From Polaromonas sp. (lineage in GTDB: Bacteria > Pseudomonadota > Gammaproteobacteria > Burkholderiales > Burkholderiaceae_C): 64,000 bases of DNA. The stretch is from assembly GCA_028292745.1 (NCBI GenBank), contig JAQGLT010000002.1:1-64000 (forward strand), read 5' to 3'. Position 1 is the first letter of the stretch, and each line of letters starts with the position of its first letter. A model generated the notes under the pieces. It saw only the letters and a list, made by a program, of their open reading frames with translations, was not told the DNA's origin and did not search any database. The position numbers and the translations under genes were made by a program. This document shows, piece by piece, positions 1-64,000 of this stretch.

Positions 1-1
1 G

Positions 2-646
2 AACATCGCCCCGCGCGTGGCCGCGCTGCTCGACGTGGGGCAGATCTCGGACATCACGAAAGTCGATGCGCCCGACACGTTCGAGCGGCCCATCTACGCG
101 GGCAACGCGATTGCCACCGTGCAGAGCCTGGATGCCATCAAGATCATCACGGTGCGCACGACGGGCTTTGACGCGGCTGCTGCAACGGGCGGCTTCGGTG
201 CCGTTGAAACCGTTGCGGCTGTTGGCGACAGCGGCAAGTCCAGCTTTATCGGCTCGGAGATCGCCAAAAGCGACCGCCCCGAGCTCACGGCAGCCAAGAT
301 CATCGTTTCGGGTGGCCGGGCGCTGGGCTCAAGCGAGAAGTTCCATGAGGTGCTCGAGCCGCTGGCCGACAAGCTCGGCGCGGCGCTGGGCGCGAGCCGG
401 GCCGCGGTCGATGCCGGCTACGCCCCGAACGACTGGCAGGTGGGGCAGACGGGCAAGATCGTCGCGCCCCAGCTGTACGTCGCCGTGGGCATCTCGGGCG
501 CGATCCAGCACCTGGCCGGGATGAAGGATTCCAAGGTCATCGTGGCGATCAACAAGGATGGCGAGGCGCCGATCTTCGGCGTGGCCGACTACGGGCTGGA
601 GGCCGATTTGTTCACCGCCGTGCCGGAATTGACTGCCGCGCTGTGA
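2..646 (+). CDS. etfA: Electron transfer flavoprotein alpha subunit, C-terminal part (5' truncated by window edge)
   Basis: Open frame from window edge; [57 protein letters not shown] is the typical ETF-alpha FAD-binding C-terminus. Confidence 0.95.
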
Positions 647-1332
647 TGCGTGTTCCCCACCTAAACGCAATGGAAAGAGTTTTATGGCCTTTCTACGTCA
701 ATGCCTGAACGAGCTTCGCGCTCGGCAGGGCGATCAGAAATCACATTTTTTGAATCAACCTGACTGGACAGATGAATGCGGGAAATCCAATTTCTATGCC
801 GGAAGTCCGTTAACTTCCAAAGAGTGTCATGAACTTGCGCCGGAAGCCGGGAGCAGGGCGGGGGCCATTGGCGACATCAGCATGGAAAAAACCACGACAT
901 GCAGTCCGGCCAGCACCCTGGCATGCCTTCGGAATCGCGGCTCAGCCGTTTGAAGCGTAAAGCTGGCCTCGACGATCCAGCGCCAGACATGCTCGCCTGA
1001 GCCAGCAGCAACGCCGTTTGCTGCAATTCCGAATTGGCAGACTCCTCGCCGTAAAACCGTTTCGTCTTGAAAACCGCGGCTAAAAGCACCACCCGAGATG
1101 GAAAAGCGGCGTCGCGCAGTTACAAAATCAGAGCCAAAAATTGGTGGGTGTTTTTAAAACTCCCACTACTGGACTTCCTGTCTGGATCGTAAGCTGGCAC
1201 AATCCAGCCTGTTTCTGAAGGTCCTTCCTTGCCACAGTCGCATCCGCTAATCGGTTCAGCCGTGTTGCGGAAGGTTAATCAACCAGCTTTAACCAGCTAA
1301 TGTTTCCCCAAGGGAAATTAAGGTCAGCGAAT

Positions 1333-4224
1333 ATGAGTTCAAACTCGCAGATATCTGCATCTGTATTTACAGCTTATCAGGGCACTACCTATCTCTTCGG
1401 CGGCAATGCCCCGTATGTTGAAGAGATGTATGAAAATTATCTGGCCAACCCCGGAAGCGTCACCGATAACTGGCGCGAGTATTTTGACGCGCTTCAGAAC
1501 GTTCCAGCAACAGATGGCAGCAGCGCCAAAGACGTTCCGCATTTGCCAGTTGTCAACGCTTTTGCAGAGCGTGCCAAGCAAGGCCAAACCAAGGTAGTCG
1601 TTGCAAGTGGTGCAGATTCTGAAATGGGGCGCAAGCGCACTGCTGTCCAGCAACTAATTGCGGCCTATCGCAACGTCGGTGCGCGCTGGGCGGACCTTGA
1701 CCCTCTTAAGCGCGCCGAACGCGACCACATTCCTGAACTGGATCCATCATTTTATGGTTTCACCGATGCCGATCAGGAGACGGTATTCAATACAAGCAAC
1801 ACGTTCTTCGGCAAAGAAACAATGAGTTTGCGTGAATTGCTGAATGCGTTGCGGGAAACATATTGCGGGACTATCGGTGCGGAGTACATGTACACCACCG
1901 ATCAAAATCATAAGCGGTGGTGGCAGCAAAAACTCGAAAGTATTCGCAGCCAACCTAGTTTAAGCAAGGAAAAGAAGCTTCATCTTCTGGACCGCCTCAC
2001 GGCTGCAGAAGGACTTGAGCGGTTTTTGCACACCAAATATGTGGGTCAAAAGCGTTTTTCGCTCGAAGGAGGAGAAAGCTTTATCGCCAGTATGGATGAA
2101 TTGATCCAGCGTGGAGGCGAAGTCGGTGTCCAGGAAATTGTCATTGGCATGGCGCACCGGGGGCGTTTGAATGTCCTGGTCAATTCACTAGGAAAAGTGC
2201 CTGCAAGTCTTTTCGCGGAGTTTGACCATACAGCACCAGAAGATCTTCCCAGTGGTGACGTGAAATATCATCAAGGATTTAGTTCTGACGTGACCACTGC
2301 AGGTGGCCCGGTTCACCTGTCATTGGCTTTCAATCCATCGCACCTAGAAATCGTGAATCCGGTGGTCGAAGGCTCAGTTCGTGCCCGCATGGACCGCCGT
2401 GCTGATCCTAAAGGTTTGCAGGTATTGCCCGTCCTGGTGCATGGTGATGCGGCATTTGCGGGGCAAGGCGTCGTAATGGAAACGCTGGCGCTTGCGGAAA
2501 CCCGTGGTTATTTTACGGGTGGCACAGTTCACCTCGTAATTAACAATCAAATCGGGTTCACGACCAGCGATCCTCGTGACAGCCGCTCTACGCTTTATTG
2601 CACTGACGTTGTGAAGATGATCGAAGCTCCCGTGCTGCACGTCAATGGCGACGATCCTGAGGCGGTTGTGCTAGCAACACAACTGGCGCTCGAATTCCGA
2701 ATGGAATTTCAGAAGGACGTTGTTGTCGATATTATTTGTTTCCGCAAGCTGGGCCATAACGAGCAGGATACGCCGGCATTAACCCAACCGTTGATGTACA
2801 AAAAGATTGCCCAACACCCTGGTACGCGCCGTCTTTATGCTGACAAGCTTGCTGCACAAGGTTTTGGAGAGACTCTTGGCGATGACATGGTTAAAGCGAC
2901 GCGTGCTGCGCTCGATGCTGGAAAAAGCACATTTGATCCGGTATTGACAAATTTCAAAAGCAAATACGCAGTTGATTGGAGCCCCTACGTAGGGAAGAAG
3001 TGGACAGATGCAGGGGACACTGCCATTCCAATGGCGGAGTGGAAACGCTTGGCTGCCAGCATCACGGCTATTCCTGCAACCGTAACGCCACATAATCTTG
3101 TCAAGAAAGTCTATGATGATCGTGCGGCAATGGGACGTGGCGATATCCCAGTGGATTGGGGTATGGGCGAACACATGGCTTTTGCCTCATTAGTGGCCAG
3201 CGGTTATCCAGTTCGGTTATCAGGAGAAGATTGTGGGCGCGGAACGTTTACACACCGGCATGCCGTAATTCATGATCAAAGTCGTGAAAAGTGGGATACG
3301 GGTACTTATGTGCCGCTGCAAAATGTATCGGATAACCAAGCACCTTTTGTAGTTATTGATTCAATTTTGTCCGAAGAAGCGGTGCTGGCGTTCGAATATG
3401 GGTATGCCTCTAACGACCCAAGCACGATGGTTATCTGGGAAGCGCAATTTGGTGATTTTGCTAATGGCGCACAAGTGGTGATCGACCAGTTTATTGCCTC
3501 TGGAGAAGTGAAGTGGGGGCGGGTCAATGGCATTACGCTGATGCTGCCGCATGGTTATGAAGGCCAAGGTCCAGAGCATAGTTCAGCGCGCCTAGAACGC
3601 TTTATGCAATTGTCAGCCGATGCCAACATCCAGGTTGTTCAGCCCACTACTGCGAGTCAGATTTTTCACGTTCTCCGCCGTCAGATGGTGCGCAATCTTC
3701 GCAAGCCTTTGATCATCATGACGCCAAAGTCACTTTTGCGTAACAAAGATGCGACTTCACCTTTATCTGAATTTACCAAAGGTGCATTTCAGACCGTGAT
3801 TCCAGAAACCAAAGAGGATATTGCCAAAAAAGCTGATAAGGTTAAACGGGTGATTGCTTGTTCAGGCAAGGTGTATTACGACTTGGTCAAGAAGCGTGAG
3901 GAAAAAAATATAGACGACACGGTAATCTTGCGTGTGGAACAGCTCTATCCTTTCCCGCACAAGGCTTTTGCAGGCGAGTTGAAAAAATATCCTAATGCAA
4001 CCGATATCGTATGGTGCCAAGATGAACCCCAAAATCAAGGGGCTTGGTTTTTTGTACAGCACTACATTCACGAAAACATGCTCGATAAACAAAAGTTGGG
4101 CTATTCGGGACGTGCTGCGTCAGCTTCTCCAGCTGTTGGTTATTCCCATTTGCATCAGGAACAGCAAAAAGCGCTGGTTGATGGCGCATTTTCCAAATTG
4201 AAGGGTTTTGTCTTGACCAAGTAA
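1333..4224 (+). CDS. sucA: 2-oxoglutarate dehydrogenase E1 component
   Basis: 964-codon ORF; TPP-dependent E1 motifs ([41 protein letters not shown]); start chosen at ATG 1333 rather than ORF start 1300. Confidence 0.97.
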
Positions 4225-4271
4225 AAGTCTTGCCATCGCCTGAAAACAAGAAAACACACGAAAGTAACAAA

Positions 4272-5531
4272 ATGGCTATTGTTGAAGTAAAAGTTCCCCA
4301 GTTATCTGAATCTGTGGCGGAAGCCACCATGCTGCAGTGGAAGAAGAAAGTTGGCAGCGCAATTGCTATAGATGAAATATTAATTGAGATTGAAACCGAT
4401 AAAGTTGTTCTTGAAGTGCCCGCGCCTTCGGCTGGGGTGTTAATTGAACTACTTGTCCCTGACGGCGGCACAGTAGTGGCAGATCAAGTCATCGGTAAAA
4501 TCGATACCGAAGGCAAGGCTAGTTCAACCTCAGACGCTGCTGGAGCCGCACCCGTGATGGCCTCTGCTTCTAATCATGCTCCAAAAAATGTCACTGGTGG
4601 GTCAATGGCTGGCGTGCCTATGCCCGCAGCTGCAAAATTGATGGCAGATAACAATCTTGCACCGGGCTCCGTCGATGGAACAGGTAAGGATGGTCGTGTT
4701 ACCAAGGGTGATGTTATAGGCGTAACGTCTGCAAGTGCAAGCAAACCGATAATTGCTTCTGCAGTTTCAGCAGGGACTCCCATTGCCGCTTTGCCTAAAG
4801 TGGCAGCACCAGTGAAAAATGATCTGGGCGATCGTCCTGAACAGCGTGTTCCCATGAGTCGCCTGCGTGCCCGTATCGCCGAGCGTCTTTTGCAATCGCA
4901 ATCCACAAATGCCATTTTGACGACCTTTAATGAAGTCAACATGGCGCCAGTGATGGAAATGCGCAAAAAATTTCAGGATGCCTTTAGTAAAGAGCATGGG
5001 GTCAAGATTGGCTTCATGAGTTTTTTTGTTAAAGCCGCAGTGCATGCATTGAAGAAATTTCCCATGCTGAATGCGTCTGTAGATGGCAACGATATCGTAT
5101 ACCACGGCTATTTTGATGTTGGTATTGCTGTTGGTTCACCGCGCGGCCTGGTAGTACCCATCCTGCGTAACGCTGATCAGATGAGTTTTGCGGATATTGA
5201 GAAAAAAATTGCTGAGTATGGGCAAAAGGCCAAGGATGGAAAATTGAGTATTGAAGAGATGACTGGAGGCACGTTCTCAATTTCCAATGGCGGCACATTT
5301 GGTTCCATGCTTTCAACCCCTATCATTAATCCACCTCAATCTGCAATTTTGGGCGTTCACGCTACCAAAGACCGGGCTGTTGTTGAGAATGGTCAGATTG
5401 TGATTCGTCCGATGAATTATCTGGCTATGAGTTATGACCATCGTATTATTGACGGCCGTGAAGCTGTTCTAGGATTGGTCGCCATGAAAGAAGCCCTGGA
5501 AGATCCTGTGCGCCTTTTATTTGATATTTAA
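4272..5531 (+). CDS. odhB: Dihydrolipoyllysine-residue succinyltransferase (E2) of 2-oxoglutarate dehydrogenase
   Basis: N-terminal lipoyl domain ([14 protein letters not shown]), E3-binding domain, catalytic [12 protein letters not shown]. Confidence 0.97.
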
Positions 5532-5862
5532 CTAAATTTCAGTTTGACCACATTACATATGGCATTTTATGCATTTGACCTTTTTATGCCTAGATAATTG
5601 GCATTGAAGTGTTTGGCGTTCTTGTTTTGATGGAACTGTATTTGTTTAATGATGACGTAGAAATCAATACGAATTTCTTTGCATTGCAGTTTAATTACGT
5701 TTGTGTTAAACCAAATTTTTAATAAAGATTGGTTGGCATCGCTTGGATTATTTTGCGTGAAAGAAACAATCGTTTAATGAGGGGTTTCCCAATATAGGGG
5801 AATTTAATATTAAAAAGATTGCCTGCGTGTTCGCTAAATTAAGTTAATTGAAAAGGTTATTA

Positions 5863-7293
5863 ATGAATATCAAACAATTTGACGTGATCGTGATTGGTGG
5901 TGGTCCTGGTGGTTACATCGCTGCAATACGTGCAGCCCAGTTGGGCTTCCAAGTGGCATGTATCGATGAATGGAAAAATTCTAAAGGTGGTTCTGCTCTT
6001 GGTGGAACTTGCACTAATGTTGGATGTATTCCTTCCAAAGCCCTGCTGCAATCATCAGAACATTATGAACATGCGGCGAAACACTTCAGTGAGCATGGTA
6101 TTGGCATCACTGGTTTGAGTCTTGATGTTGCGAAGATGGTGGGGCGAAAAGACAACGTTGTAAAGCAAAACAATGATGGAATCGTTTATTTATTTAAGAA
6201 AAACAAGGTAACTTTTTTTCACGGTCGTGGCTCTTTTGCCTCGGTTAAAGACGGTATTTATACTATCAACTTAAAGGGTGATGCTGAGGAAATCATTATC
6301 GGCAAGCACATTATTGTGGCTACCGGATCCAATGCCCGGGCTCTGCCTGGAACCCCATTTGACGAGATCAACATTCTGTCAAATGATGGTGCGTTACGTA
6401 TGGGTGCTGTTCCTAAAAAAATAGGTGTGATTGGTTCAGGCGTGATTGGTTTGGAAATGGGGTCAGTTTGGCGTCGTCTGGGTGCTGATGTAACGATTCT
6501 TGAAAGCTTGCCCACGTTCTTGGGGGCAGTCGATCAGCAGATAGCGCGTGAAGCGAATAAGGCTTTTACCAAACAAGGGTTGAAAATCGAACTTGGCGTA
6601 AAAGTCGGTGAAATCAACACCAATTCTTCTGGAGTCTCAGTCCATTATGCTGACGTTAAGGGAGAAGCACAAACATTGCAAGTAGACAAACTTATCGTTT
6701 CCATTGGCCGTAGCCCCAATACTGTCGGACTAAATGCAGAAGCAGTAGGGTTGAGCCTAGACAACCGTGGGACTATTGTGGTTGATGACGAGTGTAAAAC
6801 CAATCTGGTGAATGTATGGGCAATAGGTGACGTGGTCCGTGGACCCATGCTGGCACACAAGGCGGAAGAAGAAGGCGTGGCCGTGGCTGAACGCATTGCT
6901 GGGCAGCATGGTCATGTCAACTTTAATACCATCCCATGGGTAATTTATACCAGCCCGGAAATTGCTTGGGTAGGGCAGACCGAAGAACAGTTAAAAGTAG
7001 AAGGGCGTGCGTATAAATCCGGCAGCTTTCCTTTTATGGCAAACGGACGGGCTCGTGCTCTAGGCGATACAACTGGAATGGTAAAAATGCTTGCTGATGC
7101 TACAACTGATGAAATATTAGGAGTTCATATTGTTGGGCCCATGGCCAGCGAGTTAATTGCAGAATGTGTTGTAGCGATGGAGTTCCGTGCAAGCAGTGAA
7201 GATATTGCTCGTATTTGCCATGCCCATCCATCGCTTAGCGAGGCTACTAAAGAGGCAGCGCTGGCGGTTGACAAGAGAACGTTGAACTTTTAA
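5863..7293 (+). CDS. lpdA: Dihydrolipoyl dehydrogenase (E3)
   Basis: GGGPGGYIAAIRAAQLG, redox GGTCTNVGCIPSKALL, C-terminal HAHPSLSEATKEAAL. Confidence 0.97.
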   Translation: MNIKQFDVIVIGGGPGGYIAAIRAAQLGFQVACIDEWKNSKGGSALGGTCTNVGCIPSKALLQSSEHYEHAAKHFSEHGIGITGLSLDVAKMVGRKDNVVKQNNDGIVYLFKKNKVTFFHGRGSFASVKDGIYTINLKGDAEEIIIGKHIIVATGSNARALPGTPFDEINILSNDGALRMGAVPKKIGVIGSGVIGLEMGSVWRRLGADVTILESLPTFLGAVDQQIAREANKAFTKQGLKIELGVKVGEINTNSSGVSVHYADVKGEAQTLQVDKLIVSIGRSPNTVGLNAEAVGLSLDNRGTIVVDDECKTNLVNVWAIGDVVRGPMLAHKAEEEGVAVAERIAGQHGHVNFNTIPWVIYTSPEIAWVGQTEEQLKVEGRAYKSGSFPFMANGRARALGDTTGMVKMLADATTDEILGVHIVGPMASELIAECVVAMEFRASSEDIARICHAHPSLSEATKEAALAVDKRTLNF

Positions 7294-7296
7294 GAG

Positions 7297-8409
7297 TTGG
7301 AGTTGGAAGCATTATTGGTCCGCGCTGCGTATGATGCTGAAATTAATGCACGTGGTTATGAAAGCGATCCTGCACAATTGCGCGCAATTGACGCACTGGA
7401 GCGTTGTGCTGCAGAATGGATAAGTTATAAAGCGCAGCGCTCAAATGCATTCAAGAAACTGATCAACCGGCCTGATATTCCACGAGGTGTATATATGCAT
7501 GGTGGAGTTGGTCGAGGAAAAAGCTTTTTAATGGATTGTTTCTTTAGTGCTGTTCCACTGAAGAGAAAAATCCGGTTGCATTTTCATGAGTTCATGCGTG
7601 AAGTACATCGAGAATTGCTTGATTTGCAGGGGTTGGCAAATCCACTTGATGAGTTAGGTAAACGCATTGCAAAGCGGTATCGACTAATTTGCTTTGATGA
7701 ATTTCATGTAGCGGATATTACTGATGCCATGATCCTTCACCGCTTGTTGGTTGCTCTTTTTGAAAATGGAGTTGGATTTGTAACCACATCCAACTTTATT
7801 CCTGATGGGCTTTACCCCAATGGGCTGCACCGTGATCGTGTTTTACCAGCTATCGAGTTGATTAAGACAAACCTAGAAATTGTAAATGTCGATAACGGAA
7901 CTGATTATCGCAGGCGTACTCTTGAAAAAGCGAAGATTTACCACACTCCGCTAGGTCCGCAGGCGGATGCCGAAATGATGGAAACTTTTAGTCGTTTGGC
8001 AGCATCACATGACGAAAATCCAATTTTACAAATTGAATCTAGACAAATCCATGCTAAGCGCAAGGCAGGTGGAGTTGTATGGTTTGACTTCAAGACTTTA
8101 TGTGGTGGACCAAGATCGCAAAATGATTACCTTGAAATTGCGACTCAGTTTCATACAGTATTACTGAGCGGTGTGCCTCATATGCCCGTTCGTATGGCTT
8201 CGGAAGCACGGCGCTTTACCTGGCTGGTAGATGTGCTGTATGACAGACGGGTAAAGTTAATCATGTCTGCCGCGGTGCCGCCAGATGAGTTGTATACGGA
8301 AGGCCCATTGGTACATGAGTTTCCCCGGACTGTTTCCAGGCTTAATGAAATGCAATCTGAAGAATTTCTTGGTTTAGAGCACAGATCAGTAGATACATCA
8401 CTGACATGA
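7297..8409 (+). CDS. zapE: AFG1-like ATPase / cell division protein ZapE
   Basis: GVYMHGGVGRGKSFLMDCFF Walker A, CFDEFHVADITDAMIL Walker B; probable TTG start. Confidence 0.9.
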   Translation: MELEALLVRAAYDAEINARGYESDPAQLRAIDALERCAAEWISYKAQRSNAFKKLINRPDIPRGVYMHGGVGRGKSFLMDCFFSAVPLKRKIRLHFHEFMREVHRELLDLQGLANPLDELGKRIAKRYRLICFDEFHVADITDAMILHRLLVALFENGVGFVTTSNFIPDGLYPNGLHRDRVLPAIELIKTNLEIVNVDNGTDYRRRTLEKAKIYHTPLGPQADAEMMETFSRLAASHDENPILQIESRQIHAKRKAGGVVWFDFKTLCGGPRSQNDYLEIATQFHTVLLSGVPHMPVRMASEARRFTWLVDVLYDRRVKLIMSAAVPPDELYTEGPLVHEFPRTVSRLNEMQSEEFLGLEHRSVDTSLT

Positions 8410-9059
8410 AAAATTTCAGTGGTTTGTTGTTGGTGATTTTTGCGATGGGCAACTCTTTGGCTGCGCAAATTGACTTGCCTGTTGAGGAGACCTATAACAC
8501 TGATGTGGAACGTAAAATGATTAGCAGCGAGCGTGAAAGGTTAGACGCTAGATTCACTAATGAAAATGCGGATTGCTATAAAAAATTTGCAGTCAATAGC
8601 TGTTTGGGAAAAGTTAATTCTCAGCGTCGAGATGCAATGGCAGAATTCAGACGGCAGGAAATCTTGCTTAACGATAAGGAGCGAAAGGCTAAAGGCATAG
8701 CGCAGCTACGGAGCACGGAGCAAAAATCCTCTATTGACAAAAAACTTGAAGTAGAAAATCGTCATACTCTAGCAAAACAAGATTATTTGATGCGTATGGA
8801 GGATGAAAAGCGCAAGCAGCATAAAAATGCTGTCTCTATTTCAAATAGAAACAATGCTGAAAAAGTTACTGCTGAAAGAGTGCTACGGCAACAGGAAAAA
8901 ATGCAAGCTGCTGACGAGAAAAAAGATGCAGCTGGAGAAGCATTAAAAAACTTGAATGAGCGTCAGAAAAAAGCGCAGGAACGTAAAGCTCAGCATTGGG
9001 CTGATCAGCTAAAACGCGATAAGCCTCTTGCAAAACCCCTGCCATTACCAGAAAATTAA
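8406..9059 (+). CDS. Hypothetical secreted protein, charged coiled-coil rich
   Basis: 4-nt ATGA overlap with zapE; N-terminal hydrophobic signal-like segment (LLLVIFAMGNSLAAQ) then K/E/R/Q-rich region. Confidence 0.7.
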   Translation: MKNFSGLLLVIFAMGNSLAAQIDLPVEETYNTDVERKMISSERERLDARFTNENADCYKKFAVNSCLGKVNSQRRDAMAEFRRQEILLNDKERKAKGIAQLRSTEQKSSIDKKLEVENRHTLAKQDYLMRMEDEKRKQHKNAVSISNRNNAEKVTAERVLRQQEKMQAADEKKDAAGEALKNLNERQKKAQERKAQHWADQLKRDKPLAKPLPLPEN

Positions 9060-9064
9060 TGTAA

Positions 9065-9889
9065 TTAGTCTAGCGATTCAAGCTTGACAACAACTAACGA
9101 TAAGTTGTCTCCAACACCTCGCGCACGTGAGCGGGCTTTTTGGATTAAGAATTCAGTTGCTTCACGAGGGGAAAGCATTGAAAGCGCAGAACCCATTTCC
9201 GCAGGACTGAAATAATGCCATACGCCATCGCTGCAGGCCATTAAAACGTCATTTTCTTGTAATTTTGCAATGTAATGCTGTGCAATAGGTGGAGCCTCCT
9301 CTGCACCGAGACAGCCCATGAGAATATTAGCTTGGGGGTGATGATTCGCCTCATCTTCGCTGATCTCACCTTTGTCAACTAAGGTCTGTACATAAGAGTG
9401 ATCAACAGTTCTGTAAGCCAGCTTACTTCCTTGGTAATGATAAATTCGGGAATCACCGGTATGGACCCAATAGCATTCCCCTCCTGGATTGATTAGAAAT
9501 GCAGCTAACGTACTGTGGGGTTCTTGTTCAGCGGAAATGGCTGTCAGTTTGATCACAATATGAGCTTCTTCAATCATTTGTTTAAGCATTGCCGGCGCAT
9601 CATCCGTTTCAGGGGCGTAGCGGTCGAAAAGTTGCTTAGCTGTCAACATCACTTGGTCAGATGCTTTGCGTCCTCCACTTCTACCGCCCATCCCATCCGC
9701 AACGATGCCAAGCATGCAGCCAGGAATTCGGTGATGACTTAACAAGTCCACTTGGTCTTGCTGATAGTCTCGATCACCTTTGTGGATGCCTGTGGATGCT
9801 GTAATGCGATAGCCTTTGGTCATTGTGTAGTCTGGCATGCTTTCGTAAGCTCGATGTGTGGCTGCGATAAATGTATTATCAGGCAACAA
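9065..9889 (-). CDS. PP2C-family serine/threonine protein phosphatase
   Basis: DGMGGRSGGRKASD, HTGDSRIYHYQ, ACSDGVWHYFS metal-binding motifs. Confidence 0.9.
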   Translation of the reverse strand: MLPDNTFIAATHRAYESMPDYTMTKGYRITASTGIHKGDRDYQQDQVDLLSHHRIPGCMLGIVADGMGGRSGGRKASDQVMLTAKQLFDRYAPETDDAPAMLKQMIEEAHIVIKLTAISAEQEPHSTLAAFLINPGGECYWVHTGDSRIYHYQGSKLAYRTVDHSYVQTLVDKGEISEDEANHHPQANILMGCLGAEEAPPIAQHYIAKLQENDVLMACSDGVWHYFSPAEMGSALSMLSPREATEFLIQKARSRARGVGDNLSLVVVKLESLD

Positions 9890-10089
9890 ATATGAAAAAT
9901 TACTTTGACACTAAATCATCTATTTCTTGCGTGTTTGCTGATAAAAATGACAATTAAATATGAAAATCATGTAGTGAACACTTTATTTGTTGCCGAACCA
10001 CTACTTAGACGTTTCAAAAAACGCCGATTTCAGCTTTTTGATCGTATTACGTATTTTGAACCGTTTTTGACGTCTCCCGGTTCTGCCTG

Positions 10090-12096
10090 ATGAATCTTGC
10101 TTTTGAAGTCAATGAAGCTTTTTCTTCCCAGGGGATACTGTCGCAGCACATAGAAAATTTTGTGCCGCGCAACGGCCAGATTGAAATGGCGCTGGCTGTG
10201 ACGCATGCGATAGAGGAAGGGCGTTCTCTTGTGGTCGAGGCCAGTACTGGTATAGGAAAAACCTTTTCCTATTTGGTGCCCGCCCTTTTAAGTAGCGAAC
10301 GCGTTCTTATTTCCACCGCTACCAAAGCTCTTCAAGACCAGTTGTTTGGCAGCGACTTGCCGCGCTTGGTAGATGCATTTAACCTACCTGTGCGTATCGC
10401 TTTGCTCAAAGGACGCACGAGCTATTTATGCCTTTATCGGCTAGAAACGGCGCGCCAAGAAACATATTATTCAAACGATTTATCGGCACGCGCTCTTTCG
10501 AAGGTAGAGCAGTGGTCCCAAGTCACCAAAACTGGTGATTTGGCCGAACTAGGGGGGCTTGATGAGCGGTCACCCATTATTCCGTTTATAACCTCAACAA
10601 AAGACAATTGTCTGGGCTCACAATGCCCGCGTGTTCGTGCTTGTCATGTCAACTTAGCGCGCAGGGAAGCAATGGCGGCCGATGTGGTCGTTATCAACCA
10701 TCACCTTTTTTTCGCGGATCTTGCTGTTCGTGAGTCGGGTGTGGCTGAACTGCTACCTTCTGTACGGATTGTTATTTTCGATGAAGCACATCAATTAAAC
10801 GAAACAGGGGTGCAGTTCTTAGGAAATAACCTGTCTACCGGTCAGATGTTGGACTTCTGTAGCGATGTTTTGATTGTTGTGGTGCAACTGGCGCGTGGCT
10901 TAATGAATTGGCATGAGATTGTTGGTGCTATGGAAAAAGCGACGCGTGACTTGCGTAAGTCTGCAGACCATCTTTTTCTTGGAACCAAGCTCCGCTGGAC
11001 CGGTAGCATACCTGAAGGTTTAGTTGATGAAGTATGGGAACAAGCGTTACAGGCAGCTCATGTAACCTGTTTACAGGTTTGTGCCGCACTTGATACTGTC
11101 AGCCAAAGTGCACCCGATTTTGTCCGACTTCACGAGCGAGGTCTGCGCTTGGCTGATCGTATGGAAAGTTTCGCCCATCCAGGGAAACCGGGCTTTGTGC
11201 GTTGGGTTGATGTGGGAACACAGCTACGGCTGGTCGAGTCTCCAGTAAATATTTCCAGTGCAGTGAAAAGCAAAATGCTTAGCGCTTCCCCAGGCGCGGT
11301 TAAATCCTGGATTTTTACCTCTGCCACATTAGGCGATGATGAGAAACTTAGTTGGTTTACTCAGCCCTGTGGTTTGGAGGATGCCAAGGTGTTGCGGATT
11401 GGAAGTCCCTTTGATTACGAACGTCAGGCCGCTCTGTATGTTCCTCCTGATTTTCCAAAACCAGGTAATGTTGCTCATCCTGGCAAAGTCGCAGAATGCG
11501 CGGCCATCTGGGCAAGTCAATTGTGTGGACGCACAATGATCTTAACCACGACCTTGCATGCCTTGAGAGTAATAGGTGACAAGCTTCAATCCGTGTTTGA
11601 AAATTCGGGGCAATTGCAGGTGCTTGTGCAAGGTAGTATGCCAAAACGCGCTTTGATTGAGCGTTTCCGTGAAGGCGCATCATTGGGCCGCCAGGGTTGT
11701 ATTCTTGTCGGTTCAGCATCCTTCTGGGAAGGTATTGACTTGCCCGGCGACGTGCTTCAACTTCTTATTATTGACAAGATACCATTTCCTCCACCCACCG
11801 ACCCGCTGGCTGAGGCACGGTCATGTCTGCTAGAGACTGAGGGCCGGAGTCCGTTTATTCATTACTTTTTACCCGAAGCTGCTGTCGCGCTCAAGCAGGG
11901 CGCTGGACGTCTCATACGCCGAGAAACAGATCAGGGTGTTCTCGTGGTCTGCGACAATCGCCTTGTGTCCATGGGCTATGGACGGCGATTGCTGAAGGCG
12001 TTGCCTCCTATGCAGCGGCTTGCTTCAGATGCAGAATTAATGAACAGACTAATCAGATTTACCAAAACTTGTACCAAGGATTGTCTGCAGCCTTAA
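10090..12096 (+). CDS. ATP-dependent DNA helicase, DinG/YoaA (XPD-like) family
   Basis: EASTGIGKTFSYLVPALL Walker A, Fe-S cysteines CLGSQCPRVRAC, DEAH box, GRLIRRETDQGVLVVCDNR. Confidence 0.92.
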   Translation: MNLAFEVNEAFSSQGILSQHIENFVPRNGQIEMALAVTHAIEEGRSLVVEASTGIGKTFSYLVPALLSSERVLISTATKALQDQLFGSDLPRLVDAFNLPVRIALLKGRTSYLCLYRLETARQETYYSNDLSARALSKVEQWSQVTKTGDLAELGGLDERSPIIPFITSTKDNCLGSQCPRVRACHVNLARREAMAADVVVINHHLFFADLAVRESGVAELLPSVRIVIFDEAHQLNETGVQFLGNNLSTGQMLDFCSDVLIVVVQLARGLMNWHEIVGAMEKATRDLRKSADHLFLGTKLRWTGSIPEGLVDEVWEQALQAAHVTCLQVCAALDTVSQSAPDFVRLHERGLRLADRMESFAHPGKPGFVRWVDVGTQLRLVESPVNISSAVKSKMLSASPGAVKSWIFTSATLGDDEKLSWFTQPCGLEDAKVLRIGSPFDYERQAALYVPPDFPKPGNVAHPGKVAECAAIWASQLCGRTMILTTTLHALRVIGDKLQSVFENSGQLQVLVQGSMPKRALIERFREGASLGRQGCILVGSASFWEGIDLPGDVLQLLIIDKIPFPPPTDPLAEARSCLLETEGRSPFIHYFLPEAAVALKQGAGRLIRRETDQGVLVVCDNRLVSMGYGRRLLKALPPMQRLASDAELMNRLIRFTKTCTKDCLQP

Positions 12097-12883
12097 AACC
12101 TTTACTGATGTAAAGACTTTGCGGATAGGTATTTTCCATGATACGGCGTGCATCATCTCGCAATTCTGTCATGCCTAGCGCATCGTATGATTTGTAGAGG
12201 ATGAAGGTCGCTTCTTCGAGTGCCGGGCCGTCTCGGTAGTCGGCAATCGCGCTTTGGGCACGATTGATGGCAGCTACGTAGGCACCTCGCGAATAATAGT
12301 ACCGAGCAACATGAACCTCTGATTGAGCCAACGAATTGACAATGTAGTTCATACGCAGGCGCGCATCGGGTGTATAGCGCGACTCTGGAAAGCGGGCAAC
12401 CAACTCCTTAAAAGATTCGAACGATTCCTTGGCTGCATTCTGGTCGCGTTCGGATAAATCCTGACGCGAGATAAATCCAAAAATTCCCAAGTTGTCATTG
12501 AAGTTAACCAGTCCTCTAAGGTAAAGGGCATAGTCCATGGCAGGGCTCGCAGGATGAAGCCGCATGAAACGGTTCAGCGTAGCGACAGCTTTGGCTTGTT
12601 CACCCCCTTTATACTGGGCATATGCTTTATCAAGCTGGGCTTGTTGTGCCAGCGGTGTTCCTGCCGCGCGGCCCTCTAGCTTTTCATAGAGTGGAACTGC
12701 TTTGTCATAGGCTCCGGAACTTGCTTCGTCCTTGGCTTCGGCGTAAATCTTGTTCGGACTCCAAGTGGCGGTCTTGTCTGTTTCAGGTGTGGTTGAACAG
12801 CCAGAAACAAGAAATGTCCAGACGCAAACAGCTGCTACAAGCAGTGATGCTTTAGGAACATCCGATAACTTGGGTAAAAACAT
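12059..12883 (-). CDS. bamD: Outer membrane protein assembly factor BamD
   Basis: Lipobox VSGCSTTPE, TPR repeats, MDYALYLRGLVNF; convergent 38-nt overlap with the helicase. Confidence 0.92.
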   Translation of the reverse strand: MFLPKLSDVPKASLLVAAVCVWTFLVSGCSTTPETDKTATWSPNKIYAEAKDEASSGAYDKAVPLYEKLEGRAAGTPLAQQAQLDKAYAQYKGGEQAKAVATLNRFMRLHPASPAMDYALYLRGLVNFNDNLGIFGFISRQDLSERDQNAAKESFESFKELVARFPESRYTPDARLRMNYIVNSLAQSEVHVARYYYSRGAYVAAINRAQSAIADYRDGPALEEATFILYKSYDALGMTELRDDARRIMENTYPQSLYISKGFKAADNPWYKFW

Positions 12884-12900
12884 AGCAATCGACCTTATTG

Positions 12901-13935
12901 ATGACTGATTCAGAACTGAGAAAATTGATTATATCGGGCAGTCCTATCCCCGATATGCTGGCAGATGATGTACTGGACGAGGGTGAGGCGACCAGCGAAA
13001 CTGAGTTGCGCCATTTGAGCGTTCCAGTGGAGGGCCATGCAAGCCGCCTTGACAAGGCCTTGGCAGGCCTTGTACCGGAATTCTCTAGAAGTTATCTACA
13101 ACAGTTGATCGAGGCAGGCGCTGTATTGGTCAAAGGACGCGCAGCTCTCAAAACTTCTTTAAAGGTAAAAGCAGGCGATGACCTAACCATCGAACTGCGC
13201 CCAACACCCCAAAGTCAAGCCTTCAAACCGGAAGAGATGGCGCTGAACATCGTTTACCAAGACGACCATCTGCTTGTGATTAACAAGCCAGCCGGGTTGG
13301 TGGTTCATCCGGCACCCGGCAACTGGAGCGGAACTTTGCTCAACGGGTTGCTGGCATATGACCAACAGGCCGCATGTTTGCCTCGTGCCGGGATTGTTCA
13401 CCGGCTTGACAAAGACACCAGTGGTTTGATGGTGGTTGCACGCCAGCGCCGTACGATGGATGCGTTGGTTGGAATGATCGCAGCCCGTACTGTCAGCAGA
13501 GAATACATTGCGCTGGCGCATGGAAGTTGGGTAGGCGCCAAATCTTGCCAAGTAGAAGCTCCTATTGGGCGCGACCCTCGAAACCGCTTGCGTATGGCCG
13601 TTGTCGACTTGGGTAAAAATTCAGGCAAGACAGCCTCTACCGTGATTTCACTGCTGGAGAGCTCGGCCAAGCATTGCTTGGTCAAATGCAAACTGCATAC
13701 TGGACGTACTCATCAGATCCGTGTTCATATGGCCTTTTTAGGACATGCCTTGGTAGCGGATGTGTTGTATGGTGGTGCCATGGAGCATGGACTTCAGCGC
13801 CAGGGTCTTCATGCCTGCCGTCTTGCATTTGAGCACCCAGAAACAGGAACCCCAATGGAATTCAGGTCAGCTCCAGCGCAAGATTTACAAGAAGCAATGA
13901 CAAGTTTGGGCCTGCGATATAATCTGGCACTGTAG
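12901..13935 (+). CDS. rluD: 23S rRNA pseudouridine synthase RluD
   Basis: S4-like N-terminal domain and GIVHRLDKDTSGLMVVA catalytic motif. Confidence 0.95.
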   Translation: MTDSELRKLIISGSPIPDMLADDVLDEGEATSETELRHLSVPVEGHASRLDKALAGLVPEFSRSYLQQLIEAGAVLVKGRAALKTSLKVKAGDDLTIELRPTPQSQAFKPEEMALNIVYQDDHLLVINKPAGLVVHPAPGNWSGTLLNGLLAYDQQAACLPRAGIVHRLDKDTSGLMVVARQRRTMDALVGMIAARTVSREYIALAHGSWVGAKSCQVEAPIGRDPRNRLRMAVVDLGKNSGKTASTVISLLESSAKHCLVKCKLHTGRTHQIRVHMAFLGHALVADVLYGGAMEHGLQRQGLHACRLAFEHPETGTPMEFRSAPAQDLQEAMTSLGLRYNLAL

Positions 13936-14047
13936 TTTTCAGCTACCCGCAACTTAGCTCCCCTACTCAGGGATGAGTCCGCAATGAATGCAATGCGCTA
14001 CTAAAGCGCCTTCCAGCTTTCTTCTTGCCTTTTCGGAACAACGAATC

Positions 14048-14719
14048 ATGAATACGATGGATGCTAAACGCGTCCTCGAAACAGCCCTTGTTTGTACGCA
14101 GCAGCCGCTTACCTTGCGTGAATTAGGAGTGTTGTTTAACGGGGCTCTTGCTGCCGATAGCCTTAAGCTCATGCTTGGACAATTGCAGGAGGAATGGTCA
14201 GGTCGTGGCATGGAACTGGTGCATGTGTCAAGTGGATGGCGCTTTCAAAGCCGTCCTCACATGCGCGAATATCTCGACCGGCTCACTCCGGAGAAACCGC
14301 CGCGTTACAGCAGGGCAACCTTGGAAACCTTGGCCATCATTACTTACAGGCAACCGGTGACGCGAGGCGATATGGAAGATATTCGTGGCGTAACAATCAA
14401 TAGCTTGCTGCTCAAACAATTAGAGGATCGAGGCTGGATAGAGGTGATTGGTTATCGGGAAACCGTTGGCAGGCCAGCGCTGTACGCGACAACACGCCAG
14501 TTTCTCGATGATTTGGGTGTGGTGTCACTGGCGGAACTTCCTGCGGTCAGTACCACCCCTCAGCAGCCCGCCAAGATCGAACAAATGGAACTGGGAATGG
14601 CTGGGGCCACTGACAACAATGTCGCTTTCTTGTCCTCTAGCTTGAACTTTTCCGGAACTTTGGAGCATGTAGCCCCAACTGTCGATAAGAGTCCTGACCA
14701 TGACCCTGTTAGTTCCTAA
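14048..14719 (+). CDS. scpB: Segregation and condensation protein B
   Basis: [29 protein letters not shown] and [23 protein letters not shown] winged-helix motifs. Confidence 0.93.
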
Positions 14720-14758
14720 GCCCGCAGGCCTGCCAGCCATACAAATGAAGATAAAAGC

Positions 14759-16342
14759 ATGAATTCACAACATTCTCCTGTTAACGATAGCTTGCCAAAA
14801 CCAAATAATGAGTCAAATATGGCTCTACCGCTTGATCCACCTGTGCAGCTAGCTCCCGATTTGATAGCAAAAGGCGTCACTGAAAAAGCTGTGTCATCGC
14901 CTTCAGGTGCCAGACGGAGTGGTGGGAAAGCGGCGGTTAATGCCATCCGGTTTGAAGATGTCGTCACTGGTCAGTTTGACGCTGATGAAGAGGATGTGGC
15001 GCTTGACTTGCCTAAGCGTGTGTTGTCGCCACAGCCAGAGACGCCCAAACTTCACAAAGTGCTGGCTCAAGCGGGATTGGGCTCTCGGCTGGAGATGGAG
15101 CAACTGATTTTGGAGGGGCGGATTTCAGTCAACGCCGAACCTGCACACATTGGACAACGCATTCAGTTTGGTGACACGGTCAAAGTCAATGGCAAACCCA
15201 TCAGGGTGCGGATTGATCCCCCGCCCCCGCGTGTGATTGCTTACCACAAGCCGGCTGGAGAAGTGGTAACGCATGATGATCCGCAAAACCGGCCGACTGT
15301 GTTTCGGCGCTTGCCCAAACTTTTTCAGGGCAAATGGCAGTCGGTTGGACGCCTCGATCTGAATACCGAGGGCCTGCTACTGCTCACGAGTTCCGGCGAA
15401 TTGGCAAACAAGCTGATGCATCCGCGCTTCGGTCTGGAGCGTGAATATGCCGTACGTGTGCTTGGTGCCCTGAATAATGAAGAAAAAAAGCGCTTGCTCG
15501 ACGGTGTAACCCTCGACGATGGCATAGCTCAGTTCGGATCAATCGAGGCAGGCGGCGGCGAGGGCGCCAACTGCTGGTATCGCGTTACTATTTCAGAGGG
15601 ACGCAACCGTGAAGTTAGGCGCATGTTTGAAGCTGTGGGGCATGCGGTAAGCCGCCTAATCCGCATTCGTTATGGCGCAATGGTGCTGCCGCGCGGATTG
15701 AAGAGGGGCGCCTTTGTTGAGCTTGATGAAAGCGATATCTTCGCGCTGACTAGCGCGGTAAGTCGGTCTGAAGCACGACCTGATCCCCGCAGAGAGGCTG
15801 GAAGCAACGGTAAATCTGAAAGCCTGGGAGGCGAAGACCCGCGCCGAGGTCCACGCAGAAATGATCGATCGCGCGCTGGCAGTGGGTGGGATCGCAATTC
15901 CGATCCAAGGCAAATTAGAGGCGTTCAATCAACAGACGATCTGCAGCCGCTAATCACTCACACAGATTTGCCACCGCGCGGCAATAGGCGATCTGGAAAC
16001 GGCGGAAGCGATCGCAGACAAGGTGGGTCCGTTAATAATCCGGGGGCCCGATTCGGTTCACCTCCTGCTGGCGGCGGCCCGCAAGGCTCAAAACGCCGGG
16101 AAGACCGCAGCCCCCGGTCCGATAAACTTGCTGGCGGCAAACAACCTGATCCGATGAAGACGTCATTTGGTTATATCGGGGCAGACACTTTTACAAGGCA
16201 ACGCCAAGATCAAGGCCAACGACGCGGTGGCAGTGGGAGCAATGTTGGAGGCTTAAGCGGAGGTGCACCGCGACGTGGAGGCAGCACGGGTGGAGGGCGC
16301 AATGGAGGAAACCGCGGTGGTGGCAGTGGCGGTAACCGTTGA
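14759..16342 (+). CDS. rluB: 23S rRNA pseudouridine synthase RluB-type with long Gly/Arg-rich C-terminal tail
   Basis: S4 domain, [45 protein letters not shown]-like tail. Confidence 0.92.
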
Positions 16343-16364
16343 GCGGCTTATAAACATGCCATTT

Positions 16365-16396
16365 CGCAGGGCTGCTTCGAAAGCAGCAACCCTGCG
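16365..16396. other. Strong intergenic hairpin between rluB and ndk
   Basis: CGCAGG-GCTGCTT-CGA-AAGCAGC-AA-CCCTGCG: 7-bp inner perfect stem plus outer CGCAGG/CCTGCG; no following T-run. Confidence 0.6.
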
Positions 16397-16471
16397 GGTT
16401 AAAATCATGGGCTTTATTCAGATATTCGAATAATTTAAAAATCCTATAACTTTAAATCCCAAGGAAAATTT

Positions 16472-16897
16472 ATGGCTATCGAACGCACACTTTCAATCAT
16501 CAAACCAGATGCAGTCGCCAAGAATGTAATTGGGCAAATTTACGCACGTTTTGAAGCCGCTGGCCTGAAGGTTGTCGCAGCCAAAATGGTTCATCTTTCG
16601 CAAGGCGAGGCAGAGGCTTTTTATGCCGTGCATAAGGCACGTCCCTTCTTTAAAGATTTGGTTTCGTTCATGATTTCCGGTCCAGTCATGATCCAGGCGC
16701 TTGAAGGTGAGGGTGCGGTGTTGAAAAACCGTGACTTAATGGGTGCCACAGATCCCAAGAAAGCCGATGCCGGTACGATTCGCGCTGACTTCGCTGACAG
16801 CATCGATGCCAATGCCGTTCATGGCTCTGATGCTGTCGAAACTGCCAAGGAAGAAATCGCCTTCTTCTTTGCGGGTCTGAACGTTTACTCGCGCTGA
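16472..16897 (+). CDS. ndk: Nucleoside diphosphate kinase
   Basis: [40 protein letters not shown]. Confidence 0.98.
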
Positions 16898-16976
16898 TGA
16901 GCTTCTTCCCCATGCTTTGCCACCCCTTGTCCGGGTCGTCGCTCGCGTGGGACGACTCAGGATATCGCACGCTGCG

Positions 16977-18125
16977 ATGACCACCAACCTTCTTGACTTC
17001 GACCTGGAAGGCTTGGCTGCTTTTTGTGAGCAGCTTGGGCAAAAGCGCTTTCGTGCAACCCAATTGTTCCGCTGGATTCACCAAAAGGGCGCAGCGGATT
17101 TTGAGCAGATGACCGATCTGGCAAAGGCATTGCGGGAAAAGCTAAGCCTGTTTGCACACGTTCAAGGGCTTAGGGTCATATCCCGCCACGATTCGTCTGA
17201 CGGCACCATCAAGTGGCTGTTTGATGTCGGCGCCGGAGATGTCATCGAAACCGTTTTTATTCCTGAAGCCGATCGAGGCACCTTGTGCATTTCATCCCAG
17301 GCGGGCTGTGCTGTTGGGTGCCGATTTTGTTCTACCGGCCATCAAGGCTTTAGCCGCAACCTTACGACCGGTGAAATCATTTCTCAGTTGTGGTTTGCGG
17401 AGCATTTCCTTCGTAAACATCTGGGTCGCGACGAGCGCATCATTTCCAACATTGTCATGATGGGCATGGGGGAGCCTTTGCAGAATTACGCCCAACTGCT
17501 GCCGGCGCTCAAAGTCATGCTGGATGACCATGGGTACGGCTTGTCCCGACGCCGCGTTACTGTGTCAACATCTGGTGTTGTACCCATGATGGACCGTCTT
17601 GCCCGGGATTGTCCGGTGGCGCTGGCCGTTTCGCTGCATGCGCCACACGATGCGTTGCGTGATAACTTGGTGCCGCTGAACAAGAAATACCCCATCGCTG
17701 AATTACTAGACGCTTGCATTCGTTACCAGTCGGCCGCGCCACGCGATTTCATTACCTTTGAATACTGCATGCTGCATGGGGTCAATGATCAGCCCGAACA
17801 TGCGCGTCAGTTGGTGGCGCTCATGAAAGCCCATGCGGCAGCAGGGCTATCTTGCAAATTCAATCTCATTCCTTTTAATCCCTTTCCAGCTTCTGGGTTG
17901 ATATGTTCCGAAATGCCTCAGGTCATGGCATTTGCCAGGGTATTGATTGAAGCAGGCATTGTTACCACTGTGCGTAAAACCCGGGGTGATGATATCGATG
18001 CGGCCTGTGGCCAGCTGGCTGGCGATGTTCAGGACCGTACTGGTGTGGGCCAACGCATGGCTGCACAACGGCAGGGCATGCTGGGCGGTATCAAGGTGGT
18101 GGTTGTTAAGGGAACGACAGTATGA
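16977..18125 (+). CDS. rlmN: Dual-specificity 23S rRNA/tRNA adenine C2 methyltransferase RlmN
   Basis: Radical [14 protein letters not shown] motif, GMGEPLQNY. Confidence 0.97.
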
Positions 18126-18934
18126 AGAGCATTTATAGCGCGTTAAGTATGTCTTGCGCCGTTGCGATGCTGCTCGGCGGCTGCGCCAGCCAACAAGCTT
18201 TGGACGGAGCATATGGATCTGGAAATCCATCGGACCTGATAACCGAGTCTGATGAAACTGATCAACGTCGCCGTGCGCGCTTACGGGTAGAGCTTGCCAG
18301 CGGTTATTTTGAGCAAGGCCAGACCAAGGTTGCCTTGGATGAAATCAAGCAATCATTGGCGACTGATCCAAATTTTGTCGATGCTTATAACCTGCGGGGG
18401 CTGGTTTATATGCGACTGAACGATATTCCACTCGCAGAAGACAGTTTTCGCCGCGCATTGGCAATCAATTCACGTGACGCAAGCGTGGCGCATAACTACG
18501 GCTGGCTGCTTTGCCAGCAATCCCGCTATCCAGAGTCATTCAAGCTGTTTGCTCAGGCAATAGCCAACCCGACCTACACTGAAAAACCCAAAGCATTGAT
18601 GGCGCTGGGCGTATGCCAGATGCGTGCTGGTCAGCCAGTAGAGGCTGAACAAAGCCTGATGCATGCGTATGAACTGGATGCAGGTAATCCGGTAACGGGT
18701 TATAACCTGTCGAAGCTGCTGTATGCGCGTGGTGATTTAACACGTGCCCAGTTCTATATCCGTCGTTTGAATAACAGTGAACTCGCGAATGCCCAGACAC
18801 TTTGGCTGGGGATTAAAACCGAGCGAAAACTGAATGATCAGGAGGCCGTTCAGCAGTTGGCCAGCCAGCTGAAAAAACGCTTTTCTCAGTCTCCCGAGGC
18901 TGCTGCGTATGAAAAGGGTTTGTTCAATGAGTGA
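18122..18934 (+). CDS. pilF: Type IV pilus biogenesis/stability lipoprotein PilF (TPR)
   Basis: Lipobox LLGGCAS, TPR repeats, position between rlmN and rodZ. Confidence 0.88.
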
Positions 18935-19880
18935 GGATGAAGCTGTACAGGAGGCACGGCCTGCTGCAAGGACTGTTGAAACCATCACTCGTTTGAATCA
19001 AGGCGGAGTTACGCAGCAAAATACCCCTGGTGCAATGCTCCGCGAGGCCAGGCAGTCTCAGGGACTCGAGCTTGCCACGCTAGCTGATTTACTCAAGGTA
19101 TCCGTATCAAAGCTCAAGGCATTGGAGCAAAATCAGTTGGAGCTATTGCCTGACCCCGTCTTTTGCAGAGCACTGGCTTCGAGCATATGTCGAATTCTAA
19201 AACTGGACCCGGCGCCTGTCCTTGGGCAGTTACCTGCCATCACAGCCAAGGTAATGTCACAAGATAGAGGAATCAATACACCATTTCGTGCCCGAAGCGC
19301 CAGAGGGGCTGCATTTTTGTGGTGGCATGTTTCACGGCCTGCTGTTTTAGTGGGCCTTACCTTGATGCTGGCTGCACTGATCTTGATTTTCCTGCCTTTC
19401 ATTCAACAAGAAATTGCGAGATACCGGCTCGGGCAGGGTGGCTCCATCCAAAGTGGCTTGGTAGAGCCTGCTTCGGTCATCACTTCCGTACCTTCCGCAT
19501 CTCCTGGGATGGAAGTCATCAACGATGCTTCCGATGCCGCTTCTGCTAGCTCCTCACGTCCGCTCGCCCCTGCTGAAGTTGCTGCCTTCGTCTCGACTCC
19601 TGCCACTTCATTTTCTGCTTCCACTACTGCAGAAGCTATTTCCCTCATCAACTTCAATGCCAAGGGCGAATGCCGTATCAAGGTGACGGACGCGAAAGGG
19701 TTGGTGGTGCTGGACCGTGCTTTTCATCCGGGAGAGTCTACCGGCCTATCCGGCGCATTGCCACTGCCATTGACGGTGGTGATTAACCGTCCCGATGCGG
19801 TGCAGGTACAAGTGCGTGGACATGCATTTGCATTAAGTGGTTTGAGTAAAAACAATGTTGCGCGATTCGAGGTGAAATAG
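18927..19880 (+). CDS. rodZ: RodZ-like helix-turn-helix/transmembrane/DUF4115 protein
   Basis: N-terminal HTH ([30 protein letters not shown]), one TM segment, C-terminal DUF4115-like region. Confidence 0.88.
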
Positions 19881-21154
19881 TGCAAGACCCTCTTCCTATA
19901 GATTCTGCCGTCCCCACAGCACATCATTCTCTCCAGTCCCGGATTGTTTGGGGTTCACGTGTGGTCACGGTGGGTGGCGATGCGCCAGTACGCGTCCAGT
20001 CCATGACCAATACCGATACCGTGGATGCAATTGGCACTGCGATTCAGGTCAAGGAGCTTGCTTTGGCAGGCTCTGAGATGGTTCGCATCACGGTCAATAC
20101 GCCAGAGGCAGCAGCAGCAGTCCCCTATGTGCGTGAGCAACTTGATCGCATGGGCATTGATGTACCGCTGATTGGCGACTTTCACTACAACGGCCACCGT
20201 CTGCTAACCGATTACCCCGCCTGCGCTCAGGCGCTGTCAAAGTACCGCATCAATCCTGGCAACGTAGGCAAAGGCAATAAACGCGACATGCAGTTTGGCC
20301 AGATGATTGAAGCAGCGATGCGCTGGAACAAGGTTGTCCGGATTGGGGTGAACTGGGGAAGTCTCGACCAGGCACTGCTTGCCAGCTTGATGGATGAAAA
20401 CAATGCGCGTACCACGCCTTGGAACGCCAGGCAGGTGATGTATGAGGCATTAATTACCTCCGCCCTTGATTCTGCTCGTCGTGCTGAAGAAATGGGGCTG
20501 CAGCGCGATCAAATCATCCTGTCGTGCAAGGTCAGTGGTGTGCAAGACCTGATTTCTGTTTACCGTGCATTGTCCAAACGTACTGACCATGCCCTTCATC
20601 TGGGGTTGACTGAGGCTGGCATGGGCACCAAGGGGACAGTGGCATCGGCCACAGCGCTTTCAGTCCTGCTGCAGGAAGGCATTGGCGACACCATTCGCGT
20701 CTCTTTAACTCCCCAGCCAGGCGAGGCCCGCACACAGGAAGTGGTCATTGCTTCCGAGATCTTGCAGTCCTTGGGCTTGCGTACTTTTGTTCCCAGCGTG
20801 ACGGCCTGCCCCGGCTGTGGCCGCACCACCAGCACCACGTTCCAGGAACTGGCCAAGCAGATCGATGACTTTTTGAGGGCACAAATGCCGGTCTGGCGCG
20901 AGCAATATCCAGGTGTTGAGGGGCTCCGGGTAGCTGTGATGGGTTGCATTGTCAATGGCCCTGGCGAAAGCAAGCATGCCGACATCGGTATCAGCTTGCC
21001 GGGTTCTGGCGAAGCGCCGGCTGCACCGGTATTTATCGATGGCGAAAAAAGACTGACCTTGCGCGGTGACAACATTGCACAGGAATTCCAAGTCATCGTT
21101 GAAAACTACATTGAAAAACGCTTTGGCATGCAAATTGTTGCCCAAGATTCTTGA
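19880..21154 (+). CDS. ispG: 4-hydroxy-3-methylbut-2-en-1-yl diphosphate synthase
   Basis: [42 protein letters not shown] Fe-S motifs. Confidence 0.97.
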
Positions 21155-21170
21155 TGCCACGCCTGAAAAA

Positions 21171-22529
21171 ATGACTGCTGACCGAAAAAAAAGCCCTTCG
21201 CCGGGTAAGTTTGAAAAACTAGCTGCCGTCAAGGGCATGAACGATATCCTGCCGCCGGATTCGGCACGGTGGGAGTGGCTTGAGGACAAGGTCCGTAGCT
21301 TGATGGTGCGCTACGCCTACCGGAATATCCGTACGCCTATTCTGGAGCACACGCAGTTGTTTGTGCGTGGTATCGGCGAGGTCACCGATATCGTCGAAAA
21401 AGAAATGTATTCGTTTGAAGACCGTTCCGACAAGCATGGCGGCTATGACCATTTAACGATGCGTCCCGAAAATACCGCCAGTGTGGTGCGTGCTGTCACT
21501 GAGCACAATTTGCTTTATGAGAGTGGAAAACGCCTGTATTACATGGGCCCCATGTTTCGCCGAGAACGGCCACAACGGGGGCGTTATCGCCAGTTTCACC
21601 AGATCGGCGCCGAAGCCCTGGGCTTTGCCGGTCCTGAAGTCGATGCCGAATTAATTTTGCTTGCCACTGCCCTGTGGAAAGAACTTGGCCTGACCGACTG
21701 GCGTCTTGAAGTCAATAGTCTGGGCCAGCCGCATGAGCGTTCCGTGCATCGTGCCGAGTTGATTGCGCACCTTGAAAAGCATGCTGATTTACTGGATGAG
21801 GAAGCGACTAGGCGCTTGTACAGTAATCCATTGCGTGTCCTTGACACCAAGAATCCTGCCATGAAGGCGGTCGTTGAAAGCGCGCCGCGCCTGATTGATT
21901 TTCTGGGACCTGAGTCACTGGCCCATTTTGAGGGGCTGAAGGCGATTCTGGATGCAAATAATATTCCCTGGACGCAGAACCACCGACTGGTAAGGGGACT
22001 GGACTATTACAACCTCACCGTATTTGAGTTTGTGACCGATCGCCTTGGGGCGCAGGGCACAATTTGTGCAGGTGGGCGATATGACTACCTGATTGAGCAG
22101 ATAGGGGGAAAGCCAGCCCCGGCGGTAGGGTGGGCCTTGGGCGTGGAACGTGTCCTCGAACTCATCAACGAGCAAGGTACGCCGGTGCCAGTACCTGTGC
22201 CAGACGCCTATGCAGTGATTCCAGAAGCCTATGCCTTGCCTGTCGTGCTTCAGACGCTGCAGGCGCTTCGTGCAGCCGGAGTCAGCGTGCAAATGCATGC
22301 CAGGACTACGGCAGAAGGCATGGGAAGCATGAAGTCTCAGTTCAAGCGGGCCGATAGCAGCGGAGCGCGGTTTGCATTGGTTTTTGGTCCCGCTGAGCTG
22401 ACTGATGGCAGCGTTGCAGTGAAGCCTCTCCGTTCGGATCATGGCGAGACGGCTCAGGTTCAAACCCTTCAGTCGCTCCACGATGTAGCTGCATGGGCGC
22501 CCATGCTGTGCAGAAAAGCGGCTGTCTGA
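21171..22529 (+). CDS. hisS: Histidyl-tRNA synthetase
   Basis: [57 protein letters not shown]. Confidence 0.97.
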
Positions 22530-22597
22530 ATCTTGGTTTTGGCACTCTACAATCATTCCCTTCAACTTCCCGTTACGGGTTAGAACTACAGACATTT

Positions 22598-23290
22598 ATG
22601 GCACAACACCTCGATTTGGAAGAACAAGAGCAGCTTGACGAACTCAAGCATTTCTGGAAGCAGTACGGCAACTTGATTACTTGGGTCCTGATTGTCGTTT
22701 TAGGGGCTTTTGCCAGTTGGAAGGGTTATCAGTATTGGCAGCACAACCAAGCTGCACAGGCATCCGTGATGTATGACGAGATCGAGCGCGCCGTGCAGTC
22801 GGGGGAGGTCGCAAAAATCGATCGAACGTTGGCTGACATGAAAGAGCGCTTCGGCAGCACTGCTTACGCCCACCAGGCTGGTCTCCTGGTTGCGAAAACT
22901 TATTACGACAAAGGCAATATGGATGCTGCGCGTGCTTCTTTGGGGTGGGTTGCCGAAAATGCGTCCGATGCAGGTTATCAAGCCATCGCCAAACTTCGGC
23001 TTGCCGGAATACTGCTTGAAAAGAAGTCCTACGATGAAGCGTTGCAGCAGCTGGCCGGCAGTTTCCCCAAGGACTTTGCTGGCCTGGTTGCCGACAGGCG
23101 GGGGGATATTTTGATGGCCCAGGGTAAAAAACCAGAAGCAAAATCCGAGTATGAAAAGGCTTATAAAGGGCTTGACGAGCGTGTGGACTACCGCCGGCTG
23201 GTAGCGGTCAAGCTTAATGCCCTCGGCGTGGACCCAACTGCCAGCCAGGTTAAGCCTGAAACGGCAGAAGTGGCCGGAGCAACTAAATGA
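22598..23290 (+). CDS. YfgM-like tetratricopeptide membrane protein
   Basis: MAQHLDLEEQEQLDELKHFWKQYGNLITWVLIVVLGAFASWKGYQYW, position hisS-X-bamB. Confidence 0.9.
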   Translation: MAQHLDLEEQEQLDELKHFWKQYGNLITWVLIVVLGAFASWKGYQYWQHNQAAQASVMYDEIERAVQSGEVAKIDRTLADMKERFGSTAYAHQAGLLVAKTYYDKGNMDAARASLGWVAENASDAGYQAIAKLRLAGILLEKKSYDEALQQLAGSFPKDFAGLVADRRGDILMAQGKKPEAKSEYEKAYKGLDERVDYRRLVAVKLNALGVDPTASQVKPETAEVAGATK

Positions 23291-24432
23291 TTAACCAGTC
23301 TTTTAGAGCTCTAGCGCTTGTTGTGCGTGCGCCTCTAGCTATTGTTACGATAGCAATCCTTGCCGGCTGCTTTGGAGGTTCGAAGAAGCCGCAGCCAGCG
23401 GACCTTCAGCCAGTGACGGCGCTGGTATCGGCCCGTCAGAGCTGGACCAATCGGATTGGGCCGGTAACCTTTCCACTCGATGCGAGCGTGACAGGTGGCA
23501 CGGTGAGTGTGGCCAGTGATGATGGCAATGTGGCCCTGCTTGACGCCAAAACTGGCCGTGACATTTGGCGCATGGCGTTAAAAACCCCTATCTCGGCGGG
23601 TGTCGGAAGCGATGGCAAGGTTCTGGCAATCGTCACCAAGGCTAATGAAGTCGTTGCGTTGCAGGGGGGACGGGAACTCTGGCGCCAAAAGCTCAATGCA
23701 CAGGCTTTTACCGCACCGTTCGTGGCCGGTGAACGCGTTTTTGTCCTGGCGGCAGACCGTTCTGTCAATGCTTTTGATGGTCAGTCCGGGCGCAAGCTTT
23801 GGACGCAGCAACGTCCCACCGAGCCCTTGGTACTGCGCCAGTCCGGTGTGATGTTGGCCGTTGGTGACATGCTGGTGGTTGGCTTGGCCGGCCGGCTGGT
23901 TGGCATGAATCCAACAAATGGCAGTATTCAATGGGAGGCCCCGGTGGCCACGCCGCGTGGCATCAATGATGTAGAGCGGCTGGTCGATCTGGTCGGAAGC
24001 GTCAGTCGCATCGGTGATAGCGTCTGCGTGCGGGCTTTTCAGGCCAGCATAGGGTGTGTCAATGCTGGCCGTGGCAATTTGTTATGGACCAAACCTGCCA
24101 ACGGCGTGCAAGGCATTCACGGTGATGACCGTTTCCTGTTTGGTACCGAAGCAGATGGGACGGTGATGGCCTGGAGGCGCACCGATGGCGAGCGTGTCTG
24201 GTCCAGCGAACGCTTGCGCTACCGGGGTCTCAGCGCGCCCCTGGTTGCCGGACGTTCCGTTGTGATTGGTGATGCCACGGGTTTTCTCCATCTGCTGTCG
24301 CGTGAAGACGGTTCTCTGCTCAATCGACTGGCAACAGACGGTTCTGCGATTGCAGCCCCTCCGGTGCTTGCAGGCAACACCCTGATCGCTGTGACGCGCA
24401 ACGGTGGAATTTATGGCTTTGAGCCCCAATAA
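23287..24432 (+). CDS. bamB: Outer membrane protein assembly factor BamB
   Basis: Lipobox LAGCFGG, PQQ-like beta-propeller repeats, hisS-yfgM-bamB-der synteny. Confidence 0.94.
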   Translation: MINQSFRALALVVRAPLAIVTIAILAGCFGGSKKPQPADLQPVTALVSARQSWTNRIGPVTFPLDASVTGGTVSVASDDGNVALLDAKTGRDIWRMALKTPISAGVGSDGKVLAIVTKANEVVALQGGRELWRQKLNAQAFTAPFVAGERVFVLAADRSVNAFDGQSGRKLWTQQRPTEPLVLRQSGVMLAVGDMLVVGLAGRLVGMNPTNGSIQWEAPVATPRGINDVERLVDLVGSVSRIGDSVCVRAFQASIGCVNAGRGNLLWTKPANGVQGIHGDDRFLFGTEADGTVMAWRRTDGERVWSSERLRYRGLSAPLVAGRSVVIGDATGFLHLLSREDGSLLNRLATDGSAIAAPPVLAGNTLIAVTRNGGIYGFEPQ

Positions 24433-24465
24433 CGGCATCCTTGCCAGAAATTAATTGTTGTTTTG

Positions 24466-25803
24466 ATGAAACCTGTCATTGCGTTAGTTGGCCGCCCGAA
24501 TGTGGGCAAGTCAACGCTTTTTAACCGGCTGACCAAGACGCGGGATGCGATCGTGGCCGACTTTGCCGGGTTGACGCGTGATCGTCATTACGGGAATGGC
24601 AAGCTGGGCCCCCATGAGTACATCGTCATCGATACCGGCGGCTTCGAGCCTGATGCGACAACAGGCATTTACAAGGAAATGGCCAGGCAGACGCGCCAGG
24701 CGGTAGCCGAGTCGGATGTGGTGGTTTTCGTGGTGGATGCAAGGGCGGGCATCAGTGCCCAAGATCATGACATTGCCAAATACTTGCGCAAGCTTGGCAA
24801 GCCAACGGTGCTGGCTGCCAACAAAGCCGAGGGTTTGCCAGAAGGCTCGCAGGTTGCCGAATTTTTTGAACTTGGCTTGGGTGGAATGCTGGCAGTGTCG
24901 GCTTCGCACGGTCAAGGCATGCGCACCTTGGTGGACTTGGCATTGGCACCGCTCAGCCTGCCAGATCCAGAAGAAACTGTAGCGGCAGAAGATCCGGCAG
25001 TCATCAAGCTTGCAGTGGCTGGACGGCCTAATGTCGGAAAATCAACACTGATCAATACCTGGCTCGGGGAAGAACGCTTGGTGGCATTCGACTTGCCGGG
25101 CACCACGCGCGATGCAATTTCTATACCTTTTGAACATGATGGACAGCAGTTTGAACTAATTGACACTGCGGGGCTGCGCCGTAAAGGAAAGGTTTTTGAA
25201 GCGATCGAGAAATTCTCGGTCGTTAAAACCTTGCAAGCGATTGAAAATGCCAATGTCGTCTTACTCCTTTTGGACGCTACCCAAGGCGTGACCGATCAGG
25301 ACGCACATATCGCTGGATATATTCTTGAAAGTGGCAGGGCAGTGGTGCTGGCGGTCAATAAATGGGATGCGGTAGATGCTTACCAGCGAGAACTTTTGCA
25401 GCGTTCAATTGAAACCCGGCTTGGTTTCTTAAAATTTGCATCGATCCACCATATATCGGCTATCAAACGTCAAGGCCTGGGACCAGTCTGGAAGTCGATT
25501 GTCCAGGCGCACGCATCGGCCAATCGCAAGATGTCCACGCCAGTGCTAACACGTTTGTTGATGGAAGCGGTCCAATTCCAGCAGCCCCAACGCTCGGGCG
25601 TCTTCCGACCTAAGCTTCGGTATGCGCATCAGGGCGGAATGAATCCTCCCATTGTCATCGTCCATGGTAATTCGCTGGAGCATGTCACCGAAGCTTACAA
25701 GCGTTACCTTGAGGGACGTATTCGCAAGGAGTTCGATTTGGTTGGCACACCTTTGCGAATACAACTCAAAAGTTCTCATAATCCCTTTGCGGATAAAGAA
25801 TAG
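24466..25803 (+). CDS. der: Ribosome-associated GTPase Der (EngA)
   Basis: Two G domains ([14 protein letters not shown] and [14 protein letters not shown]), KH-like C-terminus. Confidence 0.98.
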
Positions 25804-25877
25804 CTCCCGTACTACAGGCCGCTAAAAGTGCCTGTGGTATGGTGAAGTTCCATCAACTTTTGAACACGGAAAATATC

Positions 25878-26129
25878 GTGAGCAATAATAAAGGTCAGCT
25901 CTTGCAGGATCCATTTCTCAACACCTTGCGTCGCGAGCATGTGCCAGTCTCTATTTATCTGGTCAATGGCATCAAACTGCAGGGACAAATTGAATCTTTT
26001 GATCAGTATGTCGTTCTGCTCCGCAATACTGTCACGCAAATGGTTTACAAACATGCCATTTCGACTATCGTTCCCGGTCGCGCGGTCACTTTTTCTGCCA
26101 CTGAGTCAGAAGATGCATCGACCAGTTAA
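25878..26129 (+). CDS. hfq: RNA chaperone Hfq
   Basis: [47 protein letters not shown] start inferred. Confidence 0.98.
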
Positions 26130-26146
26130 GTAGCCTTCACATACCG

Positions 26147-27286
26147 GTGAAAAAACAAGCGTTCGCCCTTCTGGTAGGGGTCGATCTGGGCCTTCCCAAC
26201 TTTGATGCTGATCTTCAAGAGCTTGGTTTGCTTGCGCAAACTGCCGGTCTAGAACCAGTAGGACGTGTGACTTGCAAACGCAAGGCACCTGATGCAGCAC
26301 TGTTCATCGGCTCGGGGAAGGCTGATGAAATTAAATTGCTCGCGTTGGATACCGGGGCCACTGAGATTTTGTTTGATCAATCACTCAGCCCTGCCCAGCA
26401 ACGCAATCTTGAGCAGCGCCTGGACATGCCGGTCAATGACCGAACCCTGCTGATCCTGGAGATTTTTGCTCAACGCGCTCGAAGCCATGAAGGCAAGCTT
26501 CAGGTAGAACTGGCAAGGCTGCAATACGTATCAACGCGTCTAGTGCGTCGTTGGTCTCATCTGGAGCGTCAAACGGGTGGCGCTGGCGTACGCGGCGGCC
26601 CTGGCGAGAAGCAAATCGAGCTAGACAGGCGCATGATCGGTGATGCTATCAAGCGGACAAAAGAGCGTTTGTTCAAAGTTAAAAAGCAGCGCGAAACACA
26701 GCGAAAGCAACGTGAGCGGCGTAATGCATTTTCAATTTCCCTTGTGGGTTATACCAACGCAGGAAAATCAACACTTTTTAACGCATTGACCAAGGCCGAG
26801 GCTTATACAGCCGATCAACTCTTTGCAACCCTGGATACCACCACGCGCCAACTTTATCTGGGAGAGCCCGGTCACCGGGCTTCACTGTCCGATACTGTAG
26901 GTTTCATTCGTGACTTGCCCCATGGGTTGATTGATGCGTTTTCTGCCACCTTAAAAGAAGCGGTCGACGCAGACTTGTTGCTGCATGTGGTAGATGGCTC
27001 AAATCCCGATTATCTTGAGCATATTGAACAGGTTCAACGTGTGCTCTGCGAAATAGGGGCCGAAAACGTTCCTCAGATATTGGTTTTTAACAAACTCGAC
27101 GCTATTGAAAAAAGTATCTGGCCCCTGCATTTGCAGGATAGGTTTGACCTCAGAGATGCTTTTAAAGGATCGAGTCGGAGCGTTGAGCGTGTTTTTGTCA
27201 GCGCGCAAACGGGCGAAGGTCTGCCATTGCTTCGAACGCTTCTAAGTCATTACGCCATAGACGCGCCTGATGTCGATAGCCCCTGA
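26147..27286 (+). CDS. hflX: GTPase HflX
   Basis: GGAGVRGGPGEKQIELDRR, GYTNAGKSTLFNALT. Confidence 0.96.
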   Translation: MKKQAFALLVGVDLGLPNFDADLQELGLLAQTAGLEPVGRVTCKRKAPDAALFIGSGKADEIKLLALDTGATEILFDQSLSPAQQRNLEQRLDMPVNDRTLLILEIFAQRARSHEGKLQVELARLQYVSTRLVRRWSHLERQTGGAGVRGGPGEKQIELDRRMIGDAIKRTKERLFKVKKQRETQRKQRERRNAFSISLVGYTNAGKSTLFNALTKAEAYTADQLFATLDTTTRQLYLGEPGHRASLSDTVGFIRDLPHGLIDAFSATLKEAVDADLLLHVVDGSNPDYLEHIEQVQRVLCEIGAENVPQILVFNKLDAIEKSIWPLHLQDRFDLRDAFKGSSRSVERVFVSAQTGEGLPLLRTLLSHYAIDAPDVDSP

Positions 27287-27361
27287 ACAGGCCTGATATT
27301 GCCTGCTTGGGTGATTTCATTAGGCACAATATAGGTGTAACAAAAAAGTGAGTTTTTTTCC

Positions 27362-28780
27362 ATGAATTTCAATCCCGCGCAGCAGACGTTGACTAACCTC
27401 ACAGGTCGGCTGAAGCAACATGTCCAGGGCATGTTCAATCTCAACGATCCGCGCTGGGGCCGGGATGAAGAGAACTCTTCCCCGGACGGGCCTAAGCCTG
27501 ATGGTATGAAAGAAGATCGTCCACCCGTCAAGCCTGGCAACCGTCCGCAGGGGCAGGGCCCCAATCAGGGGCCGCCTGATTTGGATGAGCTATGGCGTGA
27601 TTTCAATCGGAAATTAGGAGGCTTGTTTGGCGGTTCTAAAAATGCAGGCAACCGGGGGGGCTTTGGCGGGGGTAACAAAGGAGGCAGCGGCCCTGGCGGA
27701 AGTTTTCAACCCGATATGAAAAATGCGGGCATTGGCATGGGCTTGATTGCCGCTGTGGTCGCCTTGATCTGGCTGGGTACTGGTTTTTTCATCGTCCAAG
27801 AGGGTCAGCAGGCGGTCATAACCCAATTTGGAAAGTACCGAGCAACAGTAGGCGCCGGATTTAACTGGCGTTTGCCGTATCCAATACAGCGGCATGAAAT
27901 TGTGGTGGTCACGCAGATTCGATCGGTCGATGTCGGTCGCGACACTGTTTTGAAAGCTACCGGACTGCGTGACTCGGCCATGTTGACGGAAGATGAGAAC
28001 ATTGTCGAGATCAAGTTTGCGGTGCAGTACCGACTGAATGATGCACGTGCATATTTGTTTGAAAGCAAGGATCCATCAGCGGCTGTGGTGCAGGCTGCGG
28101 AAACCGCAGTGCGGGAAGTCGTGGGGAAAATGAAAATGGACATGGCACTTGCTGAAGAGCGCGATCAAATCGGGCCGAGGGTTCGCGTGCTCATGCAGAC
28201 AATTCTGGACCGGTACAAGGTAGGGGTGGAAATCGTTGCCATCAATCTTCAGCAAAGCGGTGTTCGTCCACCTGAACAGGTGCAAGCCGCGTTTGATGAT
28301 GTCCTCAAGGCCGGACAGGAACGTGAGCGCGCTAAAAATGAAGCGCAAGCGTATGCCAACGATGTGGTTCCACGTGCCGTAGGCTCCGCATCGCGCCTGA
28401 AGGAAGAAGCCGATGCTTACAAGGCGCGAATAGTTGCACAGGCTCAGGGCGATGCGCAACGCTTTAGCTCAGTATTGGTTGAATACCAGAAGGCTCCCCA
28501 AGTAACACGTGATCGCATGTACACAGATACCATGCAGCAGGTGTATACCAACGTTACCAAGGTACTGGTGGACTCACGAAATGACTCTAATTTGTTGTAC
28601 CTTCCACTCGACAAAATCATGCAGATGTCGTCGCAAGAAGGGGTGGTTGGTGGTGGGAACGGCGCTTCGCTTCAGGCGGGCGGTACTGCATCCGCGACTA
28701 CATCACCTCCTGTGACCAGCTTGCCGCTTGATGCGCGAACCCGGGACACTTCCCGCACCCGCGAACGTGAAACCCGCTAA
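27362..28780 (+). CDS. hflK: FtsH protease regulator HflK
   Basis: GNRPQGQGPNQGPPDLDELWRDFNRKLGGLFG N-terminus, SPFH domain. Confidence 0.96.
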   Translation: MNFNPAQQTLTNLTGRLKQHVQGMFNLNDPRWGRDEENSSPDGPKPDGMKEDRPPVKPGNRPQGQGPNQGPPDLDELWRDFNRKLGGLFGGSKNAGNRGGFGGGNKGGSGPGGSFQPDMKNAGIGMGLIAAVVALIWLGTGFFIVQEGQQAVITQFGKYRATVGAGFNWRLPYPIQRHEIVVVTQIRSVDVGRDTVLKATGLRDSAMLTEDENIVEIKFAVQYRLNDARAYLFESKDPSAAVVQAAETAVREVVGKMKMDMALAEERDQIGPRVRVLMQTILDRYKVGVEIVAINLQQSGVRPPEQVQAAFDDVLKAGQERERAKNEAQAYANDVVPRAVGSASRLKEEADAYKARIVAQAQGDAQRFSSVLVEYQKAPQVTRDRMYTDTMQQVYTNVTKVLVDSRNDSNLLYLPLDKIMQMSSQEGVVGGGNGASLQAGGTASATTSPPVTSLPLDARTRDTSRTRERETR

Positions 28781-28789
28781 GGAAAAAAA

Positions 28790-29707
28790 GTGAATAGAGT
28801 TGGTCTTGTCGTTTCTTCGTTGTTGGCACTTCTGGTGCTGCTCAGTTCAATGTTGTTTGTCGTTGACCAGCGCCAATTTGGTGTTGTGTATGCGTTGGGC
28901 CAAATCAAGGAAGTTGTGCTCGAACCTGGGCTTAACTGGAAATTGCCGCCTCCATTTCAAAATGTTTCGTATATTGACAGACGGCTGTTGACGCTCGACA
29001 GTACTGACGCCGAGCCAATGCTGACAGCGGAAAAGCAGCGTGTGGTGATCGACTGGTACGTGCGCTGGCGCATCATCAACCCATCTGAGTACATTCGTAA
29101 CGTAGGTCTTGATGAACGTGCGGGTGCCAACCAGCTCAACCGGGTAGTTCGCAACGCTTTTCAGGAAGAGATTAATCGTCGTACTGTGAAGGATTTGCTT
29201 TCGCTCAAACGCGAAGAACTCATGGCAGATGTCAAAAAGGAAGTTCTGGCCGTTGTTCGCGGTTCAAAGCCCTGGGGCGTTGACGTCATTGATGTGCGAA
29301 TCACGCGTGTGGATTATGTGGAGGCCATCACCGAATCGGTCTATCGCCGAATGGAGGCGGAGCGCAAGCGGGTCGCCAATGAACTGCGTTCGACAGGTGC
29401 TGCCGAAGGTGAAAAAATTCGGGCTGATGCCGACAGGCAACGGGAAATCACCATTGCCAACGCCTATCGGGATGCGCAGAAAATCAAGGGCGAGGGAGAT
29501 GCCGAGGCTGCAGCCACCTTTGCTCAATCCTTTGGCAAAGATGCGCAGTTTGCACAGTTCTATCGCAGCTTGGAAGCTTATAAGTCCAGCTTCAGCAAGA
29601 AGAGCGACGTCATGGTGATTGACCCGTCATCGGATTTTTTCAAAGCCATGCGGGGTTCTAATAACACCAGCAATGCATCAGCCAATGCCGTGCCGCCAAA
29701 AAGATAA
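28790..29707 (+). CDS. hflC: FtsH protease regulator HflC
   Basis: SPFH domain following hflK; GVDVIDVRITRVDY. Confidence 0.96.
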   Translation: MNRVGLVVSSLLALLVLLSSMLFVVDQRQFGVVYALGQIKEVVLEPGLNWKLPPPFQNVSYIDRRLLTLDSTDAEPMLTAEKQRVVIDWYVRWRIINPSEYIRNVGLDERAGANQLNRVVRNAFQEEINRRTVKDLLSLKREELMADVKKEVLAVVRGSKPWGVDVIDVRITRVDYVEAITESVYRRMEAERKRVANELRSTGAAEGEKIRADADRQREITIANAYRDAQKIKGEGDAEAAATFAQSFGKDAQFAQFYRSLEAYKSSFSKKSDVMVIDPSSDFFKAMRGSNNTSNASANAVPPKR

Positions 29708-30037
29708 CACTTAACCTCAGCCTATCGGATTGTTGGCATTTGCGCTGCTGGCAAGAGAGTGCTGAAGGCTTTCATCAATTTTGCCTGACGCCGTAGAGTG
29801 GGCGATTTTGATTTAAACAAGCATTGGCCTGCTGTTTCAGCCTTGGCGTTAGTATCCCCAACCTAATTTTGTTAGGCGGTAGGCGCTTGAACTCAGGCGT
29901 TTTCTCGTCTTCAATGCAGGCGCTGAGTGAAAATCAGGCTGCTGAATTCTCAAGGCAAACGGTGTCACCGCCAAGCCTGTGGTGAAGGGGCCGCGGGCCC
30001 GGTAAAATCCCATTTTTAACAGCTTACGAAAATCACA

Positions 30038-31207
30038 ATGCCCGCCTGGTCGTCATCTTGGCAATTGCCCGATCAAATTGCCGATGTCCTGCCTTCCGAG
30101 GCGCGTCATATCGAAGAACTGCGCCGTCTTTTTCTCGACACGGCCTGCAGTTATGGCTATGAGCTTGTCATGCCGCCGTTGCTGGAGCATCTGGAGTCTC
30201 TCCTGACTGGCACTGGCGAAGCCCTCGATCTTCAGACGTTCAAACTGGTGGATCAGCTTTCTGGCCGCACGCTGGGCCTGCGCGCCGATACCACGCCACA
30301 AGTGGCGCGTATTGATGCCCACCTGCTCAATCGCAATGGCGTCGCGCGCCTTTGCTACTGCGGCCCGGTTCTGCATACTCGGGCAGATCGGCCGCATGCG
30401 ACGCGGGAGCCCTTGCAGTTTGGCGCTGAAATTTATGGCCATGCGGGTCTGGAGGCCGATCTTGAGGCCCAGTGCCTTGCGCTCGACTGCCTTAAAGCGG
30501 CGGGGGTCAGCGACTTACTGGTGGACATGGCCGATGCGCGCATCGTCACCAGCTTGTTGGCTGGTGTTCAGCTTGACATTTTGACCCTGGCGCGTATCCA
30601 TGCCGCGCTTGCCGCCAAGGATGTGGGCGAACTCGATGGCTTGCTTACCAGTCTGAATGGCGGTCTTTCTTTGCCAGCGCGCGAAGGCATGAAGGCACTG
30701 CTACAGCTCTACGGTGACGAAGGCGTGCTGGTCGAGGCGAAAAAAGTGCTTCCACCTTTGCCAGGCGTTCATCAAGCGCTGCAAGATTTGCAGTGGCTGG
30801 CATCGCATGCTACCGATGTAAAGGTCAGCTTTGACTTGGCCGACCTGCGAGGCTATGCCTATTACAGCGGCACCCGTTTTGCCGTTTATGGCCAGGGCGC
30901 CGAACTTGCCCGAGGCGGTCGGTATGACGAAGTGGGTGCAGTGTTTGGCCGCAACCGGCCCGCGGCTGGTTTCAGCCTGGATTTGAAGGAACTGGTCAGT
31001 GTCCTGCCGCCACGCCCCTTGAAAACTGCGATTTGTGCGCCTTGGGGGGGAGAAGCCGCATTGCATGCAGCGATTGTCAAGCTGCGGGCAAACGGAGAGA
31101 CCGTGGCGTGTGTACTGCCCGGCCACGAGCAGGAAGTCAATGAATTCAATTGTGACCGTGAACTGGCCCTGGCGGCCGGCCTATGGGTGGTCCGGACCCG
31201 AAATTAA
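30038..31207 (+). CDS. hisZ: ATP phosphoribosyltransferase regulatory subunit HisZ
   Basis: HisRS-like fold without the tRNA-synthetase C-terminus; hflC-hisZ-purA synteny. Confidence 0.94.
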
Positions 31208-32635
<1,428 letters not shown>

Positions 32636-32638
32636 CGC

Positions 32639-32707
32639 CATCAAATCTTAGGCAAATAGGCTGTTTGCGCAATGAAACCGTGCGCCGGCAGCTATCAAAT
32701 CAGGAGC
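32639..32707 (-). repeat. Intergenic 18-N18-TGCGC repeat, copy 1
   Basis: Reverse strand: GCTCCTGATTTGATAGCT-GCCGGCGCACGGTTTCAT-TGCGC-AAACAGCCTATTTGCC...GATTTGATG. Confidence 0.85.
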
Positions 32708-32713
32708 AATTCC

Positions 32714-33238
32714 ATGTTGACCGAAGACGGCAAGCATCTCTACGTCAGCTATGACGAATACCACAGCCTGATTGAAAAACTGGCGATCAAGGTCCACCAG
32801 TCGGGTTGGCAGTTCGACACCATTTTGTGCCTGGCGCGCGGCGGCATGCGCCCCGGCGATATCTTGTCGCGTATTTTTGACAAGCCGCTGGCCATCATGT
32901 CCACCAGTTCCTACCGCGCCGATGCCGGGACGGTGCAGGGCAAGCTGGACATTGCACGCTTCATCACCACGCCCAAGGGCGAAATCGCGGGCAGGGTGCT
33001 GCTTGTGGACGATCTGGCGGACTCTGGCTTGACCCTGAATGCCGTGGTTCACCAGCTCCGCACCAATTTCAAGCCCATCACCGAATTGCGCAGCGCCGTC
33101 ATATGGACCAAGGGGGTTTCGGCTTTTCAGGCGGACTATTCCGTGGAAACGCTGCCGACCAACCCGTGGATTCACCAGCCGTTCGAAAGCTACGACGCCC
33201 TTACGCCCGCGCAATTGATGGACAAGTGGAAAATTTAG
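32714..33238 (+). CDS. Phosphoribosyltransferase
   Basis: PRPP-binding loop VLLVDDLADSGLTL; ATG at 32714 preceded by CAGGAG. Confidence 0.9.
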   Translation: MLTEDGKHLYVSYDEYHSLIEKLAIKVHQSGWQFDTILCLARGGMRPGDILSRIFDKPLAIMSTSSYRADAGTVQGKLDIARFITTPKGEIAGRVLLVDDLADSGLTLNAVVHQLRTNFKPITELRSAVIWTKGVSAFQADYSVETLPTNPWIHQPFESYDALTPAQLMDKWKI

Positions 33239-33304
33239 CCTAAGCGTCTCAGGTCCCGTTACCGGCGTGCCAGAACACGGCCGGTTGCCCGTTAACATGG
33301 CTGG

Positions 33305-34498
33305 ATGAGCGATTTATCCACCCAGCTGATCCACCATCCCTACACGCCGCCGGCCGGTTTCGCTACCGTTCAGCCAGCCGTGCACAAGGCCTCCACCATT
33401 CTGTTCCCCAACGTGGCCGCACTGCGCAGCCGGGACTGGAAACACAAGACCGGCTACACCTACGGCCTGCACGGCACGCCGACAACCTTCACGCTGGAAG
33501 AGCGCATCGCGACGCTGGAAGGCGGGCGCTTCTGCACGCTGGTGCCAAGCGGTCTGGCTGCCGTGGTGCTGGTGGACATGGCCTTGCTGAAAGCGGGCGA
33601 TGAGGTGCTGATTCCTGACAATGCCTATGGCCCGAACAAGGCCTTCGCCCAGGCCGAACTGGCCTCCTGGGGCATTGGCTGCCAGCTCTACGACGCGATG
33701 AATCCGGCCGACCTGGCGGCCAAGCTCAATGTGAAAACCCGTCTTGTCTGGCTGGAAGCGCCCGGCTCCATCACGCTGGAGTTTCCGGACCTGCCGGCGC
33801 TGGCCGCTGCCGTCAGCGCGCATAACGAATCGTCTGCCCAGGCGCATCGCCTGGGCACTGTCACGGCCATCGACAACACCTGGGGCGCGGGCCTGGCATT
33901 CAATGCCTTTGCGCTTGGTGCCGATATTTCGGTGCAGGCGCTGACCAAATACCCGAGCGGCGGTGCGGATGTGCTGATGGGCTCGGTGGTGACGAGGCGG
34001 GAAGACCTCTACCACCTGATGCATTTTTGCCATATGCGCGTGGGCTACGGTGTGAGCGGCAATGATGCGGAACTGGTGCTGCGCGGCCTGGGCAGCATGG
34101 CCTTGCGCTATGCCGCCCAGGACACGGCCGCGCGCCAGCTGGCCGCCTGGCTTCTGGACCAGCCCCAAATCGAAACCGTGCTGCATCCGGCCCTGCCGAA
34201 TTCTCCGGGCCATGCCGAGTGGACGCGCGACTGCAATGGCGCAGCCTGCCTGTTCAGCGCGGTGTTCAAGCCCGAATTCTCTCCCATGCAGATCGACCGC
34301 TTTTGCGACAGCCTGCGGCTTTTCAGGCTGGGCTACAGCTGGGCCGGCCCGATGAGCCTGTGCGTGCCCTATGACATGCCGGCCTTGCGGGTGGCCAAAC
34401 CATGGCCGTACCAAGGCGGCTTGGTGCGGTTTTCGGTCGGCCTGGAGGCGGTGGCCGACCTGCAAGCCGATATTGCCCAGGCACTGGAAAGCCTGTGA
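33305..34498 (+). CDS. metC: Cystathionine beta-lyase / Cys-Met metabolism PLP-dependent enzyme
   Basis: PLP-lysine context SVQALTKYPSGGADVLMGSV, YTYGLHGTPTTFTLEERIATLEGG. Confidence 0.88.
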   Translation: MSDLSTQLIHHPYTPPAGFATVQPAVHKASTILFPNVAALRSRDWKHKTGYTYGLHGTPTTFTLEERIATLEGGRFCTLVPSGLAAVVLVDMALLKAGDEVLIPDNAYGPNKAFAQAELASWGIGCQLYDAMNPADLAAKLNVKTRLVWLEAPGSITLEFPDLPALAAAVSAHNESSAQAHRLGTVTAIDNTWGAGLAFNAFALGADISVQALTKYPSGGADVLMGSVVTRREDLYHLMHFCHMRVGYGVSGNDAELVLRGLGSMALRYAAQDTAARQLAAWLLDQPQIETVLHPALPNSPGHAEWTRDCNGAACLFSAVFKPEFSPMQIDRFCDSLRLFRLGYSWAGPMSLCVPYDMPALRVAKPWPYQGGLVRFSVGLEAVADLQADIAQALESL

Positions 34499-34555
34499 CC
34501 TCGACCTGATGGCAATGCATTACAGTAAGGGTTGATTACTCACGAAAGCTAAGCT

Positions 34556-34744
34556 GTGGCAACTCCCAATTACTCCTACGAAAAGCGCCAGAAAGAGCTT
34601 GCGAAAAAGCGCAAGAAAGAAGACAAGCTCAAGCGCAAGGGCGAAGGCAGGCCTGATGAAGACTCGGCTGAAGATGGCGTGCAAGGCGCCCAGACCGGTG
34701 ACGGCGAACCGACAGGCGTACCGCCTGCCGATGCCGCATCCTGA
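34556..34744 (+). CDS. Small conserved-looking basic hypothetical protein
   Basis: 62 aa GTG-start ORF, NYSYEKRQKELAKKRKKEDKLKRK. Confidence 0.6.
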   Translation: MATPNYSYEKRQKELAKKRKKEDKLKRKGEGRPDEDSAEDGVQGAQTGDGEPTGVPPADAAS

Positions 34745-34766
34745 ATCGGTTTCTGCTTGAAATAGA

Positions 34767-34823
34767 GATAAAAAGCCTTTTACGCAAGACCACCGGGCAT
34801 AAGAAGCTATTAAATTTATAGCT
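34767..34823 (-). repeat. Intergenic 18-N18-TGCGC repeat, copy 2
   Basis: Reverse strand: GCTATAAATTTAATAGCT-TCTTATGCCCGGTGGTCT-TGCGT-AAAAGGCTTTTTATC. Confidence 0.85.
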
Positions 34824-34831
34824 AACCGGTT

Positions 34832-34870
34832 AAAAACCCGACATTTCCTCAGCGGTGATGCCGGGTTTTT
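34832..34870. terminator. Candidate (bidirectional) intrinsic terminator
   Basis: AAAAACCCG (34832-34840) ... CGGGTTTTT (34862-34870) perfect 9-bp arms just beyond the mnmH stop. Confidence 0.6.
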
Positions 34871-34874
34871 TGCT

Positions 34875-35933
34875 TCAAGCCGCCGCCAGCAGGGACGCGG
34901 CCAGTTCGCCCATGGCCTGCGCCGTGCGGTTGCGCGGCATCAGCACCTGCGCCGTTTCATACTGCGCGAAATTGCGCTGCATTGACTGCAGGTAACCCGG
35001 GTCGTAATGCCTGACCAGCAACTCGCGCACCACCGAGGCCACGTCGCCGCTGCGGGCACGGGCCTGCCAGTCCTGCACAGTGGCCTTGCCGCGCGCTTCG
35101 GTCAGGGCTGAAAGGCGTTCGCAGAAAAACTCGATGTCCCTGACGAAAAAATCATAGTCTTCCAGTAGCAGGCCGACCCGTTCATTCTCGGCCAGGTCCA
35201 GTCGCAGGCAGGGGCTGGCCCGCATGGCCGAGATCAGCCCGTCGGGCACCGCCACATTGCCGACCTTCTTGCTCTCGCTCTCAATATAGACCGGCCGCGC
35301 CGGATCAAAGCCGCGCAGGGCCGCCCAGATGTGGCTGTCAAAGGCTTTCTGGCTGGGCTGGGCCACGCCCGGGATCATGCCCAGCACCGAACTGCGGTGA
35401 CGGGCCAGCGCTTCAAGGTCCAGCACCTGCGCGCCTTGCTTGCAAAGCGCCTGCAGCAGCCGTGTCTTGCCCGAGCCGGTAGGCCCGCACACGACCCGGA
35501 AATGGTGCCGCTTGGCCAGCTGCGGCAGGTCGGCCACCAGGGCGGCCCTGAAGGCTTTGTACCCGCCATCGACCAGCGTGACCTTGAAACCGATCTGGTC
35601 CAGCACCAGCGCCAGCGAGCCGCTGCGCTTGCCGCCCCGCCAGCAGTACAGCAGCGGCTGCCATTCCTTGGGCTTGTCGAGCACCTCGCGCTGCAGGTGC
35701 TCGGCGATGTTCTTGGCAACCAGCGCGGCGCCCAGTTTTTTGGCCTCGAACTGGCTGATCTGCTTGTGCCGGGTGCCGACGATTTTTCTCTCATCGTCAT
35801 GCAGGCTGGGCCAGTTCACCGCCCCGGGGAGGCAGTCCTCGGCATATTCGCCCTCGGAGCGGGCATCGATGACGGCGGAGTAGGCGGCGAGCTGCACCAG
35901 GGCTTCCTGGGCGGAGATGCGTTGCAGGCTCAC
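34875..35933 (-). CDS. mnmH: tRNA 2-selenouridine synthase (rhodanese + P-loop)
   Basis: YCWRGGKRSGSLA rhodanese Cys loop, CGPTGSGKTRLLQAL P-loop. Confidence 0.93.
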   Translation of the reverse strand: MSLQRISAQEALVQLAAYSAVIDARSEGEYAEDCLPGAVNWPSLHDDERKIVGTRHKQISQFEAKKLGAALVAKNIAEHLQREVLDKPKEWQPLLYCWRGGKRSGSLALVLDQIGFKVTLVDGGYKAFRAALVADLPQLAKRHHFRVVCGPTGSGKTRLLQALCKQGAQVLDLEALARHRSSVLGMIPGVAQPSQKAFDSHIWAALRGFDPARPVYIESESKKVGNVAVPDGLISAMRASPCLRLDLAENERVGLLLEDYDFFVRDIEFFCERLSALTEARGKATVQDWQARARSGDVASVVRELLVRHYDPGYLQSMQRNFAQYETAQVLMPRNRTAQAMGELAASLLAAA

Positions 35934-36653
35934 GGGATGATTTTCTTCAGTTCGGGCCAGACATTGGCCAGCATCCTGGCTTGAGATTGCTCGTTGGGGT
36001 GGATACGGTCGGCCTGGAAATTGGCCACGGCGTTCGCCTCATCGGCAACGCCTTTGAGGAAAAAAGGCACCAGCGCTACTTTTTCAGCCTGTGCGACCTT
36101 GGGAAACAGGCCGGAAAAGGTCGTGCCGTAAGCGCCGCCATAGTTGGGTGGCACCTGCATGCCGACCAGCAGCACCTTGGCGCCCGATTTTTTCGACGCC
36201 TGGGTCATCGCCGTCAGGTTTTGTTCGGTCATGCCCAGTGGCAAGCCCCGCAGCGCATCGTTGCCGCCCAGCTCGATCACCACCACAGTGGGCCTGTGCT
36301 TGGCCAGCAGCCCCGGCAGGCGCGAACGCCCGCCGGAAGTGGTGTCGCCGCTGACACTGGCATTGACCACCCGCGCCACGCGGTTTTCGCTGGTCAGTTG
36401 TTTTTCAAGCAGCGGCACCCAGCCGGTGCCGCGCCTGAGGCCATATTCGGCGCTCAACGAATCGCCGACGATCAGGATGGTGGGCGGCTGCGATGGCACC
36501 TTGGCTTGCGCCTGCGTCTGGGCCCCTGCGGGCGTTGCCAGCGCACCGGCCATCAGCAGCGCCGCAAAGGGCTTGGCCCAGCCGTTTCGCGCTGCCGGGC
36601 CAGGCTTGCTACAGTGGGCTTCGACGGATTTAAAGTTTTTTGATAGGGATGAC

Positions 36654-36655
<2 letters not shown>
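35930..36655 (-). CDS. tesA: TesA-like GDSL arylesterase / lysophospholipase
   Basis: ILIVGDSLSAEYGL, ELGGNDALRG, HPNEQSQARMLANVWP; signal-like N-terminus. Confidence 0.9.
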
Positions 36656-37394
<739 letters not shown>

Positions 37395-37451
37395 GAAAAA
37401 ATCGACGTTTGCGCATGCTGCTATTGCGGAGTGTGCTATGAATTAGATAGC
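37395..37451 (-). repeat. Intergenic 18-N18-TGCGC repeat, copy 3
   Basis: Reverse strand: GCTATCTAATTCATAGCA-CACTCCGCAATAGCAGCA-TGCGC-AAACGTCGATTTTTT. Confidence 0.85.
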
Positions 37452-37532
37452 ATAAAGACGTGTGGGCGTTCGGGGTGGCTGCCGGTGGCGGGATTGCGGG
37501 ATGCCGGAAAATCCAGCAGCGATAATTGCCCG

Positions 37533-38330
37533 ATGTCTTCATCCCCCAAAGTTCTTTTCGGTTTCCATGCCGTTGGTGTTCGCCTCAAAACCGCGCCCAA
37601 ATCGGTGCTGGAGGTATTTTTCGACGTTTCCCGCCGCGATGCGCGCATGCGCCAGTTCACCGACCGCGTCCGTGAGGCTGGCGTCCGGCTGATTGAGTCC
37701 GACGGGCTGCGCTTGGCCAAGATGTGCGGCAGCCATGGCCACCAGGGCGTGGTGGCGCGTGTCGATGCGGTGGCGCAGGTCACGTCGCTGGATGAATTGC
37801 TTGAGCAGCTCGAAGCCGCGGGCACCGGCCAACCCCTGCTGCTGGTACTCGACGGCGTGACCGACCCGCACAATCTGGGTGCCTGCCTTCGGGTGGCGGA
37901 CGGGGCTGGTGCGCAGGCGGTGATTGCCCCCAAGGACCATGCCGCGGGCATCAATGCCACGGTCGCCAAGGTGGCCAGCGGCGCGGCGGAAACTGTGCCG
38001 TACTTCATGGTGACCAACCTGGCACGCACGCTGGGGGAACTCAAGGAGCGCAACATCTGGTGCATCGGCACCAGCGACGACGCCCCTAAAACAATTTACG
38101 ACGTGGACCTGACCGGCCCGGTGGCGTTGATTCTTGGGGCCGAGGGGGAGGGCATGCGCCAGCTTACTCGCAAGACCTGCGATGAACTGGTCAGCATTCC
38201 GATGGCTGGGGCGGTCGAAAGCCTGAATGTGTCGGTGGCCAGCGGGGTCTGCCTTTACGAGGCGTTGCGCCAGCGTCTGCGGAGCGGGCAGGCTGCCCAA
38301 ACTGAGGCTGTAGTCTCGCTGAACACGTAA
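37533..38330 (+). CDS. rlmB: 23S rRNA (guanosine-2'-O-)-methyltransferase RlmB
   Basis: SpoU motifs VLDGVTDPHNLGACLRVADGAG, LILGAEGEGM, VESLNVSVASGVCLYE. Confidence 0.93.
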   Translation: MSSSPKVLFGFHAVGVRLKTAPKSVLEVFFDVSRRDARMRQFTDRVREAGVRLIESDGLRLAKMCGSHGHQGVVARVDAVAQVTSLDELLEQLEAAGTGQPLLLVLDGVTDPHNLGACLRVADGAGAQAVIAPKDHAAGINATVAKVASGAAETVPYFMVTNLARTLGELKERNIWCIGTSDDAPKTIYDVDLTGPVALILGAEGEGMRQLTRKTCDELVSIPMAGAVESLNVSVASGVCLYEALRQRLRSGQAAQTEAVVSLNT

Positions 38331-38456
38331 AAATTGGTAAATGTTACATTTGGCAAATAAAGATACATATTGTTTTTAAAGGGAAATCACTAATCGTTTT
38401 TTGGTATTTGTGCACTGTACACTGCAAAGCACTTAAAACTAAAAGGGGATTTTTAC

Positions 38457-39182
38457 ATGTATTCAGCAGACTTTTCCAGGCGCAGTTTTTTTCGCCAAGG
38501 CTGCTGCACGGCCGCCGGCCTGGCCGGTTTTGCACCTCTTCTCGCGGCGCATGCGGCAGCTGGCAAAAAGACGGATCTGACGCCCGATCAGGCACTGGAA
38601 AAGTTGAAAAAAGGCAACAGTGACTTTCTGAACGACAAGCCCGCGCTTTTGACTTTGCGCAACAGTGACCGGCGCATGGAAATTGCCCGGAGTCAAGTGC
38701 CTTTCGCGGTGCTTCTAGGGTGCTCGGACAGCCGCGTGCCGCCTGAAGTGCTGTTCAACACGGGGCTGGGCGAGCTGTTTATTGTGCGCAATGCCGGCAA
38801 TACGATCGACACGGTGGCGCTGGGCAGCCTTGAGTACGCCATTCAGGTGCTCGGGGTGCCGCTGGTGCTGGTGCTGGGCCACGAACGCTGCGGTGCAGTG
38901 GATGCTGCGGTGTCTGTCGTTGAAAAGAACGCGGTTTACCCAGGCAGCATTGGCAGGATGGTGGAGCCGATTATTCCCGCTGTTCTCAAGGCTCGTGCGA
39001 GCGGAAATTACAAGGGCGAAGAGTTGCTCGACATGTCAGTGCGCGAAAATGTAAGGCGCACCGTCGAGCGCCTTCAAAATTCAGAGCCTGGGGTGCAAGA
39101 GCCCATGCGCGCCGGCAAGCTGAAAGTGGTTGGCGCTCGGTATGACCTGGACAACGGAAAAGTGGACTTTTTCATGACCTGA
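38457..39182 (+). CDS. Beta-class carbonic anhydrase with Tat signal
   Basis: Zn ligands CSDSRVPPE and GHERCGAVDAA; N-terminal SRRSFFRQ twin-arginine motif. Confidence 0.92.
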   Translation: MYSADFSRRSFFRQGCCTAAGLAGFAPLLAAHAAAGKKTDLTPDQALEKLKKGNSDFLNDKPALLTLRNSDRRMEIARSQVPFAVLLGCSDSRVPPEVLFNTGLGELFIVRNAGNTIDTVALGSLEYAIQVLGVPLVLVLGHERCGAVDAAVSVVEKNAVYPGSIGRMVEPIIPAVLKARASGNYKGEELLDMSVRENVRRTVERLQNSEPGVQEPMRAGKLKVVGARYDLDNGKVDFFMT

Positions 39183-39199
39183 TGCAGGTTCTGGGCTGG

Positions 39200-39784
39200 T
39201 CATATCAAGCCGTACCAGCCCAGCAGCGCGCCAGCTCCCAGCAGCCACAGCAGGTGGATCCGGGTGCGCCACACGAGCAGGGCCGCGGTGGCTGTGAGCA
39301 GCCAGACCGGCCAGTCCTTGAGCGAATTGCCATTGGCGCTGGCCAGAATCCAGCCCGTGGCAATCAGAAGCGCCACCACGATAGGCGCCATGCCCTGCTT
39401 GAAGGCACGCACCGCCAGCAGCTCGCGGTTGCGGTGCCCCCACTGGGCAGCTGCATAAGTCAATACCGTGCTGGGCAACAAGATACCGAGCAACGACAAG
39501 AAAACGCCAAGCAATCCCGTAAGCGCACCCCCGGCGTTGAGGCCGACATTCCAGCCCAGCAGGGCAACAAACAAGACGTTCGGCCCGGGGGCCGCCTGGG
39601 CAATGGCAATCGAGGCGTTGAACTGCGCATCCGTCAGCCAATGCTGCTGCTCCACCAAAAAGCGGTGCATGTCGGGCGCAGTGGTGATGGCGCCGCCTAT
39701 CGAGAGCAGCGACAGTGTCAAGTAGTGAAAAAACAGGCTGAACCAGTCGTGCAGCCCGAACACCAGCGTGGCCGACTCGTTCAT
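39200..39784 (-). CDS. chrA: Chromate transporter, second half-size subunit
   Basis: MNESATLVFGLHDWFSLFFHYLTLSLLSIGGAITTAPDMHRFLV..., AQAAPGPNVLFVALLGW; ATGA overlap with preceding gene. Confidence 0.85.
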   Translation of the reverse strand: MNESATLVFGLHDWFSLFFHYLTLSLLSIGGAITTAPDMHRFLVEQQHWLTDAQFNASIAIAQAAPGPNVLFVALLGWNVGLNAGGALTGLLGVFLSLLGILLPSTVLTYAAAQWGHRNRELLAVRAFKQGMAPIVVALLIATGWILASANGNSLKDWPVWLLTATAALLVWRTRIHLLWLLGAGALLGWYGLI

Positions 39785-40362
39785 GGCTTGCGCTTGAGCC
39801 GAAGATAAGCCAGCACGCAGGCCAGGCTTCCCAGGCCGGCCAGGACATAAAACAGCGGCAGGCGCAGCAGGGCGACAGTGATAAAGCCCACCACCCCGAA
39901 GGCCACGCACAGGCCCAGTCCGAGCACGTTGTTCAGCAGGCCGCCGAAGAGTTTCAGCCCGGTCGCCGCGATCAGCCCGGCTGCCACCGCGCCCATGCCG
40001 CGCAGCGCACCAGGCATGCCAGGATGGCCAGCTACCTGGGCATGGGCCAGCGCCAGCAGCAGCACAAGAATCAGCGGCACTGTCAGCATGCCGGCCAAGG
40101 CGGCCATGGCGCCCTTCAAACCGAAATACCGCGCGCCAATCATCAGCGACAGGTTGATCACGTTCGGGCCGGGCATGATCTGCGCCACGGCCCATTCCTC
40201 GATGAACTCCTCGCGGGTCATCCAGCGCTTTTTTTCGACCATCTCGCGCTGCACCACCGCCAGCACGCCACCGAACCCCTGCAAGGCTAGAAAAGTGAAG
40301 GACAGAAACAGGTCGGTAAGCGAGCGGGGTTGCGCAAGTTCTTGCGCCGGCTGGGAATTCAT
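39781..40362 (-). CDS. chrA: Chromate transporter, first half-size subunit
   Basis: FLALQGFGGVLAVVQREMVEKKRWMTREEFIEEWAVAQIMPGPNVINLSLMIG. Confidence 0.88.
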   Translation of the reverse strand: MNSQPAQELAQPRSLTDLFLSFTFLALQGFGGVLAVVQREMVEKKRWMTREEFIEEWAVAQIMPGPNVINLSLMIGARYFGLKGAMAALAGMLTVPLILVLLLALAHAQVAGHPGMPGALRGMGAVAAGLIAATGLKLFGGLLNNVLGLGLCVAFGVVGFITVALLRLPLFYVLAGLGSLACVLAYLRLKRKP

Positions 40363-40427
40363 GGGCCAATTATCACCGTTGACATTGAAATCAGGACAGT
40401 AACCAGCAGAACAGTAAAAAATCAGTT

Positions 40428-40487
40428 GCTATTAAAATAATAGCTCAAAGTCGAATTGGCACATGCGCAATTGGCATAAAACATCAC
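40428..40487 (+). repeat. Intergenic 18-N18-TGCGC repeat, copy 4
   Basis: GCTATTAAAATAATAGCT-CAAAGTCGAATTGGCACA-TGCGC-AATTGGCATAAAACATC. Confidence 0.8.
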
Positions 40488-40716
40488 TAAACCGAAGTCT
40501 GTGGAACTTGTTTGCCACCTCGTCAACGCCATTCACGACACCGGCCATCGCGCACCCTTTTCGCTGTCGACAGGAGGTGGGTAGCCAGTCTGCGGTTCTC
40601 GCGCCGATGCCGGTGCCCACGAGCAGTAGGCGGGTGTGTCGCTGCGGGACTTGAATAGTGCAATGAGGCACCAAGCTAGGTTACAACCGCCCCTGCATCC
40701 AACCGGAGATAAAGCC

Positions 40717-41385
40717 ATGCCGCCCGCCCTCAAAATTGATTTCGTTTCTGACATTTCATGTCCCTGGTGCGCCATTGGGCTCAATTCGCTGGACTTGGCG
40801 CTTGCACGCGTGGCGGACGATATCGGCGTCGAGTTGCATTTCCAGCCCTTCGAACTGAATCCGAAAATGGCGCCCGAAGGCCAGGAAATTACTGCACACA
40901 TCACCGAAAAGTACGGCATCACGCCTGCGCAAGCCGATGCCAATCGGGAAAACATTCGGCTGCGTGGTGAAGCTGTCGGGTTTACCTTCAGCAAAGCGGA
41001 CCAGCCTGGCGGCGGGCGCAGCCGCATCTACAACACCTTTGATGCGCATCGCCTGCTGCACTGGGCCGGGCTGCAAGGTGCTGCGCAACAAAAGGCTTTA
41101 AAGCAGGCCCTGTTTCAAGCCTACTTTACCGATGGCCACAGTCCGGCGTCACACAACGTGCTCGCCCGCGTTGCGGGAGAGGTCGGTCTGGACGTGGAGC
41201 AGGCCCGCGAAGTGCTGGCGTCCGATGCCTATGCCGACGCGGTTCGGGAGCGGGAATCGTTTTATACCCAGCAGGGCATTCATTCCGTGCCGGCCGTCAT
41301 CATCAATGACCGCCATCTGATTTCCGGTGGGCAGCCGGTCGAGGTGTTCGAGCAGGCGCTGCGGCAGATTGCAGCAGCGGGTTAA
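40717..41385 (+). CDS. DsbA-family (FrnE-like) oxidoreductase
   Basis: FVSDISCPWCAIG redox motif, GIHSVPAVIINDRHLISGGQPVEVFEQAL. Confidence 0.92.
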   Translation: MPPALKIDFVSDISCPWCAIGLNSLDLALARVADDIGVELHFQPFELNPKMAPEGQEITAHITEKYGITPAQADANRENIRLRGEAVGFTFSKADQPGGGRSRIYNTFDAHRLLHWAGLQGAAQQKALKQALFQAYFTDGHSPASHNVLARVAGEVGLDVEQAREVLASDAYADAVRERESFYTQQGIHSVPAVIINDRHLISGGQPVEVFEQALRQIAAAG

Positions 41386-41434
41386 CGGGCACTTGCACGC
41401 CGTTTAGAGCGTTTTATTCGGGCCCCAGGGCCAA

Positions 41435-42145
41435 TCAAATCGGCTGATGCGCGCCGAAATCCTGGCTGTCCGGGCCGTCTGGCGCGAGGGGGCTTTTTCC
41501 GTTTGCCCTGCTGGCCGATTTGCGCTGGTTTTCGTCAGCTGAGCCGCTGTTGCGATCATGCCCGACGGACGAACCTTCCGGCGTGTCGTAGCCCGATGGG
41601 TCGGCGCTCTGGTCGGATGCTGCCGCGTTTTCCCGTGTGTTCGCCTTTCGGCCAGCAACCGCAGTCTGAGCAGAAACTGAGCTGACCCTGCTTCCTTGCG
41701 ACTGGTTTTGGGCCTGTCGGCTGTCCGTTGGGCTCTGCCGCTGCTCTGATGCAAATCCGCCATAGCGCTGGTTGGTCTGGTAGCTGCCATCCTCACTGCT
41801 GCCTTGGCCTGATCCGCTGGCGCCAAGGCTGGCTCCATGGTCACTGCCCCCGCCCGAGCCGCCGGGCTGTTGATCCTGCAAGGGCGCTTGGCTGTGGCGA
41901 CCCTGGTTGTTGCCGCCAGTGGCCGGGCGTCCAAATGCATCCTCACCGGGGCCGTAGCCACCATACTCGGATACCGGCGGCTGCTCGGGCTGCTCTGGCT
42001 GCTGTTGCTGCAGACCGTCCGAGCCTCGGGACGGGCCATTTTTCCGGGGCGGGTGCCCGCCGTCCTGCTGCTGCTGAACCACCTGTTGCCCGGCATCCGG
42101 GCTTGTAGGGCTGCGTTGTGGATTTTCTGGCTCGGATGCGCGCAT
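41435..42145 (-). CDS. Low-complexity, highly hydrophilic (predicted disordered) protein
   Basis: 236 aa rich in Q/G/S/D/P; AAGGAG upstream of ATG at 42145 supports this frame over overlapping ORFs. Confidence 0.6.
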   Translation of the reverse strand: MRASEPENPQRSPTSPDAGQQVVQQQQDGGHPPRKNGPSRGSDGLQQQQPEQPEQPPVSEYGGYGPGEDAFGRPATGGNNQGRHSQAPLQDQQPGGSGGGSDHGASLGASGSGQGSSEDGSYQTNQRYGGFASEQRQSPTDSRQAQNQSQGSRVSSVSAQTAVAGRKANTRENAAASDQSADPSGYDTPEGSSVGHDRNSGSADENQRKSASRANGKSPLAPDGPDSQDFGAHQPI

Positions 42146-42590
42146 TTGGAACTCCTTGAATGAATTGAGAAACAAGAAACGAGAAGCGGCCAGCCTTGCG
42201 GAAGCCGGCTCTGCTGCCGAAGGCCGTCATCGTTGATTGGCCTTGGCCCGTCACGGTGCACGCGCGGCGCCTGTTCTGGCAGCGCCCGTTTCGCTGCGCT
42301 GGAGTGAATCTAGACCGCCCGCTTGACCATGGGCGTCGGAGCCGGATGAACTCCCTGTAGGACAAGGCAAGGACTCGCAAGATGTATGCGAACTGCCGTT
42401 TGCACAGCCAGTGGTTCCGCCCGAAGTTCTTGGGCGAATTTCTCCTACAGCGCAGGTTGTGCTTGCCTGACCGTCAGCAAACGGCGTTGGCCTGACTATT
42501 CATTGGCGTGCCGGCAGGTCCCACCAAGCGGAATCTGTAAGCGAGGCGAAATTTTGCTTTCCAGCAGTTAACTCAATAGGAGGCTTTCCC

Positions 42591-43571
42591 ATGGCGGATG
42601 ACAAGTCAATGAACCGAGACCCCCTTACCGACGCGCCCGGTGCGCATCCCGTCGGTACGGGCATCGGTGCAGCCATGGGCGGCGCGGCTGCGGGCGCGGC
42701 GGTGGGAACGATCGGGGGGCCGATTGGCGCCTTGGCCGGTGCAGTAATCGGCGCTGTCGCCGGCGGCCTGGGCGGCAAGGCGATCGCTGAATCGGTCAAT
42801 CCAACTGCCGAGGAAGCCTACTGGCGCGACAACTACAACCGCGAACCTTATTACCAGAGCGGCCGTTCCTACGATGACTACGCTCCCGCTTACCGCATGG
42901 GCGTCAATGGGCGGGCGGGGTATGCGGGCAGTTTTGACGACGCCGAAAGCCGCCTTGCGTCCGATTGGGACAGCGGACGCGAAAACTCGACGCTGACCTG
43001 GCCCCAGGCCAGGGATGCCAGCCGGGCAGCCTGGGACCGCGTGGCACGCCAAAGCGGCAGCTACGGCGGCATGCAGGGAACTTCTTCCAACACCATTAAC
43101 GAGGTAAACAACATGAACGCAGATGACAACGAAGTAATCGATACCCTCAACGACCTGCTTGAAACCTGCCGTGATGGCGAATATGGCTTTCGTACCTCCG
43201 CCGAGCATGCTAAATCGGCAGCGCTCAAGACCATGCTGGAGCGCCATGCCGGGGAATGTCGCACCGCCGGGCAGGAGTTGCAGGCGCTGATCCGGCAGCT
43301 GGGCGGCGAGTCGGACGAGGGCGGCTCCGTGAGCGGCGCCCTTCATCGGGGCTGGGTGGCTGTGCGCGGCACGCTCAGCGGCTACAGCGACGAGGCCATG
43401 CTGGACGAATGCGAACGCGGCGAGGATGCGGCCCTGGCCCGTTACCGCAAGGCCCTCAAGCAAAACCTGCCTGCGGCCATTCGCAGCGTGGTGGAGCGCC
43501 AGGCTCAGGGCGTGCAGCAAAACCACGACCAGGTCAAGGCGATGCGCGACACCATGAAAGCCAGCCATTAG
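42591..43571 (+). CDS. Glycine-zipper protein fused to PA2169/DUF2383-type four-helix-bundle domain
   Basis: GIGAAMGGAAAGAAVGTIGGPIGALAGAVIGAVAGGLGG then NEVIDTLNDLLETCRDGEYGFRTSAEH. Confidence 0.85.
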   Translation: MADDKSMNRDPLTDAPGAHPVGTGIGAAMGGAAAGAAVGTIGGPIGALAGAVIGAVAGGLGGKAIAESVNPTAEEAYWRDNYNREPYYQSGRSYDDYAPAYRMGVNGRAGYAGSFDDAESRLASDWDSGRENSTLTWPQARDASRAAWDRVARQSGSYGGMQGTSSNTINEVNNMNADDNEVIDTLNDLLETCRDGEYGFRTSAEHAKSAALKTMLERHAGECRTAGQELQALIRQLGGESDEGGSVSGALHRGWVAVRGTLSGYSDEAMLDECERGEDAALARYRKALKQNLPAAIRSVVERQAQGVQQNHDQVKAMRDTMKASH

Positions 43572-43802
43572 AAGCCGTCAGATAGCGGGCACGGCCGGAT
43601 GACGGTGCGTTGAATTGATCGCGGCACCTGCTGGTGCCGCAGCCGGGGCAGTTATTGATCGACTGCTTTTTTTGGCAGAGATTACTTGAAAACCCTGGTG
43701 CGACCGGCGGTGGGCGTTAGCCCCCTGCTGGCCCCCATCCCAGCCTTGCCCAGCGGGGAAGAAGAAAATGCCTGGGCAAGCCAGTGACCTGGCGCAGTTT
43801 AT

Positions 43803-43860
43803 GATCAAAAAGGGCTCTAGCGCAGGCAGCACCTGCGCAAACAGCTATGAATTCAGGAGC
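43803..43860 (-). repeat. Intergenic 18-N18-TGCGC repeat, copy 5
   Basis: Reverse strand: GCTCCTGAATTCATAGCT-GTTTGCGCAGGTGCTGCC-TGCGC-TAGAGCCCTTTTTGATC. Confidence 0.9.
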
Positions 43861-44052
43861 GGCAAGGCTGCCCGGCTTTGCTGTTGCCCGCTACGGTGAA
43901 ACCGCTCTAAAAGCCACGATTGACGGGTTTTGAACCCGGGTGTGCTTATTCCATCTGTAAATCAAATAATTATTTTGTCGGCTTTCCGTGGCCGCGCCAG
44001 GGCACTGTCTGCGCCTCGCCTTTGCGGACTCGCTTGGTTGAAAAAGGACTTG

Positions 44053-44376
44053 TTACTTTCTCAGCCCCTCGCAATCGACCTGCGCATCGAACTGCCTGCC
44101 CTGACGCGAATAATCGCTGTCGGTGACTTTGCAGCCCGATGTCTTCTCCACCGCTTGGCGCAAGGCAACTGTGCTGGCCTCTGTGGCCGGCAGGATTTTC
44201 AGGCTTGCCCTGGAATTGGCCGTCCAGGTGCTTTCCGTGATCTGCGTCAGCAGGTAGGTTTCGCCATCTACCATTACTTTTTGCGCTTCGGGCTGCCCCG
44301 GGACCGGGAGCAGCGAACAGGCGCCCAGACTGGCGCCCAGAAGAGAAATCACAAGCAACTTCAGGCGATGCTTCAT
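44053..44376 (-). CDS. Small hypothetical lipoprotein
   Basis: LISLLGASLGACSLLP-type lipobox region; starts within ATGA overlap with upstream small ORF. Confidence 0.65.
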   Translation of the reverse strand: MKHRLKLLVISLLGASLGACSLLPVPGQPEAQKVMVDGETYLLTQITESTWTANSRASLKILPATEASTVALRQAVEKTSGCKVTDSDYSRQGRQFDAQVDCEGLRK

Positions 44377-44564
44377 GAATATTCGGAGCCTGCTGCGGGT
44401 TCGGACGCCATGCCAAGGGCCACCTGAGGCAAGCTGTCAGGCCGCAAGACCTGGGCCTTGGGCTCGGGCACCTTGGGTGTCGGAGAGGGAACTTTGGCGT
44501 CGGGGCAGCCTGACAGCAGAAGCGCCGTGCAACTCACTGATAGCGCAAGGAAAAGTCTTTTCAT
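44373..44564 (-). CDS. Very small Pro-rich hypothetical lipoprotein
   Basis: 63 aa; lipobox LLLSGCPDAKVPSPTPKVPEPK; ATGA coupling to next gene. Confidence 0.55.
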   Translation of the reverse strand: MKRLFLALSVSCTALLLSGCPDAKVPSPTPKVPEPKAQVLRPDSLPQVALGMASEPAAGSEYS

Positions 44565-44743
44565 GGGTGTCTCCAGACGCAGCCAGCCCGCGTCGATAAA
44601 TCATAGACGGTGAACTTTGGACATGCCAGCGCTTGGGCTTATTTCGCGGCCGAGGCCTACAAGCCGGCAAGCCATGACTCGAACCGAGTTTCAAAGCGAC
44701 AGCATGCTGGCTTGCAATGATGGCGAATCGGACAGCGTTGTTT

Positions 44744-44800
44744 GCTATTGAAATCATAGCTTCATACACAATACCTATCTGCGCTAGAGGCTTATTTGAT
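44744..44800 (+). repeat. Intergenic 18-N18-TGCGC repeat, copy 6
   Basis: GCTATTGAAATCATAGCT-TCATACACAATACCTATC-TGCGC-TAGAGGCTTATTTGAT. Confidence 0.9.
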
Positions 44801-44835
44801 GCAAAAACTTGCTGGCGGGTCAAAACGCAGGCGTG

Positions 44836-47538
44836 CTAGGCAGAAGGCTTGGCTGGCTTGAATCCAAGCTTTTTCATCGGCGCCGCCAGGCTTTTTCGGC
44901 AGGCCTCGTAGTCGTGCCAGGGCGTGTTGCCAATGGCCAGCCGGGGCGCCAGATGGGGGGCGGTCCAGTGCGCGCCGCTGGTGAGCAGGGCCAGCTCATC
45001 CCATGCCAGAGGCACCGACACACCCAGGCCGGGCCGCGCCCGAACCGACCAGGCCGTCACCGTCGTGGCGCCGAAGCCATTGCGCAGGTAATCAACGAAT
45101 ATCTTGCCCACCCGGTTCTGGGCACCGCTTTTGGCTGCAAAGCGCTGCGGCAACACGCTGGCCAGATGGTCGACGATGGCATGCGAGAAATCCTTGACCG
45201 TTTCAAAGCCGTGGGCGCGCTTGAGGGGCACCACCACATGCAGGCCCTTGCCGCCGCTGGTTTTTAGAAATCCGACCAACCCGAGCTCTTCAAGCAGCGT
45301 GCGCACCAGCTGGGCCGCTTCCTGCATTTCCGGCCATGGCACGCCTTCCCCCGGGTCCAGGTCAAAAGTCATTCGATCGGGCTTGTGAATGGCCCGCCTG
45401 GTGGCATTCCAGGTATGGAATTCGATCGCATTGAACTGGGCCGCACCCAGCAGCGCCTGTGCCGAGGGGATTTCCAGCAGCGGCCCGTGTCCGGGGTCCA
45501 AGCTGGGGTCGAGCAGCGTGATTCCGGGAATCGACAGGGCTTCGGCATGTTTCTGGAAAAACAGCGTGCCCGCAAGACCGCCCGGCGCTCGCAGCAGGGC
45601 CACCGGACGGTTCTTGAGGTGGGGCAGCATCAGCGGCGCCACCGCTGCATAGTGTTCGATCAGCTGGAGCTTGGTGAATCCGGTCGTGCTGTCAATGACG
45701 CGTTCCCCGTGCGTCACCCGCAGCGACTTCATGGCCGGCGCTGCTGCGGTCGCAGCCGTCTTGTTGCTGGGCGGCAGGCGCGGGTCGGATGCGGGCATGG
45801 CTTTACCTTGGGTGGCTTCTTCTAACGGAACGGGAATTTCCTGGGTGATCAGGCGGGCTGGCTTGTCGATGCGCAAGCCCTGAAAGACCGCGTGGCGGAT
45901 ATGGCCCTTGTGCGTCCATTCGCCAAATGCCACCTCGGCCAGCAGTTCCGGCCTGACCCATTGCCCCTTGATCGACGTTGGCAGCGTGCCGAACGGGCTG
46001 CGCTCCTGGTGGAGTTTGGACAGGCGGGCCTTCAGGGCGCGCAGGGTCGTGTTGTCAAAGCCGGTGCCTACATTGCCGGCATAGCGCAGCGAGCCATCGG
46101 CCTCGTGCACGCCCAGGAGCAAAGCGCCCAGCCCGGTGCGCGTCCCCTTGGGCTCGGTGTAGCCCCCAATCACGAATTCCTGGCGCAGCTGGGTCTTGAG
46201 CTTGATCCAGTCGGCCGAGCGTCCGGACGCATAAAAAGAATCCTTGCGCTTGCCGATTACACCCTCCAGCCCCACTTCCTGGGCGGACGCCAGCAGGTCC
46301 TGCGGGGTTTCGTCGAACGCCTCGCTGAACCGGATGCCCGGTTGCGGCTGGCGCAGCAGCAACTCGCGCAGAATGCCGCGCCGCTCGGTCAGGTGGGTAC
46401 GGCGCAGGTCCTGCCCGTCGTAAAAAGGAATATCAAACACGTAGTAGGTGATGCTGGCCGTGCTGGCGCTGTCGAACGCGTTTTGCAGCCCGCCGAAGTC
46501 AGGCAGGCCCTTGCTGTTCATCACCACGATCTCACCGTCCAGCCACGCCGAGCCGATGCCCAGCCGTGCGATGGCCTGGACCAGCTTGGGAAGCTTGCCG
46601 CTCCAGTCGTTGCCCGCCCGGGTCATGCAGCGCACCGATGCGCCGTCGATGCGGGTCAGCAGGCGGTAGCCATCGAACTTGATCTCATAAACCCAGTGCT
46701 GCGGATCGGCGGGCACCTGGTCCACCAGCGTTGCCAGCTGCGGCGACAAGGTGTCCGGCAGCGCGGTTTTGATCGCCGCGCCGGGCATGGCCGCATCCGC
46801 AGCGTTTTCTGCCTTTTTCTTTTTTCGTTCTGGTGCCGATGTCGGTGTCGGTGTCGGTGGGGCAACGGCTTTTTCGGCGCCGCTGACAGGGGGCTTACCG
46901 CGGCGTTCCTGCCGGGGCGCGGGCCGCCTTGCCTTGGCGGTTGCCGGCTCTGCCAGCGCGGCCTTCTCCGGCAGCGGCCGGCCGGTCAGCACGCTGCCGG
47001 GCAGGGCCTCGGTGATGTCGAATGCTTCTTCTGCCTGGGCATGCGCGTCTTTTTCCTTGATCAGCAGCCACGGCGCTTGGCCTTGCGCCCCTTTGCCGTG
47101 CATTCGCACCAGTGCCCAGCCGCCCGTGAGCTTTTCACCCTGGAGTTCAAATTTGAGCTTGCCGCTTTCCAGGCCGGCCACCGGATCGCCCACGGGCAGC
47201 CACACGCCGCGGTCCCAGACGATCACATCGCCGGAGCCATATTGGTTCGGCGGGATCGTGCCTTCAAAAGCGGCATAGGCCACTGGATGGTCTTCCACCT
47301 GCACCGCCATGCGTTTGACCCTCGGGTCCAGGCTTGGCCCCTTGGGAACCGCCCAGCTTTTCAGGGTGCCCTGCAGTTCCAGGCGGAAGTCGTAGTGCAG
47401 GTTGCGCGCGGCATGCTTTTGGACGACGAATGCCAGCGCCTGGGCTGCAGCCGATGGCAGGCTGCCTTGCGCTGGCTCGGGGGTCTGGCTGAAGTCGCGT
47501 TTTGCCTTGTAGCGCTCCAGCGGGTCGCGGGTAGCCAT
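44836..47538 (-). CDS. ligD: ATP-dependent DNA ligase LigD (phosphoesterase-ligase-polymerase order)
   Basis: N-terminal PE domain (HAARNLHYDFRLELQG), ligase motif YEIKFDGYRLLTRID, C-terminal primase/polymerase (DLDPGEGVPW, KTSGGKGLHVVVPL). Confidence 0.95.
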   Translation of the reverse strand: MATRDPLERYKAKRDFSQTPEPAQGSLPSAAAQALAFVVQKHAARNLHYDFRLELQGTLKSWAVPKGPSLDPRVKRMAVQVEDHPVAYAAFEGTIPPNQYGSGDVIVWDRGVWLPVGDPVAGLESGKLKFELQGEKLTGGWALVRMHGKGAQGQAPWLLIKEKDAHAQAEEAFDITEALPGSVLTGRPLPEKAALAEPATAKARRPAPRQERRGKPPVSGAEKAVAPPTPTPTSAPERKKKKAENAADAAMPGAAIKTALPDTLSPQLATLVDQVPADPQHWVYEIKFDGYRLLTRIDGASVRCMTRAGNDWSGKLPKLVQAIARLGIGSAWLDGEIVVMNSKGLPDFGGLQNAFDSASTASITYYVFDIPFYDGQDLRRTHLTERRGILRELLLRQPQPGIRFSEAFDETPQDLLASAQEVGLEGVIGKRKDSFYASGRSADWIKLKTQLRQEFVIGGYTEPKGTRTGLGALLLGVHEADGSLRYAGNVGTGFDNTTLRALKARLSKLHQERSPFGTLPTSIKGQWVRPELLAEVAFGEWTHKGHIRHAVFQGLRIDKPARLITQEIPVPLEEATQGKAMPASDPRLPPSNKTAATAAAPAMKSLRVTHGERVIDSTTGFTKLQLIEHYAAVAPLMLPHLKNRPVALLRAPGGLAGTLFFQKHAEALSIPGITLLDPSLDPGHGPLLEIPSAQALLGAAQFNAIEFHTWNATRRAIHKPDRMTFDLDPGEGVPWPEMQEAAQLVRTLLEELGLVGFLKTSGGKGLHVVVPLKRAHGFETVKDFSHAIVDHLASVLPQRFAAKSGAQNRVGKIFVDYLRNGFGATTVTAWSVRARPGLGVSVPLAWDELALLTSGAHWTAPHLAPRLAIGNTPWHDYEACRKSLAAPMKKLGFKPAKPSA

Positions 47539-47552
47539 GGGGTGCGTCGCGC

Positions 47553-48500
47553 TCAGGCGGCCCGCCGCTTGCCGGGTGTGGGCGGCGTGGTCTTATCCGT
47601 GGCGTCGGAGGCCGTTTTCTTGGGCTGCGGCAATGCCCGTGTGCCTGATCTGCTTTTGCCCGCGGTGCTTTTGGGCGGCAGGGCAGGGGGGCCGTCCTTG
47701 CGCAGGCTGCGCTGCAGCAGGTCGGTGAGGTCCAGTATCTGGGCACCGAAAGGCACCGGCGCTTCTTCGCTGGCTTCCTGGGTCCGCATCACGGTGTGAA
47801 GCTGGCCGGCCTTGACCTTGCGGTCCACCAGCGCGAGGATTTCATCCTTGAACGAGTCGGTGTACTGGTGCGGGTCCCAGCGGCCGCTCATGTCGTCCAC
47901 CAGCTGGCGGGCCATGGCCAGCTCCTTGGTCGAGAGGCCGGCGGCTTTCGGGCCTTCGGGCGGCAGGTCCAGGTCTTCCCAGGAACGGATTTCGTCTCCC
48001 CAGCGCAGCAGGTTCAGAATCAGGCCCGGTCCGGACGGCACCAGCACGGCCAGGTGCTGCTTGGTCTGGATCACTACCCGCGCCAGACCGACCCGCTGCG
48101 CCTGCAGCAGCGCATCGCGCAGCAGGGCGTAGACTTTTTCGCCTTTGTTGATGGGCTCGATGTAATACGGCCGCTCCAAGTAAACAAAAGGAATGTCGGT
48201 GTTGGCTACAAAACTCTCGATCTCTATGGTCTGGGTGGTTTTGGGGTAAGCCGCCCGGATTTCCTCATCGGTCAGCACCACATACTGGCCATCCTGGTAT
48301 TCAATGCCCTTGATGATGTCCTCGGCAGCGATCTCCTCGCCCGTCCTTTTGTTGATGCGCTTGTAACCGACCGGGTCCATGGTGCGCTTGTCCAGCCAGT
48401 CGAAATCCAGCCCGCTGTTGAGGGTTGCCGAACGCAAGGCCACGGGAATATGGACCAGTCCGAAGGTTATTGCTCCCTTCCATAAAGCGCGTGTGGCCAT
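47553..48500 (-). CDS. ku: Bacterial Ku protein (NHEJ)
   Basis: RALWKGAITFGLVHIPVAL, LERPYYIEPINKGEKVYALLRDAL. Confidence 0.96.
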   Translation of the reverse strand: MATRALWKGAITFGLVHIPVALRSATLNSGLDFDWLDKRTMDPVGYKRINKRTGEEIAAEDIIKGIEYQDGQYVVLTDEEIRAAYPKTTQTIEIESFVANTDIPFVYLERPYYIEPINKGEKVYALLRDALLQAQRVGLARVVIQTKQHLAVLVPSGPGLILNLLRWGDEIRSWEDLDLPPEGPKAAGLSTKELAMARQLVDDMSGRWDPHQYTDSFKDEILALVDRKVKAGQLHTVMRTQEASEEAPVPFGAQILDLTDLLQRSLRKDGPPALPPKSTAGKSRSGTRALPQPKKTASDATDKTTPPTPGKRRAA

Positions 48501-48596
48501 GTGATGTCCTTGCTGTGGTGGTAAAGGTAAGTGGGCAGGTGGGCAGGTAGGAGGCGAAGATTCAAGGGTGTTGGGGAAAGGCCGGGGAAAAGAAAA

Positions 48597-49211
48597 TCAG
48601 CCGCCAGCCCCGGCTGCGTTCGGCACGTCGTCCGAGGTGCCCCGAACGCTCTGGCGGGTGCGCCGGCCCAAAATACCAATGAAGGCGCTGTTGAAGGCGG
48701 AAATGTCCTCTGGCTTTCGGCTGCTGACCCAATTGCGGTCCACCACGACTTCCTGGTCCGCCCAAGTGGCGCCGGCATTTTCGATCTCCTGCTGCAGGGT
48801 GGGCCAGCTGGTCATTTTTCGGCCCGGCACAAGCCCGGCGGCAATCAACAGCCACGGCGCGTGGCAAATCACTGCAATGGGTTTGCCTTGCTGGTCTATC
48901 TGGCGCACCAGCTGCTGGGCGGCGGCATTGTTGCGGATGCGGCTGGCGTTGACCTCGCCGCCAGGGAGCAGGACTCCATCGAATTCATCGGCTTGCACCC
49001 TGTCGAAGGTGGCGTCCACATCGAACAGATCGCCTTTTAGCCCCTGGTGGTGGGCCTGGACCTGGCCCCGCTTGTCCGAAAGGATGCGAATGATGATGCC
49101 CGACGTTTCCAGCACGGTACGCGGGCCGGTCATTTCTTCTTGCTCGAAGCCATCGGTCACCAAAATGGCAACCGTCAAGCCGCCCAGAAGGTGCTGCGGT
49201 GGATGGGTCAT
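48597..49211 (-). CDS. DJ-1/PfpI-family protein
   Basis: VAILVTDGFEQEEMTGPRTVLE, GVLLPGGEVNASRIR, PIAVICHAPWLLIAAGL nucleophile elbow. Confidence 0.92.
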   Translation of the reverse strand: MTHPPQHLLGGLTVAILVTDGFEQEEMTGPRTVLETSGIIIRILSDKRGQVQAHHQGLKGDLFDVDATFDRVQADEFDGVLLPGGEVNASRIRNNAAAQQLVRQIDQQGKPIAVICHAPWLLIAAGLVPGRKMTSWPTLQQEIENAGATWADQEVVVDRNWVSSRKPEDISAFNSAFIGILGRRTRQSVRGTSDDVPNAAGAGG

Positions 49212-49421
49212 CGGAAAGCTGATTTTGTGAGGAATATCGCCAAACTTTGCTACCGCGTGCCCGTGTGCCGTGTCGGCAGGCCAAGACCGGCGGCGTAGGA
49301 GAAAAGCGCAACTGCAAACTGTCTGTGTAAAAACGAAACAACTGCGTTTGAACGGGTTTACCCTAGAACCTGTATTTGTATATACGCCACAACAATCCCC
49401 TTTTCACTTCAGGAGCCCATC

Positions 49422-49901
49422 ATGACAACACGTCGCCAAGCCACCCGCCTTTCCCTTGCCGCGCTCACCGTGGCCGCAGCGGCCACCCTCGCGGGTTGCG
49501 GCATGATGCAGCGCATGACGGCATCGGCACCGGCCTCCAATCTGATCGCTTTCAGCACCCAGCTCCGCGGCGCCAATGAAGTGCCGCCCGTTGCCAGCCA
49601 GGGCAACGGCACGGTCGATGCCGTGCTCAACAAAGACACCAATCTGCTGCGCTGGAAGGCAAATTACACCGGGTTGAGCGGCCCGGCCACCGCTGCGCAC
49701 TTCCATGGCCCGGCCAGCCCCGGCGCCAATGCCGGCGTGGTGCTGCCCTGGCCCGGTCCGGTCCAAAGCCCGGTGGAGGGCAGCGCCACGCTGACACCCA
49801 CCCAGGCGGCCGACTTGATTGCCGGACGCTGGTATGCCAATGTCCACACCGCTGCCAACCCGGCCGGCGAAGTGCGTGGACAAATGACTGTGCGCAACTA
49901 A
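49422..49901 (+). CDS. CHRD-domain lipoprotein
   Basis: Lipobox TLAGCG; LRGANEVPPVASQGNGTVDAVLNKDTNLLRWKANYTGLSGPATAAHFHGPA...WYANVHTAANPAGEVRGQM. Confidence 0.9.
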   Translation: MTTRRQATRLSLAALTVAAAATLAGCGMMQRMTASAPASNLIAFSTQLRGANEVPPVASQGNGTVDAVLNKDTNLLRWKANYTGLSGPATAAHFHGPASPGANAGVVLPWPGPVQSPVEGSATLTPTQAADLIAGRWYANVHTAANPAGEVRGQMTVRN

Positions 49902-50000
49902 AGATTCTGGCGGGATGGCGCCCCGGCCCGGGAGGGCTGTGCCGTTGAACTCCAGAACCTGCCCGGTTCGCTTGCAAGCCCCCGCTTGCCGGCGGGCCGG

Positions 50001-50053
50001 TTGACAGGCAACGGCATTTTTATTACATTTGAAATGAAGTTTCTTTTCAAATG
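50001..50053 (+). promoter_or_regulatory. Promoter and palindromic operator of the Xre/RES locus
   Basis: TTGACA (50001-50006), 17-nt spacer, TACATT (50024-50029); CATTTGAAA (50026-50034) inverted as TTTCAAATG (50045-50053). Confidence 0.75.
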
Positions 50054-50064
50054 AAGGATTTAAG

Positions 50065-50586
50065 ATGGTTGCGCATACTGCTCGTTTGCCGGTTGACGCC
50101 CAATCGCTGGCGCAGGCCTTTACGGCCTGGTTGCGCAAATCAACGCCTGCGGGCAGCCGCGCCATGCCGGCCGAGTCGGTTTTTTCGGTCAACGACGCCA
50201 TGGTGACGCTGGATGCAACGCGCGCCTCCCGGCTGATTCGCAATGGGCTGGACGCCGGCAGCGTGGATGAACTGGTGCTGCTGCTGGGGCTGGCCAAAAA
50301 AGAAGACCTGAGCCATGCGCTCAATGCCAACAGCACCAGCTTGTGGCGCTGGGCACGCGACAACAAGCCCTTGCCCGGTCAAACCGTCGAGCAGATTCTG
50401 CGCTCGATGCAGCTTCAGCTTTTTGCGGCGGACGTATTCGGCGGTGTCGAGCCCGCCAGGACGTGGCTGCAAAAACCCCATCCAATGCTCGACGGCCTGG
50501 CGCCAAGCGATTTTGCCGATAACGAATTTGGCGCCCAAAAGGTGCGCGGCATGCTGGCCGGCCTGAAATACGGAGGAGTGGCTTGA
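50065..50586 (+). CDS. Xre/MbcA/ParS-type antitoxin with toxin-binding domain
   Basis: C-terminal VEQILRSMQLQLFAADVFGGVEPARTWLQKPHPMLDGLAPSDFADNEFGAQKVRGMLAGLKYG (DUF2384-like). Confidence 0.88.
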   Translation: MVAHTARLPVDAQSLAQAFTAWLRKSTPAGSRAMPAESVFSVNDAMVTLDATRASRLIRNGLDAGSVDELVLLLGLAKKEDLSHALNANSTSLWRWARDNKPLPGQTVEQILRSMQLQLFAADVFGGVEPARTWLQKPHPMLDGLAPSDFADNEFGAQKVRGMLAGLKYGGVA

Positions 50587-51059
50587 GGGGAGTGGCGGCA
50601 TGGCGAATCTGTTTCAACGGCGACTTGAGCCTGCCCGCGCTTTCTTACGGCTCCACGCTCGGGCCGGGGCGCTGGCATCTTCCCCCTCCGCTGGGCGCTG
50701 CGGTGGTTTATGCCGCTTCGAGCCGCGCGCTGGCCCAACTTGAAAAGCGGGTGCATGCCAACGGCGTGGCGCCGGTCAGGCAGGCCCTGGTTCGGCTGGA
50801 GCTTCCCGCTGATGCCACGGTTCTCGATGCCAAGGCTGCCCTGGGCCTGAAGTCGCCGCTCTGGCGCCAGGACGAAGGCTATACGCAGGGCATTGGCGTG
50901 GCCTGGCTGGACTCGCAAGCCAGCCTGGGGCTGTGGGTGCCGTCTTTTGTCGAACCTCGGGAGCGCAATTTGCTTATCAATCCGGCACATCCGCAGTATG
51001 TTGACATCGCTGTCGTGATTGAAACGCTGGATTTCCAGTTCGATCCGCGCCTGTTTTGA
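50583..51059 (+). CDS. RES-domain toxin
   Basis: WRI, LGPGRWH, VVYAASSRALAQLE, VPSFVEPRERNLLINPAHP; overlaps antitoxin stop; TTG or GTG start. Confidence 0.87.
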   Translation: MRGVAAWRICFNGDLSLPALSYGSTLGPGRWHLPPPLGAAVVYAASSRALAQLEKRVHANGVAPVRQALVRLELPADATVLDAKAALGLKSPLWRQDEGYTQGIGVAWLDSQASLGLWVPSFVEPRERNLLINPAHPQYVDIAVVIETLDFQFDPRLF

Positions 51060-51277
51060 AGAGGTTCAAACCCTGGTTTTTCTTTTGCGTCGACAGTGCT
51101 GCAGCACGGCAAAGCCACGCAATCACTTCTCGGATCGAAATGGAAATGGAACAAGACGGCATGGCGTTTTGCGTTACCAACGGCATTACTGGTAAAACAC
51201 GTATCCGGCGCAGCTGTGCTCACGGGGTCGCTATAAAGTTGCGCACGCAACCAACTATTCATAGAGGAAGAATCTTT

Positions 51278-52261
51278 ATGTCGCGCTTTTTCAGGCTTTC
51301 TACATTTTTTCGTCATTCCGTTGCGCTGCTGGCTTTTGCCGCAACGGCCGTTTCTGCCCAGACGTATCCGGCCAAACCCGTCGAATGGGTCGTGCCTTAT
51401 CCGGCGGGCGGCGGCTCGGATGTGGTGGCGCGCTCGCTCACCGAGGTCATGGCCAGCGCTCTGGGCCAGCCCATCGTCGTCAACAACAAGCCGGGCGCCG
51501 GCACCAACATCGGCGCCGACTATGTGGCCCACGCCAAACCCGACGGCTACACCTTGCTGACCGGCGACACCGCCACGCTGGCGGCCAACCCGTCGCTGTA
51601 CAGCAAGCTGAACTACAGCGCCGAGAAAGACTTCGCGCCTGTCGGCCTGCTGGCCCGCTTTCCGATGGTGCTGGTGGTCAACCCGGCCGTGCCGGCTAAA
51701 AACCTGGCCGAGTTCCTGGCCTGGGCCAAGACTCAGGCTGCCGGCGTGAGCTACGCCACGCCCGGCGCGGGTAGCCCGCACCATTTGACGGCCGAATTGT
51801 TTCGCCGCAAAACCGGCCTGAACCTGGTCCACGTTCCTTACCGGGGCGCTGCTCCTGCGGTGCAGGACGTGGCGGGCGGCCAGCTGCCCTTCATGTTTGT
51901 CGACACGGCCGCGGGCATGGGTTTCATCAACGCCGGGCGCCTGCGCGCCATTGGCATTGCCAGCCCCAGGCGGGTGAAAAACTTTGAAACCATACCCACG
52001 CTCGACGAGCAGGGCCTCAAGGGCTTTGAAGCCTTCGCCTGGCAAGGCCTGGTGGCACCGACGGGCACACCGCCGGAGATCATCGCCAAGTTGAACAAAG
52101 CCCTGGTGGACGGCTTGAACACGACGGCGGTGAGGGCGCGCTTCCAGGTGCTGGGGCTCGAAGCCACGCCCGGCACGCCGGCGCAGATGGCGAGCTATGC
52201 CAAGGCCGAGCGTGAAAAGTGGAGCCAGGTGATCCGTGCCAGCGGCATCAAGCTGGATTGA
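51278..52261 (+). CDS. Bug-family (tripartite tricarboxylate-type) substrate-binding protein
   Basis: AQTYPAKPVEWVVPYPAGGGSDVVARSL, NKPGAGTNIGADYVAHAKPDGYTLL. Confidence 0.93.
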   Translation: MSRFFRLSTFFRHSVALLAFAATAVSAQTYPAKPVEWVVPYPAGGGSDVVARSLTEVMASALGQPIVVNNKPGAGTNIGADYVAHAKPDGYTLLTGDTATLAANPSLYSKLNYSAEKDFAPVGLLARFPMVLVVNPAVPAKNLAEFLAWAKTQAAGVSYATPGAGSPHHLTAELFRRKTGLNLVHVPYRGAAPAVQDVAGGQLPFMFVDTAAGMGFINAGRLRAIGIASPRRVKNFETIPTLDEQGLKGFEAFAWQGLVAPTGTPPEIIAKLNKALVDGLNTTAVRARFQVLGLEATPGTPAQMASYAKAEREKWSQVIRASGIKLD

Positions 52262-52263
52262 GC

Positions 52264-52731
52264 ATGGCCACGCTGGAGCAGACCCTGACCTATCGGCTGC
52301 ATCTGCTGCACAAGCTGACCGATGTGGCCAGCCAGCGTGCCTATGTGCAAGGAACCGGGCTGTCCATGGGCGTCGGCCGCTGCCTGACCGCTGTCGGCTC
52401 ATTTGCGCCGCTGTCTGTCAATGACCTGGCCAATAAGACGAACCTGACCAAGGGCCAGGCCAGCCGGGCGGCCCAGTCGCTGGTGGAGCAGGGCCTGGTG
52501 CGCAAGATTGCCAGCCCGAACGATGGACGCGGCGTGGTTCTCACTCTCACCCGCAATGGACAAGCCGCCTGGTCCAGCGCCATGCAGGTGATCGAGCGCC
52601 GGAATCAGGAGATTTTTGGCCTGTTGAGCGAAAGCGAACAGGCGCAGCTGAGCGCCATGATCGACCGCCTTCTGGCGCAAGCACGCACCCCCCGCAGCGT
52701 CGCCGCACCCCTGGCGGCCAGCGATGAATAA
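52264..52731 (+). CDS. MarR-family transcriptional regulator
   Basis: [49 protein letters not shown]. Confidence 0.92.
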
Positions 52732-54067
52732 ACCCCAGCCTGGAGATATCTTGATGAGCCTGCCTGCCTTGCGTTACCAGTCCGGTTTCGGCAATGAATT
52801 CGCGAGCGAAGCGGTCGCTGGCGCCTTGCCCGAGGGGCGCAACAGCCCCCAGCGCGCGCCCCATGACCTGTACACGGAACTGCTGTCGGGAACGGCCTTT
52901 ACCGCGCCCCGCGCCGAGAACCGCCGCACCTGGCTGTACCGGCGCCAGCCGTCGGCGGTCACCGGCGGCTACCATCCTTACGCCCAGCCTTTCTGGACCA
53001 CCGGGGCCGCCGGTGGGCTGGCCGTCCCGCCGGACCCGCTGCGGTGGCATCCGTTCGAGATTCCGGACGAGCCGCTCGATTTCGTCGACGGCCTGCGCAC
53101 CTTGATGGCCAATGGCGATGCCGACACGCAAACCGGCATGGCCACGCATGTCTACTTGGCCAACCTGTCGATGACGCAGCGCGTCCTGGTCAATGCCGAT
53201 GGCGAAATGCTGCTGGTGCCCCAGCAAGGCCGGCTGGTTGTCACGACCGAGCTGGGCATTCTGGAGCTGACGCCCGGCGAGGTCGGCGTGGTGCCGCGCG
53301 GCATGGCTTTCAGCGTGGCGCTGCTCGACGGGCCTTCCCGGGGCTATGTCTGCGAAAACTACGGCGCGCACTTTCGCCTGCCCGAACTGGGGCCGATCGG
53401 CTCCAACGGCCTGGCCAATGCACGTGATTTCCGCGTCCCGACGGCGGCTTTCGACGAAGCGCCTGCCTCCAGCCTGGGCCATGACATCGTAAAGAAATAC
53501 GGCGGGCGCCTGTGGGTCGCCCGGCAGGCGCACAGCCCTTTCAACGTGGTGGCCTGGCATGGCAACCTGGTGCCCTACAAATACGACACCGCGCATTTCA
53601 TGACCATCGGCTCCATCAGCTACGACCATCCGGACCCGTCGATCTTTACCGTGCTGACCTCGCCTTCTGACACCGCCGGCACGGCCAATTGCGACTTTGT
53701 GATTTTCCCGCCGCGCTGGCTGGTCGCTGAAAACACCTTTCGCCCGCCGTGGTACCACCGCAATCTGATGAGCGAATTCATGGGGCTGGTCCATGGCGAA
53801 TACGATGCCAAGCCCGAGGGCTTCAAGCCCGGCGGCGCGTCGCTGCACAACAGCATGGTGCCGCACGGCCCGGACGCGGAGGCCTATCAAAAGGCCAGCA
53901 CCGCCGAGCTGGCGCCGCACAAGCTGGACAACACGCTGGCGTTCATGTTTGAAAGCCGCTACCGCTTCGTGCCGACCGCCTTTGCGCTGCAAAGCTGGTC
54001 GCTGGACAAGGCTTATGCCAACTGCTGGCAGGGCCTGCAAGACAACTTCAAAGGAACAATGCCATGA
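52724..54067 (+). CDS. hmgA: Homogentisate 1,2-dioxygenase
   Basis: [49 protein letters not shown]. Confidence 0.97.
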
Positions 54068-55392
54068 GTCATGCGCCCGCCCGCCTGGACTTCAGCCACG
54101 ACGCGGCCCTGCGCTCATGGGTGGCGTCAGCCAATACGCCCGAGACTGATTTTCCGATCCAGAATCTGCCGCTGGGCGTGTTCCGCCGTGCAGGCAGCCA
54201 GGAAGCCTTTCGCCCCGGCGTCGCCATTGGCGAGCAGATCGTGGATCTGCCGGCGGCCTGCGCCGCAGGCATTTTTTCCGACGCCGTGGCCGCATCGCTC
54301 GCCGGTGGCGAGCCGGGCCAGCTCAATGCCTTCATGGCGCTGGGCAGCGCGGCCCGGCTGGCGCTGCGCCATGCCCTGAGCGAAAGCCTGAGCGAAGGCA
54401 GTCCACGCCAGGCTGCGCTGCAGTCCGCCCTGGTGGCGCAAGCCAGTGCCGAATACGCGGTGCCGTGCCGCATCGGCGACTACACCGATTTCTATACCGG
54501 CATTCACCATGCCACCGCCGTCGGCAAGCTGTTCCGCCCGGACAATCCGTTGCTGCCTAACTACAAATGGGTGCCGATCGGCTACCACGGCCGCAGCTCG
54601 TCCATCGGCGTGAGCGGCCAGAAGTTTGCGCGCCCCAAGGGGCAGACCAAGGGCCCGAACGAAGAGGTGCCCCAGTTGCGGCCCAGCCACCGGCTGGATT
54701 ACGAACTGGAACTGGGGGTGTTCGTCGGGCAGGGCAATGCGCTCGGAGAACCCATCGCCATCGACCGGGCCGAAGACCATGCCTTTGGCCTGGTGCTGCT
54801 CAACGACTGGTCGGCCCGCGATATTCAGGCGTGGGAGTACCAGCCACTGGGGCCGTTTCTGGCAAAGAATTTTGCCAGCACCATCTCGCCGTGGATCGTG
54901 ACGCTGGAAGCCCTGGCGCCGTTTCGCGCGCCGTTCACCCGCGCGGACGGCGACCCGCAGCCCTTGCCCTATCTGGACTCCGAGGCCAACCGGCGCCAGG
55001 GCAATTTCGATGTTTCGCTTGAAGTGCTGATCCAGACGCAGGCCATGCGAGACGCAGGCCTTGCGTCCCAGCGCCTGTCGCGGTCCAGCTACCGCGACGC
55101 CTACTGGACCGTGGCCCAGATGATCACGCACCATGCGGTCAACGGCTGCAACCTGCAGCCCGGCGATTTGCTGGGTTCGGGCACCCAGTCAGGCGCGCGA
55201 GCCGACCAGGCCGGCTCGCTGCTGGAGCTGACGGCAGGGGGTAAAAACGCACTGACGCTGGCCAACGGCGAGACACGCACCTTCTTGCAGGACGGCGATG
55301 CCGTCACCTTGCGCGGTTACTGCGAGCGCAGCGGCTTCAGGCGCATCGGCTTCGGCGACTGCCAGGGCCAGGTGCTTGCCGCCAAGGCTTGA
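54064..55392 (+). CDS. fahA: Fumarylacetoacetase
   Basis: [47 protein letters not shown] overlap with hmgA. Confidence 0.97.
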
Positions 55393-55600
55393 CCCATTGC
55401 GCTGACGCGGCCCCTGCAGCCGCGCCGAGATCCCCGGCCAGGGGCGTCCGGCGCTCGCTGCGCGCCGCTCTACCTCCGGCTGCAAGCCCCTCGGGTGTAC
55501 AGACTGCGGGTAAACGCCTAAAATCATGGGTTAACCCAAAATCGCAAGACAGGTATCGCCACAAGGCAGTGCTCGCGGTTTTCACCGAAGAATCGCACCC

Positions 55601-57991
<2,391 letters not shown>

Positions 57992-58040
57992 AGCGGTTTC
58001 ACCCTGGCAGGCAGGCAATAGCCAAGCCGGGTAGATTTTT

Positions 58041-58100
58041 GCTCCTGAATTCATAGCTGCTAGCGCAGGATCTGCCTGCGCTAGAGCCCGTTTTGGTCAA
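58041..58100 (+). repeat. Intergenic 18-N18-TGCGC repeat, copy 7 (with perfect hairpin)
   Basis: GCTCCTGAATTCATAGCT-GCTAGCGCAGGATCTGCC-TGCGC-TAGAGCCCGTTTTGGTC; CTAGCGCAGG/CCTGCGCTAG 10-bp arms. Confidence 0.92.
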
Positions 58101-58327
58101 AAGTTGTGCCGTTTCCCCGGTATTTCTCCTTCCCCGCTGGGGGGAGGAGCCGGGCGGCCCAGGTGCGCGGCGGTTGCCAATCAGGGTGATTTCGCTCTCG
58201 CATGGAAAGCGAAGCCGATAAGGTGATCGTTTGATTTGGAAATGGAATTAGGTGCCAAATCAGCCTGCAGCGCTTGCCCGCCGTGCTATGTCAGCTATCA
58301 ATTCGATACCTCAACCGTTATCAGACT

Positions 58328-59326
58328 TCAGACCTTGTAAGCGCCCAGCACCTGTGCGGGAAACAACTCGTCCACCGCCAGCCTGCGCTGGCACACGCCT
58401 TGCTCGAAGCCGAATTTCAGGAACGCGTCCAGCGTGGCCCGGTTGATGTTGCCGCCGTGCTCGGCCGCGATGCCGTAGGGGTAGAAATCGTCGCCGAAGA
58501 TGCCGCGCAGGCGCTCCGTGTAATTGGACAGCCAGGCCATCGGCGCATGCGAGGCGGTGACGTCCGACAGGCGTTCCATCGAGCGGTTCTTGGCTTCCAA
58601 AAACGTCTTGTACAGGTTCATGGCCACCCACGGGTGCGCGTCGAGCACCGGCTGCCTGAGCACCAGCGAATGCATGATGGGAAAGATGTTCGTGTCCTTG
58701 AAGTACTGCTCCTCCGCTGCCTGCGAATCAGGCATGAGCCGCACAATGCCCCGGCCTGTTCCGGTGGGTGGGCGAGCCGACATCACCGCGTCCAGCTCGC
58801 CGTTCAGCAGCATCTCGTTCAGGCTGTGGTCGGGCACGTTGCGGTAGCGGATGCCGTCGGGCAGATGGAGCTTGACCTTTTCCTTGCGACCGGGCTCGTT
58901 GACGCCGGCCTGGATCCACTCGATGTCGGCCAGTTTCAGGCCCACATAGTCGCTGAGGTAGCCGCGCCCGTAAATCCCGGCGGTCTGCGCCCATTCGGGA
59001 ATGCCGATGCGCTTGCCTTTGAGGTCTTCGGGCCGCTTGACCGCACCGCCTTCGCGCACGTAGAACATCGAATGGCGAAACGCCCGCGAGATAAAGACTG
59101 GCAGCGCCATGATGCTGGTGTCGCCCTGCGCCCGCAGGGCAATGTACTTGCCCATCGACATTTCAGAGATGTCCCATTCGCGGTGCAGCGTGAAACGGTA
59201 AAAAATTTCCTCGATGGGCAGGTCCAGCGTGCGCAGCTGCACGCCTTCGACGTGCAAGGTGCCGTCGGTGACGTCGCGCGTATGGTCATAGGGCCCAAGG
59301 GCCAGCGTGAGCGGAAGGGGGTTCAT
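58328..59326 (-). CDS. 4,5-dihydroxyphthalate decarboxylase-like / PBP2-fold protein
   Basis: LTLALGPYDHTRDVTDGTLHVEGVQL, EDLKGKRIGIPEWAQTAGIYGRGYLSDYVG. Confidence 0.8.
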   Translation of the reverse strand: MNPLPLTLALGPYDHTRDVTDGTLHVEGVQLRTLDLPIEEIFYRFTLHREWDISEMSMGKYIALRAQGDTSIMALPVFISRAFRHSMFYVREGGAVKRPEDLKGKRIGIPEWAQTAGIYGRGYLSDYVGLKLADIEWIQAGVNEPGRKEKVKLHLPDGIRYRNVPDHSLNEMLLNGELDAVMSARPPTGTGRGIVRLMPDSQAAEEQYFKDTNIFPIMHSLVLRQPVLDAHPWVAMNLYKTFLEAKNRSMERLSDVTASHAPMAWLSNYTERLRGIFGDDFYPYGIAAEHGGNINRATLDAFLKFGFEQGVCQRRLAVDELFPAQVLGAYKV

Positions 59327-60301
59327 TCATTCAGCCTGGATTTTTGCGGTTTTGATGACGCGGGACCATTTGTCGGATTCGCTCTTGACATAGGCGGCCA
59401 GTTCTTCAGGGGTGCTGTAGACCGCTTCCTGGCCCTGCTTGAACAGCTGTTCGCGGTGCTCAGGGTCCTTGCCCAGCGCGACCATCTCCTTGTTCAGGCG
59501 CGCAATGATGGCCGGTGGCGTGCCTGCGGGCGCGAAAAGGCCGTACCAGGAACTGGCTTCAACGCCCTTGTAACCCAGCTCGACCAGGGTGGGCACATCG
59601 GGCAGGGCCTCGATCCGCTTGGGCGAGGTGACCGCCAGGGCGCGAAGGCGGCCTGCCTTGATGAACGACAGGCTCGACACCACGCCGCCAAACACCATCT
59701 GCGTCTCGCCGGCGATGACGGCGGCGGCTGCCGGGCTGCTCCCCTTGTACGGAATATGCATCATGTCGATGCCGGCCGATATCTTGAACAGTTCGGCCAC
59801 CAGGTGCAGCGGCGAGCCGTTGCCGCCGGAGGCATAGTTCAAGGTGCCCGGTTGGGCCTTGGCCATTGCCACCAGCTCGGGCACGGACTTGGCCGGAAAC
59901 GACGGATTGACGACCAAGATCTGGTAGCCCTGCGCCACCATGCTGACCGGTGCGAAGTCCTTGACCGGGTCGTAGTTCACCTTGCCCAGGTGCGGCGTCA
60001 TTGCCATGTTCGCCACGAAGCCCAGCGTCAGGGTGTAGCCGTCGGGTTTGGCGTGCGCCACCTGCTCGGTGCCGAGGTTGCCGCCGGCGCCGGCCTTGTT
60101 GTCAACGAAAACCTGCTGCCCAAGCGCGGTGGACAGGCGCTGCGCCACGATGCGGCCCAGGGTGTCGTTGCCGCCTCCGGGCGGATAGGGAATGACCAGG
60201 CGGATCGGCTTGGTGGGGTAGTCCTGGGCCAGGCTTGCCGGCGTGTGGGCCAATGCAGCCAGACAGGCCAGAAAGCAAAATGAGCGGGCAAGAAGTTGCA
60301 T
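59327..60301 (-). CDS. Bug-family substrate-binding protein
   Basis: AQDYPTKPIRLVIPYPPGGGNDTLGRIVAQRL, NKAGAGGNLGTEQVAHAKPDGYTL. Confidence 0.93.
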   Translation of the reverse strand: MQLLARSFCFLACLAALAHTPASLAQDYPTKPIRLVIPYPPGGGNDTLGRIVAQRLSTALGQQVFVDNKAGAGGNLGTEQVAHAKPDGYTLTLGFVANMAMTPHLGKVNYDPVKDFAPVSMVAQGYQILVVNPSFPAKSVPELVAMAKAQPGTLNYASGGNGSPLHLVAELFKISAGIDMMHIPYKGSSPAAAAVIAGETQMVFGGVVSSLSFIKAGRLRALAVTSPKRIEALPDVPTLVELGYKGVEASSWYGLFAPAGTPPAIIARLNKEMVALGKDPEHREQLFKQGQEAVYSTPEELAAYVKSESDKWSRVIKTAKIQAE

Positions 60302-60474
60302 GGCGGATTCCTCCGGTGAATACTAGGATGCTAAGTCTGCTAATAATAAGTGGCAAACTTTCGGCTCGTGTACGTAGTTACCCGTTGCCGGTGTGTGTGG
60401 CGCCAGCGTGCAGCGCAATTAAAACCGCCGGAGCAATCAAATTTCACGTTGTGCAGCAGGCGGGCGTGGCCGGG

Positions 60475-61362
60475 TCAAGCCATGGTGTGCAGCGGAATGT
60501 CCTTGTCCAATGCCAGCCTGTCCAGCTCGCTTCGGGTTTGCGTCAGCAGGAAATCGGCGATGCCTTGGCGCGCCGCAAGCGTCAGCAGGTGCCCCGCGTC
60601 GGCAGTCACCATGCCCGCCGCAGCGCACAGCGCGGCGGCAAAGTGCGGCTCCAGCGCGGCAACGGCCACCCGTCCGTCCTTGCAGGCATACACCCGGTAG
60701 CCGGCATGGGCGCCGCCCACCCAGCCTGCGGGCTGCGTCAGGCCCCATTGCCGGGGCAGTGCCAGGTAGGCGGCCGCGTCAGACAGCGCGACTTCAATAA
60801 ACACGCCGCTTCTGTCTGCGTCAGCCGTTCGCTGCCGCAGCGCCGCCTGCAGCACGGCTTCGCTGGCGGCCAGGGAGCCGGCCATGTCGGCATACAGCGT
60901 CGCCGGCAGTTCCATGCCCGGCACCAGGCCGTTGTCGGCCAGGTAGGTCAAGTCGTGGCCGGGTTCTTCTGCCCGCTCGCCCGGGCTGCCGACAATCGCC
61001 ACCTGCGACAAGGCCGGGTACCGCCGGTGCAGCGTGCGCCACGCAATGCCCAGCTTTTCAAAGGCCGAGGGGCGAAAGGAGGTCAGCAGCACATCGGCTG
61101 CCGCCAGTTCGCGGTGCAGCGCGTCCTGTCCCGCCGCTGTTTTCAGGTCCGCCGCCTGCACGTCGATGCCTGCATGCAACTGGCTGTAGGCCACGGGGTT
61201 GTAATGCCCCATCGGGTCGCCACCGGGCGGTTCGAGCTTGCGGCAGCTGGCCCCCATCCGGCGGCAGCGCATCAGCGCCGCCGGGCCGGGCAGGTTGAGT
61301 GCCAGGCTCAGGATGCGCACCCCCAGAAGGGGCTGAAAGGACAGGGCGGATGGAGTGTTCAT
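60475..61362 (-). CDS. CaiB/BaiF-type (class III) CoA-transferase, short form
   Basis: LLGVRILSLALNLPGPAALMRCRRMGASCRKLEPPGGDP, LTSFRPSAFEKLGI, GHDLTYLADNG. Confidence 0.85.
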   Translation of the reverse strand: MNTPSALSFQPLLGVRILSLALNLPGPAALMRCRRMGASCRKLEPPGGDPMGHYNPVAYSQLHAGIDVQAADLKTAAGQDALHRELAAADVLLTSFRPSAFEKLGIAWRTLHRRYPALSQVAIVGSPGERAEEPGHDLTYLADNGLVPGMELPATLYADMAGSLAASEAVLQAALRQRTADADRSGVFIEVALSDAAAYLALPRQWGLTQPAGWVGGAHAGYRVYACKDGRVAVAALEPHFAAALCAAAGMVTADAGHLLTLAARQGIADFLLTQTRSELDRLALDKDIPLHTMA

Positions 61363-61364
61363 TT

Positions 61365-61420
61365 GCTATTGAATTAGTAGCTGGTTAGGCAGAGTAGGTG
61401 TGCGCAAAGGCATGATTTGG
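61365..61420 (+). repeat. Intergenic 18-N18-TGCGC repeat, copy 8
   Basis: GCTATTGAATTAGTAGCT-GGTTAGGCAGAGTAGGTG-TGCGC-AAAGGCATGATTTGG. Confidence 0.85.
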
Positions 61421-61519
61421 CTCACAATTTAACGCAAAACCGGTTGCCGGCCTTCACGGCATGAAAATGCTTGCGGTCTGCAATAACCTGCAGCCGCCCT
61501 CCCATTTCACGGGCCGGGC

Positions 61520-63109
<1,590 letters not shown>

Positions 63110-63253
63110 TCATGCCACATTTGCCGCCCTGGCTTCCTGCTTTAAATTCGATGCGGGATGAACTGCCCATGGCAGGCAGTGCCGTAGCACGGCAAGGCAG
63201 AGCCAGGACTTGTGGCTTGGCACCTCTGAAGCTGAAACGAAATAAGTTTTCCT

Positions 63254-64000
63254 ATGCCCCCTGACGACATTGCCCGGCTGGCGCTTGACGCCTTCGACCT
63301 CGTCGTGGATGCCTCGGGCGCCTTTCGCGACCGGCCCGGCCAGCGGCTCATGGCGGAAAAAGTCGCCCAGACGTTCAGCGCCGCCACGCTGGGGAAAACG
63401 GAAGAGGGCGGCGATGAGCCCACGCGCGCCATCGCGGTGATCCAGGCCGGCACGGGCGTGGGCAAGTCGCTGGCTTACTGCGCGCCGGCCATAGCGGTTG
63501 CCCTGGCGCGCAACACCCGGGTCATGATCTCGACGGCCACTGTGGCCTTGCAGGAGCAACTGGTCAACAAGGATCTGCCGGCGCTGGCCGCTTTATTGCC
63601 GCAGCCTTTCCGTTTCGGGCTGGCCAAGGGACGGGGCCGCTATGTCTGCAAGCTCAAGCTGTCACGCCACGGCGGCACAGCCGACCCGGCCGATGACGAC
63701 GATCTGTTCGCCGACGAGCTGGCGGCGGCCGCGCCCGCGCATGTGGTGGCGGCGCGCAGCACGTTTTACGCCCTGCTGGCGCGTGACTTGTCCAGCGGCG
63801 TCTGGGACGGCGACCGGGACAACTTGGCCCAGCCGCCCGAATCCGATGCCTGGTCGCCCGTGGCGGCAGAGGCGAGTTCGTGCACCGGCAAGCATTGCCC
63901 GGTTTTCAGCCAGTGCACTTATTACGAAAAACGCAAGGAGCTGGTGGGTGCGCAGGTGATCGTGGTCAACCACGACCTGCTCATGTCATCGCTCGGCTCA
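63254..64000 (+). CDS. dinG: ATP-dependent DNA helicase DinG (3' truncated by window edge)
   Basis: Own translation from ATG 63254: IQAGTGVGKSLAYCAPAIAVAL, CTGKHCPVFSQCTYYEKRKELVGAQVIVVNHDLLMSSL. Confidence 0.9.
   Translation, partial: MPPDDIARLALDAFDLVVDASGAFRDRPGQRLMAEKVAQTFSAATLGKTEEGGDEPTRAIAVIQAGTGVGKSLAYCAPAIAVALARNTRVMISTATVALQEQLVNKDLPALAALLPQPFRFGLAKGRGRYVCKLKLSRHGGTADPADDDDLFADELAAAAPAHVVAARSTFYALLARDLSSGVWDGDRDNLAQPPESDAWSPVAAEASSCTGKHCPVFSQCTYYEKRKELVGAQVIVVNHDLLMSSLGS

What the first reader, a model, noticed from the sequence alone, without database searches (positions are those of the whole stretch)
32639..61426. Dispersed intergenic repeat family with invariant 18-N18-TGCGC geometry (eight copies)
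Aligning non-coding gaps shows eight related elements at 32639, 34767, 37395, 40428, 43803, 44744, 58041 and 61365. Each has an 18-nt AT-rich box (GCT[A/C][T/C]N-rich-ATAGCT), exactly 18 variable nt, then TGCGC (TGCGT in one), usually followed by a purine-rich stretch, GGC and a T-rich end like TTTGATC. They occur in both orientations (four each) and none is inside a called gene. Outer boxes and the 36-nt phase are conserved while the inner 18 nt differ, so this is not simply recent duplication. Two box subtypes are visible: GCTCCTGAATTCATAGCT (32639, 43803, 58041) and GCTATT/C...ATAGC (the rest). I vaguely recall similar sequences between Comamonadaceae genes but know of no named family or function.
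Basis: seen in the sequence. Interest (0 to 1): 0.85.

Follow-up and report, generated by a model that had tools for sequence, protein, structure and literature searches.

The report
Unnamed 66-bp chromosome-wide DNA signature
About 700 copies of an unnamed 66-base DNA pattern are spread over this bacterium's chromosome; its relatives keep it at the same places, even inside a DNA-repair gene, so it looks like a DNA address label read by a protein (perhaps a 'self' tag for DNA uptake) rather than a stray repeat.

Summary
The window holds 11 copies of a ~66-bp element; the genome has about 700 (148 in 0.78 Mb sampled; none in shuffled sequence). 53 of 140 sampled genera of the family carry it, mostly all-or-none. 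The hairpin/REP reading fails: arms vary independently (144 own copies, 238 from other genomes), copies show almost no family tree, and the genome's one REP-type transposase is unlinked. What is conserved is double-stranded DNA: two dyads (GCTAT..ATAGC; GCGC..GCGC) and three A-tracts that avoid TpA. Copies persist at orthologous sites across genera (purA-hpt, ygiQ 3' end, yfgM-bamB). One lies inside mutS without insertion; all 10 element-positive genomes examined keep a rare CTA codon there, element-negative relatives do not. Spacing is even; a Polaromonas plasmid has 2 copies in 200 kb (38 expected). Best explanation: a protein-read site evolving in place under selection or drive, most likely an uptake-signal-like self tag (USS/DUS-like); a nucleoid-organising site is the chief rival. 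Two pieces were listed in 2017 as anonymous spaced motifs; I found no name or function. The uptake role is inferred, not shown.

The parts
14802..14868 (-).
   Evidence: profile score 57; same position and orientation in G019, G024, G014 (weak) and G004
23288..23354 (-).
   Evidence: score 53; conserved in the same orientation in 9 other genomes of two genera
32641..32707 (-). Element copy between purA and hpt; its box carries the AGGAGC Shine-Dalgarno of hpt
   Evidence: score 58; same place and orientation in 16 of 18 genomes from six genera, two of them weak
34756..34822 (-). Element copy in a convergent intergenic region (TGCGT variant)
37385..37451 (-). Element copy overlapping the 3' end of an ORF that ends at 37394
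40428..40494 (+). Element copy between divergent genes
43794..43860 (-). Element copy of class A (GCTCC), embedded in a longer dispersed repeat whose left flank runs to about 43915
44744..44810 (+). Element copy at the 3' side of ligD (44836-47538, -)
   Evidence: score 74
58041..58107 (+). Element copy of class A, inside a MITE-like repeat at the 3' side of ygiQ
   Evidence: score 73
57992..58196 (.). MITE-like class A repeat that carries a core copy; imperfect terminal inverted repeats 57992-58013 / 58175-58196
   Evidence: 22 nt, 73% complementary; alignment of class A copies
58244..58310 (-).
   Evidence: score 47
61365..61431 (+). Element copy between two co-oriented genes (60475-61362 and 61520-63106, both -)
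   Evidence: score 58

Best explanation
The element is a chromosomal signature site read as double-stranded DNA by a sequence-specific protein machinery that senses its A-tract shape. Most copies are gained, kept and lost in place, by substitution under selection or molecular drive, rather than by transposition. Among known site classes it behaves most like a DNA uptake signal (USS of Pasteurellaceae, DUS of Neisseriaceae): a GC core next to helically phased A-tracts, hundreds of copies in both orientations, in intergenic DNA and inside housekeeping genes, evenly spread over the chromosome and rare on a plasmid, shared in dialects across a family and lost wholesale in some lineages. Proposed working: an uptake receptor (for example a pilus-associated DNA-binding protein) binds the GCGC and GCTAT dyads and the rigid bent A-tracts, so that DNA of close kin is taken up preferentially; recombination of that DNA then maintains the sites. 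Shown here: site anatomy, absence of hairpin covariation, orthologous and intragenic conservation, chromosomal bias, all-or-none distribution. Inferred: that a protein reads it, that the DNA is bent, and that the machinery is DNA uptake.
For: Anatomy: three A/T-only tracts (columns 7-10, 50-53, 61-64; the last two one helical turn apart) avoid the TpA step: TA at columns 51-52 is 0 against 19.8 expected in 144 own copies, and 0 against 26.5 in 238 copies from other genomes. Half-sites 22-27 and the reverse complement of 35-40 share the same commonest hexamers but vary independently. In-place, DNA-level conservation: the mutS copy is present in all 10 element-positive genomes examined (four genera), absent in 5 element-negative relatives and 2 other families, with no protein insertion; the rare Leu codon CTA (1.4% of Leu codons) is kept in 10/10 positives; codon identity at the site is 0.82 against a gene mean of 0.67 in positives, but 0.44 against 0.58 in negatives. 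A kefB-like copy is kept in 7 genomes with nearly unchanged protein length. Orthologous intergenic copies persist at purA-hpt, yfgM-bamB and after ygiQ. Nearest-neighbour identity is 0.686 against 0.673 simulated, so almost no copying history. Distribution: even spacing, CV 0.80, and 2 copies in 200 kb of plasmid pPNAP01 against 38 expected; no match in 50,697 phage records with one consensus query; 53 of 140 genera, bimodal; element-negative G013 branches among positives. Uptake: USS evolve by point mutation, are not inserted elements, and favour rigid bent AT-tracts next to a GCGG core (PMC7811141). Verminephrobacter eiseniae, a member of Comamonadaceae, transforms naturally, with competition data suggesting sequence-specific uptake (PMC4212676). 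ComEC was found in 32 of 34 element-positive genomes; the two misses are incomplete MAGs.
Against: No uptake data exist and no receptor was identified. ComEC is equally present in element-negative genomes, so it does not discriminate. The element is longer (66 bp, about 50 bits by the model) than any USS/DUS, its density (about 1 per 5 kb) is lower than the ~1 per kb of H. influenzae, and its intergenic and convergent bias is stronger. Scores are bimodal, with few weak intermediates, which is not what gradual in-place evolution predicts. The kefB-like copy shows no excess synonymous conservation, and with one mutS per genus the excess is modest. Class A copies do spread as a MITE-like repeat, so some copies arrive by insertion, and intergenic gains may too.
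Confidence: 0.42

Rival explanations
1. Docking site of an unidentified nucleoid or chromosome-organising protein, or of a topoisomerase, placed at gene ends (as REP/BIME and MatP-type sites elsewhere), maintained by ordinary selection.
For: dsDNA site with A-tracts and independent half-sites; convergent enrichment (32 copies in 23.5 kb) against divergent (9 in 26.7 kb); even spacing and near absence from a plasmid; wholesale loss in some lineages, as if a trans factor were lost.
Against: Requires appreciable selection on each of about 700 sites, including one inside mutS kept across genera; no organiser known to me has so many 66-bp sites; no candidate protein was found.
Confidence: 0.27
2. 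Non-autonomous mobile element (MITE/REP class) in long-term residence, whose core decays slowly.
For: Class A copies share extended flanks and imperfect terminal inverted repeats; a few intergenic sites are 45-60 bp shorter in element-free relatives.
Against: 124 of 136 copies share no flank homology with any other copy; intragenic copies lack insertions; almost no family-tree signal; W-only A-tract swaps with TpA avoidance are not decay; the RAYT is unlinked; no clean target duplications.
Confidence: 0.17
3. Bidirectional transcription terminator or mRNA 3'-end hairpin.
For: Enrichment near 3' ends and convergent genes; palindromic boxes; the copy after ygiQ persists although the next gene changes.
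Against: No compensatory covariation in 144 + 238 copies; weak folding (mean z about -0.75); the T-tract lies about 10 nt beyond the second dyad and alternates with A-tracts; 25% of copies are inside ORFs such as mutS and dnaX; both orientations occur within tandem genes.
Confidence: 0.08
4. A conglomerate of several transcription-factor sites with different functions at different copies.
For: Some copies are exapted locally, such as the Shine-Dalgarno of hpt.
Against: One rigid architecture at about 700 places in both orientations, depleted at divergent promoters.
Confidence: 0.04

Closest known systems
Uptake signal sequences (USS) of Pasteurellaceae / DNA uptake sequences (DUS) of Neisseriaceae
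   Same: High-copy, both orientations, intergenic and intragenic, evolve in place, conserved across a family with dialects, GC core plus rigid AT-tracts (USS; PMC7811141)
   Different: 66 bp and about 50 bits instead of about 10-32 bp; two dyads and three A-tracts; about 1 per 5 kb instead of about 1 per 1 kb; uptake untested
Anonymous spaced motif pairs ATAGCT(N)22CAAAAG (Polaromonas naphthalenivorans) and GCTTAT(N)5AAGCG (Acidovorax ebreus), PMC5217627
   Same: Match columns 12-17/40-45 and 24-29/35-39 of this element; 81% and 94% intergenic; 34 of 101 and 44 of 107 intergenic copies between convergent genes
   Different: Reported as two unrelated short pairs; no full element, no taxonomic range, no function
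REP/BIME elements with RAYT (TnpA-REP)
   Same: Hundreds of short extragenic palindromic elements, convergent bias
   Different: No hairpin covariation, RAYT unlinked, in-place intragenic conservation across genera
Beta-proteobacterial repeat element (BRE), PMC3110155
   Same: Short repeat described in Betaproteobacteria, including Polaromonas
   Different: BRE in Bordetella is about 69% GC, about 90 bp and often in tandem; this element is 45% GC, 66 bp and dispersed; BRE sequences were not compared directly
MITEs (Correia/NEMIS class)
   Same: Class A copies sit in a repeat with imperfect terminal inverted repeats
   Different: The great majority of copies are core-only, without TIRs or shared flanks

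Membership tests
USS/DUS uptake sequences | Hundreds or more copies genome-wide, both strands | tested here: met
   148 per 0.78 Mb, 63 on + and 85 on -
USS/DUS uptake sequences | Evolves by substitution in place, not by insertion | tested here: met
   mutS and kefB-like copies without protein insertion; intergenic copies undecided
USS/DUS uptake sequences | Host is naturally competent (uptake genes present) | tested here: inconclusive
   ComEC in 58 of 60 genomes, positives and negatives alike
USS/DUS uptake sequences | DNA carrying it is taken up preferentially | not testable with these tools
   needs an uptake assay
REP/BIME with RAYT | Hairpin with complementary arms under pairing constraint | tested here: not met
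   observed pairing close to expectation at every pair
REP/BIME with RAYT | Linked to a RAYT gene flanked by the same repeat | tested here: not met
   single RAYT-like gene with a different flanking repeat; present irrespective of the element
MITE | Terminal inverted repeats and shared full-length unit | tested here: not met
   only 12 of 136 copies share flanks, 10 of them class A; imperfect TIRs seen in class A
MITE | Target-site duplications / empty sites | tested here: inconclusive
   no clean empty sites; one possible 7-bp repeat at L128
Intrinsic terminator | Stable hairpin followed directly by U-tract | tested here: not met
   mean z about -0.75; T-tract about 10 nt away and replaced by an A-tract in about 17% of copies
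BRE (PMC3110155) | About 90 bp, GC-rich, often tandem | tested here: not met
   66 bp, 45% GC, dispersed; direct alignment with a BRE not done
Rfam RNA families | Match to a curated RNA family | tested here: not met
   no match reaching a gathering score in window 30000-64000

The most novel reading that the evidence does not exclude
A family-wide DNA uptake signal in Comamonadaceae, to my knowledge the first outside Pasteurellaceae and Neisseriaceae, with a new 66-bp architecture (two dyads plus three A-tracts), which would explain the sequence-selective transformation suggested for Verminephrobacter.
Probability: 0.35. Interest if true: 0.9.

Novelty: new variant of a known kind. Interest (0 to 1): 0.77.

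Why it matters
If an uptake signal, it would show that a third bacterial family discriminates self-DNA by sequence, with a different and testable recognition code, and would let gene flow among Acidovorax, Polaromonas and Rhodoferax be predicted. If a nucleoid site, it would be an unusually large set of long, conserved, sequence-specific chromosome-organising sites. Either way, selection on a non-coding signal inside mutS, and its wholesale loss in sister lineages, gives a natural comparison for finding the protein that reads it.

Tried and rejected
RAYT/REP link: rejected. Hairpin/RNA element by covariation, mutual information and folding: rejected; Rfam negative. Empty-site and target-duplication search: intergenic DNA too diverged, inconclusive. 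A general Shine-Dalgarno role for the GCTCC box: true for hpt, not general (Fisher p = 1). Insertion in the ygiQ linker: linker is hypervariable, uninformative. The strict-pattern survey first suggested that most relatives lack the element; the profile model showed this was a sensitivity artefact. The first gene caller missed genes; a second still under-calls, so 'inside ORF' counts are approximate, but mutS, dnaX and others were checked by Pfam. The ComEC profile was not discriminating. The Polaromonas JS666 genome paper (which reports a MITE) was not held, so whether class A was described there is unknown.
Full report
OBSERVATION. A strict pattern that allowed 14-22 nt between box and TGCGC found 94 copies in the 3.78-Mb genome, spacer 18 in every row, and none with the reversed control pattern. 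A 70-column profile built from 781,600 sampled bases of the same genome finds 148 copies at score >= 14, against none in shuffled sequence even at score 8: 189 per Mb, or about 700 per genome by extrapolation. Consensus (column 0 = G of GCT): tTGCTATtaAATTaATAGCTgcttGCGCAngcncngcnTGCGCtAgAGGCctaTTTgatnnaAAAat.

NOT A HAIRPIN. Mutual information among 148 copies is almost entirely between neighbouring bases. At the pairs of the two palindromes, pairing is what independent columns predict, in 144 own copies and in 238 distinct copies from other genomes. Folding is weak (mean z about -0.75). So the palindromes behave as independently read half-sites of double-stranded DNA. The two GCGC half-sites share the same commonest hexamers (GCGCAG, GCGCTT, GCGCAT, GCGCAA). 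Three tracts (columns 7-10, 50-53, 61-64) are almost only A/T and avoid the TpA step, for example TT 112, AA 25, AT 4, TA 0 at columns 51-52 where about 20 TA were expected; the other genomes show the same. Runs of A/T without TpA are A-tracts, which have a narrow minor groove (general knowledge); two of them are one helical turn apart.

NOT A MOBILE REPEAT, WITH ONE EXCEPTION. Of 136 copies only 12 share flanking sequence with another copy. Ten of these are class A, which has extended homology and imperfect terminal inverted repeats and looks like a recent MITE carrying the core. For the remaining copies, nearest-neighbour identity is 0.686 against 0.673 in sequences simulated from the column-plus-neighbour model: nearly no copying history. 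The only Y1 (RAYT-like) transposase gene is usually single-copy and 61-79% identical in nearly all same-genus genomes, whether they hold more than 100 elements or none, and its downstream flank carries a different GGGGTCAGATTCC-like repeat. No clean empty site was found.

POSITIONAL CONSERVATION. Orthologous regions fetched by the der gene, without reference to elements, show the purA-hpt copy in the same place and orientation in 16 of 18 genomes from six genera (two of them weak matches), and the yfgM-bamB copy in 10 genomes of two genera. After ygiQ, nine relatives have a copy in the same orientation although the following gene differs. A protein tree places the element-free genome G013 among element-positive lineages, which implies loss there or repeated gain at the same sites.

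INSIDE GENES. With crude gene calls, 36 of 144 copies lie in ORFs, including intact mutS, dnaX, a KefB-like transporter, pcnB and moeA. In mutS the copy is found in all 10 element-positive genomes examined, from four genera, and in none of five element-negative relatives or two other families, with no insertion in the protein. All positives use the Leu codon CTA there, which is 1.4% of Leu codons in this genome; codon identity at conserved residues in the site window is 0.82 against a gene mean of 0.67 in positives, and 0.44 against 0.58 in negatives. The constraint is therefore on DNA, and only in genomes that have the family. The KefB-like copy is also kept in seven genomes, but without excess synonymous conservation. 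When only four mutS sequences, one per genus, are compared, the excess is weaker (115 of 845 windows are as high).

DISTRIBUTION. Per kilobase, copies are most frequent between convergent genes (32 in 23.5 kb), intermediate between tandem genes (63 in 79.7 kb), rare between divergent genes (9 in 26.7 kb) and rarest in ORFs. Spacing is more even than random (CV 0.80). Plasmid pPNAP01 of Polaromonas naphthalenivorans has 2 copies in 200 kb sampled, where 38 would be expected at chromosomal density (the density is that of the window genome). Phage records gave no match and viral contigs one.

MECHANISM. The facts call for a dsDNA site that is read in trans, evolves in place, and is lost everywhere at once. 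DNA uptake signals fit best: USS evolve by point mutation, are not inserted elements, and depend on a GC core plus rigid bent AT-tracts (PMC7811141); Verminephrobacter eiseniae, a member of Comamonadaceae, transforms with competition data that suggest sequence specificity, with no signal named (PMC4212676). ComEC was found in 32 of the 34 element-positive genomes searched; the two misses are incomplete MAGs. Element-negative genomes have it too, so this only fails to refute. The unusual length, lower density, strong gene-end bias and bimodal score distribution keep a nucleoid or topoisomerase site as a serious rival. Uptake itself was not tested.

PRIOR ART. A 2017 motif-discovery paper lists ATAGCT(N)22CAAAAG in P. 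naphthalenivorans (125 copies) and GCTTAT(N)5AAGCG in Acidovorax ebreus (114 copies) as separate potential novel motifs (PMC5217627). They correspond to columns 12-17/40-45 and 24-29/35-39 of this element. That identification is mine, from the spacing and letters. No full description or function was found in the papers searched, and subscription papers are mostly not held.

Noticed in passing
G000 C69:3913-4617 (-), L175:3910-4617: Single-copy RAYT-like Y1 transposase, 61-79% identical in nearly all same-genus genomes and present in other families: looks domesticated; flanked downstream by GGGGTCAGATTCC/GGGGACA-type repeats, not by this element.
   Followed up: partly
window 57992-58196 and about 43793-43915: Class A MITE-like repeat (starts TAGAGCGGYTTCACCC..., imperfect terminal inverted repeats) that carries a core element; its transposase was not sought.
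   Followed up: partly
window 32690-32713: The element box supplies the AGGAG Shine-Dalgarno of hpt in most element-bearing genomes: a dispersed element exapted as a ribosome-binding site.
   Followed up: yes
plasmid pPNAP01 NC_008757.1, about 186066-187500 (L251:36066 and 37421): The only two element copies found in 200 kb of this plasmid lie inside its BREX-2 defence island, between pglX and pglW.
   Followed up: no
hisZ coding sequence in L177, L179, L181, L184, L186, L193: Weak element-like matches (13-31 bits) at one place inside hisZ in several genomes but not in the window genome; could be nascent or decaying sites.
   Followed up: no
genomes G060, G064, G113: Variants with a 14-16 nt spacer instead of 18 (shortened between the GCGC half-sites), possible dialects.
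   Followed up: no
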